This document shows, in pieces, positions 1-64,000 of a DNA stretch of 64,000 bases. The notes under the pieces were generated by a model. That model was not told the DNA's origin. It worked only from the letters and a program-made list of their open reading frames with translations, and did not search any database. The first letter of the stretch is position 1; each line of letters opens with the position of its first letter. The DNA comes from Eubacteriales bacterium. GTDB taxonomy: Bacteria; Bacillota; Clostridia; Oscillospirales; Oscillospiraceae. The stretch lies in NCBI GenBank assembly GCA_030531505.1, contig JAUNNH010000003.1, positions 112,938-176,937 of the forward strand. Reading direction: 5' to 3'. Made by a program: the position numbers and the translations under genes.

Positions 1-1
1 T

Positions 2-673
2 GTCGCCATCGGCCGCGCCATCGTGCGTGACCCGAAGGTCATGCTGATGGACGAGCCTCTGTCCAATCTGGACGCCAAGCTCCGTAACGAGATGCGTGCC
101 GAGATCATCAAGCTCCGCAAGCGCATCAACACCACCTTCATCTACGTCACTCACGACCAGACCGAGGCTATGACGCTGGGCGACCGTATCGTCATTATGC
201 GCGACGGCTACATCCAGCAGATCGGCACTCCTCAGGAAGTCTTCAACCATCCCTCCAACCTGTTCGTCGCGGGCTTCATCGGCATGCCCGTCATGAACTT
301 CTTCGACGCGCAGCTCATCCGCGAGGGCAAGAAGTTCTTCGTCGAGCTGGGCGGCCTGAAGGTCGAGCTGGATGAGGAGAAGGAAGCCCGCCTGCTCGCC
401 AACGACGTGCAGAGCCAGGCTGTGACGCTGGGCGTTCGTCCCGAGCACACCAACATCTCCGAGACCGGCGTCGCCGCGAAGGTCGACGTGGCCGAGATGA
501 TGGGCTCCTCCGTCCACCTGCACCTCAGCGCCGAGGGCAAGGACGTCATCGTGATCGTCCCGACCATCGACCTGAAGGACAGCTTCAAGCAGGGCGACAC
601 CGTGCACTTCAGCTTCAACGGCAATGTGGCGCACGTCTTCTCCAAGGAGACCGACAAGAACCTCGAGTGGTAA
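2..673 (+). CDS. Sugar ABC transporter ATP-binding protein, MsmK/UgpC/MalK family (5' end outside window)
   Basis: This is the C-terminal part of an ATPase that energises carbohydrate ABC importers on the inner face of the membrane. The reading frame is open from base 2, so the true start and the Walker A motif lie upstream. Visible are the Walker B region LMDEPLSNLDAKLR, the H-loop TFIYVTHDQTEAMTLGDRI and, after about residue 100, the MalK-type TOBE/OB regulatory domain. MsmK/UgpC proteins often serve several importers. The importer at 22397-25528 in this window has no ATPase of its own, so this gene is a plausible partner, although that link is inferred. A strong hairpin terminator follows directly. 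The family assignment is secure; the sugar is unknown. Confidence 0.93.
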   Translation, partial: VAIGRAIVRDPKVMLMDEPLSNLDAKLRNEMRAEIIKLRKRINTTFIYVTHDQTEAMTLGDRIVIMRDGYIQQIGTPQEVFNHPSNLFVAGFIGMPVMNFFDAQLIREGKKFFVELGGLKVELDEEKEARLLANDVQSQAVTLGVRPEHTNISETGVAAKVDVAEMMGSSVHLHLSAEGKDVIVIVPTIDLKDSFKQGDTVHFSFNGNVAHVFSKETDKNLEW

Positions 674-708
674 GATCTTTCTTGTCTTGCTGAACGAACC
701 AACCAAGA

Positions 709-740
709 CGGAGCAGGGGAAACCCTGCTCCGTTTTTATA
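709..740 (+). terminator. Rho-independent terminator of the ABC ATPase gene
   Basis: A 10-bp stem CGGAGCAGGG/CCCTGCTCCG closes a GAAA loop and runs into TTTTTATA. The same stem is reused at 895-918. Confidence 0.9.
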
Positions 741-786
741 GTGCGGACAGAACTCGGCATCCATCCTGGACGGGCATGGGGAGAGC

Positions 787-816
787 GCGAGAGGGGGATT
801 GGGTATTCCCTCTCGC
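787..816. repeat. Hairpin in the 674-1012 gap
   Basis: Inverted repeat GCGAGAGGG/CCCTCTCGC (787-795 and 808-816). It is the first of four consecutive hairpins between the ATPase terminator and the pyrR promoter. No open frame with a convincing ribosome site lies in this gap. Confidence 0.6.
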
Positions 817-825
817 GTTTGATAT

Positions 826-897
826 CTGCAAAAACAGAAACGCCTTCAAAGTTTCTGTTTTTGCCTTTCCGGCTGTCGGCAGCATGCCGACAGCCGG
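826..897. repeat. Two-hairpin dispersed element, copy 1
   Basis: Hairpin A is AAAAACAGAAAC/GTTTCTGTTTTT (830-841 and 851-862). Hairpin B is CCGGCTGTCGGCA/TGCCGACAGCCGG (869-881 and 885-897). The same arrangement recurs at 21054-21126 with a changed but still paired outer arm, so this is a repeated structured element and not chance. Confidence 0.7.
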
Positions 898-925
898 AGC
901 AGGGGGAACCCTGCTCCGTTTTTAT
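895..925 (+). terminator. Second copy of the CGGAGCAGGG terminator
   Basis: Stem CGGAGCAGGG (895-904) and CCCTGCTCCG (909-918) with loop GGAA, then TTTTTATAT. It is nearly identical to the terminator at 709-740 and overlaps the end of the two-hairpin element. Confidence 0.8.
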
Positions 926-1012
926 ATCTTGTGTCCGTTCGTGCTTTTCACCAAAAATCCCCCCCGCATCTTGCGGCCCTTCCTCCAAAGCTCCGAACCG
1001 GAATCTGGGGGC

Positions 1013-1041
1013 TTGCTTTTTTCACCGCGCTTTGCTATACT
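1013..1041 (+). promoter_or_regulatory. Sigma-A promoter of pyrR
   Basis: TTGCTT (1013-1018), a 17-bp spacer and TATACT (1036-1041). It leaves a leader of about 165 bases before pyrR, a length that would suit PyrR-dependent attenuation. I could not identify a convincing PyrR-binding loop and terminator pair in it. Confidence 0.7.
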
Positions 1042-1128
1042 GCGACACGAAAACAAGATTTTTAAGCTTCGGTACCGAGATGCCGGCAAAATCGTTTATA
1101 TACGGGCGCGCTGCGTCCGGGAGTGTAA

Positions 1129-1758
<630 letters not shown>

Positions 1759-1811
1759 GTCAGCAAAGAACCTTTAGATAAAAGCAAACTGAGAGGAAAA
1801 GGAGAATTCAC

Positions 1812-3149
1812 ATGAACCTGATCTACGGCATCAAGGACAAGCCCAAATTCGGGCAGGTCGTCCTCTTCGCCATCCAGCAGCTGCTGGCCATCATGGCCGC
1901 CACCATCGCGGTGCCCGCTGTCGTCAACAGCGTCACCGGCTCCCAGATGAGCGCCTCCGCCGCCCTGTTCGGCGCCGGCGTCGGTTCCATCGTCTACCTG
2001 CTCTTCACCAAGAGCTCCAGCCCCGTGTTCCTCGGCAGCTCCTTCGCGTTCCTTGGACCCATGTTCACCGCTTTCGGCGGCGCGGCCTCCATGGCGGTCG
2101 GCTATGCCGGCCTCATCATCGGCGCGCTGATCGCCGGTCTCGTCTATGTGATCATCGCCCTGGTCGTCAAGTTCTGCGGCGTCAAGTGGATCGACAAGCT
2201 CATGCCCCCCGTCATCATCGGACCCACCGTCGCCATCATCGGCCTCTCCCTCGCGGGCAACGCCATCGGCGACCTCATGACCTCCAGCTCCGAGGGCGGC
2301 TCCGTCTATGTCTGCCTGATCTGCGGCCTGGTCACCCTGTTTGTCACCGTCCTGGTCTCCACCTACGGCAAGCGCATGATGAAGCTCATCCCCTTCATCA
2401 TCGGCATCCTGGCCGGCTACTTCTGCGCCTCGCTCTTTGCCCTGATCGGCAAGAACACCGGCAATGACGCCCTGGTCGTCATCAACTATTCCGCCATGCA
2501 GAATGTGAAGAGCATCGTCTCCCTGCCGGAGTTCACCTTCCTGAAGGCCGACTGGGCCGGTGTGAACGCCGCCTATCTGCTCACGCTCTTCGTGGCCTAT
2601 GCGCCGGTCGCGTTCGTCGTCTTCGCCGAGCACCTGGCCGACCACAAGAACCTCAGCACCATCGTCGGCGTGGATCTGCTCGAGAAGCCGGGCCTGACCA
2701 ACACCCTGCTGGGCGACGGTATCGGCTCCGCGGTCGGCGCCTTCTTCGGCGGCTGCCCCAACACTACCTACGGCGAGTCCATTGCCACCGTGGCCATCAC
2801 CCGCAACGCCTCCACCGTTTCCATCTGGGGTGCGGCCGTTGCCTGCCTGATCTGCTCCATGATCACTCCGCTGGTCGCTTTCCTCGAGACCATCCCCAAC
2901 TGTGTCATGGGCGGCGTGTGCGTCGCGCTCTACGGCTTCATCGCAGCCTCCGGTCTCAAGATGCTGCAGCCCGTGGACCTCAACAAGAACCGCAACCTCT
3001 TCGTGGCCTCCGTGATCTTTATCGTCGGCGTCGGCGGCATGACCGTCTCCTTCGGCGCGGTCGAGATCCGCACGGTCGCCTGCGCGCTGATCCTTGGCAT
3101 CCTGACCAATGTGATGCTCTCCAAGGAGAAGGACGAGAGCGCGGAGTAA
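1812..3149 (+). CDS. uraA: Uracil permease (NCS2/UraA family)
   Basis: A proton-coupled uracil importer in the cytoplasmic membrane. The 445-residue protein is strongly hydrophobic with about 14 membrane segments and NCS2 motifs, including SSSPVFLGSSFAFLGP in the N-terminal half and GGCPNTTYGESIATVAITR, the TM8-10 substrate region. Its place directly after pyrR, with a GAAAAGGAG ribosome site before the ATG, argues for uracil over xanthine. A hairpin terminator follows. The gene could equally be named pyrP in a Gram-positive context. Confidence 0.94.
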   Translation: MNLIYGIKDKPKFGQVVLFAIQQLLAIMAATIAVPAVVNSVTGSQMSASAALFGAGVGSIVYLLFTKSSSPVFLGSSFAFLGPMFTAFGGAASMAVGYAGLIIGALIAGLVYVIIALVVKFCGVKWIDKLMPPVIIGPTVAIIGLSLAGNAIGDLMTSSSEGGSVYVCLICGLVTLFVTVLVSTYGKRMMKLIPFIIGILAGYFCASLFALIGKNTGNDALVVINYSAMQNVKSIVSLPEFTFLKADWAGVNAAYLLTLFVAYAPVAFVVFAEHLADHKNLSTIVGVDLLEKPGLTNTLLGDGIGSAVGAFFGGCPNTTYGESIATVAITRNASTVSIWGAAVACLICSMITPLVAFLETIPNCVMGGVCVALYGFIAASGLKMLQPVDLNKNRNLFVASVIFIVGVGGMTVSFGAVEIRTVACALILGILTNVMLSKEKDESAE

Positions 3150-3170
3150 AAAATCCGTACAAGCTTGAAA

Positions 3171-3199
3171 AGCGCCCCGACGTAAGTCGGGGCGCTTTG
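3171..3199 (+). terminator. Terminator of the pyrR-uraA operon
   Basis: Stem AGCGCCCCGAC/GTCGGGGCGCT around a GTAA loop, then a short TTT. It may also act on the convergent DUF4349 gene. Confidence 0.85.
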
Positions 3200-3214
3200 C
3201 CGTATTAGAGGAGT

Positions 3215-4258
3215 TTACAGCGGGGTGGCAGTGGGCTTGCCGCCCTGCTTTTTCTCGGCTTTTGCGGCCTTGCGCGCGGCGCGGCGATCCCGGGCCCGGC
3301 GGGCGAGCTTCCTCGCGAGCGGGAGCAGGACGATGAACAGCACGGCGAGGATCACAAGCGTGGGCAGGGCCTCAACGAGCCAGAGCAGGAAGTCCTTGAA
3401 GAAATGACCCACGGCGCTCAGCCCGTCACGGAAGGCGCGGACCAGACGCTCGCCGTAGCGCAGCTGCACCGGCGTGTCGGGGGTGTACTCCCGCACCTCG
3501 TTGAGCTGCAGGTAGACCGTGCTGTAGCTCACGCGGCGGTCCCAGTTCTGCAGCGAGGACTGCAGGCTTTCGATCTGCCAGCGCAGTTCGGTGAGCCGAT
3601 CCTCGATCAGGATGATGTCCTCCACACTCTCGGCGGCTTCCATCATCTCCAGCAGGCGCGTCTCCTGGGTCTGGTAGGCGGTCATGCGGGCCTGGGTATC
3701 GTAGTACTGGGCGGTGACATTCTCGGTGTAAACGTGGGTGTAGGGCACATTCCCAAGCTCGGAGAGCGTGTTCATCAGTTCGTCGAAGCGCTCGCCGGGG
3801 ATGCGCAGCGTATAGCCGGCGCTGCGGGCGCTGCTGCGGCCGCGGGAGATATCATAGTAGTTGGCGCCGTTGACGCTGCTCGATTCGACCCAGCCGCCGA
3901 AGCGCTCCACGAGCTCGGCGACTTTGGCGAGCGCGTCGTCGAAGGCGGTGGTCTCGACGGTCACGTCCGCCGCGTAGATGATCTTGGCGGGATCCTCCTC
4001 AGGCGGCTCGCTGTCGGGGGAGCCGTTCTTTTCCGCGGCGTCGCCGCGCGCGGCAGCGCCCGCCATGGCGAGACCGGGCGCTGCAGCCATCTCATACTCG
4101 GCATACACGGCCTCCTCACGAGGCGCTTCGTCCGCGTAGAAGGAACTGCTCTGGGCGGCGGTGGGAGTGCCCTTGGCGCTCTGCGCGCCGCAGGCGCAGA
4201 GGGAGAGGAGCATCAGCACGCTCAGCGTGAGTGCAAGGAGCTTGTTTGAGGTTTTCAT
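3215..4258 (-). CDS. DUF4349 domain lipoprotein
   Basis: A membrane-anchored protein of unknown function. The N terminus is a lipoprotein signal peptide with the lipid-acceptor Cys at residue 23 (SLCACG). A low-complexity Ala/Glu-rich linker follows, then the DUF4349 domain at about residues 90-260. This contains the family's long coiled-coil section (TAYQTQETRLLEMMEAAESV and following) before a beta segment VSYSTVYLQLNE. A transmembrane helix near residues 305-328 is followed by a basic cytoplasmic tail rich in Arg and Lys. DUF4349 proteins are widespread in Firmicutes and often sit near envelope-stress genes; here the neighbour is a secreted foldase in the same orientation. The family call is firm; the role is unknown. 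Confidence 0.88.
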   Translation of the reverse strand: MKTSNKLLALTLSVLMLLSLCACGAQSAKGTPTAAQSSSFYADEAPREEAVYAEYEMAAAPGLAMAGAAARGDAAEKNGSPDSEPPEEDPAKIIYAADVTVETTAFDDALAKVAELVERFGGWVESSSVNGANYYDISRGRSSARSAGYTLRIPGERFDELMNTLSELGNVPYTHVYTENVTAQYYDTQARMTAYQTQETRLLEMMEAAESVEDIILIEDRLTELRWQIESLQSSLQNWDRRVSYSTVYLQLNEVREYTPDTPVQLRYGERLVRAFRDGLSAVGHFFKDFLLWLVEALPTLVILAVLFIVLLPLARKLARRARDRRAARKAAKAEKKQGGKPTATPL

Positions 4259-4310
4259 GGGCTTGTCCTCCTGACCGAATAGACTCTGGTCATGGGACGC
4301 GGCGGGATAA

Positions 4311-4342
4311 AAAAAGTTCCCTGATCTCTCAGGGAACTTTTT
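4311..4342. terminator. Terminator between the foldase and DUF4349 genes
   Basis: Stem AAAAAGTTCCCTGA/TCAGGGAACTTTTT with a TCTC loop. Both sides have T tracts, so it can stop either strand. It separates the foldase gene (5895 to 4360) from the DUF4349 gene. Confidence 0.85.
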
Positions 4343-4359
4343 GCTTCTTTTGAAAAACC

Positions 4360-5895
4360 TTATCCGACGCGGCGGAGGGCGGAGCCGTCCACAGCCTCAT
4401 AACCGGCGGTGGTCTCCTCCATCCAGGCCTGCATGTCAGCGGTGCGGAGAGAATCCTCCGCGAGGATGTCGCTGTACTGACGGCCCTCGCCGACGTAATA
4501 CATGACATGGTAGCCGGCGTAGTTGCCGTTCTCGCCGTAGACGATGCCGGTGTCGCCGCTCTTGTGGCCGGCGAAGAGGAAGTCGTTGAACTCCTGGACC
4601 ATCTGGCCCTTGGCTACGTTCTCATACAGACCGCCGTTGGTCTTGGAGCCGTCGTCCTCGGAATAGAGGGTGGCGAGGGTGGCAAAGCTCTCCTCGCTCT
4701 TGTCTCCGGCCTCGAACTCGGCCAGGATCTCCTCGGCGCGGGCCTTGGCAGCCGCCTTGGCCTCGTCGCTGTAAGTGCCGTCCTCGGAGGCCTCGGCCTT
4801 CACCAGAATGTGGCGGATATTGGCAGTGGCATAGTGGTTGTCGCTGCGGGAAAGGAACACCACGACGCTGCTGCCGCTGTCGTCGTCGAAGACGGAGACG
4901 TCACCGGCCTTGCGCCCGGCGTCGAGCAGCCACTCCTTGTAGAGTGCGTTCAGGCTGCTGCCGTGCACACCGGAGCGGACCGTGGGCGCCTCGCCCTCGA
5001 ACTGGGACTCCACGGCGACCTCAAAGCGCTCCTGGATATCCTCGATATCGGTGCCATCGGTATAGGCCATGCTGACCGCCTCGGCGTCGGCGTGGGCCTC
5101 GACCTTGGCGATATCGCTCGGGGCTTCCTCGCCCTCTTCCACGGTCGCGGTGACGGTATAGAGCAGGAAGTCAAACAGATCTTCCTCACCGTTGAAAGCC
5201 TGATACGCGGCCTCCAGCTCGTCGTCGGTATAGCTCAGCGCGTCGTAGACCTCGCTGTAGACCTTGCTGGCCAGCGCGGTGTCGAGAGAGGCCTGGCGGA
5301 CGAGCGCGGTGGTGACGCCGTTGCCGTAGTTGGCGGCCAGGAGGTTGTTGGCGCTGGAATAGCCGGCGGTCTTGGCAGACTCGCTGAGCTGATCGACACT
5401 CGCGTCGACCGCGGCGATCTCCTCCTCGGTCAGACTGATGGCGTTGGCCTTGGCATAGTCGGTCAGAGCCTTGACCTGCGCCATGTTCGTCTTGGCGTTC
5501 TGCAGGAAGTAGTCACGCCAGGTGCCGTCCTCGAGCATCGGGCAGTTCTGCTTGTCGAGACCGGAGATGCCGGAGCGGGTATCCAGACCGAACATGGAGA
5601 TATAGTTGCCGTACTGGTTGACCATGTTGTGGTACTCGTTGGCGTAGTAGTAGTTCACTTCGGCGGGGGAATAGCTCTCATCGCCGATGGTGAGCGCAGT
5701 GGAGCGGGTGTAGAGGACGCCGGAGTCCAGGAAGAAGATCAGCGCGATCAGCAGCACAACGGCGATCGTGCCGAGCGTCCAGCGGATCTGGCTCTTCTTT
5801 TTCTGCTTGGCGGCTTCCTGAGCGGCCAGCATCTTTTTGTCGGTGCCTGCCGCACGCGCGGCCTGGCGATTCTTTCTTTCGGTTGAAGCGCTCAT
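4360..5895 (-). CDS. Membrane-anchored PpiC-type peptidyl-prolyl isomerase (PrsA/SurA-like foldase)
   Basis: Predicted extracytoplasmic foldase that helps secreted proteins fold. It has a short, very basic cytoplasmic N terminus, one transmembrane helix at about residues 38-57, a SurA/PrsA-like helical chaperone region and a C-terminal parvulin domain at about residues 365-480. The parvulin domain shows the characteristic start ATANIRHILVKAE and the later GGLYENVAKGQMVQEFNDF. It is an uncleaved anchor, not the lipoprotein form of classical PrsA. The promoter TTGAAT-17-TATAAT lies at 5945-5973. The family is secure; the symbol prsA is not, because the anchor differs. Confidence 0.9.
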   Translation of the reverse strand: MSASTERKNRQAARAAGTDKKMLAAQEAAKQKKKSQIRWTLGTIAVVLLIALIFFLDSGVLYTRSTALTIGDESYSPAEVNYYYANEYHNMVNQYGNYISMFGLDTRSGISGLDKQNCPMLEDGTWRDYFLQNAKTNMAQVKALTDYAKANAISLTEEEIAAVDASVDQLSESAKTAGYSSANNLLAANYGNGVTTALVRQASLDTALASKVYSEVYDALSYTDDELEAAYQAFNGEEDLFDFLLYTVTATVEEGEEAPSDIAKVEAHADAEAVSMAYTDGTDIEDIQERFEVAVESQFEGEAPTVRSGVHGSSLNALYKEWLLDAGRKAGDVSVFDDDSGSSVVVFLSRSDNHYATANIRHILVKAEASEDGTYSDEAKAAAKARAEEILAEFEAGDKSEESFATLATLYSEDDGSKTNGGLYENVAKGQMVQEFNDFLFAGHKSGDTGIVYGENGNYAGYHVMYYVGEGRQYSDILAEDSLRTADMQAWMEETTAGYEAVDGSALRRVG

Positions 5896-5944
5896 ATCAA
5901 ATCATCCTTTGCAAAAAGAGTAATCTGTTGCATCAAGCCGCACT

Positions 5945-5973
5945 ATTATAACGCAAACCCGGCGCCGATTCAA
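5945..5973 (-). promoter_or_regulatory. Promoter of the PpiC-type foldase gene
   Basis: On the minus strand TTGAAT (5973-5968), a 17-bp spacer and TATAAT (5950-5945), a near-consensus sigma-A promoter about 50 bases before the ATG. Confidence 0.75.
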
Positions 5974-6087
5974 GGGAAATGTGCCGCTTTTAAAAATCTT
6001 TCGGAAAAGGACGGGAATCGGGTGCTTTCGCGGCGGTAAGGCGCATACAATAAAGGTATGCTGCCAAAAGGGAAAGGAGCTTATGCG

Positions 6088-6150
6088 ATGGAATTCGACA
6101 TCGACGATCTGATCTTCGGAGACGCGGATCCGGGCCCGAGCGCGCGGTGA
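6088..6150 (+). CDS. Candidate 20-residue acidic micro-ORF
   Basis: An ATG at 6088, 8 bases after AAAGGAG, opens a 20-codon frame (MEFDIDDLIFGDADPGPSAR) that ends just before the flavoprotein terminator. A possible -10 (TACAAT, 6046-6051) lies upstream without a good -35. The rest of 5896-6208 holds only the foldase promoter and the terminator. Nothing shows that it is translated apart from the ribosome site. It resembles no family I know. Confidence 0.3.
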   Translation: MEFDIDDLIFGDADPGPSAR

Positions 6151-6151
6151 A

Positions 6152-6188
6152 AAGAAAAGCGGGGGATGTGTATGATCACATCCCCCGC
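6152..6188 (-). terminator. Terminator of the flavoprotein gene
   Basis: Stem GCGGGGGATGTG/CACATCCCCCGC (6159-6170 and 6177-6188); on the minus strand it runs into TTTTCTTTT. Confidence 0.85.
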
Positions 6189-6208
6189 AGGGTATCGCAG
6201 GAAAAGAC

Positions 6209-8050
6209 TCAGGCGAGCTCGGCCTCCAGGACATTGGCCATGTGATAGCCGAAGGAGATCGCGGAGTCGAAGCCGTAGCTGTAGCGCAGGCCGTCATGCT
6301 TCTCCACGGAACCGATGACGTCGCCGGCACCGTACAGACCCGGGATTGCCTCGCCGGCCGCAGTGAGGATGTGGCAGTCCGTGTCGCACTTCAGGCCGGA
6401 GGTGGTGATGTAGAAGGTCGGGGTGACTTCCAGCGCCCACAGACCGTCGCGGGTCTCCAGATAGCCGACCTGGTTGTAAGCCTCGATGGAGGCGGGCAGG
6501 TTGGGCAGATCCAGATCCTGGGCCAGCGCTTCGACGCTGTCGTAGTGCACGGCGTCGCCGCAGTCGAACATGGCGGCATAGGTGTCGAAGCCGAGGGCCT
6601 TGCTCTTGCGCATAGCTTCGGCGGTGGTGCTGTCGAAGACACAGAAGAAGCGGTCGCCGTTGCTCGGATCGAGCTTGGTGTTGGAGCAGTTGACGTGGCT
6701 CACGCAGCTGCCGATATTGTCACCGTTGGTGTTGACGAAGATGAGGTTGGTGCCGCCGAAGCCGTTGATCGCGCCAAGGAAGGCGAGCTCGAACATTCTC
6801 TTCTTGCTGGAGAGGTAGGCGGGGAGCTCGGTGTCGATCACATCCACTTCGCTGCCGGCCTCGAGGCCCATGCGGATGCCGTCGCCTTCGGAAGCAGAAG
6901 CGCAGTTGAAGAACTGGCCGACGTGCTCGGGATTGTACTGCGCGATCATGTCGGCGTTGCGCGCGAAGCCGCCGGTGGTGAGGCAGACGGCCTTCGCGGT
7001 GAGGGTGTACTCGTTGCCGTTTTCTCCCTTGGCGTGGACACCGACGACGCGGCCGTCCTCGTCACGGATCAGATCGGTGACGGAGGTGGCGTAGAGGATC
7101 TCCGCGTTGGCATACTGATTGATCCGGTCCGCGAGCAGCATCATGCAATAGCCGACGCCGCCCATGTACATGCCGGGGGCGAGGGACAGACCGGTACCCC
7201 AGGAAGTGTCGCCCTCAAACACGCCGAAGGTGCGGAAGCCGACGCCGATGTCGCTGAGCCAGTCGGAGAGCTCGGTGGAATCGTGGTACAGGATGCGGCA
7301 GAAGGGCATCTCGTCGGAAGCGCGCTCTGGATTGATGACCTGCGTCTTCAGGGTCTCGATCTGGAGGTCGAGGTCGCCGGCAGCGGTCCCCTTCAGGGTG
7401 CCGTTCACGTCATAGGCGAACTGACGGCGGGAGCCGGTGGTCAGGATGCCGCCGTAGGTCATGGCCATGGAGCCGCCCGGAATGTCGCGCTTCTCCACGA
7501 CGAGGACGTTCAGGCCCTTCTCGGCGAGACGCGCGGCGGTGACAAGACCGGCGGTGCCGGCGCCGCAGACGATGACGTCCGCTTCACGCTCGATCTTCTC
7601 GTTGGTCATTTCACGCTCGATCTTGGTGTTGAAGTCGTCGGGGTTGTAGCCGGCGCGCTCCAAGGCTTCCTTAACGGCGGCCTTGATAGCCCGGCAGGTG
7701 GTAGAGCAGCCGCGGACATTGGGCACGTTGATGCTCTGGTTGGCGACGATCGCGGCGGGGATGCGGGCACAGGCGTAGTTGCCGATGCCGACGGTCTCGT
7801 TCTGGCGGACCACTTCGCAGGCGGCGATGGCGCCGTCTTTCAGGGTGGTGGACACATAGACCCAGCTCTCGTGGCCGATCGCGCGCGTGACGTATTTACC
7901 GTCTACGGGATGATCCGGGATCTCAAAGCTGTCGGCAGCCTGCGCCTCGGCACTGTCGGCATAGGCGGGGATGCCCAGGGAACCGACCAGGGACGCGCCC
8001 ACAACGGCGGCGGAGCCCTTCAGAAAGTCACGACGGGAAATGCTTTTCAT
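6209..8050 (-). CDS. Tat-exported FAD-dependent oxidoreductase with FMN-binding-like domain (fumarate reductase / flavocytochrome c type)
   Basis: Probable extracytoplasmic reductase of the fumarate/urocanate reductase superfamily, in which electrons pass from FMN to FAD and on to an enoate-type substrate. Residues 1-31 are a twin-arginine signal (SRRDFLKG). Residues 50-135 resemble an FMN_bind domain, and residues 157 to the end form the FAD_binding_2 domain with GAGTAG at 163-168, GGSMAMTYGG, and the C-terminal GLYGAGDVIGSVEKHDGLRY. In FMN_bind domains the FMN-linked Thr lies in an SGAT motif; here the aligned stretch is RGCSTTC, so a Ser (residue 116) would be the acceptor if flavinylation occurs. 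It is divergent from a LysR gene that probably controls it. The electron acceptor is unknown. Confidence 0.87.
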   Translation of the reverse strand: MKSISRRDFLKGSAAVVGASLVGSLGIPAYADSAEAQAADSFEIPDHPVDGKYVTRAIGHESWVYVSTTLKDGAIAACEVVRQNETVGIGNYACARIPAAIVANQSINVPNVRGCSTTCRAIKAAVKEALERAGYNPDDFNTKIEREMTNEKIEREADVIVCGAGTAGLVTAARLAEKGLNVLVVEKRDIPGGSMAMTYGGILTTGSRRQFAYDVNGTLKGTAAGDLDLQIETLKTQVINPERASDEMPFCRILYHDSTELSDWLSDIGVGFRTFGVFEGDTSWGTGLSLAPGMYMGGVGYCMMLLADRINQYANAEILYATSVTDLIRDEDGRVVGVHAKGENGNEYTLTAKAVCLTTGGFARNADMIAQYNPEHVGQFFNCASASEGDGIRMGLEAGSEVDVIDTELPAYLSSKKRMFELAFLGAINGFGGTNLIFVNTNGDNIGSCVSHVNCSNTKLDPSNGDRFFCVFDSTTAEAMRKSKALGFDTYAAMFDCGDAVHYDSVEALAQDLDLPNLPASIEAYNQVGYLETRDGLWALEVTPTFYITTSGLKCDTDCHILTAAGEAIPGLYGAGDVIGSVEKHDGLRYSYGFDSAISFGYHMANVLEAELA

Positions 8051-8123
8051 GTGTTCTCCTTTCGTTATTGACCGTTTTCGTATGAAACGGGGATACAGAG
8101 TGCGGTGGCCGAATACATCTGTT

Positions 8124-8153
8124 ATTCTAGAGAAGCGGCGGAGGACCTGTCAA
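8124..8153 (-). promoter_or_regulatory. Promoter of the flavoprotein gene
   Basis: On the minus strand TTGACA (8153-8148), an 18-bp spacer and TAGAAT (8129-8124). Confidence 0.75.
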
Positions 8154-8189
8154 TTCAAACATTTTTATAGACAGTCTTTAAAAAACTCT

Positions 8190-8217
8190 ATGGCAGAATT
8201 CCATATTGTGGTATACT
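8190..8217 (+). promoter_or_regulatory. LysR box overlapping the regulator's own promoter
   Basis: The dyad ATGG-N7-CCAT (8190-8204) contains a T-N11-A core (T8191, A8203), the usual LysR-type signature. It covers the -35 region of a promoter whose -10 is TATACT (8212-8217). The same site lies about 37 bp upstream of the divergent flavoprotein -35. This layout fits self-repression and activation of the neighbour. Confidence 0.6.
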
Positions 8218-8268
8218 GAAACAGACAGAGAAGACTGGCGGAGAATCCGGACTGCGGAGGATATGCGC

Positions 8269-9150
8269 ATGAACTTTTTTCAGTTGGAATGCTTTGTTTC
8301 TGCCGTGGAAAAAGGGAGCTTTGCGGAGGTGGCGGCCGCGCTGCATGTGACCCAGCCGACCATCACCTATCAGATCAACAATCTGGAGGACGAGCTGGGG
8401 GAGAAACTGTTCCGGCGCACGCAAAAAGGCGTAGAGGCGACGGCGGCGGGGCAGCTCTTCTGTGAGGACGCGACGGCGATCCTGGAGCGCTACCGAAGCG
8501 CTCTCGAACGCTTTCGCTACGGGGCGGAAGCGTCCGCCCCGGTCATTCGACTCGGCTTCACGCGCCTGCCGGACAACTACGATATCTTTGCCGCCGTGCA
8601 CCGCTTTCGCGTGCAGTATCCGGATACGGTCGTGGACGTGGCCCAGAACGGGATCGTGGCTGACAGTGCCGAGGAAAAAGCACGCTTTGATGTGCTGATG
8701 CATTACCGCTATCATCAGGACGATTTTGCGGATATGTGCTATGTCCCTCTCGGGCGCTGCCCGTACTATGTGACGGTGAGTCAGTACTCTCCGCTCGCGG
8801 AGAGGGAGGCGCTGAAACTGGAGGACCTGCGCGGCTTCCGGCAGCTGGTGATTGAGGAGTACAAAAACTCCGCTTTCCAGGTCCCCTCGCTTCGGGAGCT
8901 GCGCAGAGCGGGCATCGAGGTCACGGCTTTTGAGAATATGGATCAGCTGATGTACGCCATCGCTGACGGCGTGGGTTTCGGTGTGTACCCGGCGAAGTAC
9001 CGGGAGATGAAGGCGGGTTTTAAGCGCGTACCCCTGTGTGGGCTGGAGGCACTCGAATACGGTCTCCTGTATCACCCGGCGCACTCGGCCGAGACGGAGC
9101 TGTTTCTGCAGTTTCTGATAAACGAATTGCGGGACGTTCCTGTCCGATAA
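8269..9150 (+). CDS. LysR family transcriptional regulator
   Basis: DNA-binding regulator with an N-terminal winged helix-turn-helix (MNFFQLECFVSAVEKGSFAE, then AALHVTQPTITYQINNLEDE) and a periplasmic-binding-protein-like effector domain from about residue 90. The ATG at 8269 is preferred over 8263 because GGAGG at 8256-8260 is then 8 bases away. It is transcribed away from the Tat flavoprotein gene, with a T-N11-A box between them, so that gene is its likely target. The effector is unknown. Confidence 0.92.
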   Translation: MNFFQLECFVSAVEKGSFAEVAAALHVTQPTITYQINNLEDELGEKLFRRTQKGVEATAAGQLFCEDATAILERYRSALERFRYGAEASAPVIRLGFTRLPDNYDIFAAVHRFRVQYPDTVVDVAQNGIVADSAEEKARFDVLMHYRYHQDDFADMCYVPLGRCPYYVTVSQYSPLAEREALKLEDLRGFRQLVIEEYKNSAFQVPSLRELRRAGIEVTAFENMDQLMYAIADGVGFGVYPAKYREMKAGFKRVPLCGLEALEYGLLYHPAHSAETELFLQFLINELRDVPVR

Positions 9151-9154
9151 AAGG

Positions 9155-9178
9155 GGCGGGCCGGTTTTCCGGCCCGCC
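9155..9178 (+). terminator. Hairpin after the LysR gene
   Basis: Stem GGCGGGCCGG/CCGGCCCGCC with a TTTT loop but no following T tract. It is a likely, not certain, terminator. Confidence 0.6.
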
Positions 9179-9346
9179 AACAGGGTGTGGGGATAAAGAT
9201 ATGAGCCATTGGATAAGCTGTGCATACAGCATACCCTGCCCGGCCCGATTTGTAAAGAGCGAAGCGGCACCAGTTTTGTCGAGGGAATATTTTTCTTTCT
9301 TCTCGGGCAGACTAAGAGCGATATCGCATGAGAGGAGTAATGCTTT

Positions 9347-9556
9347 GTGATCATGGACCGTATCGCGCTGATCCTCGCCATCATCGGTGGGATCAACTGG
9401 GGCAGCGTCGGCCTGTTCCGCTTCGATCTGGTGGCCTGGCTTTTCGGCGGGCAGACCGCAACGGTGAGCCGCGTCGTGTACACACTGGTGGGGCTCGCGG
9501 CGCTGTGGTGCATTTCGCTGCTGTTCCGCACGGACGCGGTGAGCGACGAGATGTAA
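9347..9556 (+). CDS. DUF378 family small membrane protein
   Basis: A 69-residue protein with two transmembrane helices and the DUF378 signature IIGGINWGSVGLFRFDLVAW. The GTG at 9347 is chosen because AGAGGAG lies 9 bases upstream; an ATG at 9353 would place the site 15 bases away. The function of the family is unknown. It stands alone between the LysR gene and the convergent phosphodiesterase. Confidence 0.88.
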   Translation: MIMDRIALILAIIGGINWGSVGLFRFDLVAWLFGGQTATVSRVVYTLVGLAALWCISLLFRTDAVSDEM

Positions 9557-9567
9557 TACGGAAGAAG

Positions 9568-9600
9568 CATACGGCCGCCGGCATGTCCGGCGGCCGTATG
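9568..9600. terminator. Bidirectional hairpin between DUF378 and GDPD genes
   Basis: A 14-bp perfect stem CATACGGCCGCCGG/CCGGCGGCCGTATG with a 5-base loop, between two convergent genes. Confidence 0.8.
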
Positions 9601-9612
9601 TATGTCCGATCT

Positions 9613-10455
9613 TTATTTGAATTTGACGCGCGGCTTGTAGAACTCGAAGATCACGCCGTCGCGTCCTTTTTCGTTTCGCGGCTCATGCGAGGTCCAGCCG
9701 AAGCGCAGCGCGCCCAGCAGCTCGGCGAGCCGTACGGTGGGCGGGCGATAGCCGATGCGGTAGGCGATGAACTGCGGCCGGCCGATGAAGTTGAACAGGC
9801 AGTGGGAGAGCAGGAACGCGGTGGGCAGCTTGATCCCGTCCTTGCAGTAGTCCCGGGAGAGCGTGGCGAGCTGCCCGCGCAGCAGATCCCGCCCGTGGAG
9901 GCGGAACCAGCCCACGATGAAAGGACTGAAGCTCTCGATGCACACATCACCCCGGTACTGCTCCAGCAGAGCGTAGGTCTTCTCGCAGAGCTCCCGATTG
10001 CGCGGGCCGTTCTTGAGCTCCACGATCAGCGGCCCACGGCCGCGGATCACATCCAGCGCGTCGGCGAAGAGCGGGATACCGTGCTCGGTCCCGCAGAGTT
10101 TGAGCTCCCGCAGCTCGGCCCAGTCCAGCTCGTCCACGCGCTTGTCCACACCGCAGACGCGCTTGAGGTCGTTGTCGTGGAAGACCACCACCTGCCCGTC
10201 CCGGCTCAAACGCACGTCGAGCTCGATGCCGTAGCCCGCACGGGCGGCGAGGCGGAAGGCCTCGAGCGAGTTTTCGGGGACGGAGCGGTTGCGGGTATGG
10301 AGCCCGCGGTGGGCAAAGTTCACCCCGCGGAAGGGCGCGCGCTGGCGCCTGGTCGAGCCGCCCGGGAAGAGCATCGCGAGCGGCGTCAGGACCGCCGCAG
10401 CGCCGAGGAGCGCGGCGCGGCGCAGCCTGGAAGGATTTCGGTTCAAGAAAGACAC
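9613..10455 (-). CDS. Glycerophosphodiester phosphodiesterase family protein
   Basis: Predicted hydrolase of glycerophosphodiesters, giving glycerol 3-phosphate and an alcohol. After a basic N terminus and one hydrophobic segment (residues 13-31) the GDPD barrel starts with FAHRGLHTRNRSVPENSLEA. This carries the catalytic HRG and the E of PENS, followed by the metal-site stretch GIELDVRLSRDGQVVVFHD with catalytic His and LIVELKNG. Its 280 residues are normal for the family. The N-terminal segment suggests membrane anchoring. It is probably not co-transcribed with the MFS gene upstream (38-base gap, no shared function evident). Confidence 0.93.
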   Translation of the reverse strand: MSFLNRNPSRLRRAALLGAAAVLTPLAMLFPGGSTRRQRAPFRGVNFAHRGLHTRNRSVPENSLEAFRLAARAGYGIELDVRLSRDGQVVVFHDNDLKRVCGVDKRVDELDWAELRELKLCGTEHGIPLFADALDVIRGRGPLIVELKNGPRNRELCEKTYALLEQYRGDVCIESFSPFIVGWFRLHGRDLLRGQLATLSRDYCKDGIKLPTAFLLSHCLFNFIGRPQFIAYRIGYRPPTVRLAELLGALRFGWTSHEPRNEKGRDGVIFEFYKPRVKFK

Positions 10456-10492
10456 CTCGCTTGTTTATAATAAGGATAGCCCGGAGAACGGC

Positions 10493-11944
10493 TCAGTCGT
10501 CGCCGAGGGCTTCGAGACCCTTGACGTTGGCGAGCTTTTTGGCTTTGATGTTCTTGACGAGCGCGGTGAAGACCGTGAAGCTCAGCAGGATCAGCGCGCA
10601 GGCGTAAACCGGCAGCGTCCGCCAGGCCTGGGTGGCATTGAGCGTGAGGCCGAGCAGCACGGGCGTGATGGTCTGCGCCGCCATGCTGGCGGTGTAGTAA
10701 TAGCCGGTGAACTGCCCGATCTTTTTGGACGAGCAGAGCTCGACCACCATCGGGAAGGAGCAGTTATGCACGAGCGCCATGCCAAAACCCTTGATGGCCC
10801 AGACGGCGAAGAGCAGCGCGGGGAAGGCAAACTCCCCGTTCGCGCCGACGACGCGGCCGCTCGGCGCTGCAAAGCACATCACGACCAGACCGAGGAAGGT
10901 GATGGCGAGGCCGATGGAGATCGTCCACTTGCGGCCGATCCGGTCGGCGATGGAGCCCGCGGTCGCAAAGCCGACCACCGAGGCGAGACCGCCCACGATC
11001 GTCATGATCATCGTGGCGCTCGAGACGGATTTCAAATAGTAGATGACATAGTTGCCGATATAGGTGCCGAGGGCGTTGTCCGCCATGAACCACAGGAACT
11101 CCGCCGCGAGGATCGCGAGCAGCATCCGTCTGTTGGCGGGGGACATGGGACCGTCGTCGTCGATGGGGGTCTCCACGGCGGCGAGCTCTTCGCCGCGCGC
11201 CATTTCATCCTTCAGCTCCTCGGCGAGCTTGTTCTCACGGATCGTGAAGAACAGCACCAGCGCCGAGATGACCATCAGCACGGAGGCGATGACGAAGGGC
11301 AGCTCGATGGTCCAGACATTGCGCGCCTCGTCGGGGCTGTTGATGTAGTTGGAGAGGACGAGGAAGATGCCGAGCACCGTGGCGGCGGCACCGCCCAGGT
11401 AGCCCATGATGTTGATGATGCCGTTGGCCTTCGCCCGCAGAGGCTTGGGCGTGATGTCCGGCATGAGGGCGACGGCGGGGTTGCGGTACATCATCATGAA
11501 GAGCAGCACCACGGCCATCATCAGGACCATGCCGAAGACGTTGTTGCGGTGGAAGAAGAGCGGAATGAAGGGGAAGGCGGCGGCCGCCACGAAGGTGCCC
11601 ACGAGTATGTAGGGCATGCGCTTGCCGATGGGGCTGCGCGTCCGGTCCGAGAGGCGGCCGAAGAGCGGCAGCAGGACCAGGGCGGCCAGGTTGTCACAGG
11701 CCATGATGATGCCGACGATCCACTGGACCTGCAGAATCTGCTGCTCGTTGCCGCTGCTCTTGAGTTCATAGGAGGACATATTATACATCCGCCGCGCGAA
11801 AATATCCGTCAAAAACGTGGGGCACCAGGAATCATAGACCTGCCAGAGCAGGAGGATGCCGAAGAAGGCGAAGCCGATCAGGGCGGTCCGCCGGTAGTTG
11901 AGCTTGAGCGCGCCGGCCGGCGCGGCGGTTTTTTTGGCCATCAT
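10493..11944 (-). CDS. MFS transporter, GPH/SLC45-like sugar transporter
   Basis: Twelve-helix major facilitator protein, 483 residues. The loop between helices 2 and 3 carries GRLSDRTRSPIGKRMPYILVG, a form of the MFS motif A typical of the glycoside-pentoside-hexuronide and SLC45 groups. The second half repeats it as GSIADRIGRKWTISIG. Substrate is probably a sugar or glycoside, judged only from the family. A second ATG at 11941 is equally possible. No catabolic genes adjoin it, so the substrate cannot be narrowed. Confidence 0.85.
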   Translation of the reverse strand: MMAKKTAAPAGALKLNYRRTALIGFAFFGILLLWQVYDSWCPTFLTDIFARRMYNMSSYELKSSGNEQQILQVQWIVGIIMACDNLAALVLLPLFGRLSDRTRSPIGKRMPYILVGTFVAAAAFPFIPLFFHRNNVFGMVLMMAVVLLFMMMYRNPAVALMPDITPKPLRAKANGIINIMGYLGGAAATVLGIFLVLSNYINSPDEARNVWTIELPFVIASVLMVISALVLFFTIRENKLAEELKDEMARGEELAAVETPIDDDGPMSPANRRMLLAILAAEFLWFMADNALGTYIGNYVIYYLKSVSSATMIMTIVGGLASVVGFATAGSIADRIGRKWTISIGLAITFLGLVVMCFAAPSGRVVGANGEFAFPALLFAVWAIKGFGMALVHNCSFPMVVELCSSKKIGQFTGYYYTASMAAQTITPVLLGLTLNATQAWRTLPVYACALILLSFTVFTALVKNIKAKKLANVKGLEALGDD

Positions 11945-12058
11945 GTCTCTCCAATCTGCCGCTTCAGCGGGGCGGCGACCCTTTTTACGTATTTTACTAC
12001 GAAAAAAGGGCCTTGTAAACCGATCATTTTCGCAATATGCACAAAAAATGGCCGCCCG

Positions 12059-13330
12059 TTAATCGATCGTGATCCGCTCCTGCTTTCCGTCGACAGCGTT
12101 CACATAGAGCCGCACGCGCCCGTCGTCCCGACCCGGACCGCTGAATTCGTAGCAGGCGCTGTTGCGCCCGCCCTCGCTGGTCAGGATGACCCGGCGCGCC
12201 GCATCCCAGGCAAAGTCGTCCGGGAGCGCCGCGGCCGCCTCCTCCTCGCTGAGCGTCCAGCGCACACCGCTCTCGCCCGGCTGCCAGGCGTCCGCGTTGA
12301 AGCTGTAGATGGAGCCGTCGTCGAGCGCGACGGCGACGCGCAGGAGATTGTCGAGCCAGAGGGCGCCGTCCTCCGTGCGTGCGTAGTCCAGCGAAAGCAC
12401 GGTCCCGCCGTCACGCTGCCCGACGAGGTTCAGCTCCGTGTAGCCGGCGCGCCGCAGAAAAGTCTCGGCCTCCGCCTGCGCCTCCTCGGCGCTCAGCACG
12501 GCCTCACTCACGAGCCTTGTCTGGCTGAGGCTGTCCACACCGCTGCGGCTGACGCACAGGAAACTGTCCCCGCAGCGGAAGCAGCGCCGGCCTTCCAGCC
12601 CCTCATAGGAATAGACAGGCTCCAGCTCCTCGCCCGATACGCCGAGAAAGGCCGCGGCCGCCTCCCGCATCTCCTCTTCGGTGAGGTAACCGGTCCCGGG
12701 GCGCTCTTCCTTTCCGTACAGGCCATCGTAATGCAGCTCGGCCGGCGCGGCAAAGGAGGCCTCGTAGTCCAGAAGCCGTGCGGCCAGCGATTCACCCGGC
12801 TCCGCGCCGACGTTCCGGAGCCGCTTCTCGCGGCTGTCCAAATGCACATGACCGCCGTTGAGGTCCTCACGCAGCGCCAGCAGGACCTCGACGAACTCAT
12901 CCGCCCTCATGGAGAGCTCGCCGAGCGCCTCGCGCTGCTCCGGTCGCAGACCGGCCTCGGCGCTCTCTCCGCAGAGCGTGCGGGCATAGTCGCCGGTGCG
13001 GTTGAGGAAGGCGGAGAGGTTTTCCAGCTCCTGGGTGGAGAAAGGCAGCGCCGCCATGGCGCTCCCGGCCGCACAGCTCGCGGCATAGGCCTCGCTGCAG
13101 ACCCGGGCGCACATCGCACCGTCCGCCGCGTAGAGGCTCTTTTCCAGCGAGCGGGAGAGACTGTCCACGGCACGTACGGTCTCCTCGAAAGCAAGAGAGG
13201 AGGTATAAGCCGCGGTCTGCCGCCAGCGCGTGAGGTAGACCGATTCCGTATAGGCGTACAGGGCGAGCGCCAGCGCCGCCGCGATCGCATAGATGCGCAC
13301 GATGCGGACGTAGCGCGTTCGATCCTTCAT
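12059..13330 (-). CDS. ypeB: YpeB-like spore germination protein
   Basis: YpeB is a spore membrane protein that stabilises the cortex-lytic enzyme SleB. The protein (about 423 residues) has an N-terminal membrane anchor at about residues 10-28, a helical N-terminal domain containing LSRSLEKSLYAADGAMCARV, and C-terminal PepSY-like repeats (for example LSEEEAAAALPDDFAWDAAR). The start is the ATG at 13330 because GGAGGTG precedes it by 5 bases; an upstream GTG is part of that ribosome site. The usual partner sleB is not adjacent. Identity is good from overall pattern; it supports a spore-forming host. Confidence 0.8.
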   Translation of the reverse strand: MKDRTRYVRIVRIYAIAAALALALYAYTESVYLTRWRQTAAYTSSLAFEETVRAVDSLSRSLEKSLYAADGAMCARVCSEAYAASCAAGSAMAALPFSTQELENLSAFLNRTGDYARTLCGESAEAGLRPEQREALGELSMRADEFVEVLLALREDLNGGHVHLDSREKRLRNVGAEPGESLAARLLDYEASFAAPAELHYDGLYGKEERPGTGYLTEEEMREAAAAFLGVSGEELEPVYSYEGLEGRRCFRCGDSFLCVSRSGVDSLSQTRLVSEAVLSAEEAQAEAETFLRRAGYTELNLVGQRDGGTVLSLDYARTEDGALWLDNLLRVAVALDDGSIYSFNADAWQPGESGVRWTLSEEEAAAALPDDFAWDAARRVILTSEGGRNSACYEFSGPGRDDGRVRLYVNAVDGKQERITID

Positions 13331-13380
13331 GGGGATCACCTCCGCCCTTAGCTTTCTCGGAAAGAGAGTTTTTATTCCTC

Positions 13381-13409
13381 TTGCAATTGTGACGGCTTAT
13401 TGATAAAAT
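13381..13409 (+). promoter_or_regulatory. Promoter of the serine hydrolase gene
   Basis: TTGCAA (13381-13386), 17 bp and TAAAAT (13404-13409), about 33 bases before the ATG. Confidence 0.6.
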
Positions 13410-13441
13410 AAACAAGATTATAGATATATGGAGCTGACTAT

Positions 13442-15082
13442 ATGAAAGCTTACAGACGTATCCTCGCGGCGGCGGCCGTTCTCTGCCTGCTGGCGGCGAT
13501 GCTCCCCGGCGCGTTCGCCGCGCGTGACGAGCGCTTCGACGGCAAGACCTGGGAGCAGGTGACCATGGAGTTCCTCGACCGGGTAAAAGCCATGGAGCAG
13601 GGCATGGTCGCGATCGGCTATTACAACACGGTGAGCGGGGAAGAGCAGTATCTGAACCCGGACGAGTATATCACGGTGGGCAGCGTCTACAAGGTGCCGC
13701 TGAACATGATCTACTGCGAGAAGATCGCCAACGGTGAGATGCAGCTCGATACGCCGATCTTCGGCATCCCCTATGAGACGCTGCTGCGCGGGACGATCAT
13801 CGACTCCAACAACGACTACGCCAAGACCCTGTGGGACAAGCTGGGCAGCTACCGCCTGTACCGGGAGATGATCGCCCCTTACATGGGCGAGGATCCGCAG
13901 ACTGTGAGCTGGAAGTTCTATGAGAACAACTTCTTTACGGCCCGGCAGATGATCACCTGCCTGCGTACGCTCTACGAAAACCCCGACCGCTTCCCGTATC
14001 TGATCGATACGATGAAGGAGGCCGAGCCGAACAACTACTTCCACCGGGACGAGCACCGCTTTGAGGTCGCACACAAGTACGGCTACAACAACGAGAGCTA
14101 TCACTATTATGTGGCGGACAGTGGTATCTTCTACACGACCGAGCCCTTCCTGCTCGTCGTGCTGACCGACAACACCCCCCAGGCCTTTGACGTGCTGGCG
14201 CAGTATGCGGTGCTGATGTGCGACTACAACGAGTACACCGCCTCCGCGCGAATCCGTGATGCCGCGCCCGAGCGCGCGGTGGCGGAGTTGACCCTGCCCT
14301 CCGCGCCCGCCGTTCCGAGCGCCGAAAAGGGCGAGAACGCGATGGCCGCCGATGCTCCGCTGCTGGATATGGATCTGACGACCTTTGCCCGTCTTGTCGG
14401 GATCCTGGCACTGACGGTCATCGGCCTCGGCCTCTGTGTGAAGCTTGCCAGGCATGCGGGCTATGTCACGCTCATCCCGGCGATCATCATTCTGGCGGCG
14501 GGCCTGCTCATCAGCCGCGGCCTGATCCGCTCAAGCGGCGCCGCGCTCTTCACCGTCAGCCGGGGCAACGGTCAGGCCACGGTCGAGAACTTCTTTACCG
14601 AGCTGGAAGCCGGGGATTATGCGGCGGCGGTCGATCTTCTCGACGGGTACTCCGCGCTCGGCGTGGAGGGAACGCCGGAGAGCCCCGAGACCGCGCGCGT
14701 TTACGAGGCGGTGCGCAGCAGCTATGCCCACAGCCTGATCAGCGGCTCGTCTCAGGACAACGACGCGTCCTATACGGTGAACTTCCGCCATTTGTATGTC
14801 GACGCGCTGACGAAGGATGTGGCAGAGGAGACGAAAAACATCCTGAAAACCTACGTGGCCGAGCGGCCCGAGGAAGAAGTCTTTGACGAGAACATCCAGA
14901 TCCGGGAGGAAGTTCTGGCGGAGGCGTATGCACAGGCCTTTGACACCGTGATGGGCAGTCTGGAGCAATACTACCGCGAGGATGAGTTCACCCTGGCTCT
15001 GAAATACGGCCTCAAGGGCTGGATGATCCAGCCGAACCAGGATCTGATGCAGGCGATCTGCGGAGGCAGTGCATCCGCTTAA
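13442..15082 (+). CDS. Beta-lactamase-like serine hydrolase with C-terminal membrane and tail domains
   Basis: Secreted or membrane-held serine hydrolase of the class A beta-lactamase/penicillin-recognising fold. A signal peptide (residues 1-27) precedes the hydrolase domain with the SxxK motif SVYK (Ser81, Lys84), a DSNNDYAKTLWDKLG stretch in the SDN position and HKYGY where a KTG-like motif is expected. Two transmembrane helices at about residues 318-365 are followed by a 170-residue extracytoplasmic tail with an FFTELEAGDYAAAVDLLDGY start, resembling NTF2/DUF-type ligand domains. Resistance function is not implied; peptide hydrolysis or wall sensing is as likely. The two-part layout is unusual. 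Confidence 0.75.
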   Translation: MKAYRRILAAAAVLCLLAAMLPGAFAARDERFDGKTWEQVTMEFLDRVKAMEQGMVAIGYYNTVSGEEQYLNPDEYITVGSVYKVPLNMIYCEKIANGEMQLDTPIFGIPYETLLRGTIIDSNNDYAKTLWDKLGSYRLYREMIAPYMGEDPQTVSWKFYENNFFTARQMITCLRTLYENPDRFPYLIDTMKEAEPNNYFHRDEHRFEVAHKYGYNNESYHYYVADSGIFYTTEPFLLVVLTDNTPQAFDVLAQYAVLMCDYNEYTASARIRDAAPERAVAELTLPSAPAVPSAEKGENAMAADAPLLDMDLTTFARLVGILALTVIGLGLCVKLARHAGYVTLIPAIIILAAGLLISRGLIRSSGAALFTVSRGNGQATVENFFTELEAGDYAAAVDLLDGYSALGVEGTPESPETARVYEAVRSSYAHSLISGSSQDNDASYTVNFRHLYVDALTKDVAEETKNILKTYVAERPEEEVFDENIQIREEVLAEAYAQAFDTVMGSLEQYYREDEFTLALKYGLKGWMIQPNQDLMQAICGGSASA

Positions 15083-15097
15083 AACCCGAACCAAGGC

Positions 15098-15128
15098 AAA
15101 ACGCCGGGAATACTTCCCGGCGTTTTTT
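15098..15128. terminator. Bidirectional terminator after the serine hydrolase
   Basis: Stem AAAACGCCGGGAA/TTCCCGGCGTTTT with a 3-base loop and T tracts on both strands. It serves the plus-strand hydrolase and the minus-strand sugar operon ending at 15161. Confidence 0.9.
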
Positions 15129-15160
15129 ATTATGTCTCTGTGGGGGGACCCGGCGCGGGA

Positions 15161-16390
15161 TCAGCCCGTGAAGGGGAGACCGCCCGCCCGGAAGAAGGCA
15201 TCCACCATCAAAAGCGGCGCCGCCTTGTTCTCGAGCCGATGGTTGTAGGGGCTGACCTCCGGCAGAACGCAATGGCCGGCGTCCATGCCCGTCTTCATCT
15301 CCTCGCGCAGCTGATCGAGCAGCCAGGGATCGTCAAAAAGCTGTCCGTAAAGCACGAGCTTCTCGGGGTCGATCACATAGATGAGCGCCTTCAGCGCATC
15401 GGAGAGCGCGGTCAGCGCGCGGCCGACGAGAGCCGCGACAGCGGCATCCCCCTTTTCGGCGGCCTCCAGGATCTCGTCGAGCGCGAGCGATCCGCCGCCG
15501 CGCGCGGCATGGATGTCCCAGAGAAGAGGTGTGCGTTCCGGGGAGAGCAGCGCCTCGGCGTCCTCGCGGATCGCGGTGGGGGAGGCGACGGTCTCCAGAC
15601 AGCCGCGCTTGCCGCAGACACAGAGCTTGCCGTTCTGCTTCACGACCGGGATATGGCCGATCTCGGAGCACTGCTCCGTCGCCCCGTGCCAGATCCGGCC
15701 GTTGACGGAAAGCGCACCGCCGATGCCGTATTCACAGCGCAGGAAGAACTGGGAGCGGTGCTGCTGGTCGCCGGAGAAGAACATCTGCGCGGCGAAAAGC
15801 GCCCGCACGTTGTTTGCCATGACGACAGGCAGACCCGTCAGCGCCTCGACACGCTCGGCCAGCGGATAGTCCTGCTCGGCCAGGGTGCCGAAGCTGTTGC
15901 GCGCCACGCGGCCGTCGGCATCGGTGATGCCGCGCAGCGCAACGCCAACGCCCAGTATGTGGGCGGTGTCCAGCCCGTTCTCGCCAGCCAGCTGCAGCAG
16001 CCGCGCGCAGAGCTGTGAGAGCGTTTCGTCCGCCGGAGCGGGGGTGCTCATGGGCTGCTCCTCCGCGAAGATCACGGAGCCGTCCAGCCAAACGGCGGAG
16101 AGCAGGGCCTGGCCGCGGTTGAGGAGCAGACCGAGTGCGCAGCGTGCGTGCATGTCCGGCTCGAGCGAGACCTCCCGGCGGCCGGCGCCGACGCTCGGAA
16201 GGGATACGCCCTCGCGCACCAACCCTTCCAGAATGAGCTCGCCTGTGATCTTGGTGATGGCTGCGGGGGTGAGATGCGTCTGCTCGGCGAGACGCTTGCG
16301 GCTCAGCCCGGGCTGCTCGTGGAGCAGACGGAGCACGGCGCTGCGGTTGGTACGCTTGACATTGAGCATGTTGTCGCCCCGATAAGGCAT
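15161..16390 (-). CDS. ROK family transcriptional regulator (NagC/XylR type)
   Basis: Sugar-responsive repressor: an N-terminal winged helix (NRSAVLRLLHEQPGLSRKRL, then TPAAITKITGELI) is fused to a ROK sugar-kinase-like domain. The ROK zinc motif is present as CVCGKRGCLETVAS. ATG 16390 is chosen over the GTG at 16408 because GGGAGG lies 7 bases upstream. It is the last gene of a minus-strand operon with two transketolase halves and an RpiB-like isomerase, which points to control by a pentose or related sugar. A matching imperfect palindrome lies at 18691-18711. Confidence 0.92.
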   Translation of the reverse strand: MPYRGDNMLNVKRTNRSAVLRLLHEQPGLSRKRLAEQTHLTPAAITKITGELILEGLVREGVSLPSVGAGRREVSLEPDMHARCALGLLLNRGQALLSAVWLDGSVIFAEEQPMSTPAPADETLSQLCARLLQLAGENGLDTAHILGVGVALRGITDADGRVARNSFGTLAEQDYPLAERVEALTGLPVVMANNVRALFAAQMFFSGDQQHRSQFFLRCEYGIGGALSVNGRIWHGATEQCSEIGHIPVVKQNGKLCVCGKRGCLETVASPTAIREDAEALLSPERTPLLWDIHAARGGGSLALDEILEAAEKGDAAVAALVGRALTALSDALKALIYVIDPEKLVLYGQLFDDPWLLDQLREEMKTGMDAGHCVLPEVSPYNHRLENKAAPLLMVDAFFRAGGLPFTG

Positions 16391-16431
16391 GGCAGATCCT
16401 CCCTTCACATCACCGTTGTTTCGGCCGTGTC

Positions 16432-16905
16432 TCAGCCGTAGATCTCATCCTCGACGGCGGAAAGACGGGCGGCGAACTTGTGCATGTTCTCGGCGCGCCA
16501 GTCTTCCAGATCCTGGCACCAGGCGGTGGCGAGGAAGGTCTTGACCATCTCCACCGCAAGCTCCGGCCCGACGATCCAGCCGCCCATGCACAGGACCTGG
16601 GCGTTGTTGATGGCACGGGCCATCTTCGCCGCGTATAGGCTCTCGCAGGCCACGGCGTAGACGCCTTTATACTTGTTCGATACGACACTCATGCCCGCGC
16701 CCGTGCCGCAGATCAGCACGGCCCGGTCGTATACGCCCTGCTGCACCAGCGGCGCGACCTCACTCGCCACCTGGTAGTAGGGGTGCACCTCGTTCAGATC
16801 CGTGGTGCCGAGGTCGTCAAAATCCGCGCCGACCTCCGTCAGGTAGGCCTTTACGGCCTCTTTGACGGCAAAGCCGGACTTGTCGCTTCCGATCGCGATC
16901 TTCAC
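16432..16905 (-). CDS. RpiB/LacAB family sugar-phosphate isomerase
   Basis: Aldose-ketose isomerase of phosphorylated pentoses or tetroses. The Rossmann-like start MKIAIGSDKSGFAVKEAV, the catalytic-loop region EVHPYYQ and the phosphate-binding CGTGAGMSVVSNKYKGVYA identify the family. The catalytic Cys is in ICGTGAGM. It differs from canonical RpiB: the usual GCDHAG start is GSDKSG, and the C terminus is longer (157 residues). Members with this variation include tetrose-phosphate isomerases. Co-transcription with split transketolase suits sugar-phosphate interconversion. The substrate is unresolved, so no symbol is given. Confidence 0.85.
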   Translation of the reverse strand: MKIAIGSDKSGFAVKEAVKAYLTEVGADFDDLGTTDLNEVHPYYQVASEVAPLVQQGVYDRAVLICGTGAGMSVVSNKYKGVYAVACESLYAAKMARAINNAQVLCMGGWIVGPELAVEMVKTFLATAWCQDLEDWRAENMHKFAARLSAVEDEIYG

Positions 16906-16918
16906 AAAAAACGCCTCC

Positions 16919-17842
16919 TTATTTCAAGCGGACCGCTTCTCTTGCGGTCTTGACGATATGTTCCACCGTGAGGCCCATGGCCTCACGCAGGTAGGGGAGC
17001 GTGCCCACCTCGCCGAAGCGGTCCTGGACGCCTACGGCGCAGGCGGGGATCTTCTCCCGGGCGAGAGCCTCCAGCACGGCGGAATGGAGGCCGCCGATCA
17101 CATTGTGGTTTTCCACGGTGAGCACCGCGCCGGTCTTGCGGGCCGAGGCGAGCACGGTCTCCCGATCGAGGGGCTTGAGGGTGTGCACGTTCACGACCTC
17201 GGCGGAGATTCCCTCCGCCGCGAGGAGTTCTGCCGCCTGCAGCGCGTCTGCAGTCAGAAAGCCCGAAACGAAGAGACTCAGATCCCGCCCCTCCCGCAGC
17301 ACGTCGGCACGGAAGAGATCGAAGACATAGTCCGCGGGGAAGAGATCCGGCAGCTCCTTGCGGAAAAGCCGCAGGTAGACCGGCCCCTCGTAAGCGTCGA
17401 GCACGGGCATGGCCGCGCGCAGCTGCACCGCGTCCGCCGGCTCCACGATGACGAGCCCGGGGATCGAACGCAGCACGCCGATATCCTCCATGCTCATGTG
17501 GGTGCCGCCGTTCAGCTCGGCGGCGATGCCGGGATCGGTGCCGACGATCTTCACGTTCCGTCGGGCATAGCAGATCGAGATCGCGATCTGATCGCAGATG
17601 CGGCGCGAGGCGAAAGGCGTGAAGCTCTCGATCCAGGGCCGGAAGCCGTAGCTTGAAAGCCCGGCCGCGATGGAGGCCATGTTCTGCTCGGCCACGCCGC
17701 AGTCGAACATCTGCTTTGGGAAGCGCTCATAGAGGGCGCGGGTGCCGCTGGCCTTGGCCAGATCCGCGTCCAGCACGACGACGTGCCGGTCGCGTTCCAT
17801 CAGCTCCGCGAGGCAGGACGCGTATACCGCTCGCATCTCCAT
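16919..17842 (-). CDS. Transketolase, C-terminal subunit
   Basis: Half of a split transketolase: pyrimidine-binding and C-terminal domains (307 residues). It contains RMFDCGVAEQNM-like residues QMFDCGVAEQNMASIAAG (cofactor Glu), ESFTPFASRRICDQI and GTDPGIAAELNGGTHMSMED. The ATG at 17842 is selected because GGGAGG is 9 bases upstream and the previous gene stops 4 bases before. Together with the next-upstream subunit it transfers two-carbon ketol units between sugar phosphates using thiamine diphosphate. Split transketolases are common in Firmicutes sugar operons. Confidence 0.93.
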   Translation of the reverse strand: MEMRAVYASCLAELMERDRHVVVLDADLAKASGTRALYERFPKQMFDCGVAEQNMASIAAGLSSYGFRPWIESFTPFASRRICDQIAISICYARRNVKIVGTDPGIAAELNGGTHMSMEDIGVLRSIPGLVIVEPADAVQLRAAMPVLDAYEGPVYLRLFRKELPDLFPADYVFDLFRADVLREGRDLSLFVSGFLTADALQAAELLAAEGISAEVVNVHTLKPLDRETVLASARKTGAVLTVENHNVIGGLHSAVLEALAREKIPACAVGVQDRFGEVGTLPYLREAMGLTVEHIVKTAREAVRLK

Positions 17843-17846
17843 ACCG

Positions 17847-18671
17847 TTATGCCTCCCTTCGCAGTGCGGCAATGGCCGCCTCGGCCTGCTCCTCCGTAAA
17901 GGGGCAGTTGTGGTTGCCCGGGCCGAGCGCCTCGATCTCCGGGACGCCGCAGCCCTTGCGGGTGTTCAGAATGACCATGGTGGGCCGGCCGCTGCCGAGA
18001 CCGAGCCACGCGTGCTTCACCGCCTCCGAGACCTGCTCGGCGTCGTTGCCGTCCTCCACATCGATCACGTGCCATCCAAAGGCCGCCCACTTCTCCGCGA
18101 GCGGCGCGATATCGTTGACCTGCGCGACCGGCCCGTCGATCTGGAGCTTGTTGTAGTCGGTGAAGGCGATCAGGTTGTCCAGCCCCTTCGCCGCGGCGAA
18201 CATGGCCGCCTCCCAGATCTGCCCCTCCTGGCTCTCCCCGTCGCCGATCAGCGTGTAGATCACGGCACCGTCCTCCTCCAGCTTCGAGCCGAGCGCCGCG
18301 CCGACAGCGCAGGAGAAGCCCTGCCCGAGAGAGCCGGTGGTCATGTCGACCCCGGGCGTGCGGTTCATGTCGCAGTGGCTGGGCAGATCGGTGCCGCCGC
18401 GGTTGAGCGTAAGCAGCTCCTTCTTGTCAAAATAGCCGCGGTTGGCAAGTGCCGCGTAGACCGCGGGGCCGGCGTGCCCCTTGGAGCAGATGAAGCGGTC
18501 ACGCCCCGGCATCTGCGGGTTTCGCGGGTCGATGCGCATCGCCTCGAAGTACAGCACGCCCAGCAGCTCCACCACCGAGAGGCAGCCGCCGATGTGGCCG
18601 ACACCGAGATGCCCGATACAGCGGATCGTGTCACAGCGGATATCCCGGCAGATCGCGGAAAGATCGCTCAA
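17847..18671 (-). CDS. Transketolase, N-terminal (thiamine diphosphate-binding) subunit
   Basis: The partner half of the split transketolase. It shows GHLGVGHIGGCLSVVELLGV, the active-site stretch DRFICSKGHAGPAVYAAL and the thiamine diphosphate motif GDGESQEGQIWEAAMFAA running to TDYNKLQ. It is the first gene of the minus-strand operon and reads from a divergent promoter shared with the isomerase gene at 18819. The 274-residue length is typical of the N-terminal half. Confidence 0.93.
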   Translation of the reverse strand: MSDLSAICRDIRCDTIRCIGHLGVGHIGGCLSVVELLGVLYFEAMRIDPRNPQMPGRDRFICSKGHAGPAVYAALANRGYFDKKELLTLNRGGTDLPSHCDMNRTPGVDMTTGSLGQGFSCAVGAALGSKLEEDGAVIYTLIGDGESQEGQIWEAAMFAAAKGLDNLIAFTDYNKLQIDGPVAQVNDIAPLAEKWAAFGWHVIDVEDGNDAEQVSEAVKHAWLGLGSGRPTMVILNTRKGCGVPEIEALGPGNHNCPFTEEQAEAAIAALRREA

Positions 18672-18690
18672 AATCGGAACCCTCCCCCTA

Positions 18691-18711
18691 TTGATTAATC
18701 GGATAAACTAA
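18691..18711. promoter_or_regulatory. Possible ROK operator
   Basis: Imperfect AT-rich palindrome reading TTAGTTTATC to GATTAATCAA on the minus strand, just downstream of the minus promoter. It resembles XylR/NagC-type sites, and the ROK regulator is in the operon. The assignment is inferred. Confidence 0.4.
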
Positions 18712-18715
18712 TGCA

Positions 18716-18745
18716 AGTATAGCCCGGCGGGCCCGGTCCTGTCAA
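18716..18745 (-). promoter_or_regulatory. Promoter of the transketolase operon
   Basis: On the minus strand TTGACA (18745-18740), 18 bp, TATACT (18721-18716). Confidence 0.75.
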
Positions 18746-18768
18746 CAGGAAAAGGCATTGACAGGACC
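18735..18768. promoter_or_regulatory. Inverted repeat joining two divergent -35 boxes
   Basis: GGTCCTGTCAA (18735-18745) and TTGACAGGACC (18758-18768) form a perfect 11-bp inverted repeat with a 12-bp centre. Each arm holds a TTGACA -35 box for one direction, so one bound protein could shut both operons. Confidence 0.65.
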
Positions 18769-18786
18769 GCCGGAGGGCGGTAAGAT
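18758..18786 (+). promoter_or_regulatory. Promoter of the isomerase operon
   Basis: Consensus TTGACA (18758-18763), 17 bp, TAAGAT (18781-18786), about 26 bases before the AGGAGG of the isomerase gene. Confidence 0.8.
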
Positions 18787-18818
18787 GGATTCATCAAAGC
18801 TGCTTACAGGAGGACGCG

Positions 18819-20162
18819 ATGAGCGCTTTTTGCCCGGTATATGTCCCGGTGGGCGTCCCCACCTTTCATCTGGAATCCGCACAGGCGGAATTCGAGAAGA
18901 GTGCCGCTCTGCTGCGCGGGCTGGACGACCGCTTTGTCTGCCCCGAGGAGATGCTGCTGAGCCTGGACAAGCTGCGCGCCTTTCTTGAGCCGCTGCACCC
19001 GGACCTGCTCGTGTTCCAGAACCTGACCTTTGCCAACGCCGCCTATATGGCGGAGCTGCTGCGCCGCTTCGACTGCCCGGTGCTGCTGTGGACGCTGCGG
19101 GAGCCCTGCATCGACGGCGGGCGCCTGCGCCTCAACTCCCTGACGGGGGCCTACTCCGCGGCAAACACCCTGCGCGCCTTCTCGGATCGGCCCTTCGCCT
19201 ATGTCTTCGGCGCGCCGGGAGAGGCGCGCACGCGCGGGGAGATCGGAGCGGTGCTGCGGGCGGCCGCGCTCAAGCACGCGCTGCATTCGCTGAAGCTCGC
19301 CGCCGTCGGCCATACGCCCCAGGGCTTCGGTTTCGGCCGCGCGCTCGATGCGGAGCTGATGGACGTCTTCGGCGTGGAGCTGGAGGCGATCGAGGTCCGC
19401 GAGCTGCTGGAGGCGGCGAAGGGCCTTTCGGACGCCGACTGCGCGGACTACCTGCGGCGGAGCGAGGATATGACCTGCGGTCTGGACAAAACACCGGAGA
19501 AAAACCGCCTGGACCACGCGCGGCTCTATCGGGCTTACAGCGACTATGTGCGCGCGCACGGGATCGGGGCCCTGGCCTCGCGCTGCTGGCCGGATCTGTT
19601 CACCTCCTTCGGCACGCCGGTCTGCGCGGTGCTCTCGCTCCTCAATGACGACGGCGTGGCCGCCGCCTGCGAGGCGGACGTGTACGGCGCGCTCTCCATG
19701 TGGATGGGCATGCGGCTGAGCGGGGAGCCGGTCTTTTTCGGGGATCCGGTCTCGCTTGATGAGGAGGAGAACACGATCACCTTCTGGCACTGCGGGGCGG
19801 CGGCCTGCTCGCTCGCCCGGCGGGATACCGGGGCGGTCGTCGGGGTGCATCCGAACCGGAAGATTGGCCCGGCCATGGACTTCGGCTGCGAGGCCTTTCC
19901 GGAGGCGACGGTCTTTCGCGTGGGCCGCGAGCCGGACGGCAGCTTCCGCTTTTTCCTCTGCGAGGGGCGCGTGCTCGACAAGCCCAAGCAGTTCACCGGC
20001 ACCTCGCTGGTCGTGCAGACCGACGCCAGGAGCCGTGCGATCGTCGAGAGCAGCGTGAAGGCGGGCTTCGAGCCGCATTTCGTCGTGATGAAGGGCCGCC
20101 ATGCCGCGGTGCTCGCGGCGCTCGGGGAGATGTACGGTTTCCCGGTCTACTGGTATAAATAA
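18819..20162 (+). CDS. L-fucose/L-arabinose isomerase-like protein
   Basis: Putative ketol isomerase of the FucI/AraA fold, 447 residues. The N-terminal part has the FucI/AraA-type Rossmann pattern (LHPDLLVFQNLTFANAAYMA). The C-terminal part contains NDDGVAAACEADVYGALSMW, corresponding to the metal-binding Glu region of the family, and ITFWHCGAAACSLA with the conserved His. Remote members of this group act on various sugars, including sulfosugars, so a specific name is not justified. It starts the plus-strand operon opposite the transketolase operon, with AGGAGG 5 bases before the ATG, and is followed by Nif11-like and YhcH genes. It probably feeds a ketose into the neighbouring pathway. Confidence 0.75.
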   Translation: MSAFCPVYVPVGVPTFHLESAQAEFEKSAALLRGLDDRFVCPEEMLLSLDKLRAFLEPLHPDLLVFQNLTFANAAYMAELLRRFDCPVLLWTLREPCIDGGRLRLNSLTGAYSAANTLRAFSDRPFAYVFGAPGEARTRGEIGAVLRAAALKHALHSLKLAAVGHTPQGFGFGRALDAELMDVFGVELEAIEVRELLEAAKGLSDADCADYLRRSEDMTCGLDKTPEKNRLDHARLYRAYSDYVRAHGIGALASRCWPDLFTSFGTPVCAVLSLLNDDGVAAACEADVYGALSMWMGMRLSGEPVFFGDPVSLDEEENTITFWHCGAAACSLARRDTGAVVGVHPNRKIGPAMDFGCEAFPEATVFRVGREPDGSFRFFLCEGRVLDKPKQFTGTSLVVQTDARSRAIVESSVKAGFEPHFVVMKGRHAAVLAALGEMYGFPVYWYK

Positions 20163-20174
20163 GGAGGAAAAACC

Positions 20175-20519
20175 ATGATCGAACAGGCGGAGGCCTTTTT
20201 TGAACGCTACGCCGCGGACGCCGCGCTGCGCGAGCAGCTGCGGCAGGCGGAGGAATGCTATCCCGGCAGTCTCGAGATCCGCGAGGCGGTGGTGGAGGAC
20301 GTGCTGCTGCCCGCGGCGCATGCTCTCGGCTATAACTTTACCCTGGAGGAGCTGCGGACCTATGAGACCCGCGTGAAGCTCCGCAACGCCCGGCCCGACC
20401 TGCCGATCCCGGAGGACGAGGAGATCGACGACGATCCCCATCGCTTCTGGCTCCTCGACCACGGCTGGACCTATGACACCGACGTCTATCCCGACAAGCT
20501 GCCGGGTACGGAAGAATAA
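20175..20519 (+). CDS. Nif11-like domain small protein
   Basis: A 114-residue acidic protein. Residues 3-65 resemble the Nif11 domain: AEAFFERYAADAALREQLRQ near the start and ALGYNFTLEEL at the end of the domain. Nif11 domains occur as small proteins near nitrogenase genes and as leader regions of some peptide natural products. Here no Gly-Gly processing site and no short core follow; the C terminus is an acidic, Trp-containing tail (HRFWLLDHGWTYDTD). It sits 12 bases after the isomerase gene with its own AAGGAGG site, so it belongs to the sugar operon. Function unknown. Confidence 0.6.
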   Translation: MIEQAEAFFERYAADAALREQLRQAEECYPGSLEIREAVVEDVLLPAAHALGYNFTLEELRTYETRVKLRNARPDLPIPEDEEIDDDPHRFWLLDHGWTYDTDVYPDKLPGTEE

Positions 20520-20548
20520 AACGGAAAAAACGAAAGGATGTATGCACC

Positions 20549-21013
20549 ATGATCGTTGCCAGAAATGCGGACGCCGCCAATTACAAGGGCTTCAGCCCCC
20601 TGCTTGACAAGGCGCTGGACCTGCTGACGCCGGAGTTTCTCGCGAGCGTCGGCACCGAAACCGTCCATATGGACGGGGAGAAGCTCTACGCCACCCGGAA
20701 CATCTTTGACACCGCGCCGGACTCCGAGACCTTTTTCGAGTCCCACAAGCGCTATCTCGACATCCATGCCGTCACCAAGGGTGAGGAGCGCATGGAGATC
20801 GCCGACCCCAAAGCCCTGACCGTGGACGAGGAAAAGAGCCGTCCGGAGGGCGACTTTTATGCCTTCACGGAAAAGAGCGCCGAGCACCAGACCCTGATCC
20901 TCAAGCCCGGCACCTTCCTGGTCGCCTTCCCCGACGACGCCCACCGCTGCAAGGGCCAGGTGAACGGCGTGAGCCAGGTCGAAAAGGTCGTTTTCAAAAT
21001 CCTGATCGAGTGA
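20549..21013 (+). CDS. YhcH/YjgK/YiaL family protein
   Basis: Small cupin-like beta-barrel protein (154 residues) of the DUF386 family, found in many sugar operons (sialic acid, beta-galactoside and others), probably acting on sugar anomers or epimers. Diagnostic stretches are RYLDIHAVTKGEERMEI and KPGTFLVAFPDDAHRCKGQV, the latter including metal-ligand-type Asp and His residues. It ends the isomerase operon; the next element is a two-hairpin repeat that supplies the terminator. Confidence 0.9.
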   Translation: MIVARNADAANYKGFSPLLDKALDLLTPEFLASVGTETVHMDGEKLYATRNIFDTAPDSETFFESHKRYLDIHAVTKGEERMEIADPKALTVDEEKSRPEGDFYAFTEKSAEHQTLILKPGTFLVAFPDDAHRCKGQVNGVSQVEKVVFKILIE

Positions 21014-21053
21014 CACAAGCTCCCGCTTCTCGGACTGCGGAGCCCCCTATAAT

Positions 21054-21126
21054 CTGCAAAAGCAGAAACTCCCAAAGGAGTTTCTGCTTTTTTCGTTTGA
21101 AGTTGTCGGCATGTTGCCGACAACTT
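21054..21126. repeat. Two-hairpin dispersed element, copy 2 (also terminator of the isomerase operon)
   Basis: Hairpin A is AAAAGCAGAAACTCC/GGAGTTTCTGCTTTT (21058-21072 and 21077-21091) followed by TT. Hairpin B is AAGTTGTCGGCA/TGCCGACAACTT (21100-21111 and 21115-21126). Layout and core match 826-897; the outer arms differ but remain paired. Confidence 0.7.
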
Positions 21127-21205
21127 GAAGCTCCTGCAAAGTGCACAAAAAAATTCTGAAAATTTGAGCACAACTCCGAAAATGGAGATAATTGGGAGTC
21201 TTCGA

Positions 21206-21234
21206 TTGACTTTCTTCCGGTGACTTGGTATTAT
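21206..21234 (+). promoter_or_regulatory. Promoter of the LacI-family regulator gene
   Basis: TTGACT (21206-21211), 17 bp, TATTAT (21229-21234). Confidence 0.8.
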
Positions 21235-21250
21235 GAAGATGTCGAGAGCT

Positions 21251-21287
21251 GGAAACGGTACCGGGAGCGGTACCGGAACGGTTTCCG
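21251..21287. promoter_or_regulatory. Clustered LacI-type operators
   Basis: Self-complementary CGGTACCG occurs at 21256-21263 and 21268-21275, followed by CGGTTTCCG at 21279-21287. The whole is bracketed by GGAAAC/GTTTCC. The units are about one helical turn apart and begin about 10 bp after the expected transcript start, which suits self-repression by the LacI protein. Confidence 0.55.
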
Positions 21288-21308
21288 GGCAGAACGGGAG
21301 AGCTGGCC

Positions 21309-22319
21309 ATGACCATTAAAGATATCGCAAAGGCCTGCGGCGTCGGCGTGAGCACCGTGTCCCGCGTGCTCAACGGGCGGCCGGACGTGAGCGCCGAGGT
21401 GCGCGAGCGTGTGCTGAACATGGTGGAGGCGACAGGCTATATCCCGAACAACAGCGCTCGCGATCTGGGGCGCAGCCGCAGCGACGCGATCGGTGTCGTG
21501 GTCCGCGGCACGGGGAACCTCTTTTTCTCCGAGGTGCTCAAGACCGCCGCGCTGGAGATCGACCGCCGCGGCTACACGATGGTGCCGCGCTTCATCGGCG
21601 AGGACGACGACGAGGTCAAGGCCGGGGCGATCCTGGAGCGGGAGAAGAAGCTGCAGGGCCTTATCTTTCTCGGCGGGCGCTTCGACTATACGCCGGCGGA
21701 GCTGAGTCTGGTCGGCGTGCCCTATGTCTGCTGCTCCTTCACCAACAGCTTCGGCTCTCTTGCGGAGGAGGAGTATTCCTCCGTCTGCATCGACGATTTC
21801 CGCACCGCCTATCAGGCGGTGGAAAAGCTCATCGAGCACGGCCACCGGCGCATCGCCGCCCTGGTGCCGAGCTGCTCGGATCATTCGATCAGTGAGCTGC
21901 GCTACGAGGGCTATAAGGCGGCGCTGCGCGAGCATGACATCCCCTTCGATGAGGCGCTGGTCATGGAATGCGGCGGCTGCTTTACGATGCCGGAGGCCTA
22001 CGAGGGTATGGCGAAGCTGCTGGAGAGGGAGACGGATTTCACCGCCGTCTTCGTCCTGTCCGACACCACGGCCATCGCCGCCATCAAGGCGATGGAAGAC
22101 CGCGGACGCCGCGTGCCGGAGGATCTGTCCGTCATCGCGATCGACGGGCTGGAGATCAGTTCCTACACGGTGCCGACGCTCTCTACCATGACCCAGCCGG
22201 CGGAGGAGATGGGCCGCGAGAGTGTGAAGCTCCTGCTGGAAGTCATGGACGGCGGCCCCCACCGCCACATCCGCCTGGAGCCCGCTTTTCGTACGGGCGC
22301 CTCGCTGCGGACGCTTTGA
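21309..22319 (+). CDS. LacI family transcriptional regulator
   Basis: Sugar-responsive repressor of 336 residues. The N-terminal helix-turn-helix (MTIKDIAKACGVGVSTVSRV) and hinge (TGYIPNNSARDLGR) precede a periplasmic-binding-protein-like domain. The latter has a GHRRIAALVPSC stretch and the late VPEDLSVIAIDGLE and PTLSTMTQPAEEMG stretches typical of the family. Operators lie in its own promoter region. It is the first gene before a sugar ABC importer and 4-alpha-glucanotransferase, so an alpha-glucan such as maltodextrin is the likely signal; this is inferred from neighbours. Confidence 0.94.
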   Translation: MTIKDIAKACGVGVSTVSRVLNGRPDVSAEVRERVLNMVEATGYIPNNSARDLGRSRSDAIGVVVRGTGNLFFSEVLKTAALEIDRRGYTMVPRFIGEDDDEVKAGAILEREKKLQGLIFLGGRFDYTPAELSLVGVPYVCCSFTNSFGSLAEEEYSSVCIDDFRTAYQAVEKLIEHGHRRIAALVPSCSDHSISELRYEGYKAALREHDIPFDEALVMECGGCFTMPEAYEGMAKLLERETDFTAVFVLSDTTAIAAIKAMEDRGRRVPEDLSVIAIDGLEISSYTVPTLSTMTQPAEEMGRESVKLLLEVMDGGPHRHIRLEPAFRTGASLRTL

Positions 22320-22324
22320 TTTTT

Positions 22325-22340
22325 GAACCCGAACGGGTTT
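22325..22340. promoter_or_regulatory. Palindrome before the sugar-binding protein gene
   Basis: AACCCG-N2-CGGGTT (22326-22339) just after the LacI stop codon. It could be a second operator or a weak terminator. A further short dyad CCCGC-AAC-GCGGG lies about 20 bases on. Confidence 0.4.
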
Positions 22341-22396
22341 GAAAATAAACGATAAACAACCCGCAACGCGGGAAAAAACGAAAAGGAGAAATCAAA

Positions 22397-23668
22397 ATGA
22401 AAAAGATCATCGCACTCGCGCTGACCCTGATCATGGTTTTCGCGCTGGCGGCTTCTGCCTCCGCTGCGGATACCGGTTCGGTCTATTGGCTGAACTTCAA
22501 GCCCGAGCTGGACGAGGCTGCCCAGCAGCTGGCCTCCATGTACACCGAGGAGACCGGCGTTCCCGTCAAGGTCGTCACCGCCGCTTCCGGCACCTACAGC
22601 CAGACCCTGACCTCCGAGATGGACAAGTCCTCCGCGCCTACCCTCTTCGTCATCGGCAACCAGGCCGGCGTCAAGGAGTGGGGCGAGTTCGCCATGGACC
22701 TGACCGATACCCCCATCGCCAATGAGCTGAACACCGACGCCTACAACCTCTATGATGAGGACGGCCGGCTGGTCTCCATCGGCTACTGCTTCGAGTGCTA
22801 CGGCATCGTCGTCAACTGCAACCTCCTCAAGGCCGCCGGCCACAGCCTGGACGAGCTGGTCAACTTCGAGGGGCTGAAGGCTGTCGCTGAAGACATCCAT
22901 GCCCGCGCTGGCGAGCTGGGCTTCGACGCCTTCGTTTCCGCCGACATGGACAGCTCCCAGAGCTGGCGTATCACCGGCCACCTGGCCAACCTGGAGTACT
23001 TCTATGAAGAGCGCGACGCCGGCGGCTGGAGCGAGTGCCCTGCTGAGCTGACCGGTGCCTACATCGACAACTTCAAGGCCCTCTATGACCTTATCATCAA
23101 CAACAGCCTGACCGATCCCTCCGCCCTGGCCACTGGCGGCCACGATCCTGCCAACGAGCTGAAGTCCGGCAAGGCCGTCTTCTTCCTGACCGGTTCCTGG
23201 GATTATGCCGACATCACCTCCGAACTGCCCAACGTGGCGATGATCCCCTATTACTGCGGTGTTGAGGGCGAGGAGAAGGCCGGCCTGAACTGCGGCACCG
23301 AGAACTGCTGGGCCATCAACGACACCGTGTCCGACGCCGATAAGGCTGCCACCATGGACTTCATGATGTGGCTCGTCACCGATCCCGAGGCCGCCCAGAT
23401 CATGGTCGACCAGCTGGGCGTCCTGCCTTACAAGAATGTTCCCGAATCCGCCAACGGCTTCCTGGCCGACGCCAACAACTATGCTGCCGACGGTTGCTAC
23501 GTGATGGATTGGGCCACCAACTATCAGCCCAATGTCGATGACTACCGTGCTGCGCTGGTGTCCGCTCTGAACGCCTACAACGCCGATCAGTCCGACGCCA
23601 ACTGGGAGCTCGTGAAGACCGCGTTCGTGGATGGCTGGGCTGTCCAGTATCAGTCCGCCAACGGCTGA
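22397..23668 (+). CDS. Extracellular sugar-binding protein (ABC importer, family 1)
   Basis: Substrate-binding component of a carbohydrate importer, 423 residues. It has a cleavable signal peptide ending near ASASA (residues 19-23) and, unusually for a Gram-positive binding protein, no lipobox Cys. The mature part matches the MalE-like SBP_bac_1 fold, with GKAVFFLTGSWDYADI and TVSDADKAATMDFMMWLVTD. Without a lipid anchor it may be held in the wall or bound by the permeases. It precedes two permease genes and malQ; a hairpin at 23717-23742 after it would keep its transcript level above theirs. Confidence 0.9.
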   Translation: MKKIIALALTLIMVFALAASASAADTGSVYWLNFKPELDEAAQQLASMYTEETGVPVKVVTAASGTYSQTLTSEMDKSSAPTLFVIGNQAGVKEWGEFAMDLTDTPIANELNTDAYNLYDEDGRLVSIGYCFECYGIVVNCNLLKAAGHSLDELVNFEGLKAVAEDIHARAGELGFDAFVSADMDSSQSWRITGHLANLEYFYEERDAGGWSECPAELTGAYIDNFKALYDLIINNSLTDPSALATGGHDPANELKSGKAVFFLTGSWDYADITSELPNVAMIPYYCGVEGEEKAGLNCGTENCWAINDTVSDADKAATMDFMMWLVTDPEAAQIMVDQLGVLPYKNVPESANGFLADANNYAADGCYVMDWATNYQPNVDDYRAALVSALNAYNADQSDANWELVKTAFVDGWAVQYQSANG

Positions 23669-23716
23669 GTAATCCAAAACACGGTATCCCCGAGCGGATA
23701 TCCCATGCATACCTGA

Positions 23717-23746
23717 CAGGGCGGGCGAGTTCGCCCGCCCTGTTTT
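23717..23746 (+). terminator. Intra-operon attenuating terminator
   Basis: Stem CAGGGCGGGCGA/TCGCCCGCCCTG followed by TTTT, between the binding-protein and permease genes. It probably sets the usual excess of binding protein over permease. Confidence 0.75.
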
Positions 23747-23780
23747 CTTGTATTTGTGAGAGAAAACGGGAGATGATGGT

Positions 23781-24668
23781 TTGAAAAAAGGAATCTTCAA
23801 GAATCCCTTGCGCCGCTGGTTCTGGCTCTTCCTCGGCCCGGTGACGGCCGCCTTTGCCATCGGCTTTGTCTGGCCCTTTATTCAGGGAATTTATCTGTCC
23901 TTCTGCAAGTTCAAGCTCATCCGCAACGCGACCTTTATCGGCTTTGGCAACTATCTTTCCGCGCTGAAGGACGCGAGCTTCATGCACTCCTTCTGGTATA
24001 CGGCCCTCTTTGCGCTCACCAGTCTGGTGTTTATCAACGTCCTCGGCTTCGCCGCGGCCTATGCGCTGACCCAGGGCATCCGCGGCTCGAACCTCTACCG
24101 CACGGTCTTCTTCATGCCGAACCTGATCGGCGGCATCGTGCTGGGTTACATCTGGTCCATGATCTTTGACGGCGTGCTGTCCCGCTACGGCACCTCCATC
24201 CTGATGGAGACCAAGTACGGCTTCTGGGGCCTCATCATCCTGATGTGCTGGCAGCAGATCGGCTATATGATGATCATCTACATCGCCGGCTTGCAGGCGG
24301 TGCCCGAGGATATGCTCGAGGCCGCGCGCATCGACGGCGCCACGAAGTCGCAGACGCTCTTTAAAGTCACGATCCCGAACGTCATGCCGTCCATCACGAT
24401 CTGCACCTTCCTGAGCCTCACCAATGGCTTCAAGCTCTTTGACCAGAACCTGGCCCTGACCGGCGGCCAGCCCTTCATCATCCAGCCGGACGGCTCGTCC
24501 ATCAAGACGACGGAAATGCTGGCTCTGAACATCTATAACACCTTCTATAACTCCAACTCTGCCTCGAAGGGTGTGGCCCAGGCCAAAGCCGTTTTGTTCT
24601 TCATTCTCGTGGCGGGCATCGGGCTTGCCCAGCTCGCCTATACCCGCAAGAGGGAGGTGCAGCAGTAA
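23781..24668 (+). CDS. Sugar ABC transporter permease, MalF-like
   Basis: Six-helix inner-membrane permease of 295 residues. The cytoplasmic EAA loop that docks the ATPase reads EDMLEAARIDGATKSQTLFK. The start is the TTG at 23781 with GGGAG 8 bases upstream; the two nearby ATGs are out of frame. It pairs with the next permease, which it overlaps by one base (TAATG). Confidence 0.93.
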   Translation: MKKGIFKNPLRRWFWLFLGPVTAAFAIGFVWPFIQGIYLSFCKFKLIRNATFIGFGNYLSALKDASFMHSFWYTALFALTSLVFINVLGFAAAYALTQGIRGSNLYRTVFFMPNLIGGIVLGYIWSMIFDGVLSRYGTSILMETKYGFWGLIILMCWQQIGYMMIIYIAGLQAVPEDMLEAARIDGATKSQTLFKVTIPNVMPSITICTFLSLTNGFKLFDQNLALTGGQPFIIQPDGSSIKTTEMLALNIYNTFYNSNSASKGVAQAKAVLFFILVAGIGLAQLAYTRKREVQQ

Positions 24669-25528
24669 TGAACAAACAGGGAACGCTGGCCGCCGAGCGT
24701 CGGCGGAAGACCATCATGTCGGTGGTGCTGGCGGTGATCTGCATCATCTATGTGCTGCCTGTTCTCTCGGTGGTCATCAACTCCTTTAAGGTCAACACCT
24801 ATGTCAAGACGGATACCTTTGCCATGCCTACCGGAGAGATGTGGGCCGGCTTTGCCAACTTCATCAAAGGCATGACCTTCGGCAACTATCCTTTCTGGAG
24901 CAGTGTGAAGTACAGCGTGCTGATCACCGTGGCCTCCACGGCGCTGATCCTGCTCTTCACCTCCATGGCCGCCTGGTACATCGCGCGCGTGAACTCCTTT
25001 TTCTGCAAGGTGATCTACTATCTCTGCGTCTTCTCCATGGTGGTGCCCTTCCAGATGGTCATGTTCACCCTCTCCAAGACGGCGGACCAGCTCCATCTGA
25101 ACACCCCCTGGACGATCCCGATCGTCTACCTCGGCTTTGGCGCGGGGCTCGCGATCTTCATGTTCGTGGGCTTTGTCAAGTCCATCCCGCTGGAGATCGA
25201 GGAGGCCGCCTCCATCGACGGCTGCGGTCCCGTGCGTACCTACTTCTCCGTGGTGCTCCCGATGCTCAAACCGACGATGATCTCCGTCGGCATCCTGGAG
25301 ATCATGTGGGTCTGGAACGACTTCCTTCTGCCCTACCTCGTGCTGGACATCAACGAGTACCGCACGATCCCCATCCACATCCAGTACCTCAAGGGCAGCT
25401 ACGGCACGGTCGACCTGGGGGCGACCATGGCCCTGATCCTGCTGAGCATCATCCCCGTGATCGTGTTCTATCTGATCTGCCAGAAGCACATCATAAAGGG
25501 TGTGGCCGCCGGCGCCGTGAAGGGCTGA
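24668..25528 (+). CDS. Sugar ABC transporter permease, MalG-like
   Basis: Second permease subunit, 286 residues and six membrane helices, with the EAA loop LEIEEAASIDGCGPVRTYFS and the family-typical IMWVWNDFLLPYLV. It overlaps the upstream permease by one base, indicating translational coupling. No ATPase gene follows; a shared MsmK-type ATPase is expected, and one is cut by the left edge of the window. Confidence 0.93.
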   Translation: MNKQGTLAAERRRKTIMSVVLAVICIIYVLPVLSVVINSFKVNTYVKTDTFAMPTGEMWAGFANFIKGMTFGNYPFWSSVKYSVLITVASTALILLFTSMAAWYIARVNSFFCKVIYYLCVFSMVVPFQMVMFTLSKTADQLHLNTPWTIPIVYLGFGAGLAIFMFVGFVKSIPLEIEEAASIDGCGPVRTYFSVVLPMLKPTMISVGILEIMWVWNDFLLPYLVLDINEYRTIPIHIQYLKGSYGTVDLGATMALILLSIIPVIVFYLICQKHIIKGVAAGAVKG

Positions 25529-25587
25529 TCAGGCCCTATGACAGTATAGACGGCCGGCAGGCCGCCGAAAGAAAAGAGTGATGTTTG

Positions 25588-27075
25588 ATGATTGACCGCA
25601 GCAGCGGTATTCTGATGCCCATGAGCTCGCTGCCCTCGCCTTACGGCATCGGCACGATGGGCAAGAGCGCGTTTCAGTTCGTGGACTTCCTGGCGGCGGC
25701 GGGCCAGAAATACTGGCAGCTTCTGCCCCTTGGACCGACCAGCTACGGCGACAGCCCCTACCAGTCCTTCTCCACCTTCGCCGGCAACCCCTATTACATC
25801 GATCTCGACCTGCTCATCAAGGACAAGCTCCTCAAGCCGTCCGAGGTCAGGAACCGGGACTGGGGCAGCGATCCTGCGCGCGTGGACTACGGCAAGATCT
25901 ACGAGAGCCGCTTTGCCGTGCTGCGCCTCGCCTTTGAGCGCGGGGCGGAGCGCTATGCGGAGGAGATCGCGGCCTTCCGCCGCGAGAACGCCGGCTGGCT
26001 CGAGAACTACGCGCTTTTCATGGCCATCAAGCGCAGCCAGGGCATGATCGCCTGGACGGCGTGGCCCGACGCGCTGCGTCTGCGCCGCGAGGACGCGCTG
26101 CGTGATGCCCGTGAGGAGCTGAAGGCAGATATAGACTTCTTCGTCTTCGTGCAGTTCCTCTTCTTCCGCCAGTGGGACGCCCTGCGCGCCTACGCGCGGG
26201 AGAAGGGCATCCGCTTCATCGGGGACGTGCCCATCTATGTCGCGCTCGATTCCGCCGATATCTGGAGCGAGCCGCAGTTCTTCCAGCTCGACGAGGAGAA
26301 CCTCCCGACCGAGGTGGCCGGCGTACCGCCCGATCCCTTCACCGAGGACGGCCAGCTCTGGGGCAATCCGCTCTATGACTGGGACGCCATGAAGCGGGAC
26401 GGCTACGGCTGGTGGATCCGCCGCATCGACGGGGCGAAAAAGCTCTACGACGTGCTGCGCATCGACCACTTCCGCGGCTTTGAGAGCTACTGGGCCGTGC
26501 CCTATGGTGACACCACCGCGAAGAACGGCGTCTGGAAGCCGGGCCCGGGCATGAGCCTGGTAGGCGTGCTGAACTCCTGGTTCAGCGACCTCGACTTCAT
26601 CGCGGAGGACCTGGGCTATACGACGCCGGAGGTGCAGAAGCTCCTGGCCGATTCCGGCCTGCCCGGCATGAAGATCCTGCAGTTTGCCTTTGACACGCAC
26701 GGCAACTCCGACTATCTGCCGCACAACACGGTGCCCAACAGCTGCTGCTATATCGGGACCCATGACAACGAGACCGTGCAGGGCTGGCTGAAATGGGCCG
26801 ACAAGGGGAGCGTTCGCTTTGCGGAGCGCTACCTGCATATCACGGCGGACGAGGGCTGGAACTGGGGCCTGATCCGCGGCGGCATGGCAACGGCCTCGCG
26901 GCTCTTCGTGGTGCAGATGCAGGATGTGCTCGGCCTCGACCGCAGCGCGCGCATGAACAGCCCCGGGACCGCCTCGGGCAACTGGCAGTGGCGCATGCTG
27001 CCCGGCGCCTATGACCGGGCGCTGGCCAAAAAGCTGCGCGGTTATACCGAGACCTACCGCCGACTGAACAAGTAA
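25588..27075 (+). CDS. malQ: 4-alpha-glucanotransferase (GH77)
   Basis: Amylomaltase transferring alpha-1,4-glucan segments between maltodextrins in the cytoplasm. The 495-residue protein shows the GH77 landmarks SSLPSPYGIGTMG, GDVPIYVALDSADIW, the nucleophile region LRIDHFRGFESYW, the acid/base region IAEDLGYTTPEV and the third carboxylate in IGTHDNETVQGW. The ATG at 25588 is chosen over an upstream TTG. It follows the permeases by 59 bases, which makes maltodextrin the probable cargo of the importer. Confidence 0.97.
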   Translation: MIDRSSGILMPMSSLPSPYGIGTMGKSAFQFVDFLAAAGQKYWQLLPLGPTSYGDSPYQSFSTFAGNPYYIDLDLLIKDKLLKPSEVRNRDWGSDPARVDYGKIYESRFAVLRLAFERGAERYAEEIAAFRRENAGWLENYALFMAIKRSQGMIAWTAWPDALRLRREDALRDAREELKADIDFFVFVQFLFFRQWDALRAYAREKGIRFIGDVPIYVALDSADIWSEPQFFQLDEENLPTEVAGVPPDPFTEDGQLWGNPLYDWDAMKRDGYGWWIRRIDGAKKLYDVLRIDHFRGFESYWAVPYGDTTAKNGVWKPGPGMSLVGVLNSWFSDLDFIAEDLGYTTPEVQKLLADSGLPGMKILQFAFDTHGNSDYLPHNTVPNSCCYIGTHDNETVQGWLKWADKGSVRFAERYLHITADEGWNWGLIRGGMATASRLFVVQMQDVLGLDRSARMNSPGTASGNWQWRMLPGAYDRALAKKLRGYTETYRRLNK

Positions 27076-27085
27076 AAAGCAAAAG

Positions 27086-27107
27086 GGCGCCGCTATGCGG
27101 CGCCTTT
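27086..27107 (+). terminator. Terminator of the sugar importer-malQ operon
   Basis: Stem GGCGCCGC/GCGGCGCC with a TAT loop, flanked by AAA and TTT. Confidence 0.75.
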
Positions 27108-27138
27108 CTGCTGGGTACTATCCGGACAGAACAAGCGG

Positions 27139-27169
27139 CACCCCCACGCTTCCTACAAGCGAGGGGGTG
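27139..27169. repeat. Hairpin in the malQ-dehydrogenase gap
   Basis: CACCCCC-A-CGCTT closes on AAGCG-A-GGGGGTG with a CCTAC loop, a 12-bp stem with one A/A mismatch. It lacks a T tract. The rest of 27076-27368 holds only the promoter and operator described separately. Confidence 0.55.
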
Positions 27170-27277
27170 TCATGGTTATATCCTCGTTAAAGTTCTGGCA
27201 AATCCGCAAAATGCACAAATACCACCGGTAGAGCTTGTGAAAAAGTACAGAAAAAACGACTTCTGTGCAATTGCCCC

Positions 27278-27316
27278 TTGACGGGGAAAAGATCTGCTTA
27301 TATACTTGTATTACAA
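27278..27316 (+). promoter_or_regulatory. Promoter and FadR-type operator of the dehydrogenase-TRAP operon
   Basis: TTGACG (27278-27283), 17 bp, TATACT (27301-27306). TTGTATTACAA (27306-27316) abuts the -10 and fits the FadR-subfamily consensus TNGTNNNACNA exactly. A related site lies at 31501-31511 before the FadR-type gene. Confidence 0.75.
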
Positions 27317-27368
27317 GCAGATAACATGAATAACAGTCACGTGGAAAAAGCGATAAGGAGGAGCGTAT

Positions 27369-28391
27369 ATGAATGTTCTGATGATCGGCGCCGGCGACAT
27401 TGCCTACTCCCACGGTCGCGCGGTCGTCAAGCTCGGCGGAAAGGTGATTGCCGCCTTTGACGTCAACCGGAAGGGCCTGGAGAAATACTGCGCGGAGTTC
27501 GGCAGTGAGGCCATCGGCTATGAGGATCTGGATACCTGGATCCCGAAGGCCGACTATGTGGTGCTCTGCACGCCGCCGACCAAGCGTCTCGACTATGTGG
27601 AGAAGGTCCTCTCCGCCCATGTTCCGCTGTACATGGAAAAGCCCATCGCCACAAGTCTGGAGGACGCGCAGAAGATCAAGGACATGGAGCAGAAGTACGA
27701 CGGCAAGATCATCGTCGGCTTTGCCCACCGCTATCGCCCGGCCTTCCAGAAGATGGTCGAACTGGTCCGCTCCGGCGCGCTCGGCGATCCCATCAACGTC
27801 TTTGACAACCGCGTCGGCCCCGGTTTCGGCTTCCGGGGGACCTATTTCGCCCCCTCCTGGCGCACCGACCCGAAATTTGCCTGCGGCTTCACCATCGAGT
27901 CCATCTCCCACGAGTGGAACCTGCTGACCGCGCTATGCGGCGAGTTCGAGACCCTGAGCGCCAATGTCTGGTGCACGATCGACTCGCTTCCCGCCTTCGA
28001 CACCAACTTCTCCGGCACCATGAAGATCAAAAAGGGCGGCATCGCCACCATCAGCGCGAGCTGGTCGAGCGATCTCGGCGCGAACCTCAAGGGCTACATC
28101 GGCACCAAGGGCAGCGCTTTTCTCAAGGGCCGCGACATGTTCGAGTTCGACGAGCTGACTTACAAGACCGCCGATATGGCCGAGGCCGTCACCATCACCT
28201 ACAACGACTCCTATAAATACAACCAGGACGGGGTCATCTTCCCGATCCATAAGCATTTCCAGGACTGCCTGAAAAACGGCACGCCCATCTGCACGCCGCT
28301 CGACGAGGGCATCAAGGTGCTCAAGCTTTCCATGCTGGCGCTGGAGTCCTCGCGCGAACACAAGGAGATCCTGCTCGACGAGCGGATGTAA
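27369..28391 (+). CDS. Gfo/Idh/MocA family oxidoreductase
   Basis: NAD(P)-dependent dehydrogenase acting on a sugar, inositol or sugar acid. The N-terminal Rossmann fold begins MNVLMIGAGDIAYSHGRA, and the family's catalytic EKP motif appears as LYMEKPIATSLEDAQ; the C-terminal domain carries FAHRYRPAF and HEWNLLTAL. It is first in an operon with a TRAP transporter and FadR-type regulator, so its substrate is probably the acid or sugar taken up by that transporter. The AAGGAGG site is strong. Confidence 0.92.
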   Translation: MNVLMIGAGDIAYSHGRAVVKLGGKVIAAFDVNRKGLEKYCAEFGSEAIGYEDLDTWIPKADYVVLCTPPTKRLDYVEKVLSAHVPLYMEKPIATSLEDAQKIKDMEQKYDGKIIVGFAHRYRPAFQKMVELVRSGALGDPINVFDNRVGPGFGFRGTYFAPSWRTDPKFACGFTIESISHEWNLLTALCGEFETLSANVWCTIDSLPAFDTNFSGTMKIKKGGIATISASWSSDLGANLKGYIGTKGSAFLKGRDMFEFDELTYKTADMAEAVTITYNDSYKYNQDGVIFPIHKHFQDCLKNGTPICTPLDEGIKVLKLSMLALESSREHKEILLDERM

Positions 28392-28462
28392 AACGGCGAA
28401 AGCCGCATGTTGGTAAACTGCCGCCGCAAGGCGGAAAAAAGAATAATACAGGAGGAAAGATC

Positions 28463-29470
28463 ATGAAAAAGTTCTTAGCACTCGTTCTGGCTCTGGCCTG
28501 CATCTTCACGCTGGCTGTCGCCGGCGCCGCCAATGCGGCGAGCCCCTACACCAAGATCAATCTCACCATGACCGTCAACGGCACCGACACCCAGATCGAC
28601 ACCAAGGTCGGTCAGAAGTTTGCCGAGCTGGTCGAAGAGGCCACCGACGGCGCCGTGCTGATCGACGTCTTCCCCAATGACCAGCTGGCCGGCGGCAACG
28701 CTGCCAAGGGCATGGAGATGCTGGCCGACGGCTCCGTGGATATCGCGGCCTACGCCACTGTCACCATGGGCGCCCTGGACGAGCGCCTCACCATCGGCAT
28801 CACCCCCTGGATCTTTGACGACTATACCGACGCCCGTACCACCATCGACGAGACCGGTCTGGACTACTATGCCTCCATCCTCGCCGACTACAACATGACT
28901 CTGCTCGGCTCTTTCCACAACGGCTTCCGCCAGCTCTCCAACTCCAAGCGCCCGGTCCTGACCCCCGATGATATGGCCGGCCTCAAGATCCGCACCCCGG
29001 GCAGCGCCATCTACCAGAACACCTTCACCGCTCTCGGCGCCAGCCCCTCCACCCTGAACTGGGGCGAGGTCTTCACCGCGCTGCAGCAGGGCACAATCGA
29101 CGGCCAGGAGAACGGCCTGAGCATCACCAACACCTCCGGCGTCCTGGAAGTCCAGCCCTATGTCACGGTCTGGAGCTACAGCTATGAGAACGACCTGCTG
29201 ATGTTCAACACCGACATCTGGAACAGCCTGAACGAGGAGACCCAGAATGTCCTGCGCGAGAAGGCCCTCGAGGCCTGCAACTGGGGCCGCGACGTGGTCG
29301 AGGCCGAGCATGAGACCCTGATCGAGGAGTTCCGCGCCAAGGGCATCCAGGTCGACGTCCTGACTGAGGAGCAGGTTGCCCTCTTCAAGGAGAAGGTCGC
29401 CGACGTCAAGGCCGATTTCCTCGCCAAGTTTGACGCGGACGCTCTGGCCGCCTTCGGCATCGAGGGGTAA
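28463..29470 (+). CDS. dctP: TRAP transporter substrate-binding protein (DctP family)
   Basis: Extracytoplasmic receptor of a tripartite ATP-independent transporter, 335 residues. A signal peptide ends near GAANA (residues 20-24) and lacks a lipobox Cys. The DctP signature is visible in VFPNDQLAGGNAAKGMEML, DMAGLKIRTPGS with the ligand-carboxylate-binding Arg, and EVFTALQQGTIDGQENGL. DctP proteins bind organic or sugar acids. A hairpin at 29486-29513 separates it from the membrane subunits. Confidence 0.94.
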   Translation: MKKFLALVLALACIFTLAVAGAANAASPYTKINLTMTVNGTDTQIDTKVGQKFAELVEEATDGAVLIDVFPNDQLAGGNAAKGMEMLADGSVDIAAYATVTMGALDERLTIGITPWIFDDYTDARTTIDETGLDYYASILADYNMTLLGSFHNGFRQLSNSKRPVLTPDDMAGLKIRTPGSAIYQNTFTALGASPSTLNWGEVFTALQQGTIDGQENGLSITNTSGVLEVQPYVTVWSYSYENDLLMFNTDIWNSLNEETQNVLREKALEACNWGRDVVEAEHETLIEEFRAKGIQVDVLTEEQVALFKEKVADVKADFLAKFDADALAAFGIEG

Positions 29471-29485
29471 TCCGGCTTCATTAGA

Positions 29486-29513
29486 AAAGAGCGGAAGGAA
29501 ACTTCCGCTCTTT
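29486..29513 (+). terminator. Intra-operon attenuating hairpin after dctP
   Basis: AAAGAGCGGAAG/CTTCCGCTCTTT with a GAAA loop and a short pyrimidine tail. It probably raises receptor over permease expression. Confidence 0.7.
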
Positions 29514-29539
29514 CTCTCAACGAAGAAAGGACAAGCGAT

Positions 29540-30106
29540 ATGCTGAAAAAGATCATTGACAACCTGGAGGAGATCATCTGTCTGATCGCCTTGACGGTGA
29601 TGACGGTCCTCACCTTTTCCAACGTCGTTACCCGCTATGTTTTCAATTTCTCCATGAACTTCGCGGAGGAGATATCCACCTACTCCTTCGTCCTGCTGAG
29701 CCTCTTCGGTGCCTCCATTGCGGCCAAGCGCGGCGCGCACCTGGGCTTCACGCTGCTGGCCGATCATGTGCCCAAGATCGTGGCCCGTATTTTTGAGGTC
29801 ATTTCCGCCCTGGCCGGCATCACGTTCGCAGGCGTCATCTTTTACTATGGCATCCGCATGACCATGACGCAGTTCCAGCGCGGTCAGCTCTCGCTGGGCG
29901 TGCAGATCCCCGAGTGGATCTACGGCTCCTTTGTGCCGCTGGGCGCCTTCTTCCTGCTGCTGCGCTTTGTGGAGCTGCTGATCCAGGCCCTGCGCAACAA
30001 GGACGCGGCGCGCGAGGACGTGCTGGCGGAGGCGCTGGCCGACGCGCTCAACGATGTTCCCGAAGAAGAGCGCGAGAGCTTTGAAAAAACGGGGAAGGGG
30101 GAGTAA
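29540..30106 (+). CDS. dctQ: TRAP transporter small permease (DctQ family)
   Basis: Four-helix small membrane subunit of 188 residues, with family features FSNVVTRYVFNFSMNFAEEI and RGAHLGFTLLADHVP. The C-terminal tail is charged and longer than usual. It lies 3 bases before the large permease gene, consistent with a tight unit. Confidence 0.92.
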   Translation: MLKKIIDNLEEIICLIALTVMTVLTFSNVVTRYVFNFSMNFAEEISTYSFVLLSLFGASIAAKRGAHLGFTLLADHVPKIVARIFEVISALAGITFAGVIFYYGIRMTMTQFQRGQLSLGVQIPEWIYGSFVPLGAFFLLLRFVELLIQALRNKDAAREDVLAEALADALNDVPEEERESFEKTGKGE

Positions 30107-30109
30107 ACC

Positions 30110-31402
30110 ATGGTAACAATCGTTCTGTTCGGCCTGTTCGCCGTCTTGCTGCTGATGGGCGCTCCCATCGCCGTCTGCCTCGGCATGTCCAGCGTGGCCG
30201 CCATGGTCGCCCTGGGTGCGGGCCGCCCGCTGAACATCGTGCTCGGCACGGTGCCGCAGCTGGTCTCCGCCGCAATCACCAAGTCCGTCCTGATGGCGAT
30301 CCCCTTCTTCATCCTGGGCGGCAACATCATGGAAAAATCCGGCATCTCGACCCGGCTCATCAAGCTCGCCCAGGCCTGCGTCGGCCACTTCAAGGGCGGC
30401 GTGGCCATGGTCTGCGTGCTGGTCGCCTGCTTCTTCGCGGCGATCTCCGGCTCCGGCCCGGCCACGGTCGCGGCTCTCGGCCTGATCCTGATCCCGGCCA
30501 TGATCGAGGTGGGCTATCCCCCTGCCTTTGCCGCAGCCCTGATGGCGACGGCCGGCGCCATCGGCGTCATCATTCCGCCGTCCATCACCTTCGTCGTCTA
30601 CGGTTCGATCTCCGACGTCTCCATCGGCAGCCTCTTCATCTCCGGCGTACTGCCCGGTCTGCTGATGGGCGCGGCTCTCATCATCATGACGCTCTGGATC
30701 GGCCGCAAGAACGACCTCAAGCTCCTGCCCCGCGCGAGCTGGGGGGAGCGCTGGAAGGCGTTTAAGGAGGCCTTCTGGGGCCTGCTGATGCCGGTCATCA
30801 TTTTGGGCGGCATCTACGGCGGCATCTTCACCCCGACCGAGGCGGCGGCTGTCTCCGCAGTCTACGGTCTGATCGTGGGCCTCTTTGTCTACAGGACGCT
30901 GAAGCTCAAGGATCTGAAGAAGATCATCATTGACTCGGCCTCCACCACGGCCGTCGTTATGCTGATCACCGCCGCGGCCTCTCTCTTTGCCTACGTGCTG
31001 ACCCGCGCGCGCATCAACGTGGCCATCAGCTCCGCGCTGGAGAACTTTGCCGCCGGCAACACCGTGGTCTTCCTGATCATCGTGAACATCTGCCTGCTGA
31101 TCGCCGGCTGCTTCCTCGACTCCACCTCCGCGCTCTACATCTTCACGCCGCTGTTCCTGCCGGTCGCGCAGGCACTGGGCATGAACCTGGTGCACTTCGG
31201 CACCATCATGATCGTGAACCTGGCCATCGGCCTGGTCACGCCGCCCGTTGGCGTGAACCTCTATGTCGCCTGCGGCATCGCCAAGGTGGATCTCAAGGCG
31301 ATCTCCAAGGCGGTCATCCCGCTGATCATCGCCTCTCTGATCGTGCTGCTGCTCGTCACCTACATCCCGCAGATCTCTCTGGTCCTGCTCGGCGGCGGCT
31401 GA
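30110..31402 (+). CDS. dctM: TRAP transporter large permease (DctM family)
   Basis: Channel-forming subunit of the sodium-driven TRAP transporter, 430 residues with about 12 membrane segments. Family landmarks are MAIPFFILGGNIMEKSGIS, ISGSGPATVAALG and the GAIGVIIPPSI turn. It completes the dctPQM set. A terminator follows. Confidence 0.95.
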   Translation: MVTIVLFGLFAVLLLMGAPIAVCLGMSSVAAMVALGAGRPLNIVLGTVPQLVSAAITKSVLMAIPFFILGGNIMEKSGISTRLIKLAQACVGHFKGGVAMVCVLVACFFAAISGSGPATVAALGLILIPAMIEVGYPPAFAAALMATAGAIGVIIPPSITFVVYGSISDVSIGSLFISGVLPGLLMGAALIIMTLWIGRKNDLKLLPRASWGERWKAFKEAFWGLLMPVIILGGIYGGIFTPTEAAAVSAVYGLIVGLFVYRTLKLKDLKKIIIDSASTTAVVMLITAAASLFAYVLTRARINVAISSALENFAAGNTVVFLIIVNICLLIAGCFLDSTSALYIFTPLFLPVAQALGMNLVHFGTIMIVNLAIGLVTPPVGVNLYVACGIAKVDLKAISKAVIPLIIASLIVLLLVTYIPQISLVLLGGG

Positions 31403-31417
31403 GTTTTCTGAATACCG

Positions 31418-31450
31418 GCAGACACGGCCAAACACCGTGTCTGCTTTTTT
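31418..31450 (+). terminator. Terminator of the TRAP operon
   Basis: Stem GCAGACACGG/CCGTGTCTGC with a 7-base loop, then TTTTTT. Confidence 0.92.
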
Positions 31451-31460
31451 ATACATGCGA

Positions 31461-31511
31461 TTGACAGGGACGGGAATGAGATGCTAAGATAGTATTATAC
31501 TTGTAATATGA
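31461..31511 (+). promoter_or_regulatory. Promoter and operator of the FadR-type regulator gene
   Basis: TTGACA (31461-31466), 18 bp, TAAGAT (31485-31490). TTGTAATATGA (31501-31511) sits at the expected transcript start and matches the TNGTNNNACNA consensus with one change, suggesting weaker self-repression than at 27306. Confidence 0.65.
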
Positions 31512-31521
31512 GGTTATCACC

Positions 31522-32205
31522 ATGCCTGCTTTCAGCCCTGTTACCAGCAACAAACTGTACATGCAGATCTTTCATCAGCTTCGGGACGCAATCATGGCGG
31601 GGACCTTCCAGGTCGGCGACAAGCTGCCGAGCGAGAAGGAACTCTGTGAGATGTTCGGTGTCAGCCGCGTCCCGGTGCGGGAGGCGCTCTGCGCGCTGGA
31701 GCTCAACGGGCTCGTGGAGTCCAACCAGGGCCAGGGCGTCTTTGTCAAAGAGATCCATTCCGTCACGAACGACTGGATCAATGAGATCGACCCGCAGGAC
31801 ATTATCCAGACCCGCATGCTCATGGAGCCGGAGGTGGCCCGCTGCGCCGCGCTGAATATCAGCGAGGTGGAGAAGACCCGCATGCGCGAGATCATCGAGC
31901 GGTTCCGCCGGGAGGCGGAGGACAAGGTCTATTCCGAGATCACGGACCGTGATTTTCATATGAGCATCGCCCGCGCGAGCGGAAACCATATGTTCCTCGT
32001 GCTCTACGACATGATCTGGAAGGCCATGGAGCAGCGCATGTGGTCGCTGATCCTGAGCCGCACCGTGACGGCCGAGGAGAACCGCAAGCAGCATTACGAG
32101 GAGCATATGCAGATCGCCGAGGCCATCTTGGCCGGGGATTCGGAGGCGGCCTACAACCGCATGAAGGCGCATATGGAGGATCTCGACCGGCGCTACTGGA
32201 ACTGA
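31522..32205 (+). CDS. GntR family regulator, FadR subfamily (FCD domain)
   Basis: Winged-helix regulator of 227 residues. The GntR DNA-binding domain is residues 10-75 (GDKLPSEKELCEMFGVSRVPV); the helical FCD effector domain follows, with its metal-ligand pattern in SEITDRDFHMSIARASGNHM and a later His. FadR-subfamily regulators often respond to sugar acids, fitting the TRAP and dehydrogenase genes upstream. Matching operators precede both this gene and that operon. Confidence 0.92.
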   Translation: MPAFSPVTSNKLYMQIFHQLRDAIMAGTFQVGDKLPSEKELCEMFGVSRVPVREALCALELNGLVESNQGQGVFVKEIHSVTNDWINEIDPQDIIQTRMLMEPEVARCAALNISEVEKTRMREIIERFRREAEDKVYSEITDRDFHMSIARASGNHMFLVLYDMIWKAMEQRMWSLILSRTVTAEENRKQHYEEHMQIAEAILAGDSEAAYNRMKAHMEDLDRRYWN

Positions 32206-32260
32206 GTTTCAAACAGGATCAACAAGCCCCCTGTGCGCGACGGCGAACAGGGGGCAAACC

Positions 32261-34798
32261 ATGGACAGAGGGGAAACCATGAAGAAGGAGAAACAGCCCG
32301 CGCCCGCACAGATCGAAGTGCGCGGGGCGCGGGTGCATAACCTGAAGAACATCGACGTCGATATCCCGCTCCACAAGCTCGTGGGGATCGCGGGCGTGTC
32401 CGGCAGCGGGAAGTCCTCGCTGGCGCTGGGCATCCTGTACGCGGAGGGCTCGCGGCGCTACCTCGAATCGCTCTCTACCTATACCCGGCGGCGCATGACC
32501 CAGGCGACGCGGGCGGAGGTGGACGAGGTGCTGTATGTGCCCGCCTCGCTCGCGCTGCACCAGCGCCCCGGCGTACCGGGCATCCGCAGCACCTTCGGCA
32601 CGGGCACGGAGCTCCTCAACAGCCTGCGCCTGATGTACTCGCGCCTCGCTAGCCACCGCTGCCCGAATGGGCATTACCTGCCGCCGTCGCTGAACGTGGC
32701 GGCGGAGCGGCCCCTCGTCTGCCCGGTGTGCGGGGTGAGCTTCTACGCTCCCGGTGCGGAGGAGCTGGCCTTCAACAGTCAGGGCGCCTGCAAAACCTGC
32801 GACGGCACCGGCATCGTCCGCACGGTGGACGAGTCGACCCTGGTGCCGGACGAGTCTCTCTCGATCGACGAGGGCGCGGTGGCCCCGTGGCAGACGCTGA
32901 TGTGGTCGCTGATGAAGGACATCGCCCGGGAGATGGGCGTGCGCACCGACGTGCCGTTTCGGGAGCTGACGGAAAAGGAGCGGGACATCGTGTTCCACGG
33001 TCCCGCTGTCAAGAAGAATATCATCTACCAGAACAAGACCAGCGGCGCGGCGGGCGATATGGATTTCACCTACTTCAACGCCACCTACACGGTCGAAAAC
33101 GCCCTCTCGAAGGTCAAGGACGAGAAGGGCATGAAGCGCGTGGAGAAGTTCTTGAAGCAGAGCGTCTGCCCGGACTGCGGCGGGACGCGGCTCTCTGCGG
33201 CCGCCCGCGCGCCGAAGCTGCGGGGGATCACCCTGGCGGAGGCCTGCACGATGACGCTTGCCGACCTCGTCGTCTGGGTGGACGGTGTGCCGGCCTCCCT
33301 CCCGGAGGAGATGCGCCCGATGGCGGCGCGCGTCTGCGAGTCGTTCCAGGACGCGGCGCGGCGGCTCATGGAACTGGGGCTCGATTACCTCACGCTGGAC
33401 CGCGCGGCCTCCACGCTCTCCACCGGCGAGCGCCAGCGGATGCAGCTCGCGCGGGCGGTCCGCAACCGCACGACGGGCGTCCTCTATGTGCTGGACGAGC
33501 CGTCCATCGGCCTGCACCCGGCGAACCTCGAGGGGCTCACGGGCGTGATGCGCGACCTGCTCGCGGACGGCAACTCCGTGATCCTTGTCGACCACGATAC
33601 CCGGGTGCTGAAGGAGGCCGACTGGCTCATTGAGCTTGGCCCGGAGGCCGGCGCCGGCGGCGGCACGGTCATCGCCCAGGGCTGCGTCGAAGAGATCGAA
33701 AACGATCCGGCCTCCCGCATCGGCGGCTTCCTGTCCGGCCGGGCGGACGTCAGCGCGCGGCAGCCGATCCCGGCGGAGGAGCTCTTCGCGCTGGGGCGGA
33801 TCCGCCTTTCCACCGACCGGATCCATACCGTGCAGCCCCTGGAGGTCGAGCTTCCCAAGGGCCGCCTGATCGCCGTGACCGGGGTCTCCGGCTCCGGCAA
33901 GACGACCATGGTGCTGGAGAGCCTGATCCCGGCGCTCGACGCCTCCATCCGGGGCGGAAAGCTCCCGGCGCATGTCCGGGCGGTCTCGGCCGAGGGCATT
34001 GCGCAGGTGAAGCTCATCGACGCGACGCCCATCGGCATCAACGTCCGCTCCACCGTGGCGACCTATGCCGACGTGCACGACGAGCTGCGCAAGGTCTACG
34101 CCCGGACTGCCGACGCGAAGGCGCGCGGCCGCAAGGCCGGGGATTTCTCCTACAATACGGGCGCGCTCCGCTGTCCGGCCTGCGACGGCACCGGCTCGAT
34201 CAGCCTCGACGTGCAGTTTCTCCCGGACGTGGACATCCCGTGCCCGGACTGCCGCGGCTCGCGCTATGCGAAGGAGGCGTATTTCATTCGCCGCCCGTCG
34301 AAGGGGGACGGTGAGGCTCTCTGCCTCCCGGAGCTGATGGCCCTGAGCGTGGACGAGGCGCTCGCGGCCTGCGCGGATCTCCCGCTGGTGGAGCGGCGGC
34401 TGCGGGTACTGAGCGAGCTGGGCCTCGGCTATCTGACCCTGGGCGAGGAGACGCCCAGCCTCTCCGGCGGCGAGGCGCAGCGCCTCAAGCTCGCGAGCGA
34501 AATGGGCCGCGGCCAGGCGGATTCCGTCTTTGTCTTTGACGAGCCGACCATCGGCCTGCATCCGCTGGACGTGCAGACGCTGCTGCGGGTCTTCCGTCGG
34601 CTGATCGAAAACGGCGCCACGGTCGTCGTGATCGAACACGACCTTGACGTGATCCGCAGTGCGGACTATGTGATCGACATGGGACCGGGCGGCGGCGTGC
34701 GCGGCGGCCGAATCGTCGCGGCCGGCACCCCGGAGGAGATCGCCGCCTGCCCGGAGAGCCGGACGGGGAAATACTTAAGGGAAGAGAAACAGGGATGA
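32261..34798 (+). CDS. UvrA-like ABC ATPase (second-class excinuclease A subunit)
   Basis: Soluble double-ABC ATPase of the UvrA family, 845 residues. Walker A motifs are GVSGSGKSSLALG (near residue 45) and GVSGSGKTTMVLE (near residue 545). Two signature regions are LSTGERQRMQLARA and LSGGEAQRLKLASE, and Cys-rich zinc-type motifs include CPDCGGTR, CPACDGTG and CPDCRGSR. It is shorter than housekeeping UvrA (about 940 residues) and resembles UvrA2/DrrC-type proteins linked to damage tolerance or drug resistance. The first signature has Thr in place of the usual second Gly-context residue (LSTGE). Either ATG 32261 or ATG 32279, each with a G-rich site, could be the start. Role is uncertain. Confidence 0.85.
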   Translation: MDRGETMKKEKQPAPAQIEVRGARVHNLKNIDVDIPLHKLVGIAGVSGSGKSSLALGILYAEGSRRYLESLSTYTRRRMTQATRAEVDEVLYVPASLALHQRPGVPGIRSTFGTGTELLNSLRLMYSRLASHRCPNGHYLPPSLNVAAERPLVCPVCGVSFYAPGAEELAFNSQGACKTCDGTGIVRTVDESTLVPDESLSIDEGAVAPWQTLMWSLMKDIAREMGVRTDVPFRELTEKERDIVFHGPAVKKNIIYQNKTSGAAGDMDFTYFNATYTVENALSKVKDEKGMKRVEKFLKQSVCPDCGGTRLSAAARAPKLRGITLAEACTMTLADLVVWVDGVPASLPEEMRPMAARVCESFQDAARRLMELGLDYLTLDRAASTLSTGERQRMQLARAVRNRTTGVLYVLDEPSIGLHPANLEGLTGVMRDLLADGNSVILVDHDTRVLKEADWLIELGPEAGAGGGTVIAQGCVEEIENDPASRIGGFLSGRADVSARQPIPAEELFALGRIRLSTDRIHTVQPLEVELPKGRLIAVTGVSGSGKTTMVLESLIPALDASIRGGKLPAHVRAVSAEGIAQVKLIDATPIGINVRSTVATYADVHDELRKVYARTADAKARGRKAGDFSYNTGALRCPACDGTGSISLDVQFLPDVDIPCPDCRGSRYAKEAYFIRRPSKGDGEALCLPELMALSVDEALAACADLPLVERRLRVLSELGLGYLTLGEETPSLSGGEAQRLKLASEMGRGQADSVFVFDEPTIGLHPLDVQTLLRVFRRLIENGATVVVIEHDLDVIRSADYVIDMGPGGGVRGGRIVAAGTPEEIAACPESRTGKYLREEKQG

Positions 34799-34800
34799 AT

Positions 34801-34833
34801 AACGGCAGGGAGTGGTGAACTCCCTGCCGTTTT
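34801..34833 (+). terminator. Terminator of the UvrA-like gene
   Basis: Stem AACGGCAGGGAG/CTCCCTGCCGTT with a 7-base loop and a short T run. It marks the left boundary of the export locus. Confidence 0.8.
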
Positions 34834-34943
34834 CACCAGGCCTTAATCCGGGACGTGGTATGCGTCTTTGAGCAGCTGGGGCATGACGCGGAACTCATAG
34901 GCGGCCGCCGCGCTGGACTGACAGCGGGAGCCAGAAGATGTAC

Positions 34944-34974
34944 TGGACATCCGTTGGACAGCGTTTTGTATATT
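34944..34974 (+). promoter_or_regulatory. Class 1 direct-repeat promoter, site 1
   Basis: TGGACA (34944-34949) and TGGACA (34955-34960), 11 bp apart, then 8 bp to TATATT (34969-34974). It precedes the first Gly-Gly leader gene together with a class 2 site. Confidence 0.7.
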
Positions 34975-34990
34975 GCGGAACAGAGGCATG

Positions 34991-35024
34991 TGTGACAGCA
35001 CTGTGACAGTTCGCGTGTTATGCT
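34991..35024 (+). promoter_or_regulatory. Class 2 direct-repeat promoter, site 1
   Basis: TGTGAC (34991-34996) and TGTGAC (35002-35007), 11 bp apart, then 11 bp to TATGCT (35019-35024). The class 1 site lies just upstream, so the operon has two tandem promoters. Confidence 0.75.
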
Positions 35025-35074
35025 TGGCTCGACAGATGGGGAATGACTCCGAAAGAAAGGCGAGGTGCTTTACA

Positions 35075-35500
35075 ATGGATAACAGAATTCTTTCCGAAAA
35101 CGAACTTGACCAGGTAGCCGGCGGGTTTGCCGGGGATACCGTCGTCTCCTCGGGCAGCTTTACATCCAACTCGGGCACACATGTGGATCTGCTGGTTAAC
35201 TGGGCCGTGCGCGCCGATAACTACGGGACGAAGACCCTGCATGTCGATGTCTCCGTCACCTCCTATGCGCTGTACAATTCCGGCGTCGGGGTGGATCTGT
35301 ATGCAAACGGAGCCATCTATACGGCGACCTCCGCAACGATCAGCTACGGCGGCTCCTCGCGGGTGACGAGCCCTCTGGCCAGCTTTACCGTTCCCAATGT
35401 CTCCGGGGCGGTGAACCTCAGCGTCGTCTGGCATTTCAACGGCACGCTCAGCGGCGTCCATGTCGGGGATATCCGTGCAAACGGTGTCGCGATGGCGTAA
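35075..35500 (+). CDS. Gly-Gly leader protein with beta-rich mature domain (1)
   Basis: A 141-residue precursor. The leader MDNRILSENELDQVAGG ends in Gly-Gly, the cut site for C39 peptidases such as the one encoded at 43901. The predicted mature part is about 124 residues, Ser/Thr/Val/Tyr-rich with alternating hydrophobic residues and no Cys, suggesting a beta sandwich. I recognise no family. It is a close paralogue of the next gene (shared DVDVSVTSYALYNSG/VDVNTTSYSLYSNG-type stretches and a common VWHFNG ending). ATG 35075 has GAGGTG 7 bases upstream. Expression is from tandem class 1 and class 2 promoters. Export is inferred. Confidence 0.8.
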   Translation: MDNRILSENELDQVAGGFAGDTVVSSGSFTSNSGTHVDLLVNWAVRADNYGTKTLHVDVSVTSYALYNSGVGVDLYANGAIYTATSATISYGGSSRVTSPLASFTVPNVSGAVNLSVVWHFNGTLSGVHVGDIRANGVAMA

Positions 35501-35561
35501 GCGGACGGGAGACAGCAAGCGGTCATTCCTGACAAATCTAAAATAGTAAAGGGGTATCATG

Positions 35562-35984
35562 ATGGAAAAAAAGATTCTTTCTGACAGCGAGCTCAATCAG
35601 GTCGCCGGCGGCGTCGGCGGGAACGTGGTCGCCACGGGCAGCTTCACCTCCAGCACCGGCACCCAGCTCAACCTTCTGGTGAACTGGATGGTTCAGACGG
35701 ACGGCTATGGCCAGAAGACCCTGTATGTCGATGTCAATACCACGTCTTACAGCCTGTATTCTAACGGCGGCGGCGTGGAGCTGACGGTGAACGGCATGGT
35801 CTACACCGCAACGGCCGCCTCCGTCAACTACGGCGGCAACTCGATGGTCACCAACCGCCTGGCGAGCTTCTCCATTCCGGGTGTCTCCGGAGCCGTGAGC
35901 CTCAGCGCAGTGTGGCACTTCAACGGCAGCTACAGCGGCGTGCCCATCAACGACATCCGCGCAAACAGTGTGATCACCGTCTAA
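35562..35984 (+). CDS. Gly-Gly leader protein with beta-rich mature domain (2)
   Basis: Paralogue of the preceding gene: 140 residues with leader MEKKILSDSELNQVAGG and a mature part of about 123 residues. Both share the order Gly-Gly, SFTS, LLVNW, KTL-VDV, an internal NGxxYTAT strand, ASF and VWHFNG. The ATG at 35562 is preferred to 35559 because AAAGGGG is then 7 bases away and the leader aligns with its paralogue. It is 61 bases after the first copy and has no promoter motif of its own, so it is probably co-transcribed. The pair may form a heterodimer or reflect divergence; neither is shown. Confidence 0.8.
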   Translation: MEKKILSDSELNQVAGGVGGNVVATGSFTSSTGTQLNLLVNWMVQTDGYGQKTLYVDVNTTSYSLYSNGGGVELTVNGMVYTATAASVNYGGNSMVTNRLASFSIPGVSGAVSLSAVWHFNGSYSGVPINDIRANSVITV

Positions 35985-36023
35985 AAGGAAACCGGAGCTT
36001 TCGGGATAAAGGAGGGACAGGCC

Positions 36024-37088
36024 ATGAAAAGAATGACGATCGTTGTGCTGATCCTGGCGCTGCTGTGCGGCGTTTGGTCAAGCGCCGCGCTTGCCGCGGG
36101 AGTGAAAGAAGCCTCCCCTGCGTGGATCGCCGGGTTGGAAGAGGCGCAGGAGGCGCAGCAGCTCTTTATCGTGGCAGGCGTGGGCGAGACGACAGCCTGG
36201 GTTTCCCTGCACGAAAAGGATGAAAACGGCGCCTGGAAGCAGATCATGACGACGCCGGGCTACATCGGCAAGCACGGACTCGGCAAACAGGCCGAGGGTG
36301 ACGGCATGACACCGGTCGGGACCTTCTCTTTCAACTATGCCTTCGGCATCGCCGCGGATCCCGGCTGCGCGATCGCGTATCACCAGGTCACGGACGACAG
36401 CTACTGGTCCGGCGACCAGCGCGAGGGCTATGCCTACAACGAGATGGTCAGCATCCGGGACCTGCCGGATCTGAACACGGACGACAGCGAACACATTGTC
36501 GACTACAGCCGTGAATATCAGTACGGCCTGAACATCAGCTATAACGAGGAGGGAACGCCCGGACTCGGCTCGGCGATCTTCCTGCACTGCCTGGGGGCGT
36601 TCAAGCCCTATACCGGCGGCTGCGTGGCGATCCCGCAGGAGCAGATGATCACCGTGATGCAGCAGGTCCGCCCCGACTGTGTGGTCGTGATCGACTCGCT
36701 CCGGAACCTCAGCCCCGAAACCTGGGAGACGCTGGGCCTGGAGCCGCAGGAACACGCCATGGGCCTCAAGGTATCCGACATCTTCACCGTGGAGGAGTTG
36801 GATGCGGCGGCCGCACTGATCCAGGCGGAGTTTGAGACCTGGGACGGCTGCGAGATGCATCTCCTGCACTATGCGGGCGACGGAAGCTGCAACGAGGAGA
36901 ATCTCGCCTGGCTCAACAGCCTCGCCGAGGGGAAAACCTTTACCCGCTGCGCGGAGTTCCTGAGTGACTTTCACACCGCGCCGGACGCGGGCGGCGCCTG
37001 GAACCCGGACGCGGAGTACAGCGACTGGCAGTGGTGGCTCGGCTGCACGGACGAGGGCGGCTGGGAGCTCCTGACCTGGGGCTACTGA
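36024..37088 (+). CDS. Secreted L,D-transpeptidase-like protein (YkuD fold)
   Basis: Probable wall-modifying enzyme, 354 residues. A signal peptide (residues 1-25, ending near ALAA) precedes a YkuD domain at about residues 45-235. The catalytic motif is visible as His188 in FLHCLG and Cys200 in TGGCVAIP, which matches the HxxxxxxxTxGCxxxP arrangement. YkuD enzymes make 3-3 cross-links or attach proteins to peptidoglycan. A further about 120 C-terminal residues (Cys- and Trp-containing) are unassigned. It follows the two Gly-Gly leader genes by 40 bases, so it may cross-link or tailor the wall for them. This coupling is inference. Confidence 0.85.
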   Translation: MKRMTIVVLILALLCGVWSSAALAAGVKEASPAWIAGLEEAQEAQQLFIVAGVGETTAWVSLHEKDENGAWKQIMTTPGYIGKHGLGKQAEGDGMTPVGTFSFNYAFGIAADPGCAIAYHQVTDDSYWSGDQREGYAYNEMVSIRDLPDLNTDDSEHIVDYSREYQYGLNISYNEEGTPGLGSAIFLHCLGAFKPYTGGCVAIPQEQMITVMQQVRPDCVVVIDSLRNLSPETWETLGLEPQEHAMGLKVSDIFTVEELDAAAALIQAEFETWDGCEMHLLHYAGDGSCNEENLAWLNSLAEGKTFTRCAEFLSDFHTAPDAGGAWNPDAEYSDWQWWLGCTDEGGWELLTWGY

Positions 37089-37102
37089 GCGGCCGAACAA
37101 AA

Positions 37103-37137
37103 CGAGGGCAGCCCGGACGGGCCGCCCTCGCTGCGTT
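37103..37137 (+). terminator. Terminator after the YkuD gene
   Basis: Stem CGAGGGC-GCCC/GGGC-GCCCTCG with one mismatch and loop GGAC, then CTGCGTTTTC. Confidence 0.75.
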
Positions 37138-37197
37138 TTCCACTTCGGAAGGGTGCTTGCATCACGGATACGGCTTCCGTTTTGAAAAAGAAGATGG

Positions 37198-37224
37198 TAT
37201 AATAAGCGCAAACGCGCTTATTAT
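37198..37224 (+). promoter_or_regulatory. TATAAT box embedded in a palindrome
   Basis: TATAAT (37198-37203) lies in ATAATAAGCGC (37199-37209), which pairs with GCGCTTATTAT (37214-37224) across an AAAC loop. No good -35 is seen. It may be a regulated promoter of the kinase operon or an RNA hairpin. Confidence 0.5.
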
Positions 37225-37280
37225 ATTTGATTTGACGCCGTTTTTCTCGCCGCTCGCGCGGCAACCGAAAAACATGGCGA

Positions 37281-37315
37281 ATTATACCATAGCCGCGCTG
37301 CGTCTATGGTATAAT
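37281..37315 (+). promoter_or_regulatory. Symmetrical TATAAT inverted repeat before the kinase gene
   Basis: ATTATACCATAG (37281-37292) and CTATGGTATAAT (37304-37315) form a perfect 12-bp inverted repeat around an 11-bp centre, placing a -10-like TATAAT on each strand. It lies about 63 bases before the kinase ATG and could be an operator or a divergent promoter pair. Confidence 0.5.
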
Positions 37316-37378
37316 GACAGCAGAACTGCCGTCATGATACCATCTTTTGCTTTCTTGCCCGGAAAGGAATTCGCCGCG

Positions 37379-38632
37379 ATGGAAACGAAATACATCCTCC
37401 TTCTTCTGGTGCCCCTGGGGCTGCAGCTCTTCGGCCTGGGCTTTGCGGCGCTGACGGACCGCTATCTCCAGCGGGAACACAGACGCGATATGCTCCTCAT
37501 CGTGGGGCTGGTCCTGTGCCTTGTCATCCAGAATCTGCTGGAGAACACCTTGGCGCGGGGACCGCAGATATTCGGCAGGACGCTCGCGGCTATCGCGGGC
37601 TATTCGATCCGCCCGCTGATCCTGCTGCTGTTTCTGCGTATCGTGAGTCCCCGGAGATCCCACAGGCTCGGCTGGCTGTTGGTCTGTCTCAATTTCGCCG
37701 TGCATTTGACGGCGCTTTTCAGCCCGCTCTGCTTCACGATCCTGGAGGGGAACAGATTCACCCGCGGACCGCTCGGCTATACCTGCCATATCGTCAGCCT
37801 GCTGTTGCTGGTCGAGCTCATGTACTATACCGTAACCAGGGATAGCAGGGAGGAAAAGCAGAGCCTCTGGATCCCGCTGCTTAATGCGGGGTTCATCATC
37901 GCATCCAGCGTGGCGGACTTCTTTTTCAACGACGATCTGCCGGTCGACTTTCTGACGGCGGCCATGGTCAGCTGCTGCGTCTTTTATTATATCTGGCTGC
38001 ATCAGCAGTTCGTGCTTCGCCATGAGCGGGACCTGATGGCCGAACAGCGCATCCAGATCATGATGACGCAGATCCAGCCGCATTTTCTGTATAATACCCT
38101 CTCCACGATCCAGGTGCTCTGCTCGGTCGATCCGCAGCGGGCGGCGGAGATCACGGGGAAATTCAGCGTCTATCTGCGGCAGAACCTCAGCCTGCTGGAG
38201 TTTCCGGGCATGACGACTTTCGAGAAGGAGCTCGAGCACACGCGCACCTATGCCGATATCGAGCGGGTCCGCTTTCCCCATGTACGCGTGGAGTACGAGA
38301 TCGGAGACAGAGACTTTTCCCTGCCGCCGCTCACTGTGCAGCCGATCGTGGAGAACGCGATCCGCCACGGTGTGCGCATCCGGGACGATGGCGTTGTCCG
38401 CGTCATGACACACAGGACGGCGGACGGACATGAGATCGTGATCGAGGACAACGGCGTCGGCTTTGATACGGACGCGGTGAAACAGAACGACGGCACGCAT
38501 ATCGGACTCCGAAATGTGCAGGAGCGCATCGAGCGGATGTGCGGCGGAAGCGTGACGGTGGAGAGCCGTCTGGACGAGGGGACGACCGTGACCCTCTTCA
38601 TTCCGGACAGAGAGAAAGAGGAAAGAGCATGA
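37379..38632 (+). CDS. LytS/YesM-type sensor histidine kinase
   Basis: Membrane sensor kinase of about 417 residues. The first 220 residues hold about six hydrophobic segments and no extracellular domain of size. The His_kinase domain has the phosphorylated His235 in QIQPHFLYNTLSTIQ, and the ATPase domain shows ENAIRHGV (N box) and GVGFDT. The ATG at 37379 is preferred over longer frames because AAAGGAA is nearby and the first membrane segment follows directly. It overlaps the response-regulator gene by four bases (ATGA), a classic pair. The signal is unknown; a membrane-sensed or wall-derived ligand is possible. Confidence 0.92.
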   Translation: METKYILLLLVPLGLQLFGLGFAALTDRYLQREHRRDMLLIVGLVLCLVIQNLLENTLARGPQIFGRTLAAIAGYSIRPLILLLFLRIVSPRRSHRLGWLLVCLNFAVHLTALFSPLCFTILEGNRFTRGPLGYTCHIVSLLLLVELMYYTVTRDSREEKQSLWIPLLNAGFIIASSVADFFFNDDLPVDFLTAAMVSCCVFYYIWLHQQFVLRHERDLMAEQRIQIMMTQIQPHFLYNTLSTIQVLCSVDPQRAAEITGKFSVYLRQNLSLLEFPGMTTFEKELEHTRTYADIERVRFPHVRVEYEIGDRDFSLPPLTVQPIVENAIRHGVRIRDDGVVRVMTHRTADGHEIVIEDNGVGFDTDAVKQNDGTHIGLRNVQERIERMCGGSVTVESRLDEGTTVTLFIPDREKEERA

Positions 38633-39438
38633 CAGCCATCTGTGTCGACGACGAAAAGCTGCTGGCGGATTACGTCACAAAGCTGTGCCGGGAGCTGCCG
38701 ATGATCGACGAGGCACTCTCGTTTTCCAGCCCCTTCGCGGCGCTCGAGTGGATGGAGAGCCACAGGGCCGATCTGGCACTGCTGGACATCGATATGCCGG
38801 GTATGGACGGCATGGAGCTTGCATCGCGCATCAAGCAGCGCAGCCCCCGGACGGCCGTTGTTTTTCTGACCGGCTACTCCCAGTATGCGGTGAAGGCCTT
38901 TGAGATGCATGTCAGCGGCTACCTGCTCAAACCGGTGGATCCGCAGCGGCTGGCGGAAGAGGCGGCGTATGCGCTGTCGGGGCGGCGCGCGGAGCAGCAG
39001 GCCCATGTCGAGGCGAGGACCTTCGGCAATTTCGATCTGCTGGTGGACGGAACCCCCGTGATCTTCAAGCAGGCCAAGTGCAAAGAGCTGTTGGCCTATC
39101 TGGTGGACCGCCGGGGCAGCAGCGTGACCCGGCCGGAGGCTTTTGCCGTTTTGTGGGAGGACCGGCTGTACGACCGGCCGATGCAGAAGCAGTTCGACGC
39201 GATCCTCCGCAGCCTCCGGGAATCCCTGCGGGAGCGGGGCGTCGAGTCGATCCTTGAGATCAAGGGCGGGACGCTGCGCATCTGCCCGGAGAAGATTCGC
39301 TGCGATCTGTTCCGTTTCTGCCGCGGTGATGTCAGCGCTTTCAATGAATTTCAGGGGGAATACATGAGCGGCTACGCCTGGGCCTCCATGACGGAGAGCT
39401 ATATGGCCTGGAAGCAGGCCGAGTCGCTGAACCGCTGA
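38629..39438 (+). CDS. Response regulator with SARP/OmpR-like output domain (kinase-paired)
   Basis: 269-residue regulator. The receiver has the acidic pair Asp7-Asp8, phospho-acceptor Asp53 in LLDIDMPGMDG and Lys in YLLKPV. After a linker, residues 130-230 form an OmpR/SARP-like winged helix beginning RTFGNFDLLVDG and containing KELLAYLVDRRGSSVTRPEA. The tail FQGEYMSGYAWAS is shared with the orphan regulator at 42293. SARP-like proteins bind direct repeats with 11-bp spacing, the pattern seen at 13 sites in this locus, so this is a candidate activator of them. Confidence 0.9.
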   Translation: MTAICVDDEKLLADYVTKLCRELPMIDEALSFSSPFAALEWMESHRADLALLDIDMPGMDGMELASRIKQRSPRTAVVFLTGYSQYAVKAFEMHVSGYLLKPVDPQRLAEEAAYALSGRRAEQQAHVEARTFGNFDLLVDGTPVIFKQAKCKELLAYLVDRRGSSVTRPEAFAVLWEDRLYDRPMQKQFDAILRSLRESLRERGVESILEIKGGTLRICPEKIRCDLFRFCRGDVSAFNEFQGEYMSGYAWASMTESYMAWKQAESLNR

Positions 39439-39472
39439 AAAGGATGCTTTTAACAGGATTGGGATCTGACGG

Positions 39473-39504
39473 AAGCAGAGCCGGGAAACCGACTCTGCTT
39501 TTTC
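39473..39504 (+). terminator. Terminator of the kinase-regulator operon
   Basis: Stem AAGCAGAG/CTCTGCTT with an inner CGG/CCG step and GAAA loop, then TTTTT. Confidence 0.8.
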
Positions 39505-39517
39505 GCGCTCCGAGGGC

Positions 39518-39551
39518 TGTGCCGCTTGTGTGACAGGAAAGCTGCTATTAT
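39518..39551 (+). promoter_or_regulatory. Class 2 direct-repeat promoter, site 2
   Basis: TGTGCC (39518-39523) and TGTGAC (39529-39534), 11 bp apart, then 11 bp to TATTAT (39546-39551). It drives the small membrane-protein gene at 39581. Confidence 0.7.
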
Positions 39552-39580
39552 GGTGCCAGACAGGAAAGGAGGGATCAGGC

Positions 39581-39799
39581 ATGAAAAACGGAAAGAGCCT
39601 GTTAGACTGCACCGTGGCCCTTGGCCTGCTTGTGCTGTGGGGGAATGTGGTCCGCCTTTTCCTTCCGCCCGAGCGCCTCGGCGCCATCCTCGGGATCCTG
39701 GATTACGCCACGATCCTGTATGCGCTGGCCGCCGCCGTGTTTTTGCTGAGCGCTGCTCTCGCGCGGAAAAGAGCGCGCACGGCCGGGAGAAACGAATAA
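39581..39799 (+). CDS. Small two-helix membrane protein
   Basis: A 72-residue protein with two hydrophobic helices (about residues 7-27 and 36-59) and a basic tail (ARKRARTAGRNE). The ATG at 39581 follows AAGGAGGG. I recognise no family. It sits alone behind a class 2 promoter within the export locus, so it may assist export or signalling at the membrane; this is only suggested by context. Confidence 0.6.
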   Translation: MKNGKSLLDCTVALGLLVLWGNVVRLFLPPERLGAILGILDYATILYALAAAVFLLSAALARKRARTAGRNE

Positions 39800-39867
39800 C
39801 AGTCCCTGACGGAGAGCTCCCGTAAGTCCGCCGGGACGTGAGAGAGGCTTGCCCCTGGACGGCGTAC

Positions 39868-39898
39868 TGGACATCTGTTGGACGGAATTTGCTAAAAT
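39868..39898 (+). promoter_or_regulatory. Class 1 direct-repeat promoter, site 2
   Basis: TGGACA (39868-39873) and TGGACG (39879-39884), then 8 bp to TAAAAT (39893-39898). A further TGGACG lies 12 bp upstream (39856-39861). Confidence 0.7.
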
Positions 39899-40000
39899 CC
39901 TTCTTACTATCTGTACCAGGCGCTGATCGCCGACAATCGCACCGAGAGGCAAGCGGTTGACGGGAATGATTTGAATAGAATGAGAAAGGAAGAGAAGCAA

Positions 40001-41353
40001 ATGAAACGAAACAGTTCTGCAAAACGGCTGGCTGCTGCGGCACTGGCTCTGGTACTGCTCCTGACCCTCACGGCTTGCGGACAAAGCGCGCACGCGCAGG
40101 ACGCAGCGGGGAAAGACGGACCCTCCGATACGCTCAAGGGCATCTATGAGGCGCTGATCGCGCCGGAATCCGATTATAGCCGGAACAAGGCGATGACTGC
40201 CGAGTACTTTCCGGAGCTGGAGTACGGCGAAACACTGGGCACCGACCGCATCACACTCAGCATCAAGGCCAACGGGAACGAGTATTTCACCGACGGCTCC
40301 TGGGACTTCGTACAGGACGGCGACTGGCTGACCGCCACGTTTCCCGACGATGATTATGCGGGCCTCGTGAATGTGATCCAGGTGGCAAGAGCCGTCGGCA
40401 CCCAGCTCGGCATGGAGCCCGATCTGGTCAGCGGCTATCTCAACGGCCTCGGCATGCTGGGGGTCGAGAGCGACGACTTCACCATGACGGAGGAGGAAGC
40501 CGCCGGGACCACCACCTGCCGGCTCCATATCGCCGGCCCCTGGGAGATGAAGGAGCTGGATCAGATGGTGCTGGACGAGGCGGTACTGGACGGAGAAGCC
40601 CTGGACGACAGCTACCTCAGCCAGGGCGGCAGCGTGGGCAAGCTGCGGTATATGCTCAACGGCAATGTCAGCGGCTACACCGCGCTGATTGCCGAGTTCG
40701 GCGGGCTGGATGACATCGCGTATCAGTCCATCGTGAATCTGATCACGCTGCGCAAACCCGTTGGCTATGAGGCGTTCCTTGCCGACTTTACCGAGCTGAA
40801 GGCTTTGGAGACGGACGATTACACGGTGGATCTCGATCCGGATGACGAGACCATCGGGGGGATCATGGGCGAACGGGACGACAAGTACAGCTACGTGCTG
40901 CTGCGCTTCGGCTCCGGGGAATACGGCGAGGAAGAGCATGCGGTCAATGTGCCCGACGCAGAGGTCTTCGCGGATGCCTATTTCCGCACGGTGGCCGCGA
41001 TCCCGCAGGCCACGGCCGGTGCTTCTCTGATCGCGGCAGCGACGGCCTGCAATGTGCTGGGCTTCGCCGCCGGCAATGAGCTCTGGCTTGCGGATGTGGA
41101 TACGCTGCGCGCGAATATGCTGGAGGCATGGGAAAGTCTGACGGACGAGGAGCGGGCGAATTTTGACGCGAATTTCCCGGCGCTGAACGAGCTGCTGAAC
41201 AGCAGCCTGGCGGATTGGGAGGCGAATCGCAGCAGCTTTGACGACGCAGGCGTGGCGGACACGATGGAAGAGCTGATGGAGGATGGGACCTCGCAGTGGT
41301 CCTGGGATACGCTGAGCGCCCACACCTGGACGCTGGGCAACAGCGAGGGCTGA
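40001..41353 (+). CDS. Lipoprotein of unknown function
   Basis: A 450-residue lipoprotein: signal peptide with lipobox LTAC and acceptor Cys26. The mature part is acidic, without a fold I recognise. A stretch DRITLSIKANGNEYFTDGSW near residue 75 and a repeat of Ala-rich helices at 330-430 are visible. ATG 40001 has AAAGGAAG upstream. It begins a two-gene unit with the VanX-type dipeptidase behind a class 1 promoter, so an envelope role within the locus is likely. Function unknown. Confidence 0.7.
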   Translation: MKRNSSAKRLAAAALALVLLLTLTACGQSAHAQDAAGKDGPSDTLKGIYEALIAPESDYSRNKAMTAEYFPELEYGETLGTDRITLSIKANGNEYFTDGSWDFVQDGDWLTATFPDDDYAGLVNVIQVARAVGTQLGMEPDLVSGYLNGLGMLGVESDDFTMTEEEAAGTTTCRLHIAGPWEMKELDQMVLDEAVLDGEALDDSYLSQGGSVGKLRYMLNGNVSGYTALIAEFGGLDDIAYQSIVNLITLRKPVGYEAFLADFTELKALETDDYTVDLDPDDETIGGIMGERDDKYSYVLLRFGSGEYGEEEHAVNVPDAEVFADAYFRTVAAIPQATAGASLIAAATACNVLGFAAGNELWLADVDTLRANMLEAWESLTDEERANFDANFPALNELLNSSLADWEANRSSFDDAGVADTMEELMEDGTSQWSWDTLSAHTWTLGNSEG

Positions 41354-41393
41354 CCGAGAGAAAGAAGATCGCATTACGCGGGGAGATTATCCG

Positions 41394-42056
41394 ATGGATT
41401 ACAAGCAGAATGTAACAAGCGATTCCTCCGGCTTCGTGCTGCTGGCCGACTTTGTTCCGGGCATCGTACAGGAGATCCGGTATTACTCCACCTATAATTT
41501 CGTCGGGGATCGCATCGCCGGCTATGAGGAGCCCGTCGCGCTGCTGACAAAAGAGGCGGCCCGGGCGCTGAAGGAAGTGGCCGGCGAGGTGAATGCCCAG
41601 GGCTATCGGCTGAAGGTTTTTGATGCCTATCGGCCCGCCTGCGCGGTGCGGAGCTTTGTCCTGTGGGGCATCGAGGATCTGGATCTGCGGATGAAGCCCT
41701 ATTTCTATCCGGATCTGGAGAAACAGGAGCTTTTCAAGAAAGGCTATATCGCGAAAATGTCCTCTCACAGCCGGGGAAGCGCGGTGGATCTGACGCTGCT
41801 GGATATGCGCAGCGGCAAGGAGCTGGACATGGGCAGCCCCTTCGACCTGTTCAGCGAGCTGTCGCATCCCGATTCCCGCAATGTGACGGAGGAGCAGTAT
41901 GCCAACCGAATGCTCCTGCAAAACGCCATGACGCGCAACGGCTTCCGGCCCATCGACTGTGAATGGTGGCACTTTTCCTTGAAAAACGAGCCGTATCCGG
42001 ACGTCTATTTTGAGTTCCCTGTCTCATCGGAGTATCTCAAGCGGCAACGCGGCTGA
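41394..42056 (+). CDS. D-Ala-D-Ala dipeptidase, VanX/DdpX type (M15D)
   Basis: Zinc dipeptidase of 220 residues. Metal and catalytic residues are visible: His125 and Asp132 in SSHSRGSAVDLTL, and Glu190 and His193 in CEWWHF. VanX-type enzymes hydrolyse D-Ala-D-Ala; without vanHA neighbours, a role in turnover of wall peptides is more likely than vancomycin resistance. There is no signal peptide, so it acts in the cytoplasm or is released by another route. It is co-transcribed with the lipoprotein gene from a class 1 promoter. Confidence 0.9.
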   Translation: MDYKQNVTSDSSGFVLLADFVPGIVQEIRYYSTYNFVGDRIAGYEEPVALLTKEAARALKEVAGEVNAQGYRLKVFDAYRPACAVRSFVLWGIEDLDLRMKPYFYPDLEKQELFKKGYIAKMSSHSRGSAVDLTLLDMRSGKELDMGSPFDLFSELSHPDSRNVTEEQYANRMLLQNAMTRNGFRPIDCEWWHFSLKNEPYPDVYFEFPVSSEYLKRQRG

Positions 42057-42209
42057 ACAGCCCGCGGATCCTGCTGTACGGGCATTGGGCGAGGACTGCC
42101 TCCGGGCACCGGACCGAAATCGCTGAGCATCCTCTCGTGCGCGCCGGCGCCGGGGGGATGCTTTTTCGGAGAGGCGGCGGAGGGCTGCCGGGGAACACGG
42201 ACGCAATAC

Positions 42210-42246
42210 TGGACATCTGTTGGACAGAAGGTGCTACGGTTACACT
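42210..42246 (+). promoter_or_regulatory. Class 1 direct-repeat promoter, site 3
   Basis: TGGACA (42210-42215) and TGGACA (42221-42226), then 8 bp to TACGGT (42235-42240); a better -10, TACACT, lies at 42241-42246. It precedes the operon that encodes the regulator and the export machine. The rest of 42057-42292 shows nothing else I can name. Confidence 0.7.
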
Positions 42247-42292
42247 GTATCGGAAGAAAGAATGGCGGAAAGCGAAATGAGGAGTTTGCGTT

Positions 42293-43150
42293 ATGAGAGC
42301 GGTCTGCGTTGACGATGATCGGCTAAGCCTTCAAAACACGCTCGGTCTATGCAGGCAGATGCCGCAGGTCCAATCTGCCGAGGGCTTTACAAGGGCACGG
42401 GATGTGCTGAAATGGATGGAAAGCAATCCGGTCGAGCTTGCGATCCTGGATATCCACATGCCGGAGATGGATGGCCTTGCGCTCGCCAGACGCATACGGG
42501 AGCAGAACCCGGAGACAGCGATCCTGTTTCTGAGCGCCCATCCGCAGTACGCGGCGGACGCCTGGGCGATCCATCCGACGGGTTATGTGCTCAAGCCCCT
42601 CACCGAGGCGCGGCTCGCGGAGGAACTGGTCTATGCCGCACAGTGGCTGTCCCGCCCGGGGCAGAAGCCCGGTGAGCGCCGGGTGGAGGTGAAGACCTTC
42701 GGCAACTTTGACGTGTTTGTGGACGGCGGCAAGGTCCGCTTTTCCAGGACCAAAGCGAAAGAGCTGCTGGCCTGCCTGGTCGACCGGCGCGGCATCCGCA
42801 TGACGAGGGCCGAGGCCTTCCACGTCCTGTGGGACGAGGAGGAGTATTCCCGCCCCAAGCAGAAGATCCTGGACGTCATCATCCGGAACCTGCGCGCGAC
42901 GCTGGAGGAGAACCGGATCGGCGACGTGCTGGAGCTCGAACAGGGGACGCTCCGCGTCGTACCGGAGAAGCTGCACTGCGATTACTATCGCCTCCTGCGC
43001 GGCGAGGAAGACGCGATCCGGGAATACCAGGGTGAATATATGAGCGCCTACACCTGGGCCAGCGGCACCGAGGGCTATATCGAATCCCGGCTGCGAAATC
43101 CGATCGGGACGGGTGGGCCGCCGACAGGCTTGCGGCAAGAGTCGAAATAA
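42293..43150 (+). CDS. Orphan response regulator with SARP/OmpR-like output domain
   Basis: 285-residue regulator with an intact receiver (Asp7-Asp8, phospho-acceptor Asp53 in ILDIHMPEMDG, Lys in YVLKPL). The output domain, KTFGNFDVFVDGGKVRFSRT onward, and the tail YQGEYMSAYTWASGTEGY are paralogous to those at 38629 and 50554. No kinase adjoins. It heads the export-machine operon behind a class 1 promoter, so it may be self-regulated. Its kinase could be the LytS-type protein at 37379 or another elsewhere. Confidence 0.9.
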   Translation: MRAVCVDDDRLSLQNTLGLCRQMPQVQSAEGFTRARDVLKWMESNPVELAILDIHMPEMDGLALARRIREQNPETAILFLSAHPQYAADAWAIHPTGYVLKPLTEARLAEELVYAAQWLSRPGQKPGERRVEVKTFGNFDVFVDGGKVRFSRTKAKELLACLVDRRGIRMTRAEAFHVLWDEEEYSRPKQKILDVIIRNLRATLEENRIGDVLELEQGTLRVVPEKLHCDYYRLLRGEEDAIREYQGEYMSAYTWASGTEGYIESRLRNPIGTGGPPTGLRQESK

Positions 43151-43177
43151 ACAGAATTACATACAGGAGGGTTTACC

Positions 43178-43477
43178 ATGCTGAATATCAACAAGAACAG
43201 GGAAGGCAAGAAACTGACCGTCATGCTGGAGGGGCGGCTCGACACCACCACGTCTCCGGAGCTTGAGCAGAGCCTGAAGGAGGATCTCGCCGATCTGACG
43301 GAGCTGGTCATCGACCTGAGCGGGCTGGAGTACATCTCCTCTGCCGGTTTGCGCGTGCTTCTCTCTGCACAGAAGACCATGATGAAGCAGGGCAGCATGA
43401 AGGTCACGCATGTCAGCGAGACCGTGATGGAGATCTTTGAAGTTACCGGTTTCGTCGATATCCTGACGATCGAGTAA
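43178..43477 (+). CDS. STAS-domain anti-anti-sigma-like protein
   Basis: 99-residue STAS protein like SpoIIAA/RsbV. Ser55 in YISSAGLRVLL aligns with the Ser of SpoIIAA that is phosphorylated by its kinase, so the switch residue is present. In partner-switch systems such a protein is phosphorylated by an RsbW-like kinase and dephosphorylated by a PP2C phosphatase; both domains are fused in the protein at 61102. No sigma factor is encoded in the window. It lies between the orphan regulator and the export genes, so it may gate the transporter or a remote sigma factor. Confidence 0.9.
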   Translation: MLNINKNREGKKLTVMLEGRLDTTTSPELEQSLKEDLADLTELVIDLSGLEYISSAGLRVLLSAQKTMMKQGSMKVTHVSETVMEIFEVTGFVDILTIE

Positions 43478-43481
43478 GGCG

Positions 43482-43898
43482 ATGGCGGAAGCGATCTTTC
43501 GTGAGAAAAGCCTGAAGCGGATCGCGTCGCCCGAGGAATTGGGCGACTATCTGCACGTCACGAGCCCCACGGTGTGGATGATCCTCGCGGCGGTGATCCT
43601 GCTTTTGGCGGGGATGCTGTTCTGGAGCGCGTCCACCTCGATCGACAGCTTCGTCACCGGAACGGCCCAGGTGGAGGACGGGACGATGCGCATCCTCTTT
43701 GACGATGAGCAGCTCGCCGGGAGCGTGCAGACCGGCATGACCGTCAGGGTCGGTGAGACCGAGAGTGTGATCACCGGCATCGGGACAGGGGCAAACGGCG
43801 GCCTGTTTGCCACCGGGGAGACCACGCTTGCCGACGGAAGCTATCCGGCGCAGGTCGTCCTTCGCCGGACGCAGATCCTGCGGCTGCTGTTCAACTGA
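43482..43898 (+). CDS. Short HlyD-like accessory protein of the export system
   Basis: 138-residue protein with one transmembrane helix at about residues 28-49 and a short beta-rich outer part (MTVRVGETESVITGIGTGAN). Its N terminus (KSLKRIASPEELGDYLHVTSP) resembles that of NHLM-type secretion (HlyD-family) proteins, which sit next to the two ABC genes in NHLM loci. It lacks the coiled-coil hairpin and most of the barrel of full-length members. It lies 4 bases after the STAS gene and 2 bases before the peptidase-transporter gene. The call depends on the N-terminal match and on position. Confidence 0.65.
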   Translation: MAEAIFREKSLKRIASPEELGDYLHVTSPTVWMILAAVILLLAGMLFWSASTSIDSFVTGTAQVEDGTMRILFDDEQLAGSVQTGMTVRVGETESVITGIGTGANGGLFATGETTLADGSYPAQVVLRRTQILRLLFN

Positions 43899-43900
43899 GG

Positions 43901-46084
43901 ATGAAGAAGGAAAAAAAGATCCGGCAGCCAGGCAGAAAAGGCCGCGTTCGGGTCCCGGTTGTCATGCAGATGGAGGCGCTGGAATGCGGCGCCGCCAGTT
44001 TGGCCATGGTCATGGCCTATTACGGCAAGTGGGTCCCGCTCGAGCAGGTGCGTCTCGACTGCGGCGTGAGCCGCGACGGCTCGAACGCGAAGAACGTGCT
44101 CGTCGCCGCGCGCAGCTACGGCTTTGAGGCGGAGGGCTATCGCTGTGAGCCCTCGACGCTGCGGGAGGGAATGACCTTCCCCTGCATCATCCACTGGAAT
44201 TTCAATCACTTCGTTGTCCTGGACGGTTTCCGGGGCAACTATGCCTATATCAACGACCCGGCACGGGGCGAGGTCAAGGTTCCCATGGAGGAGTTTGACG
44301 TCGCCTTTACCGGCATTTGCCTGCAGATCGTGCCCGGACCGGACTTTGAGCCCGGCGGCAAGCGCAGGAGCACGCTCTCCTTCGCCCGCTCCCGCCTCAA
44401 GGGCGCCGGGGCGGCCGTCGCTTTCGTGCTGCTGTCGACCGTGATCGGCTATCTCTTCGGCATTATCAACCCGGTGTTCTCCCGTTTCTTTATGGACCGG
44501 CTCCTGACGGGAGAGAACCGGGAACTTCTCATGCCCTTTTTGGCTCTGATGGCGCTGATGGGGGCGGCGCAGGTCGCCGTGTCCTGGATCCAGGCCGTGT
44601 ACGCGCTGAAAATCAACGGCAAGATGGCCATCGTCGGCAGCAGCGATTATATGTGGAAGCTGCTGCGGATGCCGATGGAGTTTTTCTCCCAGCGCATGGC
44701 GGGCGATCTCATGCAGCGCCAGGGCACGAACGCGGCCATCGCCTCCACCCTGGTGAACACCCTGACCCCGCTTGCGCTCAACACGATCATGATGATCTTC
44801 TATCTGGTGGTCATGCTGCGCTACAGTGTGATTCTGACCATCGTCGGCATCGTGACGATCGTGCTGAACCTGCTGGTGTCCCGGCTCATCTCGGCCAAAC
44901 GCGTCAACATCACCCGCGTGCAGATGCGCGACGCCGGCAAGCTTGCCGCCGCCACCGTCTCCGGCATCCAGATGGTGGAGACCATCAAGGCCAGCGGCGC
45001 GGAGAACGGCTACTTCCAGAAGTGGGCGGGCTATCAGGCCTCCGTCAACACGCAGAACGTGAAATTTGCGCGGCTCAACCAGTATCTCGGCATGATCCCG
45101 GCCCTGCTCTCCGCGCTCGCGGACGCCGCGGTGCTGATCCTCGGTGTGTGGCTCGCCATGCGCGGGGAGTTCACCCTCGGCATGATCATGAGCTTCCAGG
45201 GCTTCCTCGGCGCGTTCATGTCTCCAGCGATGACCATCATCTCCGCCGGGCAGATGATCCAGGAGATGCGCACGGAGATGGAGCGCGTGGAGGACGTGAT
45301 GCAGTATCCCTCCGACCCGCATGCGACCGATACGCCGCTCTCGGAGGAGCAGGACTACTCCAAGCTCTCCGGCAGCGTTGAACTCAAAAACGTCTGCTTC
45401 GGCTATTCCCGGCTCGGTCAGCCGCTGATCCGGGACTTCTCCATGAGCATGAAGCCCGGCAGCCGCGTCGCCTTCGTCGGCAGCTCCGGCTGCGGCAAGT
45501 CCACCCTCTCCAAGCTCATCTCCGGGCTCTATCAGCCCTGGAGCGGGGAGATCCTTTTTGACGGGAAGCCCATCTCCGCCATCGACCGCAGCGTCTTCAC
45601 CGGCTCTGTGGCGGTCGTTGATCAGGACATCACGCTCTTTGAGGATACGATCGCCAACAACATCAAAATGTGGGACGAGTCCATCGAGGACTTCGAGATG
45701 ATCCTCGCCGCGCGCGACGCGCAGATCTATGACGATATCATGGCGCGCGAGGGCGGTTTTTCGGCCAAACTCACAGAGGGAGGCAAAGATCTCTCCGGCG
45801 GGCAGCGGCAGCGTCTCGAGATCGCCCGCGTTTTGGCGCAGGACCCCTCGATCATCATCATGGACGAGGCGACCTCGGCCCTGGACGCGAAGACCGAGTA
45901 TGAGCTGGTCAAGGCCGTCAAGGATCGCGGCATCACCTGCATCGTGATCGCCCACCGGCTTTCCACGATCCGCGACTGCGACGAGATCATCGTGCTCGAT
46001 CACGGCCTGGTGGTGGAGCGCGGCACGCATGAAGAGCTCATGGCCCGCGGCGGCTATTACACCGAGCTCATCACCAGCGACTGA
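43901..46084 (+). CDS. NHLP/NHLM-type peptidase-containing ABC exporter (C39)
   Basis: The central export subunit, 727 residues. An N-terminal C39 peptidase has Cys29 (LECGAASLAMV), His103 (NFNHFVVLDG) and Asp119 (YINDPARG). A six-helix membrane domain follows at about residues 155-450. The ATPase has Walker A GSSGCGKST (Lys533), signature LSGGQ (631-635) and Walker B IIIMDEATSALD. PCAT exporters cut substrates after Gly-Gly and push the core across the membrane. Seven Gly-Gly leader proteins are encoded nearby. The ATG follows GAGG immediately after the previous stop, suggesting translational coupling. Confidence 0.93.
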   Translation: MKKEKKIRQPGRKGRVRVPVVMQMEALECGAASLAMVMAYYGKWVPLEQVRLDCGVSRDGSNAKNVLVAARSYGFEAEGYRCEPSTLREGMTFPCIIHWNFNHFVVLDGFRGNYAYINDPARGEVKVPMEEFDVAFTGICLQIVPGPDFEPGGKRRSTLSFARSRLKGAGAAVAFVLLSTVIGYLFGIINPVFSRFFMDRLLTGENRELLMPFLALMALMGAAQVAVSWIQAVYALKINGKMAIVGSSDYMWKLLRMPMEFFSQRMAGDLMQRQGTNAAIASTLVNTLTPLALNTIMMIFYLVVMLRYSVILTIVGIVTIVLNLLVSRLISAKRVNITRVQMRDAGKLAAATVSGIQMVETIKASGAENGYFQKWAGYQASVNTQNVKFARLNQYLGMIPALLSALADAAVLILGVWLAMRGEFTLGMIMSFQGFLGAFMSPAMTIISAGQMIQEMRTEMERVEDVMQYPSDPHATDTPLSEEQDYSKLSGSVELKNVCFGYSRLGQPLIRDFSMSMKPGSRVAFVGSSGCGKSTLSKLISGLYQPWSGEILFDGKPISAIDRSVFTGSVAVVDQDITLFEDTIANNIKMWDESIEDFEMILAARDAQIYDDIMAREGGFSAKLTEGGKDLSGGQRQRLEIARVLAQDPSIIIMDEATSALDAKTEYELVKAVKDRGITCIVIAHRLSTIRDCDEIIVLDHGLVVERGTHEELMARGGYYTELITSD

Positions 46085-46095
46085 GGAGGCAGACG

Positions 46096-48279
46096 ATGGG
46101 TTGGTTTGATGAACAGATCCGGCAGAGAAAGCTGTCGGATCAGGAGATCCTGGAAGACTCCATCTTTCGTATGGCCTCCGTCGTGCTGGGCAAACAGCGC
46201 GCGGGCATCCTGCACGACGAGCGCATCGCGACCAAGGCGGCCATCGACGACATTCTGAAATACTATCACTACAAGCCCACCGAGATCCCGGACAGCATCC
46301 GAACGCTGGACGAGCAGCTCGAGTTCTGCCTGCGGCCGCATGGAGTCATGCGGCGCAGCGTCAAACTGGAGGAGGGCTGGTACAAGGACGCCTTCGGGCC
46401 GATGCTCGCCTTCCGCAAGGAGGACGGTGCGGCCGCGGCGCTGCTGCCCAAGCCCTTCACCGGCTACTACTTCCTCGATCCCGACACCGGCGCGAAGACC
46501 GTCGTCAACAAGCAGACCGCCGCGCAGTTTGACACGGACGCCATCTGCTTTTATCGGCCGCTCCCGCTGCGTCAGCTGGGGATCCCGGATCTGATTTTGT
46601 ACTTAAAAGATTGCCTGAGCACCGGCGATTATCTCGCCATCGGGGCGCTGACGCTGCTGCCGATCCTCTTCGGCCTGATGCTGACCAACATCACTCGCGC
46701 CCTCACCGGTTTTGTGCTCGAGAGCGGCAATCTCAGCCTCTTGCTGGGCACGGCCGTGTTCATGGTCTCGGCGATCATCTCCTCGCAGATGATCGGCGTG
46801 GTCAAGGATCTGATGATGAACCGCGTCGAGCTCAAGACCTCGCTCTCGACCGAGGCGGCGATGATGATGCGCGTGCTGAACATGCCGGCGAACTTCTTCC
46901 GCAAGTTCTCTTCCGGCGAGCTCTCCAGCCGCTACAGCGCCGTGAACCAGCTCTGCGATCTGCTCCTGAACAGCGTGTTCTCCACGGGCCTGAGCTCGCT
47001 TTTGTCCCTGCTGTATATCGGACAGATCCTCCACTACGCCCCGGCGCTGGTGGGGCCGGCCCTGCTCATTATCCTGGCCACGGTCCTGCTGAGCGTTGTG
47101 TCCGTGCTGACGCAGATGAAGCTCAGCCGTGAGATCATGGAGAAGGGGGCCAAGCAGAACGGCCTGAGCTTTGCGCTCATCAGCGGCGTGCAGAAGATCA
47201 AGCTTGCCGGCGCGGAGAAGCGCGCCTTCGCCAAATGGGCGCACGCCTACGCGGAGGCGGTGGAGCCGAGCTACAACCCGCCCTTCCTCATCAAGGCGAA
47301 CACCGCGATCTCCAGCGCGATCTCCCTGATCGGCACCATCGTGCTCTACTACCTCGCGGTAAAGACGCGCGTCAGTCCCTCGGAATACATTGCTTTCAAC
47401 ACCGCCTTCGGCGCGGTGTCGGCGGCCTTTGCCTCCCTGACCGGCGTTGCGCTCTCCGTAGCGCGCATCAAGCCCATCCTCGAGATGGCCGAGCCGATCC
47501 TCAAGACCCAGCCGGAGTCCTCCGAGAACCGGGCGATGGTCACGAAGCTCAACGGGAGCATCGAGCTGTCCAACGTTTATTTCCGCTACAACGAGCACAT
47601 GCCCTATGTGGTCGACGGCATGAGCCTGAAGATCAAAGCCGGAGAGTATATCGCGATCGTCGGTGCGACCGGCTGCGGCAAGAGCACGCTGATGCGCCTG
47701 CTTCTGGGCTTTGAGACGCCGGAGAAGGGCGCTATCTACTACGACGGCAAGGATATGAACAAGCTGGATCTCCGCTCGCTGCGGCGGCGCATCGGCGCCG
47801 TGACGCAGGACGGCAGCCTCTTCCAGGGCGATATCTACTCGAACATCGTCATCTCCGCCCCGCAGCTCGGACTCGACGAGGCTTGGGAGGCGGCGGAAAT
47901 CGCCGGGATCGCGGACGATATCCGCGCCATGCCCATGGGCATGCATACGGTCCTCGCCGAGGGCCAGGGCGGCATCTCCGGCGGACAGAAGCAGCGGCTG
48001 ATGATCGCCCGCGCTGTGGCGCCCAAGCCCAGGATCCTGATGTTCGACGAGGCGACTTCGGCGCTGGACAACAAAACGCAGAAGAAGGTCTCCGATGCGC
48101 TGGACGCGCTCAAGTGCACGCGCATCGTGATTGCCCACCGTCTGAGCACCATCCGCAATTGCGACCGCATCCTGGTACTCGACAAGGGCAAGATCCTGGA
48201 AGACGGGACCTACGATGAGCTGATCGCGAAAAACGGCTATTTTGCCGAGCTTGTGGAGCGTCAGCGCCTGGACGTGTGA
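46096..48279 (+). CDS. NHLP/NHLM-type export ABC transporter, second subunit (no peptidase)
   Basis: 727-residue permease-ATPase with a 150-residue non-peptidase N-terminal domain, as in NHLM second subunits. The membrane domain spans about residues 175-445; the ATPase has GATGCGKST (Lys529), a signature with Ile for Leu (ISGGQ) and LMFDEATSALD. It probably forms a heterodimer or works in series with the C39 subunit. It lies 11 bases after it with a strong AGGAGG site. Its stop codon overlaps the first repeat of a class 2 promoter that drives the next Gly-Gly leader gene. Confidence 0.9.
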   Translation: MGWFDEQIRQRKLSDQEILEDSIFRMASVVLGKQRAGILHDERIATKAAIDDILKYYHYKPTEIPDSIRTLDEQLEFCLRPHGVMRRSVKLEEGWYKDAFGPMLAFRKEDGAAAALLPKPFTGYYFLDPDTGAKTVVNKQTAAQFDTDAICFYRPLPLRQLGIPDLILYLKDCLSTGDYLAIGALTLLPILFGLMLTNITRALTGFVLESGNLSLLLGTAVFMVSAIISSQMIGVVKDLMMNRVELKTSLSTEAAMMMRVLNMPANFFRKFSSGELSSRYSAVNQLCDLLLNSVFSTGLSSLLSLLYIGQILHYAPALVGPALLIILATVLLSVVSVLTQMKLSREIMEKGAKQNGLSFALISGVQKIKLAGAEKRAFAKWAHAYAEAVEPSYNPPFLIKANTAISSAISLIGTIVLYYLAVKTRVSPSEYIAFNTAFGAVSAAFASLTGVALSVARIKPILEMAEPILKTQPESSENRAMVTKLNGSIELSNVYFRYNEHMPYVVDGMSLKIKAGEYIAIVGATGCGKSTLMRLLLGFETPEKGAIYYDGKDMNKLDLRSLRRRIGAVTQDGSLFQGDIYSNIVISAPQLGLDEAWEAAEIAGIADDIRAMPMGMHTVLAEGQGGISGGQKQRLMIARAVAPKPRILMFDEATSALDNKTQKKVSDALDALKCTRIVIAHRLSTIRNCDRILVLDKGKILEDGTYDELIAKNGYFAELVERQRLDV

Positions 48280-48319
48280 TGTTTCTGTGACAGGCGCAGG
48301 CGTACGCTGGGCGTATCCT
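48275..48319 (+). promoter_or_regulatory. Class 2 direct-repeat promoter, site 3 (three units)
   Basis: TGTGAT (48275-48280), TGTGAC (48286-48291) and a degenerate CAGGCG (48297-48302) are each 11 bp apart, then 11 bp to TATCCT (48314-48319). The first unit overlaps the stop codon of the second ABC gene. Confidence 0.65.
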
Positions 48320-48341
48320 GAAGACAGAAGGAGAGAAAGCC

Positions 48342-48578
48342 ATGAGTGAACGGAACGCTTCCGCGCTGCGGGAGCCTTTGACGGACGAGGCGCTGGAGCA
48401 GATCGCGGGGGGAAAATACCGCGGCGCCGTTTTCATGTATACGATCCAGCCCGGGGAGACCCTGGCCGTGCTTGCCCACCGCTTCGGCACCACCGTGCGC
48501 ATCCTGCGGGAGCTCAACGACATCACCGACGCCGAGCAGGTCAAGGCCGGCGTCACGATCATGATCCCGCAGCGATGA
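48342..48578 (+). CDS. Gly-Gly leader LysM protein (1)
   Basis: 78-residue precursor. The leader's final part LTDEALEQIAGG ends at Gly24; the remaining 54 residues form one LysM domain (YTIQPGETLAVLAHRFGTTV, ending VKAGVTIMIP). LysM domains bind the glycan of peptidoglycan or chitin. So cleaved product would be little more than a wall-binding module. GAAGGAG lies 7 bases before the ATG. It overlaps the next gene by four bases. Confidence 0.88.
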   Translation: MSERNASALREPLTDEALEQIAGGKYRGAVFMYTIQPGETLAVLAHRFGTTVRILRELNDITDAEQVKAGVTIMIPQR

Positions 48579-50041
48579 GCAAAGGGACACGCAGAGGGAC
48601 GGCGCGCGCCGCCCGCCCGGGCCTCTGGCTGCTGGCGGCGCTGCTCGGCTGGGCGCTCGTTTTTGCCGCCTTCCTCCGCTTCGGCGGGGGTGGGCTGACG
48701 CTCTTCTATGAGATTCCGCCGGAGGCGAGCGGACACCGTTTTGCCTTCGAACCGGAGGGGATCGTCCGCGTGGCGGAGAGCGATGTCTCCGCGGACGGGA
48801 TCGAGCTCTCTGTCCGGCTGGAGGCGGTGAGCCGCGGCGTGGCTACAGTGACGCTGCACTGGGACGGGCTGGAAAATGACGGCCTGTATGAGCAGGATCT
48901 CACGAGTCGGGTCCATTCGCTCCCCTTTGGGATATTGTTTGACAGCATCACCTGGAATTTCAGCGGCTGGGAGTTCTTTACGGCCTGCCTGTCGCTCTTC
49001 CTGCTGACAGCGGCGCTGATCTTCTTCCTCGCCTACCGGCGCGAAAAGAGCCGCGCCTATTTCTCCTACCGCGCGACGGCGGAGCTCGGCCTTGCGATCT
49101 TCTGCCTGGTGGCGAGCTTTCTGCGCGTGGACATGCTGCTGAGCTTTCTGCGCGGAGAGAACGCCGGCACCGTCTGGTCCCTGCTGGTGGGTACGATCGT
49201 GACGGCGCAGACCTTTATGCGCCGCACCGCCTTTGTCATCGCGGGCTTTGCCGTCCTGGTGGCGGCGAGCAATCTGGTGCTGATGAAGCATGAGGGGACC
49301 CGCCCCTCGAATATGCTGGGCATCGCCGTCGCGTTCCTCATGGTGGGCGGCGCGGCCTTCGGCGTCTGGATGTCCCGCTCGCTGCTGACCTTCCCTCTGC
49401 GCAATGTCCTTCTGAACGTTTATGCCGGGCTCTTCGTGTACCTCGAGTGTATCCTTACCGCGACAGTCATCCGTGCCGTGCAGGCAGGGCGGCATGAGCC
49501 GCGCTACGACCGGGACTACGTCCTGGTCCTCGGCTGCCGCATCCGGCCCGACGGGACGCTCTACCCGCTGATCCGGGGCCGCGTCGACCGCGCGATCGAG
49601 TTTGCCGAGGCGCAGTACAAGGCCACCGGCAAGCGGCCGATCCTGGTGCCGAGCGGCGGCCGGGGCGGTGACGAGCCGCTCTCCGAGGGCGAGGCCATGG
49701 CCCGCTATATGCGGGAGCGCGGCGTCCCGGCGGAGTTCATCCTGCCGGAGACGGAATCGAAAACCACGCGGGAGAACATGCTCTTTTCCCGCAAGCTGAT
49801 CGGCGGGGAGGCCAAGGCCGCCTTCTCCACCTCCAGTTATCACGTCTACCGCGGCGGCATCCTGGCCGCGGAAGAGGGCTGGAACCTCGACGGGATGGGC
49901 AGCCGGACCAAGTGGTATTTCTGGCCGAACGCCTTTCTGCGGGAGTTCCTCGGGCTGATGGCCGCAGGGCGCGGACAGCAGCTCACCGCCGCCGCGATCA
50001 TCACGGCGATCAGTATCGTTATGACCCTGCTCGTTATGTAA
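48575..50041 (+). CDS. YdcF/SanA-family (DUF218) membrane protein
   Basis: 488 residues. N-terminal region with an anchor helix (about residues 15-35) and an outer beta-rich part, several membrane helices between about residues 125 and 310, then a DUF218 domain (VLVLGCRIRPDGTLYPLIRG, VPSGGRGGDEPLSEGEAMAR, ETESKTTRENMLFS). Members such as SanA and YdcF have been linked to envelope permeability; the reaction is unclear. It starts within the stop of the LysM gene (ATGA), so the two are translated together. Confidence 0.85.
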   Translation: MSKGTRRGTARAARPGLWLLAALLGWALVFAAFLRFGGGGLTLFYEIPPEASGHRFAFEPEGIVRVAESDVSADGIELSVRLEAVSRGVATVTLHWDGLENDGLYEQDLTSRVHSLPFGILFDSITWNFSGWEFFTACLSLFLLTAALIFFLAYRREKSRAYFSYRATAELGLAIFCLVASFLRVDMLLSFLRGENAGTVWSLLVGTIVTAQTFMRRTAFVIAGFAVLVAASNLVLMKHEGTRPSNMLGIAVAFLMVGGAAFGVWMSRSLLTFPLRNVLLNVYAGLFVYLECILTATVIRAVQAGRHEPRYDRDYVLVLGCRIRPDGTLYPLIRGRVDRAIEFAEAQYKATGKRPILVPSGGRGGDEPLSEGEAMARYMRERGVPAEFILPETESKTTRENMLFSRKLIGGEAKAAFSTSSYHVYRGGILAAEEGWNLDGMGSRTKWYFWPNAFLREFLGLMAAGRGQQLTAAAIITAISIVMTLLVM

Positions 50042-50053
50042 GGAGAGAGACGA

Positions 50054-50557
50054 ATGGCACATCCCTGGATCAACCGAGAGCTGTATGAGGCGATCCTCCG
50101 CTTTGAGGAGAGTGACGCGGCGCAGGACTATTATTATCGCGTGATGGACGCCGAGGTGGACAGCCACGGCGGGCGCGACACCGTACGGGGGCAGATCCTG
50201 CGCGCTTACGCGATGCTTTTCTGCGACGACCTCGGCGCTGTTGCGGGGCAGCCGGCCACGCCGGAGGACGTGGAGGCCACGGCCGACCGCCTGTATCTGG
50301 GCGAGGCGCGCTTTGACCCGCGGCACTGGTATCGCATGCGCTATCATTTCCCGGTGATCGACGAGGATAACTTCGACCGCTTTGCCGCGCTGGTGATATC
50401 GGACCTGAATGCCGGGCCGCTGCACGATGCGGCGAAAGAGGGCGGCGAGATGCTCCTGGTCGGCGCGCCCAACCCCCTGACCATGAGCCGTGAGGAGAGA
50501 GAGCATCAGAGCCTCCGTACGGTTCAGCTCCCGGAGAGCGGGGAGGGAGAAGCATGA
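50054..50557 (+). CDS. Hypothetical acidic protein
   Basis: 167 residues, acidic and Tyr/Asp-rich, no signal peptide, membrane helix or recognised motif. It lies 12 bases after the DUF218 gene with an AAGGAGAG site and overlaps the next regulator gene by four bases (ATGA). So it is translated within an operon of LysM, DUF218 and response-regulator genes. I do not recognise the family. Confidence 0.7.
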   Translation: MAHPWINRELYEAILRFEESDAAQDYYYRVMDAEVDSHGGRDTVRGQILRAYAMLFCDDLGAVAGQPATPEDVEATADRLYLGEARFDPRHWYRMRYHFPVIDEDNFDRFAALVISDLNAGPLHDAAKEGGEMLLVGAPNPLTMSREEREHQSLRTVQLPESGEGEA

Positions 50558-51363
50558 ACGTTCTGGCCGTTTTGGAGAACGAGGCCGCCCAGCTGCCGAT
50601 GACCGAGATGCTCAGCGCGATGGAGCCCGACGCCAACCTCATGTGCTTCGGCAGCAGCCTGCCGGCCCTTGCGGCCGCGCGTCAGCAGGAGATCGACATC
50701 GCGGTGATCGACGCCGCTCTGCCGGAACTGAGCGGGCTGGACTTCGGGAGCTACCTGCAGGAGCTGTATCCGAATGTGAACCTCATCTACCTGACCGCCG
50801 ACCGCTCGATCGGCTTTGAGGCGCTCCGGCAGCACGCGAGCGGGATCCTGCCCAAGCCCATTGTGGAGACACAGCTGCGGCGGGAACTGAACGAGCTGCG
50901 CTATCCCCAGGCCGAGCAGAATCGCAAGCGCCTCTTTGCCCAGACCTTTGGCAACTTTGAGCTCTTTGCCGACGGGAAACCGGTGGTCTTCAAGTACACC
51001 AAGACCAAGGAGATCGTGGCGCTGCTTGTGAATAACCGCGGCGCGCAGACCACGAACGGCGAGATCATCGCCTCCCTCTGGGAGGACGACGGCGACCCGG
51101 AAAAGAAGGGCTCCTACCTCTCAAACCTCCGGCAGGATCTGCAGAACACCTTTAACCGCCTGAAGCTGAACGGTGTGATCCTGAAGCAGCGCGGGAGCCT
51201 CGCCATTGCGACCGACCGCATCGAGTGCGATCTCTACGACTGGCTGGACAAGAAGCAGAAGTCCAAGTACCAGTATCTGGGGGATTACATGAACCAGTAC
51301 AGCTGGCCGGAGGTCATGCACGCGCAGCTGGACGAGATCGCCTGGTCCTTGGATGAGGAATAA
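50554..51363 (+). CDS. Response regulator with degenerate receiver and SARP/OmpR-like output domain
   Basis: 269 residues. The receiver keeps Asp53 (VIDAALPELSG) and Lys (ILPKPI), but the acidic pair at the active site reads LEN where DD is expected, so phosphorylation may be lost or altered. The output domain (QTFGNFELFADGKPVVFKYT) is the third paralogue of those at 38629 and 42293. Its tail, GDYMNQYSWPEVM, is a variant of theirs. It ends an operon started from a class 2 promoter and is followed by paired class 1 and class 2 promoters. It may act by dimerising with its paralogues or by sensing something other than phosphate. Confidence 0.88.
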   Translation: MNVLAVLENEAAQLPMTEMLSAMEPDANLMCFGSSLPALAAARQQEIDIAVIDAALPELSGLDFGSYLQELYPNVNLIYLTADRSIGFEALRQHASGILPKPIVETQLRRELNELRYPQAEQNRKRLFAQTFGNFELFADGKPVVFKYTKTKEIVALLVNNRGAQTTNGEIIASLWEDDGDPEKKGSYLSNLRQDLQNTFNRLKLNGVILKQRGSLAIATDRIECDLYDWLDKKQKSKYQYLGDYMNQYSWPEVMHAQLDEIAWSLDEE

Positions 51364-51380
51364 AAAACGAGATTGTATAC

Positions 51381-51411
51381 TGGACATCCGTTGGACAGAC
51401 CGTGATATATA
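51381..51411 (+). promoter_or_regulatory. Class 1 direct-repeat promoter, site 4
   Basis: TGGACA (51381-51386) and TGGACA (51392-51397), then 8 bp to TATATA (51406-51411). A class 2 promoter follows 13 bp on. Confidence 0.7.
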
Positions 51412-51423
51412 AGTTTAAGATAG

Positions 51424-51457
51424 TGTGACAGAAGTGTGATGTTCGGCATGTTACACT
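51424..51457 (+). promoter_or_regulatory. Class 2 direct-repeat promoter, site 4
   Basis: TGTGAC (51424-51429) and TGTGAT (51435-51440), then 11 bp to TACACT (51452-51457). CGTAAACAAGAGA (51463-51475) follows and recurs after two other class 2 promoters. Confidence 0.75.
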
Positions 51458-51528
51458 GTGCACGTAAACAAGAGAGACGCCGGAAGTCGGATCGTTCTCT
51501 TGATAATAAAAAAAGGAGGAACTTAACC

Positions 51529-51792
51529 ATGTCCGATGAAGTGAAAATCAATGACAGCGAGCTCGAGGGTGTCGCCGGCGGCGCCGGTAACTGGAAGCAG
51601 TATGCGAAGGGCACCTATGTGAACTATGGCAACTATGTTGTCTACACCGTTGCAAGCGGTGACGTCCTCTCCGGCATCGCGATCCGTTTCGGCGTGACCG
51701 TGAAGCAGATCCAGGATTGGAACCAGATCAAGAACGCCAACGTGATCAGCGTCGGCCAGAAGCTGACCATCTATCCCACCATCATCCGCTGA
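51529..51792 (+). CDS. Gly-Gly leader LysM protein (2)
   Basis: 87-residue precursor with leader MSDEVKINDSELEGVAGG (18 residues). The mature 69 residues carry a 20-residue Tyr-rich extension and one LysM domain (YTVASGDVLSGIAIRFGVTV, ending ISVGQKLTIYP). It is a near-duplicate of the protein at 57416. The AAGGAGG site lies 9 bases before the ATG. It is served by paired class 1 and class 2 promoters, and a hairpin with a T tract after it should limit readthrough to the next gene, so high expression of this small protein is expected. Confidence 0.9.
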   Translation: MSDEVKINDSELEGVAGGAGNWKQYAKGTYVNYGNYVVYTVASGDVLSGIAIRFGVTVKQIQDWNQIKNANVISVGQKLTIYPTIIR

Positions 51793-51811
51793 ACCACGCA
51801 AAACCCAAATC

Positions 51812-51840
51812 GCCCCCGCGGCTTGGCTGCGGGGGCTTTT
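51812..51840 (+). terminator. Partial terminator between LysM protein 2 and the secreted repeat protein
   Basis: Stem GCCCCCGC/GCGGGGGC, then TTTT. The next gene starts 17 bases later and has no promoter of its own, so transcription probably reads through at a reduced level. Confidence 0.75.
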
Positions 51841-51856
51841 AAAAAGGAGAATGACC

Positions 51857-53899
51857 ATGAAACGTTTCATCAGCTATCTGCTCACCGCTGTCATGCTCGT
51901 TTCGGTGCTGGCCTGTGGGTTCGGGACGGCTGCCGCAGATGAAGCCACCGTTACGATCGAGGCTTCCGATGTCGATCTGCAGCTGAGCCTGATCGCCACC
52001 CAGCTGAGCAAGCTCAAGCAGGAAGACGGCGCGAACACCTGGTACTACAGCGTGACCGATCTGAACCACAACGGGAACCTCGAGTTCATCGCCGCCACGC
52101 TCCATCCCCAGGACCGCTCCACCAACCTGAAGGTCTGGGAGATCAGCGACGACCGCAGCTCTCTGACCGAGTGCAAGCTCGCCAAGGACGAGGACGAGTC
52201 CTTCCCCGATATCATGACCGACGTGGCCGACACCTATCACGATGTCGAGACCGATACCTGGTCCTATATGTTCTATGACAACCTCGTGATCTCCGCGGAC
52301 GACGTCTACACGGTCAAGACCGCCGTCAGTCTCAAGGAGAGCGTCCTCGACTACGAGGCCTTCGCCGTGCAGCACACCCAGGCCGACAAGTACGGCCGCG
52401 GCGTGAGCTACACCGACGCAAACGGCATCTCCATCTCCCCCGACCAGTATAACGCCGCCGGCAGCAACGCCTTTGCCGGCGCCGAGCGCAGCAGCACCAA
52501 CTTCAGCTGGCTGACCGGCAAGGATGTCGATTCCCTCAGCCGCCTGATCGACAGCTATGCTGTCTTCAGCGGCGCCAAGGAGCCCACCGAGGTCTTCCCG
52601 GTCCCGCGTCCGGCCCTGCTGCAGGACGGCTCGCCCGCGGTAACCCCCGCGCCCAGCGCTACGCCTGTGCCCGTGCAGGAGGTCAAGTACCTGGGCATCA
52701 CCAAGAACCCCACCAACGAGAACCGCAAGGAAAAGGATACGGCCCTGTTCGTGGCCTGTGCCAACGCCTATGAGTCCCTGAACTGGACTTTTGTTGCCCC
52801 CAACGGCGGCGAGTACTCCGTGCAGAACTTCCGCAACGTCTTCCCGCGCGCCAGCGTGACGGGCGAGTACAGCACCACGCTCGCCGTCGGCAACGTGGAG
52901 GCCGATATGAACGGATGGGGTGCTTACTGCACCTTCTACTACAGAGGCCAGACCGCCCGCACCACCACCGCCTACATCTATGTGAAGAACGAGCCTGTCC
53001 CCGAGAGCGGCTCCCTGGACGGCTATGTGACCGAGCTCGTTCGCAACTCTGTCACGATCGAGGTCCCCGGCGTGGATTTCTTTACGCTCGATCTCAGCAA
53101 GTGCACCGTCGTCGGTGAGCTCTACGTCGGCGCTCCGGCTACGATCTATTACAGCGGCCGTCACGCCCGCGGCGTCGATGTGACCAGCGCCACCATCCGC
53201 GGCGGCACGGCGCCCGACAGCGGCGTCTACAACGGCACCGTCACCGACTGGGGCTACAGCACCGTCACCGTGAACCTGGACGGCACGACCTCCGTCGCGC
53301 TCGACTGGAGCATCTGCAGCCTGAGCGGAGAGATTTATGTCGGCGCGCCCGCCACGGCCTATTGGAACGGCACCACCGCCAAGGGCCTGAACTTCACCTA
53401 CTGCGTCATCGAGGGCCATCAGCCCGATCCCGATCCCGTCTACGGCTCCATGAGCGGCATCGCCCATGAGGGCGGCGGCGGCTTCGCCATCGACCTGCAG
53501 AACGGCACGGAGGTGTACGTCGACGGCTGGAAGTGCAGCGTGAGCGGCGAGTTCTACGACGGCGCCTCCTGCATCGTGTACTACACCGAGCCTCTCAACG
53601 TCGATTCCATCTATCAGGTCGACATCTACGGCAGCGCGCCGGCCGCGCCGGAGGATGTCGTGCCCGAGACCGTGTACTCTTCGATCAGCGGCACCGCCTT
53701 CCTCGACAGTCCCGGCACCGCCGTCCTCTTCCTTGACAACGGCGGCACCTACTACGTCGATGTCGGCATCTGCAACCAGATCGGCGAGCTCGTCATGGCC
53801 GGCGGCGGCAACAGCTGCGTCGCTTACTACTACAACGATCTCGGCACGGACACCATCTACAACGTGGACGTCTATCCCGCCGAGGACAGCGGCCTGTAA
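51857..53899 (+). CDS. Large secreted protein with four C-terminal beta repeats
   Basis: 680 residues with a signal peptide (residues 1-26). The N-terminal domain has a Ca-loop-like DLNHNGNLEF. A Pro-rich linker TPAPSATPVPVQ (about residues 258-270) leads to an Ig-like domain (ITKNPTNENRKEKDTALFVA) and then to four repeats of about 63-70 residues between about 383 and 680. Each has a CxxxGExxxGAxxxxYY-type core, for example CTVVGELYVGAPATIYY and CSLSGEIYVGAPATAYW. The repeats may be a surface stalk or sugar-binding array. The ATG at 51857 is preferred to 51851 for spacing to GGAG. It is linked to the LysM gene by readthrough. No enzyme motif seen. Confidence 0.75.
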   Translation: MKRFISYLLTAVMLVSVLACGFGTAAADEATVTIEASDVDLQLSLIATQLSKLKQEDGANTWYYSVTDLNHNGNLEFIAATLHPQDRSTNLKVWEISDDRSSLTECKLAKDEDESFPDIMTDVADTYHDVETDTWSYMFYDNLVISADDVYTVKTAVSLKESVLDYEAFAVQHTQADKYGRGVSYTDANGISISPDQYNAAGSNAFAGAERSSTNFSWLTGKDVDSLSRLIDSYAVFSGAKEPTEVFPVPRPALLQDGSPAVTPAPSATPVPVQEVKYLGITKNPTNENRKEKDTALFVACANAYESLNWTFVAPNGGEYSVQNFRNVFPRASVTGEYSTTLAVGNVEADMNGWGAYCTFYYRGQTARTTTAYIYVKNEPVPESGSLDGYVTELVRNSVTIEVPGVDFFTLDLSKCTVVGELYVGAPATIYYSGRHARGVDVTSATIRGGTAPDSGVYNGTVTDWGYSTVTVNLDGTTSVALDWSICSLSGEIYVGAPATAYWNGTTAKGLNFTYCVIEGHQPDPDPVYGSMSGIAHEGGGGFAIDLQNGTEVYVDGWKCSVSGEFYDGASCIVYYTEPLNVDSIYQVDIYGSAPAAPEDVVPETVYSSISGTAFLDSPGTAVLFLDNGGTYYVDVGICNQIGELVMAGGGNSCVAYYYNDLGTDTIYNVDVYPAEDSGL

Positions 53900-53912
53900 A
53901 GGGCTGAGCGCG

Positions 53913-53946
53913 TGTGACGCTTGTGTGATGGATGCTGTGGTATCCT
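53913..53946 (+). promoter_or_regulatory. Class 2 direct-repeat promoter, site 5
   Basis: TGTGAC (53913-53918) and TGTGAT (53924-53929), then 11 bp to TATCCT (53941-53946). Confidence 0.75.
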
Positions 53947-54028
53947 GAACACGCAATCAAGGCAACGGCGCCTGAGGATCCCCGGATTGCAGGCGCCGCG
54001 ATCCAAAAATGAATGGAGGATTATTAGT

Positions 54029-54235
54029 ATGGCAATGGAAAAAGTCGCGATGAACGATGAGCAGCTGGATCAGGTCACCGGCGGTTCCGTCCTTCCCTAT
54101 GTCGTCCAGGCCGGCGACACCCTTGGCGCGCTCGCCAAGAAATACAACGTCACGCTCGAGCAGCTGATGAAGTGGAACAACATCAAGGATCCCAACCTGC
54201 TGACGGTCGGCCAGCGGCTGGTCATCAAGTTCTGA
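54029..54235 (+). CDS. Gly-Gly leader LysM protein (3)
   Basis: 68-residue precursor with leader MAMEKVAMNDEQLDQVTGG. The 49-residue mature part is a bare LysM domain (YVVQAGDTLGALAKKYNVTL, ending LTVGQRLVIKF), the smallest cargo of the locus. GGAGG lies 9 bases before the ATG at 54029. It is a single-gene unit between a class 2 promoter and a strong terminator. Confidence 0.9.
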   Translation: MAMEKVAMNDEQLDQVTGGSVLPYVVQAGDTLGALAKKYNVTLEQLMKWNNIKDPNLLTVGQRLVIKF

Positions 54236-54251
54236 TCACAGAACAATGCCC

Positions 54252-54286
54252 GGAAGACGCAGCGCTCGCCGCTGCGTCTTCCTCAT
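54252..54286 (+). terminator. Terminator of LysM gene 3
   Basis: A 13-bp stem GGAAGACGCAGCG/CGCTGCGTCTTCC with a 5-base loop, then TCATTTT. Confidence 0.88.
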
Positions 54287-54325
54287 TTTCGGCCCGTCTC
54301 ATTTTTTGGGAAAAGCGGGAGATCG

Positions 54326-54359
54326 TGTGACAGAAGTGTGATAAAGCCTGTGTTATGAT
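54326..54359 (+). promoter_or_regulatory. Class 2 direct-repeat promoter, site 6
   Basis: TGTGAC (54326-54331) and TGTGAT (54337-54342), then 11 bp to TATGAT (54354-54359). CGTAAACAAGAGA follows at 54365-54377. Confidence 0.78.
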
Positions 54360-54436
54360 GTGCCCGTAAACAAGAGAAAGCCAAACAAAAAACCAAAATC
54401 CAAAAGACAAACCAAAATCTGAAAGGAGATATTATC

Positions 54437-54769
54437 ATGAGCGATCTGGAGAAGAAAGTGGAGAAACTGGCCGACGAGGAACTCGGCAATGTGGCGGGCG
54501 GCGCTTCCGCCAACTATCTGGCGGCGCTGGACGTTATGGCCGGCAAGTACGGCAACGGCGAGGAGCGTCGGCGGAGACTGGCGGCGGCCGGCTACAACTA
54601 CGACGCCGTGCAGCATCTGGTGAACGGCCTGGCCAAGGGGTATGACCGTGTCGCCCGCGAAGTGATCGCGGGCAAGTACGGCAACGATCAGTACCGTGTG
54701 AACGCGCTGCGCGCCGCCGGCTACGACGCCCGTCTCGTGCAGGATCTGGTCAACGAGATCCTGAAGTAA
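54437..54769 (+). CDS. Gly-Gly leader protein with two Cpl-7 repeats
   Basis: 110-residue precursor; the leader ends LADEELGNVAGG at Gly22. The 88-residue mature part consists of two Cpl-7 (CW_7) repeats: VMAGKYGNGEERRRRLAAAG and VIAGKYGNDQYRVNALRAAG, each ending in a VQxLVN stretch. Cpl-7 repeats are the muropeptide-binding modules of phage lysins and some wall hydrolases. No catalytic domain is attached. AAAGGAG lies 8 bases before the ATG. It is a wall-binding cargo by a different fold from the LysM proteins, which strengthens the view that wall binding is what the exported set shares. Confidence 0.88.
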   Translation: MSDLEKKVEKLADEELGNVAGGASANYLAALDVMAGKYGNGEERRRRLAAAGYNYDAVQHLVNGLAKGYDRVAREVIAGKYGNDQYRVNALRAAGYDARLVQDLVNEILK

Positions 54770-54794
54770 GCGGCAGAAATCCACATAAAGGAAT

Positions 54795-54827
54795 CCCCGC
54801 TGCCGCAAAAAGCAGCGGGGGTTTTTA
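54795..54827 (+). terminator. Partial terminator after the Cpl-7 gene
   Basis: Stem CCCCGCTGC/GCAGCGGGG with an 8-base loop, then GTTTTT. The lipoprotein gene begins 15 bases later without a promoter motif. Confidence 0.8.
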
Positions 54828-54841
54828 TCAGGAGTACGACT

Positions 54842-57298
54842 ATGAAAAAGAAGCTGATCATCATACTGGGCATGCTGCTCTGCGCAGCGCTGCTCGCAGG
54901 CTGCGCGACGGCGGCCCCCGCCGCGCCGGCGCAGACGGAGAGCCCGGCCGCTCCCGCCGCCGCAGACGCGGAGGCGACTGTCTGGCAGGCGCGCTTCACC
55001 ACGCTGGAGTCCGACGCGCTCCGGGCTGCCCTGCGCAGCGGATGCGCACGGGCCGGGGAGCTGTACTTTATCAGCAGCGGCGTGATCGCCGACGAGACGC
55101 CGGCGGGCGTCGAACCGGAGTGGCCGGAGCAGTACTGGGTCTACGGCCCGATTCTCGTCAAAGCGACGCCGGACGGGAAAATCGAGGTCCTGCCCTATAC
55201 GCCGGAACGGCCGGAGAGTGAGCCGGGCGTAAACAGCGGAGTGCTCTTCGAGCAGCTCTGTCTCGACCCCGACGGGAGCCTCTGGGTCCTGGAGAACCGC
55301 TATCGGATCGATGACGAGAGCGGGGCGGCGCAGGAGGAGAAAACGCTGGTCCATCTCGGTGAGGACGGCAGCGTGCTCGCACAGTTGCCGCTGCAGAGCC
55401 TCGCGGCCTTCGCGAACGAAATGGGGAAGTCCGGAGGGGACTATTCCTTCACCGTTCCCGGGATCGCGAGCGACGGAAAGGGTGGCATCTGGCTTGCGGT
55501 GCATGAGTATTTGTCCGGCAACGGCAACTATGCGCAGAACAACCGCCTCTGTGTGCTGGATGCGGAGAGCGGCGCGCTGCGGGATACGATCGAGCTTGAC
55601 GGCGAGATCGCGGCGCTGGTGCGCCTCGGCAGCGGACGGATCGCCGCAGCGAGCTATCAGGGCTCCACGCCGGTCTTCTCCCTGCTGGACACGGAGAAGA
55701 GGGATCTGACCGATGTGGCCGTGGCCGATGACTTCCTGCGTGACGTGACCGGCGGCGCGGGCGACAGCCTCTGCTACAGCGCGGGAGACGGCTACTATCG
55801 CCTGGATATGGCCACGGGGGAGACGGAAAAGCTCTTTGACTGGGCAGCCTGCGACGTGGCGCATACGGACGGCGACAGCGTCTGCGTGCTGGACGACGGG
55901 CGCGTCGTCACGACGGCGTGCCGCGAGAGTGCCGACGGCGTGCGCAGCGAGCTGATCGTGCTCGCGCCTGTCCCGGCCTCGGAGACGCCGGAGCGCAAGA
56001 CCCTGCGCCTCGCGGTCATGAACCTCTATCCCTTCACCAGCGAGATGATCAGCCGCTTCAACCGCTCCCAGACGGAGTACCGCATCGAGGTCACGGATTA
56101 CGCCCAGTATAACGACTACAGCAGCTCGAATCCCGAGGACTGGAACGCCGGTCTCACCAGACTCCAGACCGAGCTGATCGCCGGAACGGTCCCGGATATG
56201 ATCGACATCAGCCTCCTGCCGGTCAGCCGCCTGGGCGGCAAGGGCCTGCTCACGGACCTGCTGCCGCTGATCGACGCCGATCCGGAACTCAGCCGCGAGG
56301 ACCTCAACATGCATGTGCTGGAGGCCTTCGAGGAGAAGGGCAAGCTCTATCAGACCGTCAGCAACTACTATGTGATGACGACGATGGGGCTTAGCAAGGT
56401 GGTGGGCGATCGGCCCGGCTGGACCATGGAGAACTTCGGCGCCGCGATGCAGGGCCTGCAGGCGGAGCACCCGGACAGCACGGTCTTCGACGTCTACACG
56501 ACCCGCGACGACGCGCTGAGCTTCCTGCTCTATCTGCAGCTGGAGGACTATGTGGACTGGAGCACCGGCGAGTGCTTCTTCGACTCGGAGAGCTTCAAGC
56601 AGCTCCTGTCCTTTGTGCGCAGCTTCCCGACTGCCTACGACTGGGGCACGGATGTGACTGTGATGGAGCTGGATCCCGATCTGCGTCTCGCAGCCGGGGA
56701 GCAGCTGATGAAGCAGTGCAATCTCACCTGCTTTGAGGATGTGCAGCGAAACACCCTCGGCCTCGGCGGGGCACCCGCCACCTTCGTGGGCTACCCCATG
56801 GAGAACGGCGTGGGCAGCATGTTCGCCCAGATCGGCAACGCCATCGCCATTTCCTCCGCCTGCGCGGAGAAGGAGGCGGCCTGGCAGTTCGTACGGCAAT
56901 TCTTCCTGCCGGACTATCAGGAGCAGCTCAGCGGCAGCGTGTTCCCCACCAATCTCGCGGTGTATGAGGAAATGAAGCACGACGCTCTGACAACGGCTTA
57001 TCAGCGCAACCCCGACGGCAGCTATGCGCTGGACGCCGAAGGGAAACGGATCGAGGCCGACCGCGGCAGCGCCTATATCGCCGGGACGGAAATAAAGCTT
57101 CGTGCCGTGACGGAGGAGGAAGCAGCCCTGGTCGAAGAGCTGACGGCGGCCACCACGCACGTCCTCAGCACGGACAACAGCCTAAAGGAAATCCTGGTCA
57201 GCGGCGCGGCCCCCTATTTCGTTGACCAGCGCGGCCTCGATGAAACGGTGCGGCAGATCCAGAGCCGGGCGTCGATCTATGTCAGCGAGCAGAAATAA
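54842..57298 (+). CDS. Lipoprotein with propeller-like N half and solute-binding C half
   Basis: 818 residues. Lipobox LLAGC with acceptor Cys21, then an Ala/Pro linker. Residues 50-375 show repeated beta segments such as GGIWLAVHEYLSGNGNYAQN and SVCVLDDGRVVTTACRESAD, consistent with a beta propeller. From about residue 382 a family 1 solute-binding domain follows (LRLAVMNLYPFTSEMISRFN, TELIAGTVPDMIDISLLP, KEAAWQFVRQFFLPDYQEQL). No permease genes adjoin. The fusion could sense a wall fragment and report to the regulators, but this is inference. It is expressed by readthrough from the Cpl-7 gene's class 2 promoter. Confidence 0.75.
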   Translation: MKKKLIIILGMLLCAALLAGCATAAPAAPAQTESPAAPAAADAEATVWQARFTTLESDALRAALRSGCARAGELYFISSGVIADETPAGVEPEWPEQYWVYGPILVKATPDGKIEVLPYTPERPESEPGVNSGVLFEQLCLDPDGSLWVLENRYRIDDESGAAQEEKTLVHLGEDGSVLAQLPLQSLAAFANEMGKSGGDYSFTVPGIASDGKGGIWLAVHEYLSGNGNYAQNNRLCVLDAESGALRDTIELDGEIAALVRLGSGRIAAASYQGSTPVFSLLDTEKRDLTDVAVADDFLRDVTGGAGDSLCYSAGDGYYRLDMATGETEKLFDWAACDVAHTDGDSVCVLDDGRVVTTACRESADGVRSELIVLAPVPASETPERKTLRLAVMNLYPFTSEMISRFNRSQTEYRIEVTDYAQYNDYSSSNPEDWNAGLTRLQTELIAGTVPDMIDISLLPVSRLGGKGLLTDLLPLIDADPELSREDLNMHVLEAFEEKGKLYQTVSNYYVMTTMGLSKVVGDRPGWTMENFGAAMQGLQAEHPDSTVFDVYTTRDDALSFLLYLQLEDYVDWSTGECFFDSESFKQLLSFVRSFPTAYDWGTDVTVMELDPDLRLAAGEQLMKQCNLTCFEDVQRNTLGLGGAPATFVGYPMENGVGSMFAQIGNAIAISSACAEKEAAWQFVRQFFLPDYQEQLSGSVFPTNLAVYEEMKHDALTTAYQRNPDGSYALDAEGKRIEADRGSAYIAGTEIKLRAVTEEEAALVEELTAATTHVLSTDNSLKEILVSGAAPYFVDQRGLDETVRQIQSRASIYVSEQK

Positions 57299-57310
57299 AT
57301 CGGTTTTCTG

Positions 57311-57344
57311 TGTGACACTTGTGTGATAAAACCTGTGCTATGAT
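57311..57344 (+). promoter_or_regulatory. Class 2 direct-repeat promoter, site 7
   Basis: TGTGAC (57311-57316) and TGTGAT (57322-57327), then 11 bp to TATGAT (57339-57344). CGTAAACAAGAGA follows at 57350-57362. Confidence 0.78.
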
Positions 57345-57415
57345 AAGGCCGTAAACAAGAGATGCGGAAACAAAAACCTCCGCAGACTCAAAAAAATGAA
57401 AAGGAGATTATAAAA

Positions 57416-57679
57416 ATGTCTGACGGAATCAAGATCAATGAGAGCGAACTCGAGGGTGTCTCCGGCGGCGCCGGCAGCTGGCAGCAGTATGCGAAGGGTA
57501 CCTATGTGAACTACGGCAACTACATCGTCTACACCGTCGCCCGCGGCGATGTCGTCTCCGGCATCGCGATCCGCTTCGGCGTGACCACCGAGCAGATCAA
57601 GCAGTGGAACAGCCTGAAGGATGTCAATGTGATCAGCGTCGGCCAGAAGCTGACCATCTATCCCACCGTCATCCGCTGA
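57416..57679 (+). CDS. Gly-Gly leader LysM protein (4)
   Basis: 87 residues with leader MSDGIKINESELEGVSGG. The mature part matches LysM protein 2 (51529) in length and most positions, including the Tyr-rich stretch QYAKGTYVNYGNYIVYTVAR and the LysM end ISVGQKLTIYPTVIR. Promoter, 5' leader and coding region are all similar to those of 51529, so the two are probably a tandem-type duplication moved apart. It is a single-gene unit with its own class 2 promoter and terminator. Confidence 0.9.
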   Translation: MSDGIKINESELEGVSGGAGSWQQYAKGTYVNYGNYIVYTVARGDVVSGIAIRFGVTTEQIKQWNSLKDVNVISVGQKLTIYPTVIR

Positions 57680-57694
57680 GCCCGGAGGAACAAG

Positions 57695-57733
57695 CCCCTG
57701 CCGACCACTTGTGAAGCGGCAGGGGACTTTTTT
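57695..57733 (+). terminator. Terminator of LysM gene 4
   Basis: Stem CCCCTGCCG/CGGCAGGGG with a 13-base loop, then ACTTTTTT. Confidence 0.85.
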
Positions 57734-57752
57734 AGGAAAAAGCGGAGCATAC

Positions 57753-57783
57753 TGGACATCTGTTGGACGGGGTGCGGTATGGT
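57753..57783 (+). promoter_or_regulatory. Class 1 direct-repeat promoter, site 5
   Basis: TGGACA (57753-57758) and TGGACG (57764-57769), then 8 bp to TATGGT (57778-57783). It drives the cyclic-nucleotide-binding genes. Confidence 0.7.
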
Positions 57784-57814
57784 GTAGTGGGTAATTTTAT
57801 TTAAGGAGGTCCGC

Positions 57815-58210
57815 ATGAAAATACAAAATTACAAAAAGGGTGAGATCCTCTTTCGGGAGGGGGATCCCGGGGACTGCATGTTCGACGTATACAGCGGCAC
57901 AGTCGGCGTCTATTCCCGCTATGGCACGCCGGAGGAAAAGCTCCTGCGCAAATTCTATCCCGATGAGTATTTCGGTGAGATGAGCCTGATCGACCATGCG
58001 CCGCGTTCCGCAACCGCGGTGGCGCTGGAGGGTGAGACCACGGTGGGCCTCATCACCGAAGAGAGCTTCGGGGAGTTCTTTGAGAAGAACCCGGCGCGCG
58101 TGCTGATGGTGATGCAGCATCTGAGCGGAAATCTGCGGCGCCGCACCAACGAATACGTGCAGGTCTGCAAGGAGATCCACGATCTCTCCGAGAAGGAGGA
58201 ACAGAAATGA
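57815..58210 (+). CDS. Stand-alone cyclic-nucleotide-binding protein (1)
   Basis: 131 residues, almost entirely one cNMP-binding barrel. The phosphate-binding cassette is intact: Gly54-Glu55 and Arg64 in FGEMSLIDHAPRSATAV. There is no DNA-binding helix-turn-helix as in Crp and no enzyme domain. It overlaps its paralogue by four bases (ATGA). A nucleotide cyclase is encoded 614 bases downstream, so the ligand is probably made by that enzyme. The output must pass through protein contacts; possible partners are the exporter ATPases or the PP2C protein. Confidence 0.9.
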   Translation: MKIQNYKKGEILFREGDPGDCMFDVYSGTVGVYSRYGTPEEKLLRKFYPDEYFGEMSLIDHAPRSATAVALEGETTVGLITEESFGEFFEKNPARVLMVMQHLSGNLRRRTNEYVQVCKEIHDLSEKEEQK

Positions 58211-58728
58211 GCATGCTGACATTTCAGAAGGACGATGTCATTTTCAAGCAGGGCGATTTCGCTGAATGCATGTACGATATCGTCTCCGGCAGCGTAGGCA
58301 TCTTCGTCGGCTACGGCACGGAGAACGAGACGCGCCTCACGGTTTTGAAGGCCGGCAACTTCCTGGGTGAGATGGGCCTGATCGAGGCCTATCCCCGCAG
58401 CGCCACCGCTGTGGCCATGGAGGCTACCGAACTGCGTGAGATCGGCGAGAAGGAATTCGGCGAGTACTTCAAGGGTCAGCCCGCGCGCCTGCTGGAGATC
58501 ATGTCCCAGCTCAGCGAACGCCTGCGTGACCGGACCGAGGATTACGAGGGCGCCTGCGTCGTCCTGGATAACCTCAAGGCGACTCAGAAAGCGCCGGAGA
58601 AGCGCAGCCGCTCTCTGCTCGAGCGCGCAAAGGCCCTGGCTGCGTTCTACAACGAGGTCATGGCGCAGGCGGCTTCCACGCCTGAGATGAACGCGGGATT
58701 CTACAACTATTATGTAAACCGCCACTGA
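58207..58728 (+). CDS. Stand-alone cyclic-nucleotide-binding protein (2)
   Basis: 173 residues, paralogue of the upstream gene, with cassette residues Gly54, Glu55 and Arg64 (LGEMGLIEAYPRSATAV). It carries a 60-residue C-terminal tail of basic and helical character (LKATQKAPEKRSRSLLERAK) without a recognisable DNA-binding fold. The two proteins may form a heterodimer. Translation is coupled to the first gene by the ATGA overlap. Confidence 0.9.
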   Translation: MSMLTFQKDDVIFKQGDFAECMYDIVSGSVGIFVGYGTENETRLTVLKAGNFLGEMGLIEAYPRSATAVAMEATELREIGEKEFGEYFKGQPARLLEIMSQLSERLRDRTEDYEGACVVLDNLKATQKAPEKRSRSLLERAKALAAFYNEVMAQAASTPEMNAGFYNYYVNRH

Positions 58729-58773
58729 GCACAACGTGTCCGCCTGCGGGGCTGATACAGCGAGCCAGACCAC

Positions 58774-58803
58774 CGGCTTCCGTCCTGAGAAGGACGGAAG
58801 CCG
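58774..58803 (+). terminator. Terminator between cNMP-binding and cyclase genes
   Basis: A 13-bp stem CGGCTTCCGTCCT/AGGACGGAAGCCG with a GAGA loop, then TATTTGA. The T run is weak, so some readthrough into the cyclase gene is expected, as no promoter motif is seen after it. Confidence 0.65.
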
Positions 58804-58823
58804 TATTTGAATGGAGAGACAGC

Positions 58824-60233
58824 ATGGAACGGGAGACCCTGATTCGCAACAGCATCATTTCCGATATGTCGGAGGGCGTTATGGCTGTCCGCTTCGACGG
58901 CAGGATCGAACTTGCCAACGACGCGGCGCTTGCCATCCTGGATAAGACGGAGGAAGAGCTCGTCGGCAGCTCCTTTGTCCGCGCTTTTTTTGACGGCGAG
59001 GAGAACGACGCCTTCATCCAGAGCGTGCTGGATGCGGTCTATGAGAAGGGCCGTCGGCTGGAAAGCTATGTGCCCTACCGGACGGCGACCGCCGAAAAGC
59101 AGCTGCGTATCGTCTCCTCCTGCCTGCGCGAGGGAGAGCGGATGAGCGGGGTCATCCTCGTCATCAGCGATATCACGGAGCTCTCCGAGATGCGCGACGC
59201 CGTGAAGGCGATGGAGCGGATCCAGGATCTCAACCGGCAGCTCGAGCTGCGTAACCGCGTCCTGCAGGAGACCTTCGGCCGCTATCTCTCCGATGAGGTG
59301 GTGCGCGAGATCCTGGATTCCCCGCAGGGCTGGGCCCTCGGCGGGCAGAAGCGGACCCTCTCCATCCTGATGAGCGATCTGCGCGGCTTCACGGCGCTGA
59401 GCGAGCGGATGGAGCCGCAGGATCTGATCACGATGCTCAACCATTATTTCGGCGAAATGTACGAAGAGATCGAGCGCTGTCACGGTACCCTGATCGAGTT
59501 CCTCGGAGACGGTATGCTGGTGATTTTCGGCGCGCCGACGCCGAATGAGCACCACGCCTCCGACGCCGTTGCAGCGGCGCTCGGCATGCAAAAACGCATG
59601 GAGGACGTGAACCGCTGGAACCGGGAGCACGGCTATGAGGCACTTGCCATGGGCGTCGGCATCAACACCGATTCCGTGATCCTCGGCAACATCGGCTCAC
59701 TCAAACGCACGAAGTACGGCGTGCTGGGTGCGGCGGTGAACCTCGCCGGGCGTATCGAGAGCTACACCACCGGGGGGCAGATCCTGCTCTCTCCCTCGAC
59801 CCGTGCGGCCGTGGGAGAGGAGCTCGCGATCCGTCAGGTGCTGCCCGTGCAGCCCAAGGGTGTGGACGGGCAGATCGAGCTCTTTGATGTCGTCGGGATC
59901 GGCGCGCCCTACAGCGTGTCGCTGCCGGTGCGGGAGGAGAGGCTGCAGACCCTCGCCGCGCCCGTCGCGGTCCGCTTCTCCCGCCTCGAGGGGAAGCACG
60001 CGTCCGCCGAACTGCTCGAGGGGCGCATCACGGCCCTCTCCGAGCGGGAGGCGGCGCTCGAGACCGACACGGCGCTCGGGCTCTATGAGAACCTGAAGCT
60101 CGCGGCCGGCGGCGAACTCTACGCCAAAGTCGTCGGACTCGAGGGCGGCAGCGTCCGCATCCATTTCACGGCCAAGCCCCGCGGCTTCTCCGCGTGGCTG
60201 CTGGAGGCCGGGTACACGGAGGAAACGACATGA
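58824..60233 (+). CDS. Class III nucleotide cyclase with PAS sensor domain
   Basis: 469 residues. An N-terminal PAS domain (GVMAVRFDGRIELANDAALA) is joined by a short coiled coil to the catalytic domain (SILMSDLRGFTALS onward) and a 130-residue C-terminal tail. Metal-binding Asp185 and Asp229 and the transition-state residues Asn306 and Arg310 (VNLAGR) are present. The two residues that select adenine in typical adenylate cyclases, Lys and Asp, are Glu225 and Lys297 here. Product identity (cAMP, cGMP or other) is therefore open. It overlaps the next gene by four bases. Confidence 0.9.
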   Translation: MERETLIRNSIISDMSEGVMAVRFDGRIELANDAALAILDKTEEELVGSSFVRAFFDGEENDAFIQSVLDAVYEKGRRLESYVPYRTATAEKQLRIVSSCLREGERMSGVILVISDITELSEMRDAVKAMERIQDLNRQLELRNRVLQETFGRYLSDEVVREILDSPQGWALGGQKRTLSILMSDLRGFTALSERMEPQDLITMLNHYFGEMYEEIERCHGTLIEFLGDGMLVIFGAPTPNEHHASDAVAAALGMQKRMEDVNRWNREHGYEALAMGVGINTDSVILGNIGSLKRTKYGVLGAAVNLAGRIESYTTGGQILLSPSTRAAVGEELAIRQVLPVQPKGVDGQIELFDVVGIGAPYSVSLPVREERLQTLAAPVAVRFSRLEGKHASAELLEGRITALSEREAALETDTALGLYENLKLAAGGELYAKVVGLEGGSVRIHFTAKPRGFSAWLLEAGYTEETT

Positions 60234-61027
60234 CGGGGACGGATTTGGAACTGAATGTGCTCGGTTCGCGCGGCTCGATGGCCTGCGTTGACCCGGCGCT
60301 GCGGGATTTCGGCGGGGACAGCTCCTGCTATCTGGTCCGGGCCGGGGAGGAGACGATCTTCCTTGACGCGGGCAGCGGGATGCTGCGCGCCCCGGCGCAC
60401 TATGCCAGGGCACCGCTGGTGCTGCTCAGCCATCTGCATCTGGACCACCTCATCGGCCTCGGGATGTTCCCGGGTCTCTCCGTGCCGGGGCAGGGCCTGC
60501 ACCTCTACGTGCCCTTCTGCCGGAGCGAGGAGGAGGCGGAGGAGACGATGAACCGCATCTACGCCCCGCCCTTCTGGCCGATCTGCATGTCGCAGAGCGA
60601 GTGCGGCGCCGTGGCGCTGCCCATGCCGGAGACGATCGAGGCGGGGGATGTGCGCATCGACTGCGCTGTGGGGAACCATCCGGACGGCTGTATGCATTTC
60701 CGGATCTCCCACCGGGGGAAGAGCCTCGTCTACGCCACGGACTACGAGCACGAGGAGAGCTCCTTTGAGCGCCTCGCCGCCTTCGCGCGGGACACAGACC
60801 TGCTGCTCTACGACGCGCAGTACAGCGAGGAGGAGTACCCCCGCTTTAAGGGCTTCGGTCACTCGACGCCCGAGAAGGGCCTGGAGCTGATGGCGCGCAG
60901 CGGCGCGAAGCGCCTGCTGCTGGTCCACCACGCGCCCTGGGCCACGGACGAGATGCTGTATGCGCGCGAGGCGCGGCTGCCCGCGGGCGCCTCCTACGCC
61001 CGGGAGGGGCAGGTCATCTCACTCTGA
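60230..61027 (+). CDS. MBL-fold metallohydrolase
   Basis: 265 residues, metallo-beta-lactamase fold. The metal motif is SHLHLDHLIG (HxHxDH) with later Asp in VYATDYEH and His in LLVHHAPW. It is of the RNase Z/cyclic-phosphodiesterase-like type of small MBL proteins, and its position, overlapping the cyclase gene (ATGA), makes hydrolysis of the cyclic nucleotide an attractive but untested role. The ATG at 60230 is preferred to an upstream in-frame codon because it is the coupled start. Confidence 0.85.
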   Translation: MTGTDLELNVLGSRGSMACVDPALRDFGGDSSCYLVRAGEETIFLDAGSGMLRAPAHYARAPLVLLSHLHLDHLIGLGMFPGLSVPGQGLHLYVPFCRSEEEAEETMNRIYAPPFWPICMSQSECGAVALPMPETIEAGDVRIDCAVGNHPDGCMHFRISHRGKSLVYATDYEHEESSFERLAAFARDTDLLLYDAQYSEEEYPRFKGFGHSTPEKGLELMARSGAKRLLLVHHAPWATDEMLYAREARLPAGASYAREGQVISL

Positions 61028-61042
61028 ATTCCCACAATAGAC

Positions 61043-61071
61043 TGGACATTTGTTGGACATTGCGATAGAAT
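61043..61071 (+). promoter_or_regulatory. Class 1 direct-repeat promoter, site 6
   Basis: TGGACA (61043-61048) and TGGACA (61054-61059); the nearest -10-like hexamer is TAGAAT (61066-61071), 6 bp on, where the other five sites have 8. Confidence 0.6.
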
Positions 61072-61101
61072 ATCCCGTCCGACAGGAAAGAAGGGATACC
61101 G

Positions 61102-63687
61102 TTGAAGAAGTTTCTGGGCCTCACCTTGGGCGGCCTGCAGAAAAAAACGATCACGCTGGTGCTGCTGATCCTGCTGATCGCGGTCGTCGCCGCGGGGGCG
61201 GTCTCCGCCTATCAGAACCGGATGCTCGTCGGCATCGTGGAGGACACGCGCACGACCCAGCAGCAGGCCATCTCGCAGATCTCGGACAAGACGATGACCC
61301 AGATGCTGCAGGGCTCCATGGTCTCCAACACCGCGCTGCAGGCGGCGCTCGCCGACAACGATTTTTCCGAGGTCGTGAACAACATCTATATGCTGCAGAC
61401 GATGGCGGAGGGCCTGCTCGAAAACCGGGAGAACCTCGTGCCGGTGATGCCCTCACTGCCAGACGCCGCGCTCGACGGGACCCCCTCCGCGATGGTCCTC
61501 TGCGAGGAGGGTGTGGATTATACGCAGTCGGAGGATCTCGGGATGATCGCCCACCTCGCGAGCCCGATGATCGCCATGCAGGGCAACTCCGACAAGATCG
61601 ACGGCTGCTACATCGGCCTTGCCGACGGCACCGACTTCTGCGTCGACGACAAGGCGGCCTCGAAGCTCGATGAAGACGGCAGACCCATCCCCTTCCCGGT
61701 GCGGGAGAGACCCTGGTACACCGGGGCCATCGAGGCCGACGGGCTGTTCTTCACCGGCATCATCCGGGACGCCTTCAGCGGCCGGCTCGTGGTCACCTGC
61801 TCCATCCCCGTGAAGGCCCGGGGCGAGACCGTGGGCGTCGCGGGACTCGACATTATCCTCGAAAGCGTGGACGACGTGGTGACCGCGGCCAGGAGTGAGG
61901 GCAGCTATGTTTACGTGGTCAACGACCGGGGCGAGATCATCCTCGGGCCGGAGGAGGACGACCTCTTCGGCGCGGAGATCAGCGAGGAGACGGTGGACCT
62001 GCACGCGCTCGGGAACGAGATGCTCTCGCAGTTCGTCGACACCGCGCTGGTGAGGACCACCCCCCTCACCATGACGCACATCGGTTCCCGGACCTGCTAC
62101 ATGGCGGGCGCACCGATGCCGACCATCGGCTGGGCGGTCATCACCGTGGTCGATAAGGAGATCACCGAGCAGCCGGAGCGGCTAATGCTCAGTGAATACG
62201 ACCGTATCAACCAGACGGCGAGCGCGCAGTTCCAGGAGAAGTCCCATATGATCCAGAAGACGACGCTGCTGATCCTGGCCGTCATGCTCCTCTTTGGCAT
62301 CACTGCGGCACTGCTCGCCTCGCGCCGGATCGTGCAGCCGATCGAGCGCATGACGGAGAACATCACGCGCAGCGCCCGGACGGGCGAGCTCTTCCAGATG
62401 GACGAGGGCTACCGCACGAACGACGAGATCGAGCTGCTGGCCGAGGCCTTCGACGATCTGTCAAAGAAGACCAGGATGTATATCTCCCAGATCACCCAGA
62501 TCACGGCGGAGAAGGAGCGCATCACCACCGAGCTCAGCCACGCGAGGCAGATCCAGGCGGCCATGCTCCCGCACCTCTTCCCGCCCTTCCCCGACCGGCG
62601 GGAGTTTGATCTCTACGCCAGCATGAAGCCGGCCAAGGAGGTCGGCGGCGACTTCTACGATTTCTTCCTGATCGATGAGGACCACCTCTGCCTCGAGATG
62701 GCGGACGTGTCCGGCAAGGGGATCCCGGCGGCGCTGTTCATGATGATCTGCAAGACGATCCTGCAGAGCTGCGCGATGCTGGGCCAGTCCCCGGCGGAGA
62801 TCCTCGCCCGGACCAACGAGGCGATCTGCTCCAACAACCAGGTCGACATGTTCGTGACCGTCTGGATCGGGATCCTCGAGATCTCGACCGGCAAGCTCAT
62901 CGCCGCCAACGCCGGCCACGAGTACCCCGCCGTCAAGCGCGCGGACGGGCGCTTCGAGCTCCTCAAGGACAAGCACGGCCTCGTCATCGGCGCGATGGAG
63001 GACGTGCGCTACCGGGAGTACGAGCTTCAGCTCCAGCCGGGCGACAAGCTCTTCATCTACACCGACGGCGTGCCGGAGGCCATCGATGCGGAGAACCGCG
63101 CCTTCGACCTCGGACGCATGCTCGCGGCGCTCAACCGCGACCCGGAGGCCGGGCCGGCGCAGCTGCTGCAGCAGGTGCACGACGCGATGGACGACTTCGT
63201 CTTTGACGCGGAACAATTCGACGACATCACCATGCTTGGATTCGTGTATAACGGAACGGAGGATACGGGGATGCGAAAAACGATCACCATGGACGCGCGG
63301 GTCTCGAATCTCGAAAAGGCGCTCGCCTTTGTTGACGGCGCACTTGAGGAGCTGGACTGCCCGATGAAGCAGCAGATGCAGGTCGACCTCGCCGTCGAGG
63401 AGGCCTTCGTCAACGTAGCCAACTACGCCTACGGCGACGCCGTCGGCCCTGTCACGCTCAGCGTCGAGGCCGAAAAGGAGACGGGGGAGATCACCGTCAC
63501 GCTCGCCGACGGCGGGACGCCTTTCGACCCGTTGGCGCGGGAGGACCCGGATCTCACGCTGCCCGCGGAGGAGCGGGAGATCGGCGGCCTCGGCATCCTG
63601 ATGGTGAAGAAGAACATGGATGAGGTGAGCTACGCGTTTCGCGACGAGCAGAACATCTTGACCATGCGCAAGAAAATCGGTATATAA
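61102..63687 (+). CDS. dCache-HAMP-PP2C (SpoIIE-type) phosphatase fused to an RsbW-like ATPase domain
   Basis: 861 residues, membrane sensor and partner-switch enzyme. Transmembrane helices at about 14-34 and 389-407 enclose an extracellular dCache-type sensor (YTGAIEADGLFFTGIIRDAF). HAMP follows (about 408-455), then a SpoIIE-type PP2C domain with metal Asp residues in VGGDFYDFF (from residue 514) and ADVSGKG (from 534). From residue 724 there is an RsbW/SpoIIAB-like HATPase domain (DLAVEEAFVNVANYAYGDAV). Phosphatase and kinase are thus in one chain. The likely client is the STAS protein at 43178. The TTG at 61102 has AAGGG upstream. It is a single-gene unit behind a class 1 promoter. Confidence 0.92.
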   Translation: MKKFLGLTLGGLQKKTITLVLLILLIAVVAAGAVSAYQNRMLVGIVEDTRTTQQQAISQISDKTMTQMLQGSMVSNTALQAALADNDFSEVVNNIYMLQTMAEGLLENRENLVPVMPSLPDAALDGTPSAMVLCEEGVDYTQSEDLGMIAHLASPMIAMQGNSDKIDGCYIGLADGTDFCVDDKAASKLDEDGRPIPFPVRERPWYTGAIEADGLFFTGIIRDAFSGRLVVTCSIPVKARGETVGVAGLDIILESVDDVVTAARSEGSYVYVVNDRGEIILGPEEDDLFGAEISEETVDLHALGNEMLSQFVDTALVRTTPLTMTHIGSRTCYMAGAPMPTIGWAVITVVDKEITEQPERLMLSEYDRINQTASAQFQEKSHMIQKTTLLILAVMLLFGITAALLASRRIVQPIERMTENITRSARTGELFQMDEGYRTNDEIELLAEAFDDLSKKTRMYISQITQITAEKERITTELSHARQIQAAMLPHLFPPFPDRREFDLYASMKPAKEVGGDFYDFFLIDEDHLCLEMADVSGKGIPAALFMMICKTILQSCAMLGQSPAEILARTNEAICSNNQVDMFVTVWIGILEISTGKLIAANAGHEYPAVKRADGRFELLKDKHGLVIGAMEDVRYREYELQLQPGDKLFIYTDGVPEAIDAENRAFDLGRMLAALNRDPEAGPAQLLQQVHDAMDDFVFDAEQFDDITMLGFVYNGTEDTGMRKTITMDARVSNLEKALAFVDGALEELDCPMKQQMQVDLAVEEAFVNVANYAYGDAVGPVTLSVEAEKETGEITVTLADGGTPFDPLAREDPDLTLPAEEREIGGLGILMVKKNMDEVSYAFRDEQNILTMRKKIGI

Positions 63688-63723
63688 AAGCAGCCACAGA
63701 AATCTTTTCACTTGACATGAATG

Positions 63724-63775
63724 GGAACGCATCCCTTCGCCGAAACGGACGGCGCAGGGATGCGTTCCGATTTTT
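63724..63775 (+). terminator. Terminator of the phosphatase gene and right end of the locus
   Basis: Stem GGAACGCATCCCT-CGCCG/CGGCG-AGGGATGCGTTCC with one mismatch, then GATTTTT. Confidence 0.9.
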
Positions 63776-63792
63776 ACAACACATAAAGGAAA

Positions 63793-63848
63793 AAGCCCTG
63801 AAATCCGCAGATTTCAAGGCTTGTGGAGCTGCTGGGCAGTATTCGTTT
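63793..63848 (-). other. Decayed tRNA 3' end with its terminator
   Basis: Read on the minus strand, GGCAAACGAATACTGCC (T-arm-like, mispaired) leads to CAGCAGCTCCA (acceptor 3' strand with CCA end). A hairpin, AAGCC-TTGAAATC/GATTTCAG-GGCTT, and a T tract then follow. No matching 5' acceptor, D arm or anticodon arm is found upstream. It looks like a remnant or an old integration site. Confidence 0.35.
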
Positions 63849-63851
63849 GCC

Positions 63852-63940
63852 TTTCGTTTCCCTCGCGGGGGATCGGGAAACGAAATCAAGGGCTTTCCCA
63901 GTGTGCGCACTGGGAAAGGAAGCCGCCCCCCGGCGGCTTC
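63852..63940. repeat. Three consecutive hairpins
   Basis: TTTCGTTTCCC/GGGAAACGAAA (63852-63862, 63875-63885), CTTTCCCAGTG/CACTGGGAAAG (63893-63903, 63908-63918) and GAAGCCGCC/GGCGGCTTC (63919-63927, 63932-63940). All are perfect stems; the last two abut. No gene overlaps them. Confidence 0.55.
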
Positions 63941-63966
63941 GATCATCATTCGAATCTGCCGCAGCG

Positions 63967-64000
63967 GAAGAAAAAGACAGCCACCCCAGCGGGGTGGCTG
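63967..64000 (-). terminator. Terminator of a minus-strand gene beyond the window
   Basis: Stem CAGCCACCCC/GGGGTGGCTG with an AGC loop (63978-64000). On the minus strand it is followed by TCTTTTTCTTCC. Confidence 0.7.

What the first reader, a model, noticed from the sequence alone, without database searches (positions are those of the whole stretch)
34944..63687. Export locus whose Gly-Gly-leader cargo are wall-binding modules, not bacteriocins
Seven small genes share a leader ending in L-x-(D/E/N)-x-x-L-x-x-(V/I)-(A/S/T)-G-G. Five cargo proteins are LysM or Cpl-7 modules with no catalytic part; two are related beta-rich domains. The C39 peptidase-ABC, a second ABC subunit and an HlyD-like protein of NHLM type sit in their midst, with wall enzymes (YkuD, VanX type). 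NHLM systems are described as microcin or bacteriocin exporters. A dedicated route for naked peptidoglycan-binding proteins would be a different use: surface coating, wall remodelling, spacing of partner proteins or blocking of lysins. Leaders, catalytic residues and domains are seen; the joint function is inferred.
Basis: partly seen in the sequence, partly recalled or inferred. Interest (0 to 1): 0.93.

Follow-up and report, generated by a model that had tools for sequence, protein, structure and literature searches.

The report
Regulated export of naked wall-binding proteins
A group of gut bacteria appears to use an exporter of a kind described for antibiotic-like peptides to send out tiny proteins that look able only to grip bacterial cell wall, switched on together by shared DNA control sites, which may be a way to coat or shield the cell surface.

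Summary
Seven small genes carry double-glycine leaders; five encode bare LysM (4) or Cpl-7/CW_7 (1) modules, two a conserved beta-rich domain. They surround the only C39 peptidase-exporter found in this (incomplete) genome, an NHLM/NHLP-type ABC pair with a 138-residue HlyD-like stub.

First, each of the six cargo transcription units starts with the same promoter, TGTGAY-N5-TGTGAY-N11-TAnnnT. In the 2.24 Mb genome this pattern occurs exactly six times, all six there. In relatives it marks cargo scattered over the genome. It co-occurs with one response regulator, RR3: 3 of 200 family genomes have RR3, and the same three are the only ones with more than one site. Second, another repeat, TGGACA-N5-TGGACA, precedes the exporter operon and two cargo operons.

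Related cargo includes SH3b-like and PepSY-like modules. Among the loci examined, LysM/CW_7 cargo lies in one exporter clade; elsewhere the same exporter type accompanies other peptides.

Leaders, co-regulation and domain make-up are well supported; cleavage, export and wall binding are inferred. The purpose (wall coat that limits hydrolases, versus inhibitor of neighbours or scaffold) is unproven. New variant of a known kind.

The parts
34944..34960 (+). Box 2 (TGGACA-N5-TGGACA) upstream of C1-C2
   Evidence: exact match
34991..35024 (+). Box 1 promoter (TGTGAY-N5-TGTGAY-N11-TAnnnT) of C1-C2
35075..35500 (+). C1, GG-leader beta-rich cargo (no Pfam family)
35562..35984 (+). C2, GG-leader beta-rich cargo, paralogue of C1
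36024..37088 (+). YkuD L,D-transpeptidase-like protein downstream of C2
   Evidence: PF03734 E 2.6e-06
37031..38632 (+). membrane histidine kinase (start uncertain)
   Evidence: PF06580, PF02518
38539..39438 (+). RR1, response regulator with winged-helix-like C-terminus (start uncertain)
   Evidence: PF00072; PF00486 below cut-off
39518..39534 (+). Box 1 repeat with one mismatch, before a small membrane protein (39530-39799)
   Evidence: exact box 1 before similar small membrane proteins in relatives (L244, L276)
39868..39884 (+). Box 2, one mismatch, before lipoprotein 39971-41353
41394..42056 (+). VanX-type D-Ala-D-Ala dipeptidase
   Evidence: PF01427 E 9e-39
42210..42226 (+). Box 2 before the RR2-STAS-HlyD-ABC1-ABC2 operon
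   Evidence: exact match
42293..43150 (+). RR2, response regulator
   Evidence: PF00072 and PF00486
43178..43477 (+). STAS anti-anti-sigma-like protein
   Evidence: PF01740
43482..43898 (+). short HlyD-like protein, 138 aa
   Evidence: TIGR03794 below cut-off; length conserved
43901..46084 (+). ABC1: C39 peptidase-permease-ATPase exporter
   Evidence: TIGR03796 over cut-off; PF03412; sole C39 found in genome
46096..48279 (+). ABC2: permease-ATPase without peptidase
   Evidence: TIGR03797 over cut-off
48275..48308 (+). Box 1 promoter of LysMa-YdcF-p50054-RR3
48342..48578 (+). LysMa, GG-leader LysM cargo
48575..50041 (+). YdcF-like (DUF218) membrane protein
   Evidence: PF02698
50054..50557 (+). 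p50054, unassigned protein overlapping RR3
50554..51363 (+). RR3, predicted activator of box 1
   Evidence: PF00072; co-occurrence with box 1
51381..51397 (+). Box 2 upstream of LysMb
51424..51457 (+). Box 1 promoter of LysMb
51529..51792 (+). LysMb, GG-leader LysM cargo
51851..53899 (+). 682-aa protein with signal-peptide-like N-terminus, recurrent partner of LysMb
53913..53946 (+). Box 1 promoter of LysMc
54029..54235 (+). LysMc, GG-leader LysM cargo (49-aa mature part)
54326..54359 (+). Box 1 promoter of CW7
54437..54769 (+). CW7, GG-leader cargo with two CW_7 repeats
54842..57298 (+). solute-binding-protein-like lipoprotein
   Evidence: PF13416
57311..57344 (+). Box 1 promoter of LysMd
57416..57679 (+). 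LysMd, GG-leader LysM cargo
57753..57769 (+). Box 2, one mismatch, before cNMP-binding genes
57815..58728 (+). two cyclic-nucleotide-binding proteins; no DNA-binding domain found
   Evidence: PF00027
58824..60233 (+). PAS-nucleotide cyclase
   Evidence: PF00211
61043..61059 (+). Box 2 before the SpoIIE-type phosphatase
61102..63687 (+). dCache-HAMP-SpoIIE-HATPase protein
   Evidence: PF02743, PF07228, PF13581 (HAMP PF00672 below cut-off)

Best explanation
This is a regulated envelope regulon built around an NHLM-type C39 exporter. RR3, probably made from its own box-1 promoter through the LysMa-YdcF-p50054-RR3 operon, activates extended -10 promoters at every cargo operon. A second box, most likely read by RR1/RR2, turns on the exporter operon, the SpoIIE/cNMP genes and two cargo operons. 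Cargo proteins are made with a 17-24-residue leader; the C39 domain of ABC1 cuts after Gly-Gly as the ABC pair pushes them out. The mature products are bare binding modules (LysM, CW_7, SH3b-like) that attach to peptidoglycan outside the cell. My preferred function is self-coating: the modules occupy the sites that muramidases, endolysins and autolysins use to dock, so the coat limits or steers wall hydrolysis. Shown by computation: leaders, domains, operators, co-occurrence, conservation. Inferred: cleavage, export, wall binding, the RR3-box contact. Conjecture: the RR1/RR2 assignment and the shielding role.
For: Leaders and domains. Exactly six box-1 sites in the genome, all at cargo promoters, reversed pattern 0. 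82 sites in 10 of 12 further exporter genomes, reversed 0 (eight of the 12 were picked because their loci showed the repeat). Of 86 distinct sites 57 precede a leader gene by rule and 3 more by eye, while 9 of 915 small control ORFs pass the rule. Unpicked test: RR3 at E<=1e-60 in 3 of 200 family genomes, and only these three have more than one site. The eight picked genomes all have RR3 at 63-88% identity, and the two exporter genomes without sites lack it. Box 2: six sites in the window against 0.19 expected, one before the exporter operon. One C39 protein in 12 of 13 genomes. Purifying selection on five cargo genes against one relative, dN/dS 0.13-0.30 (ratios). The LysM cargo profile's best solved relative is ECP6, a secreted LysM protein without enzyme (recalled); the CW_7 profile hits two entries named lysozyme. 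No recurrent small partner gene, as an immunity gene would be, was seen after scattered cargo (a mechanical search that misses overlapping starts).
Against: No experiment. Nothing shows that the modules bind the producer's wall rather than a neighbour's. PepSY-like and beta cargo do not fit a pure wall-binding role. The wiring resembles a bacteriocin regulon. 26 of 86 box-1 sites do not precede a recognised leader gene. Box 1 and RR3 are missing in G396 and G459, which keep exporter and CW_7/LysM cargo. Box 2 was not found in two of seven loci that carry RR1/RR2-like genes, and outside the window it was sought only in the stretches held, not in whole genomes. Cargo evolves faster than ABC1.
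Confidence: 0.45

Rival explanations
1. Non-catalytic bacteriocins: the modules are released to bind neighbours' walls and block growth or division, as the bacteriocin-like exporter and regulon layout suggest.
For: NHLM exporters were described for microcin-like precursors (PMC2887384, passages). The pln bacteriocin regulon has the same logic: GG leaders, a dedicated ABC exporter, response regulators, tandem repeats about one helical turn apart at each operon (PMC2714321, passages). Peptidoglycan-binding domains have been proposed as non-catalytic toxins (PMC3482391, passages).
Against: No recurrent immunity-like partner was seen after cargo; for 23 of 57 box-1 leader genes no same-strand ORF followed within 260 nt (the search misses overlapping starts, and one case was too short to judge). 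Mature parts are conserved, recognisable binding domains, not hypervariable cores.
Confidence: 0.2
2. Scaffold or adhesion system: wall-bound modules anchor or space co-secreted partners (the 682-aa protein, SBP-like lipoprotein, Ig-like proteins) for attachment, aggregation or biofilm.
For: The 682-aa secreted protein recurs with LysMb in relatives, and genes for Sec-secreted proteins share box 1. Small GG proteins exported by a C39 transporter are needed for biofilm in Synechococcus (PMC4997328, passages). LysM/YG proteins contribute to L. reuteri biofilm, with aggregation proposed as the reason (PMC3873254, passages).
Against: Mature LysM cargo is often a single 49-71-residue module with no second domain to hold a partner.
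Confidence: 0.25
3. Regulation of the cell's own autolysins: cargo acts as decoy or guide for endogenous hydrolases during growth, a WalR-like wall-homeostasis regulon.
For: Box 1 has the geometry of the WalR box TGTWAH-N5-TGTWAH (PMC4168254, passages). YkuD and VanX-type enzymes are in the locus; in G536 an SH3b-like cargo gene is followed by a VanX-like gene, both read by eye (L246).
Against: I did not search these genomes for WalR.
Confidence: 0.2

Closest known systems
NHLM/NHLP exporter (TIGR03796, TIGR03797, TIGR03794; PMC2887384)
   Same: Both ABC subunits score over the curated cut-offs; GG leaders; linked precursors.
   Different: Cargo is a set of conserved binding domains, not hypervariable peptides; HlyD partner is a 138-aa stub; leaders are 17-24 residues, not long NHLP/Nif11 leaders.
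Class II bacteriocin regulons such as pln (PMC2714321)
   Same: GG leaders, dedicated ABC exporter, kinase and paired response regulators, tandem repeats one helical turn apart at each operon, apparent autoregulation.
   Different: Other repeat sequence and regulator type; extended -10 promoters; cargo is wall-binding; no immunity genes seen.
EbfG/PteB of Synechococcus elongatus (PMC4997328)
   Same: Small GG proteins exported by a C39 transporter for a non-antibiotic surface purpose.
   Different: 'LysM' has 0 occurrences in that paper's main text; cyanobacterial; different regulation.
Fungal LysM effectors (ECP6)
   Same: Secreted LysM proteins without enzyme (recalled); best solved-structure match of the LysM cargo profile by sequence. 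Protective roles of such effectors are recalled.
   Different: Eukaryotic, chitin as ligand and several LysM copies (recalled).
WalR/VicR regulons (PMC4168254)
   Same: Hexamer direct repeats with 5-bp spacer; wall-related targets.
   Different: Half-site TGTGAY, not TGTWAH; co-occurs with RR3, rare in the family.

Membership tests
NHLM/NHLP export system | ABC1 with C39 peptidase over TIGR03796 cut-off | tested here: met
   938.6 bits against 853.3
NHLM/NHLP export system | ABC2 over TIGR03797 cut-off | tested here: met
   716.8 bits against 709.4
NHLM/NHLP export system | HlyD-like partner over TIGR03794 cut-off | tested here: not met
   27.9 bits against 156.2, first 69 of 421 positions
NHLM/NHLP export system | precursors with NHLP or Nif11 leader | tested here: not met
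   Three of seven cargo (C1, LysMa, CW7) scanned against NCBIfam: best is CW7 at 17.7 bits against 32.3 for TIGR03798; none of the seven hits Nif11 in Pfam at E<=0.1
Class II bacteriocin | double-glycine leader and C39 exporter | tested here: met
Class II bacteriocin | immunity gene with each bacteriocin operon | tested here: inconclusive
   no recurrent small partner after scattered cargo; 23 of 57 with no same-strand ORF within 260 nt, but the search is mechanical and misses overlapping starts
Class II bacteriocin | killing of related bacteria | not testable with these tools
   needs purified protein
WalR regulon | TGTWAH-N5-TGTWAH sites | tested here: not met
   all six cargo sites are TGTGAY-N5-TGTGAY
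Lysin/autolysin | catalytic domain with the binding module | tested here: not met
   cargo is leader plus binding module only; CW_7 frames of two exporter-free genomes and of phages have other sequence in front and no leader
SARP-type regulator (RR3) | SARP-like winged helix after a receiver domain | tested here: inconclusive
   RR3 Trans_reg_C 15.2 bits, below cut-off 26.2; RR2 29.9 bits, above it; 'SARP-like' is my recalled label

The most novel reading that the evidence does not exclude
A bacterial anti-hydrolase coat: under a dedicated regulator and operator, the cell exports the bare binding halves of wall hydrolases (LysM, CW_7, SH3b) and PepSY-like peptidase-propeptide modules as substrate-masking decoys against endolysins, host and protozoal lysozymes or its own autolysins, with an exported LysM encoded in the regulator's own operon as a possible sensor of free wall sites.
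Probability: 0.25. Interest if true: 0.9.

Novelty: new variant of a known kind. Interest (0 to 1): 0.76.

Why it matters
NCBI's own family names call these exporters bacteriocin exporters. Here the cargo, its operator and its predicted regulator can be read from sequence, and they define a surface regulon of rumen and gut Clostridia that bacteriocin mining could misfile or miss. It gives a ready test of whether bacteria deploy stand-alone wall-binding domains to control who can cut their wall, and a DNA motif that finds further members. My searches for LysM or peptidoglycan-binding cargo of such exporters showed no such report among the rows listed (5 of 5, 1 of 1, 20 of 31, 20 of 3,953, 12 of 15, 12 of 88), of which I saw titles and abstract starts, and passages for some; only the held open-access library was searched.

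Tried and rejected
Considered and rejected: (1) Cargo as phage lysins or their remnants. CW_7 frames of phages and of two exporter-free genomes have other sequence in front and no GG leader; the five genomes with GG-CW7 all have the exporter. (2) CRP as reader of TGTGA half-sites: the repeats are direct, and no DNA-binding domain was found in the two cNMP proteins. (3) WalR as reader: see rivals. (4) My first guess of the upstream motif, typed from a reverse reading, had no match; the real motif came. (5) Phage origin of the beta cargo: PHROGs none, viral scan 29 pattern matches but no relative, PDB only marginal (E 0.036-0.046). Its fold stays unknown.

Results against or limiting: four exporter genomes of the same family (G055, G313, G349, G379) are listed in the 200-genome draw, which I take to be that, and have no GG-CW7, so exporter does not imply this cargo. 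G396 and G459 have cargo but no box 1. The own genome is a 74%-complete MAG, so 'only six sites' and 'sole C39' are for the held part. Eight of the 12 genomes were picked because one search had shown the repeat in their loci; only the 200-genome draw is unpicked. Leader matches include some pieces of other genes, and a few loci are the same genome fetched twice (L044 and L105, for example). In one search, 131 of 182 distinct leader ORFs were not LysM/CW_7/beta; of 84 with a mature part of at least 35 aa I dropped 7 as pieces of other genes and scanned 77. Box-1 sites number 88; two shared a 60-nt context with another and were counted once. Box 2 with up to one mismatch gives 29 distinct matches in 2.75 Mb of held sequence: 13 exact (4 in the window, 9 in relatives) and 16 with one mismatch, of which 14 look like chance; the reversed repeat gives 6, not made distinct. 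The catalytic-triad script passed 90 of 108 ABC1 rows; the 18 others failed my strict patterns, two of them by a missing N-terminus, and I judged the rest by eye. The tree is the quick kind; labels come from about 10 kb each side, so dispersed cargo reads as 'none'. The notebook line '4/5 within ~3 kb' (entry 3) is wrong: three within 2.4 kb, the window 8.4 kb, one on another contig.


Full report
WHAT IS THERE. The window is the end of a contig of a 2.24 Mb, 74%-complete metagenome-assembled genome. The nearest named records are Clostridia, Ruminococcaceae and Oscillospiraceae MAGs, many by their titles from ruminants. From 34944 to the end, the genes that concern us lie on the + strand. Seven encode small proteins with a leader ending in Gly-Gly. 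Four mature parts are single LysM modules and one is a pair of CW_7 repeats; in LysMc the Gly-Gly is at residues 18-19 and LysM fills 24-67 of 68. The two beta proteins are 60% identical and align with six copies from relatives but have no Pfam or PHROG match over a cut-off and only marginal PDB matches.

EXPORTER. ABC1 and ABC2 pass the NCBIfam cut-offs for the NHLM pair. The C39 residues are in place. The HlyD-like partner is a 138-aa stub, short also in relatives (93 of 100 measured are 137-173 aa); a stub without the long hairpin suits a cell without outer membrane (inference). PF03412 finds exactly one C39 protein in 12 of 13 genomes examined, two in the other, so by elimination this exporter most likely serves the leaders.

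CONSERVATION. A looser one, on 108 sequences with the window and one more locus, gave 175 small ORFs against 2, among them 21 LysM, 15 CW_7 and 8 beta, window included. Pfam finds LysM in 20 of 20 aligned cargo. Of the 16 loci with such cargo, 15 had an ABC1 long enough for the tree, and all 15 fall in one 36-row clade of 104 rows with support 99; L132 was left out. Outside it the same exporter type accompanies SH3b-like cargo in some Lachnospiraceae and Sarcina, Nif11-leader Cys-rich peptides (16 of 77 scanned match Nif11) and short peptides. The wall-binding cargo thus looks like a clade-level change of use. Five cargo genes compared with L062 show purifying selection (dN/dS 0.13-0.30; ABC1 about 0.06).

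LINK OF CARGO AND EXPORTER. Whole-length matches to the leader-plus-CW_7 profile occur in 5 of 200 family genomes, and all five have ABC1 over the cut-off; the two other genomes with CW_7 matches have no match at E<=1e-200 to that model and carry CW_7 without leader, in one case behind an amidase-like part read by eye. In three of the five the gene lies within 2.4 kb of ABC1, in the window 8.4 kb away, in G536 on another contig. In the own genome the four high-scoring leader-LysM matches are all in the window; the three other matches lie in one 562-residue frame.

BOX 1. The upstream regions share a direct repeat. TGTGAY-N5-TGTGAY occurs six times exactly in the window, once before each cargo unit (C1-C2 count as one). 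Extended by N11-TAnnnT it occurs six times in the whole held genome, all at these places; the reversed pattern does not occur. Across 86 distinct sites from eleven genomes, T and G at positions 26 and 27 (88% and 90%) show an extended -10. In 10 of 12 further exporter genomes, eight of them picked for the repeat, there are 82 sites, reversed 0. Of the 86 distinct sites, 57 are followed by a leader gene by rule and 3 more by eye; 15 by a protein with a signal or membrane segment by a crude test; 6 by other ORFs (one of them, L230, a signal-peptide protein with another start choice); 5 by none found. The rule passes 9 of 915 small ORFs in control DNA. Of the 57, 33 are LysM, 7 CW_7, 6 beta by home-made profiles; I read the rest as 6 SH3b-like, 4 PepSY-like and 1 other. 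Pfam backing for the last two kinds is thin: of five SH3b-like cargo tested one is over the cut-off, and PepSY is found in one of 77 other cargo. In G536, 16 sites lie on nine contigs and none on the exporter's contig.

RR3. A response regulator, RR3 (50554-51363), is found at E<=1e-60 in 3 of 200 family genomes. The same three have 6, 4 and 16 box-1 sites; two other genomes have one site each, 195 none. The eight genomes behind the picked named loci carry RR3 at 63-88% identity, including Sarcina sp. DSM 11001; G396 and G459, with exporter and cargo but no sites, lack it (best 34% in G459). RR3 is packed behind LysMa, YdcF and p50054 with 4-base overlaps at two of the three junctions, downstream of a box-1 site, which suggests autoregulation (inference).

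BOX 2. A second repeat, TGGACA-N5-TGGACA, occurs six times in the window with at most one mismatch (four exact), 0.19 expected, 0 of 100 shuffles as high. It precedes C1-C2, lipoprotein 39971, the RR2-STAS-HlyD-ABC1-ABC2 operon, LysMb, the cNMP pair and the SpoIIE protein. It ties exporter and cargo to one control circuit. Among held stretches of relatives, exact sites are in loci with RR1/RR2-like genes (L062, L063, L070, L072, L080) and before LysM genes elsewhere in two of those genomes (L227, L266), but were not found in two other loci with such genes (L065, L061). RR1/RR2 as readers is a conjecture.

HOW IT MAY WORK. See best explanation. Steps shown by computation: leaders, domain make-up, operators, co-occurrence, selection. 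Steps inferred from known families: C39 cleavage after Gly-Gly, ABC export, LysM and CW_7 binding to glycan or muropeptide (ligands recalled). Conjecture: shielding. The unifying thought is that LysM, CW_7, SH3b and PepSY are non-catalytic parts of hydrolases or peptidase precursors (recalled). Bacteriocin, scaffold and autolysin-tuning readings stay open.

COMPARISON WITH THE KNOWN. NHLM systems were defined on microcin-like precursors (passages of PMC2887384). Non-antibiotic GG cargo is known: EbfG1-4 in Synechococcus (passages of PMC4997328). The pln regulon offers the nearest wiring (passages of PMC2714321), the WalR box the nearest motif (passages of PMC4168254). The 2026 survey of rumen bacteriocins has no mention of LysM, NHLP or Nif11 in its main text (find in PMC13289728). 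Exporter and leader are a known kind; cargo class, operator and regulator make it a new variant.

Noticed in passing
window 43178-43477, 57815-63687; many related loci: STAS, SpoIIE-type phosphatase, cNMP-binding and nucleotide cyclase genes sit with the exporter; STAS- and SpoIIE-like matches recur in many related loci, suggesting a partner-switching input to NHLM exporters in Clostridia.
   Followed up: partly
L099 7100-10363, L131 14425-16254, L135 14845-17493, L122 14707-15905: Tandem arrays of leader proteins, several Nif11-like, with a Cys-rich core of common plan (GCYNGGRLVVT ... CSYEKGLWLCNNP), another cargo family of this exporter type.
   Followed up: no
L073 14403, L080 14491, L132 6370, L173 6949: Leader proteins with a shared motif around DSWF/L; in L073 and L080 just downstream of ABC2.
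   Followed up: no
L068 9569, L074 16784, L077 5758: Small proteins that are nearly all leader (MLE..LF.YQR ... AAGG plus 14-19 residues); possible chaperone or peptide signal.
   Followed up: no
L250, L263, L272, L274, L092: PepSY-like modules with GG leaders (by eye), the first four behind box-1 promoters.
   Followed up: partly
window, starting 5 bases after the -10 of LysMb, CW7 and LysMd: Identical 13-mer CGTAAACAAGAGA near the presumed transcript start of three cargo genes.
   Followed up: no
L246, L264, L269: In relatives, cargo genes with box 1 are followed by a VanX-like, a STAS-like and a HATPase-like gene, read by eye.
   Followed up: no
L100: Exporter locus filed under a Dehalococcoidales MAG groups among Clostridia sequences; probable binning error or transfer.
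   Followed up: no
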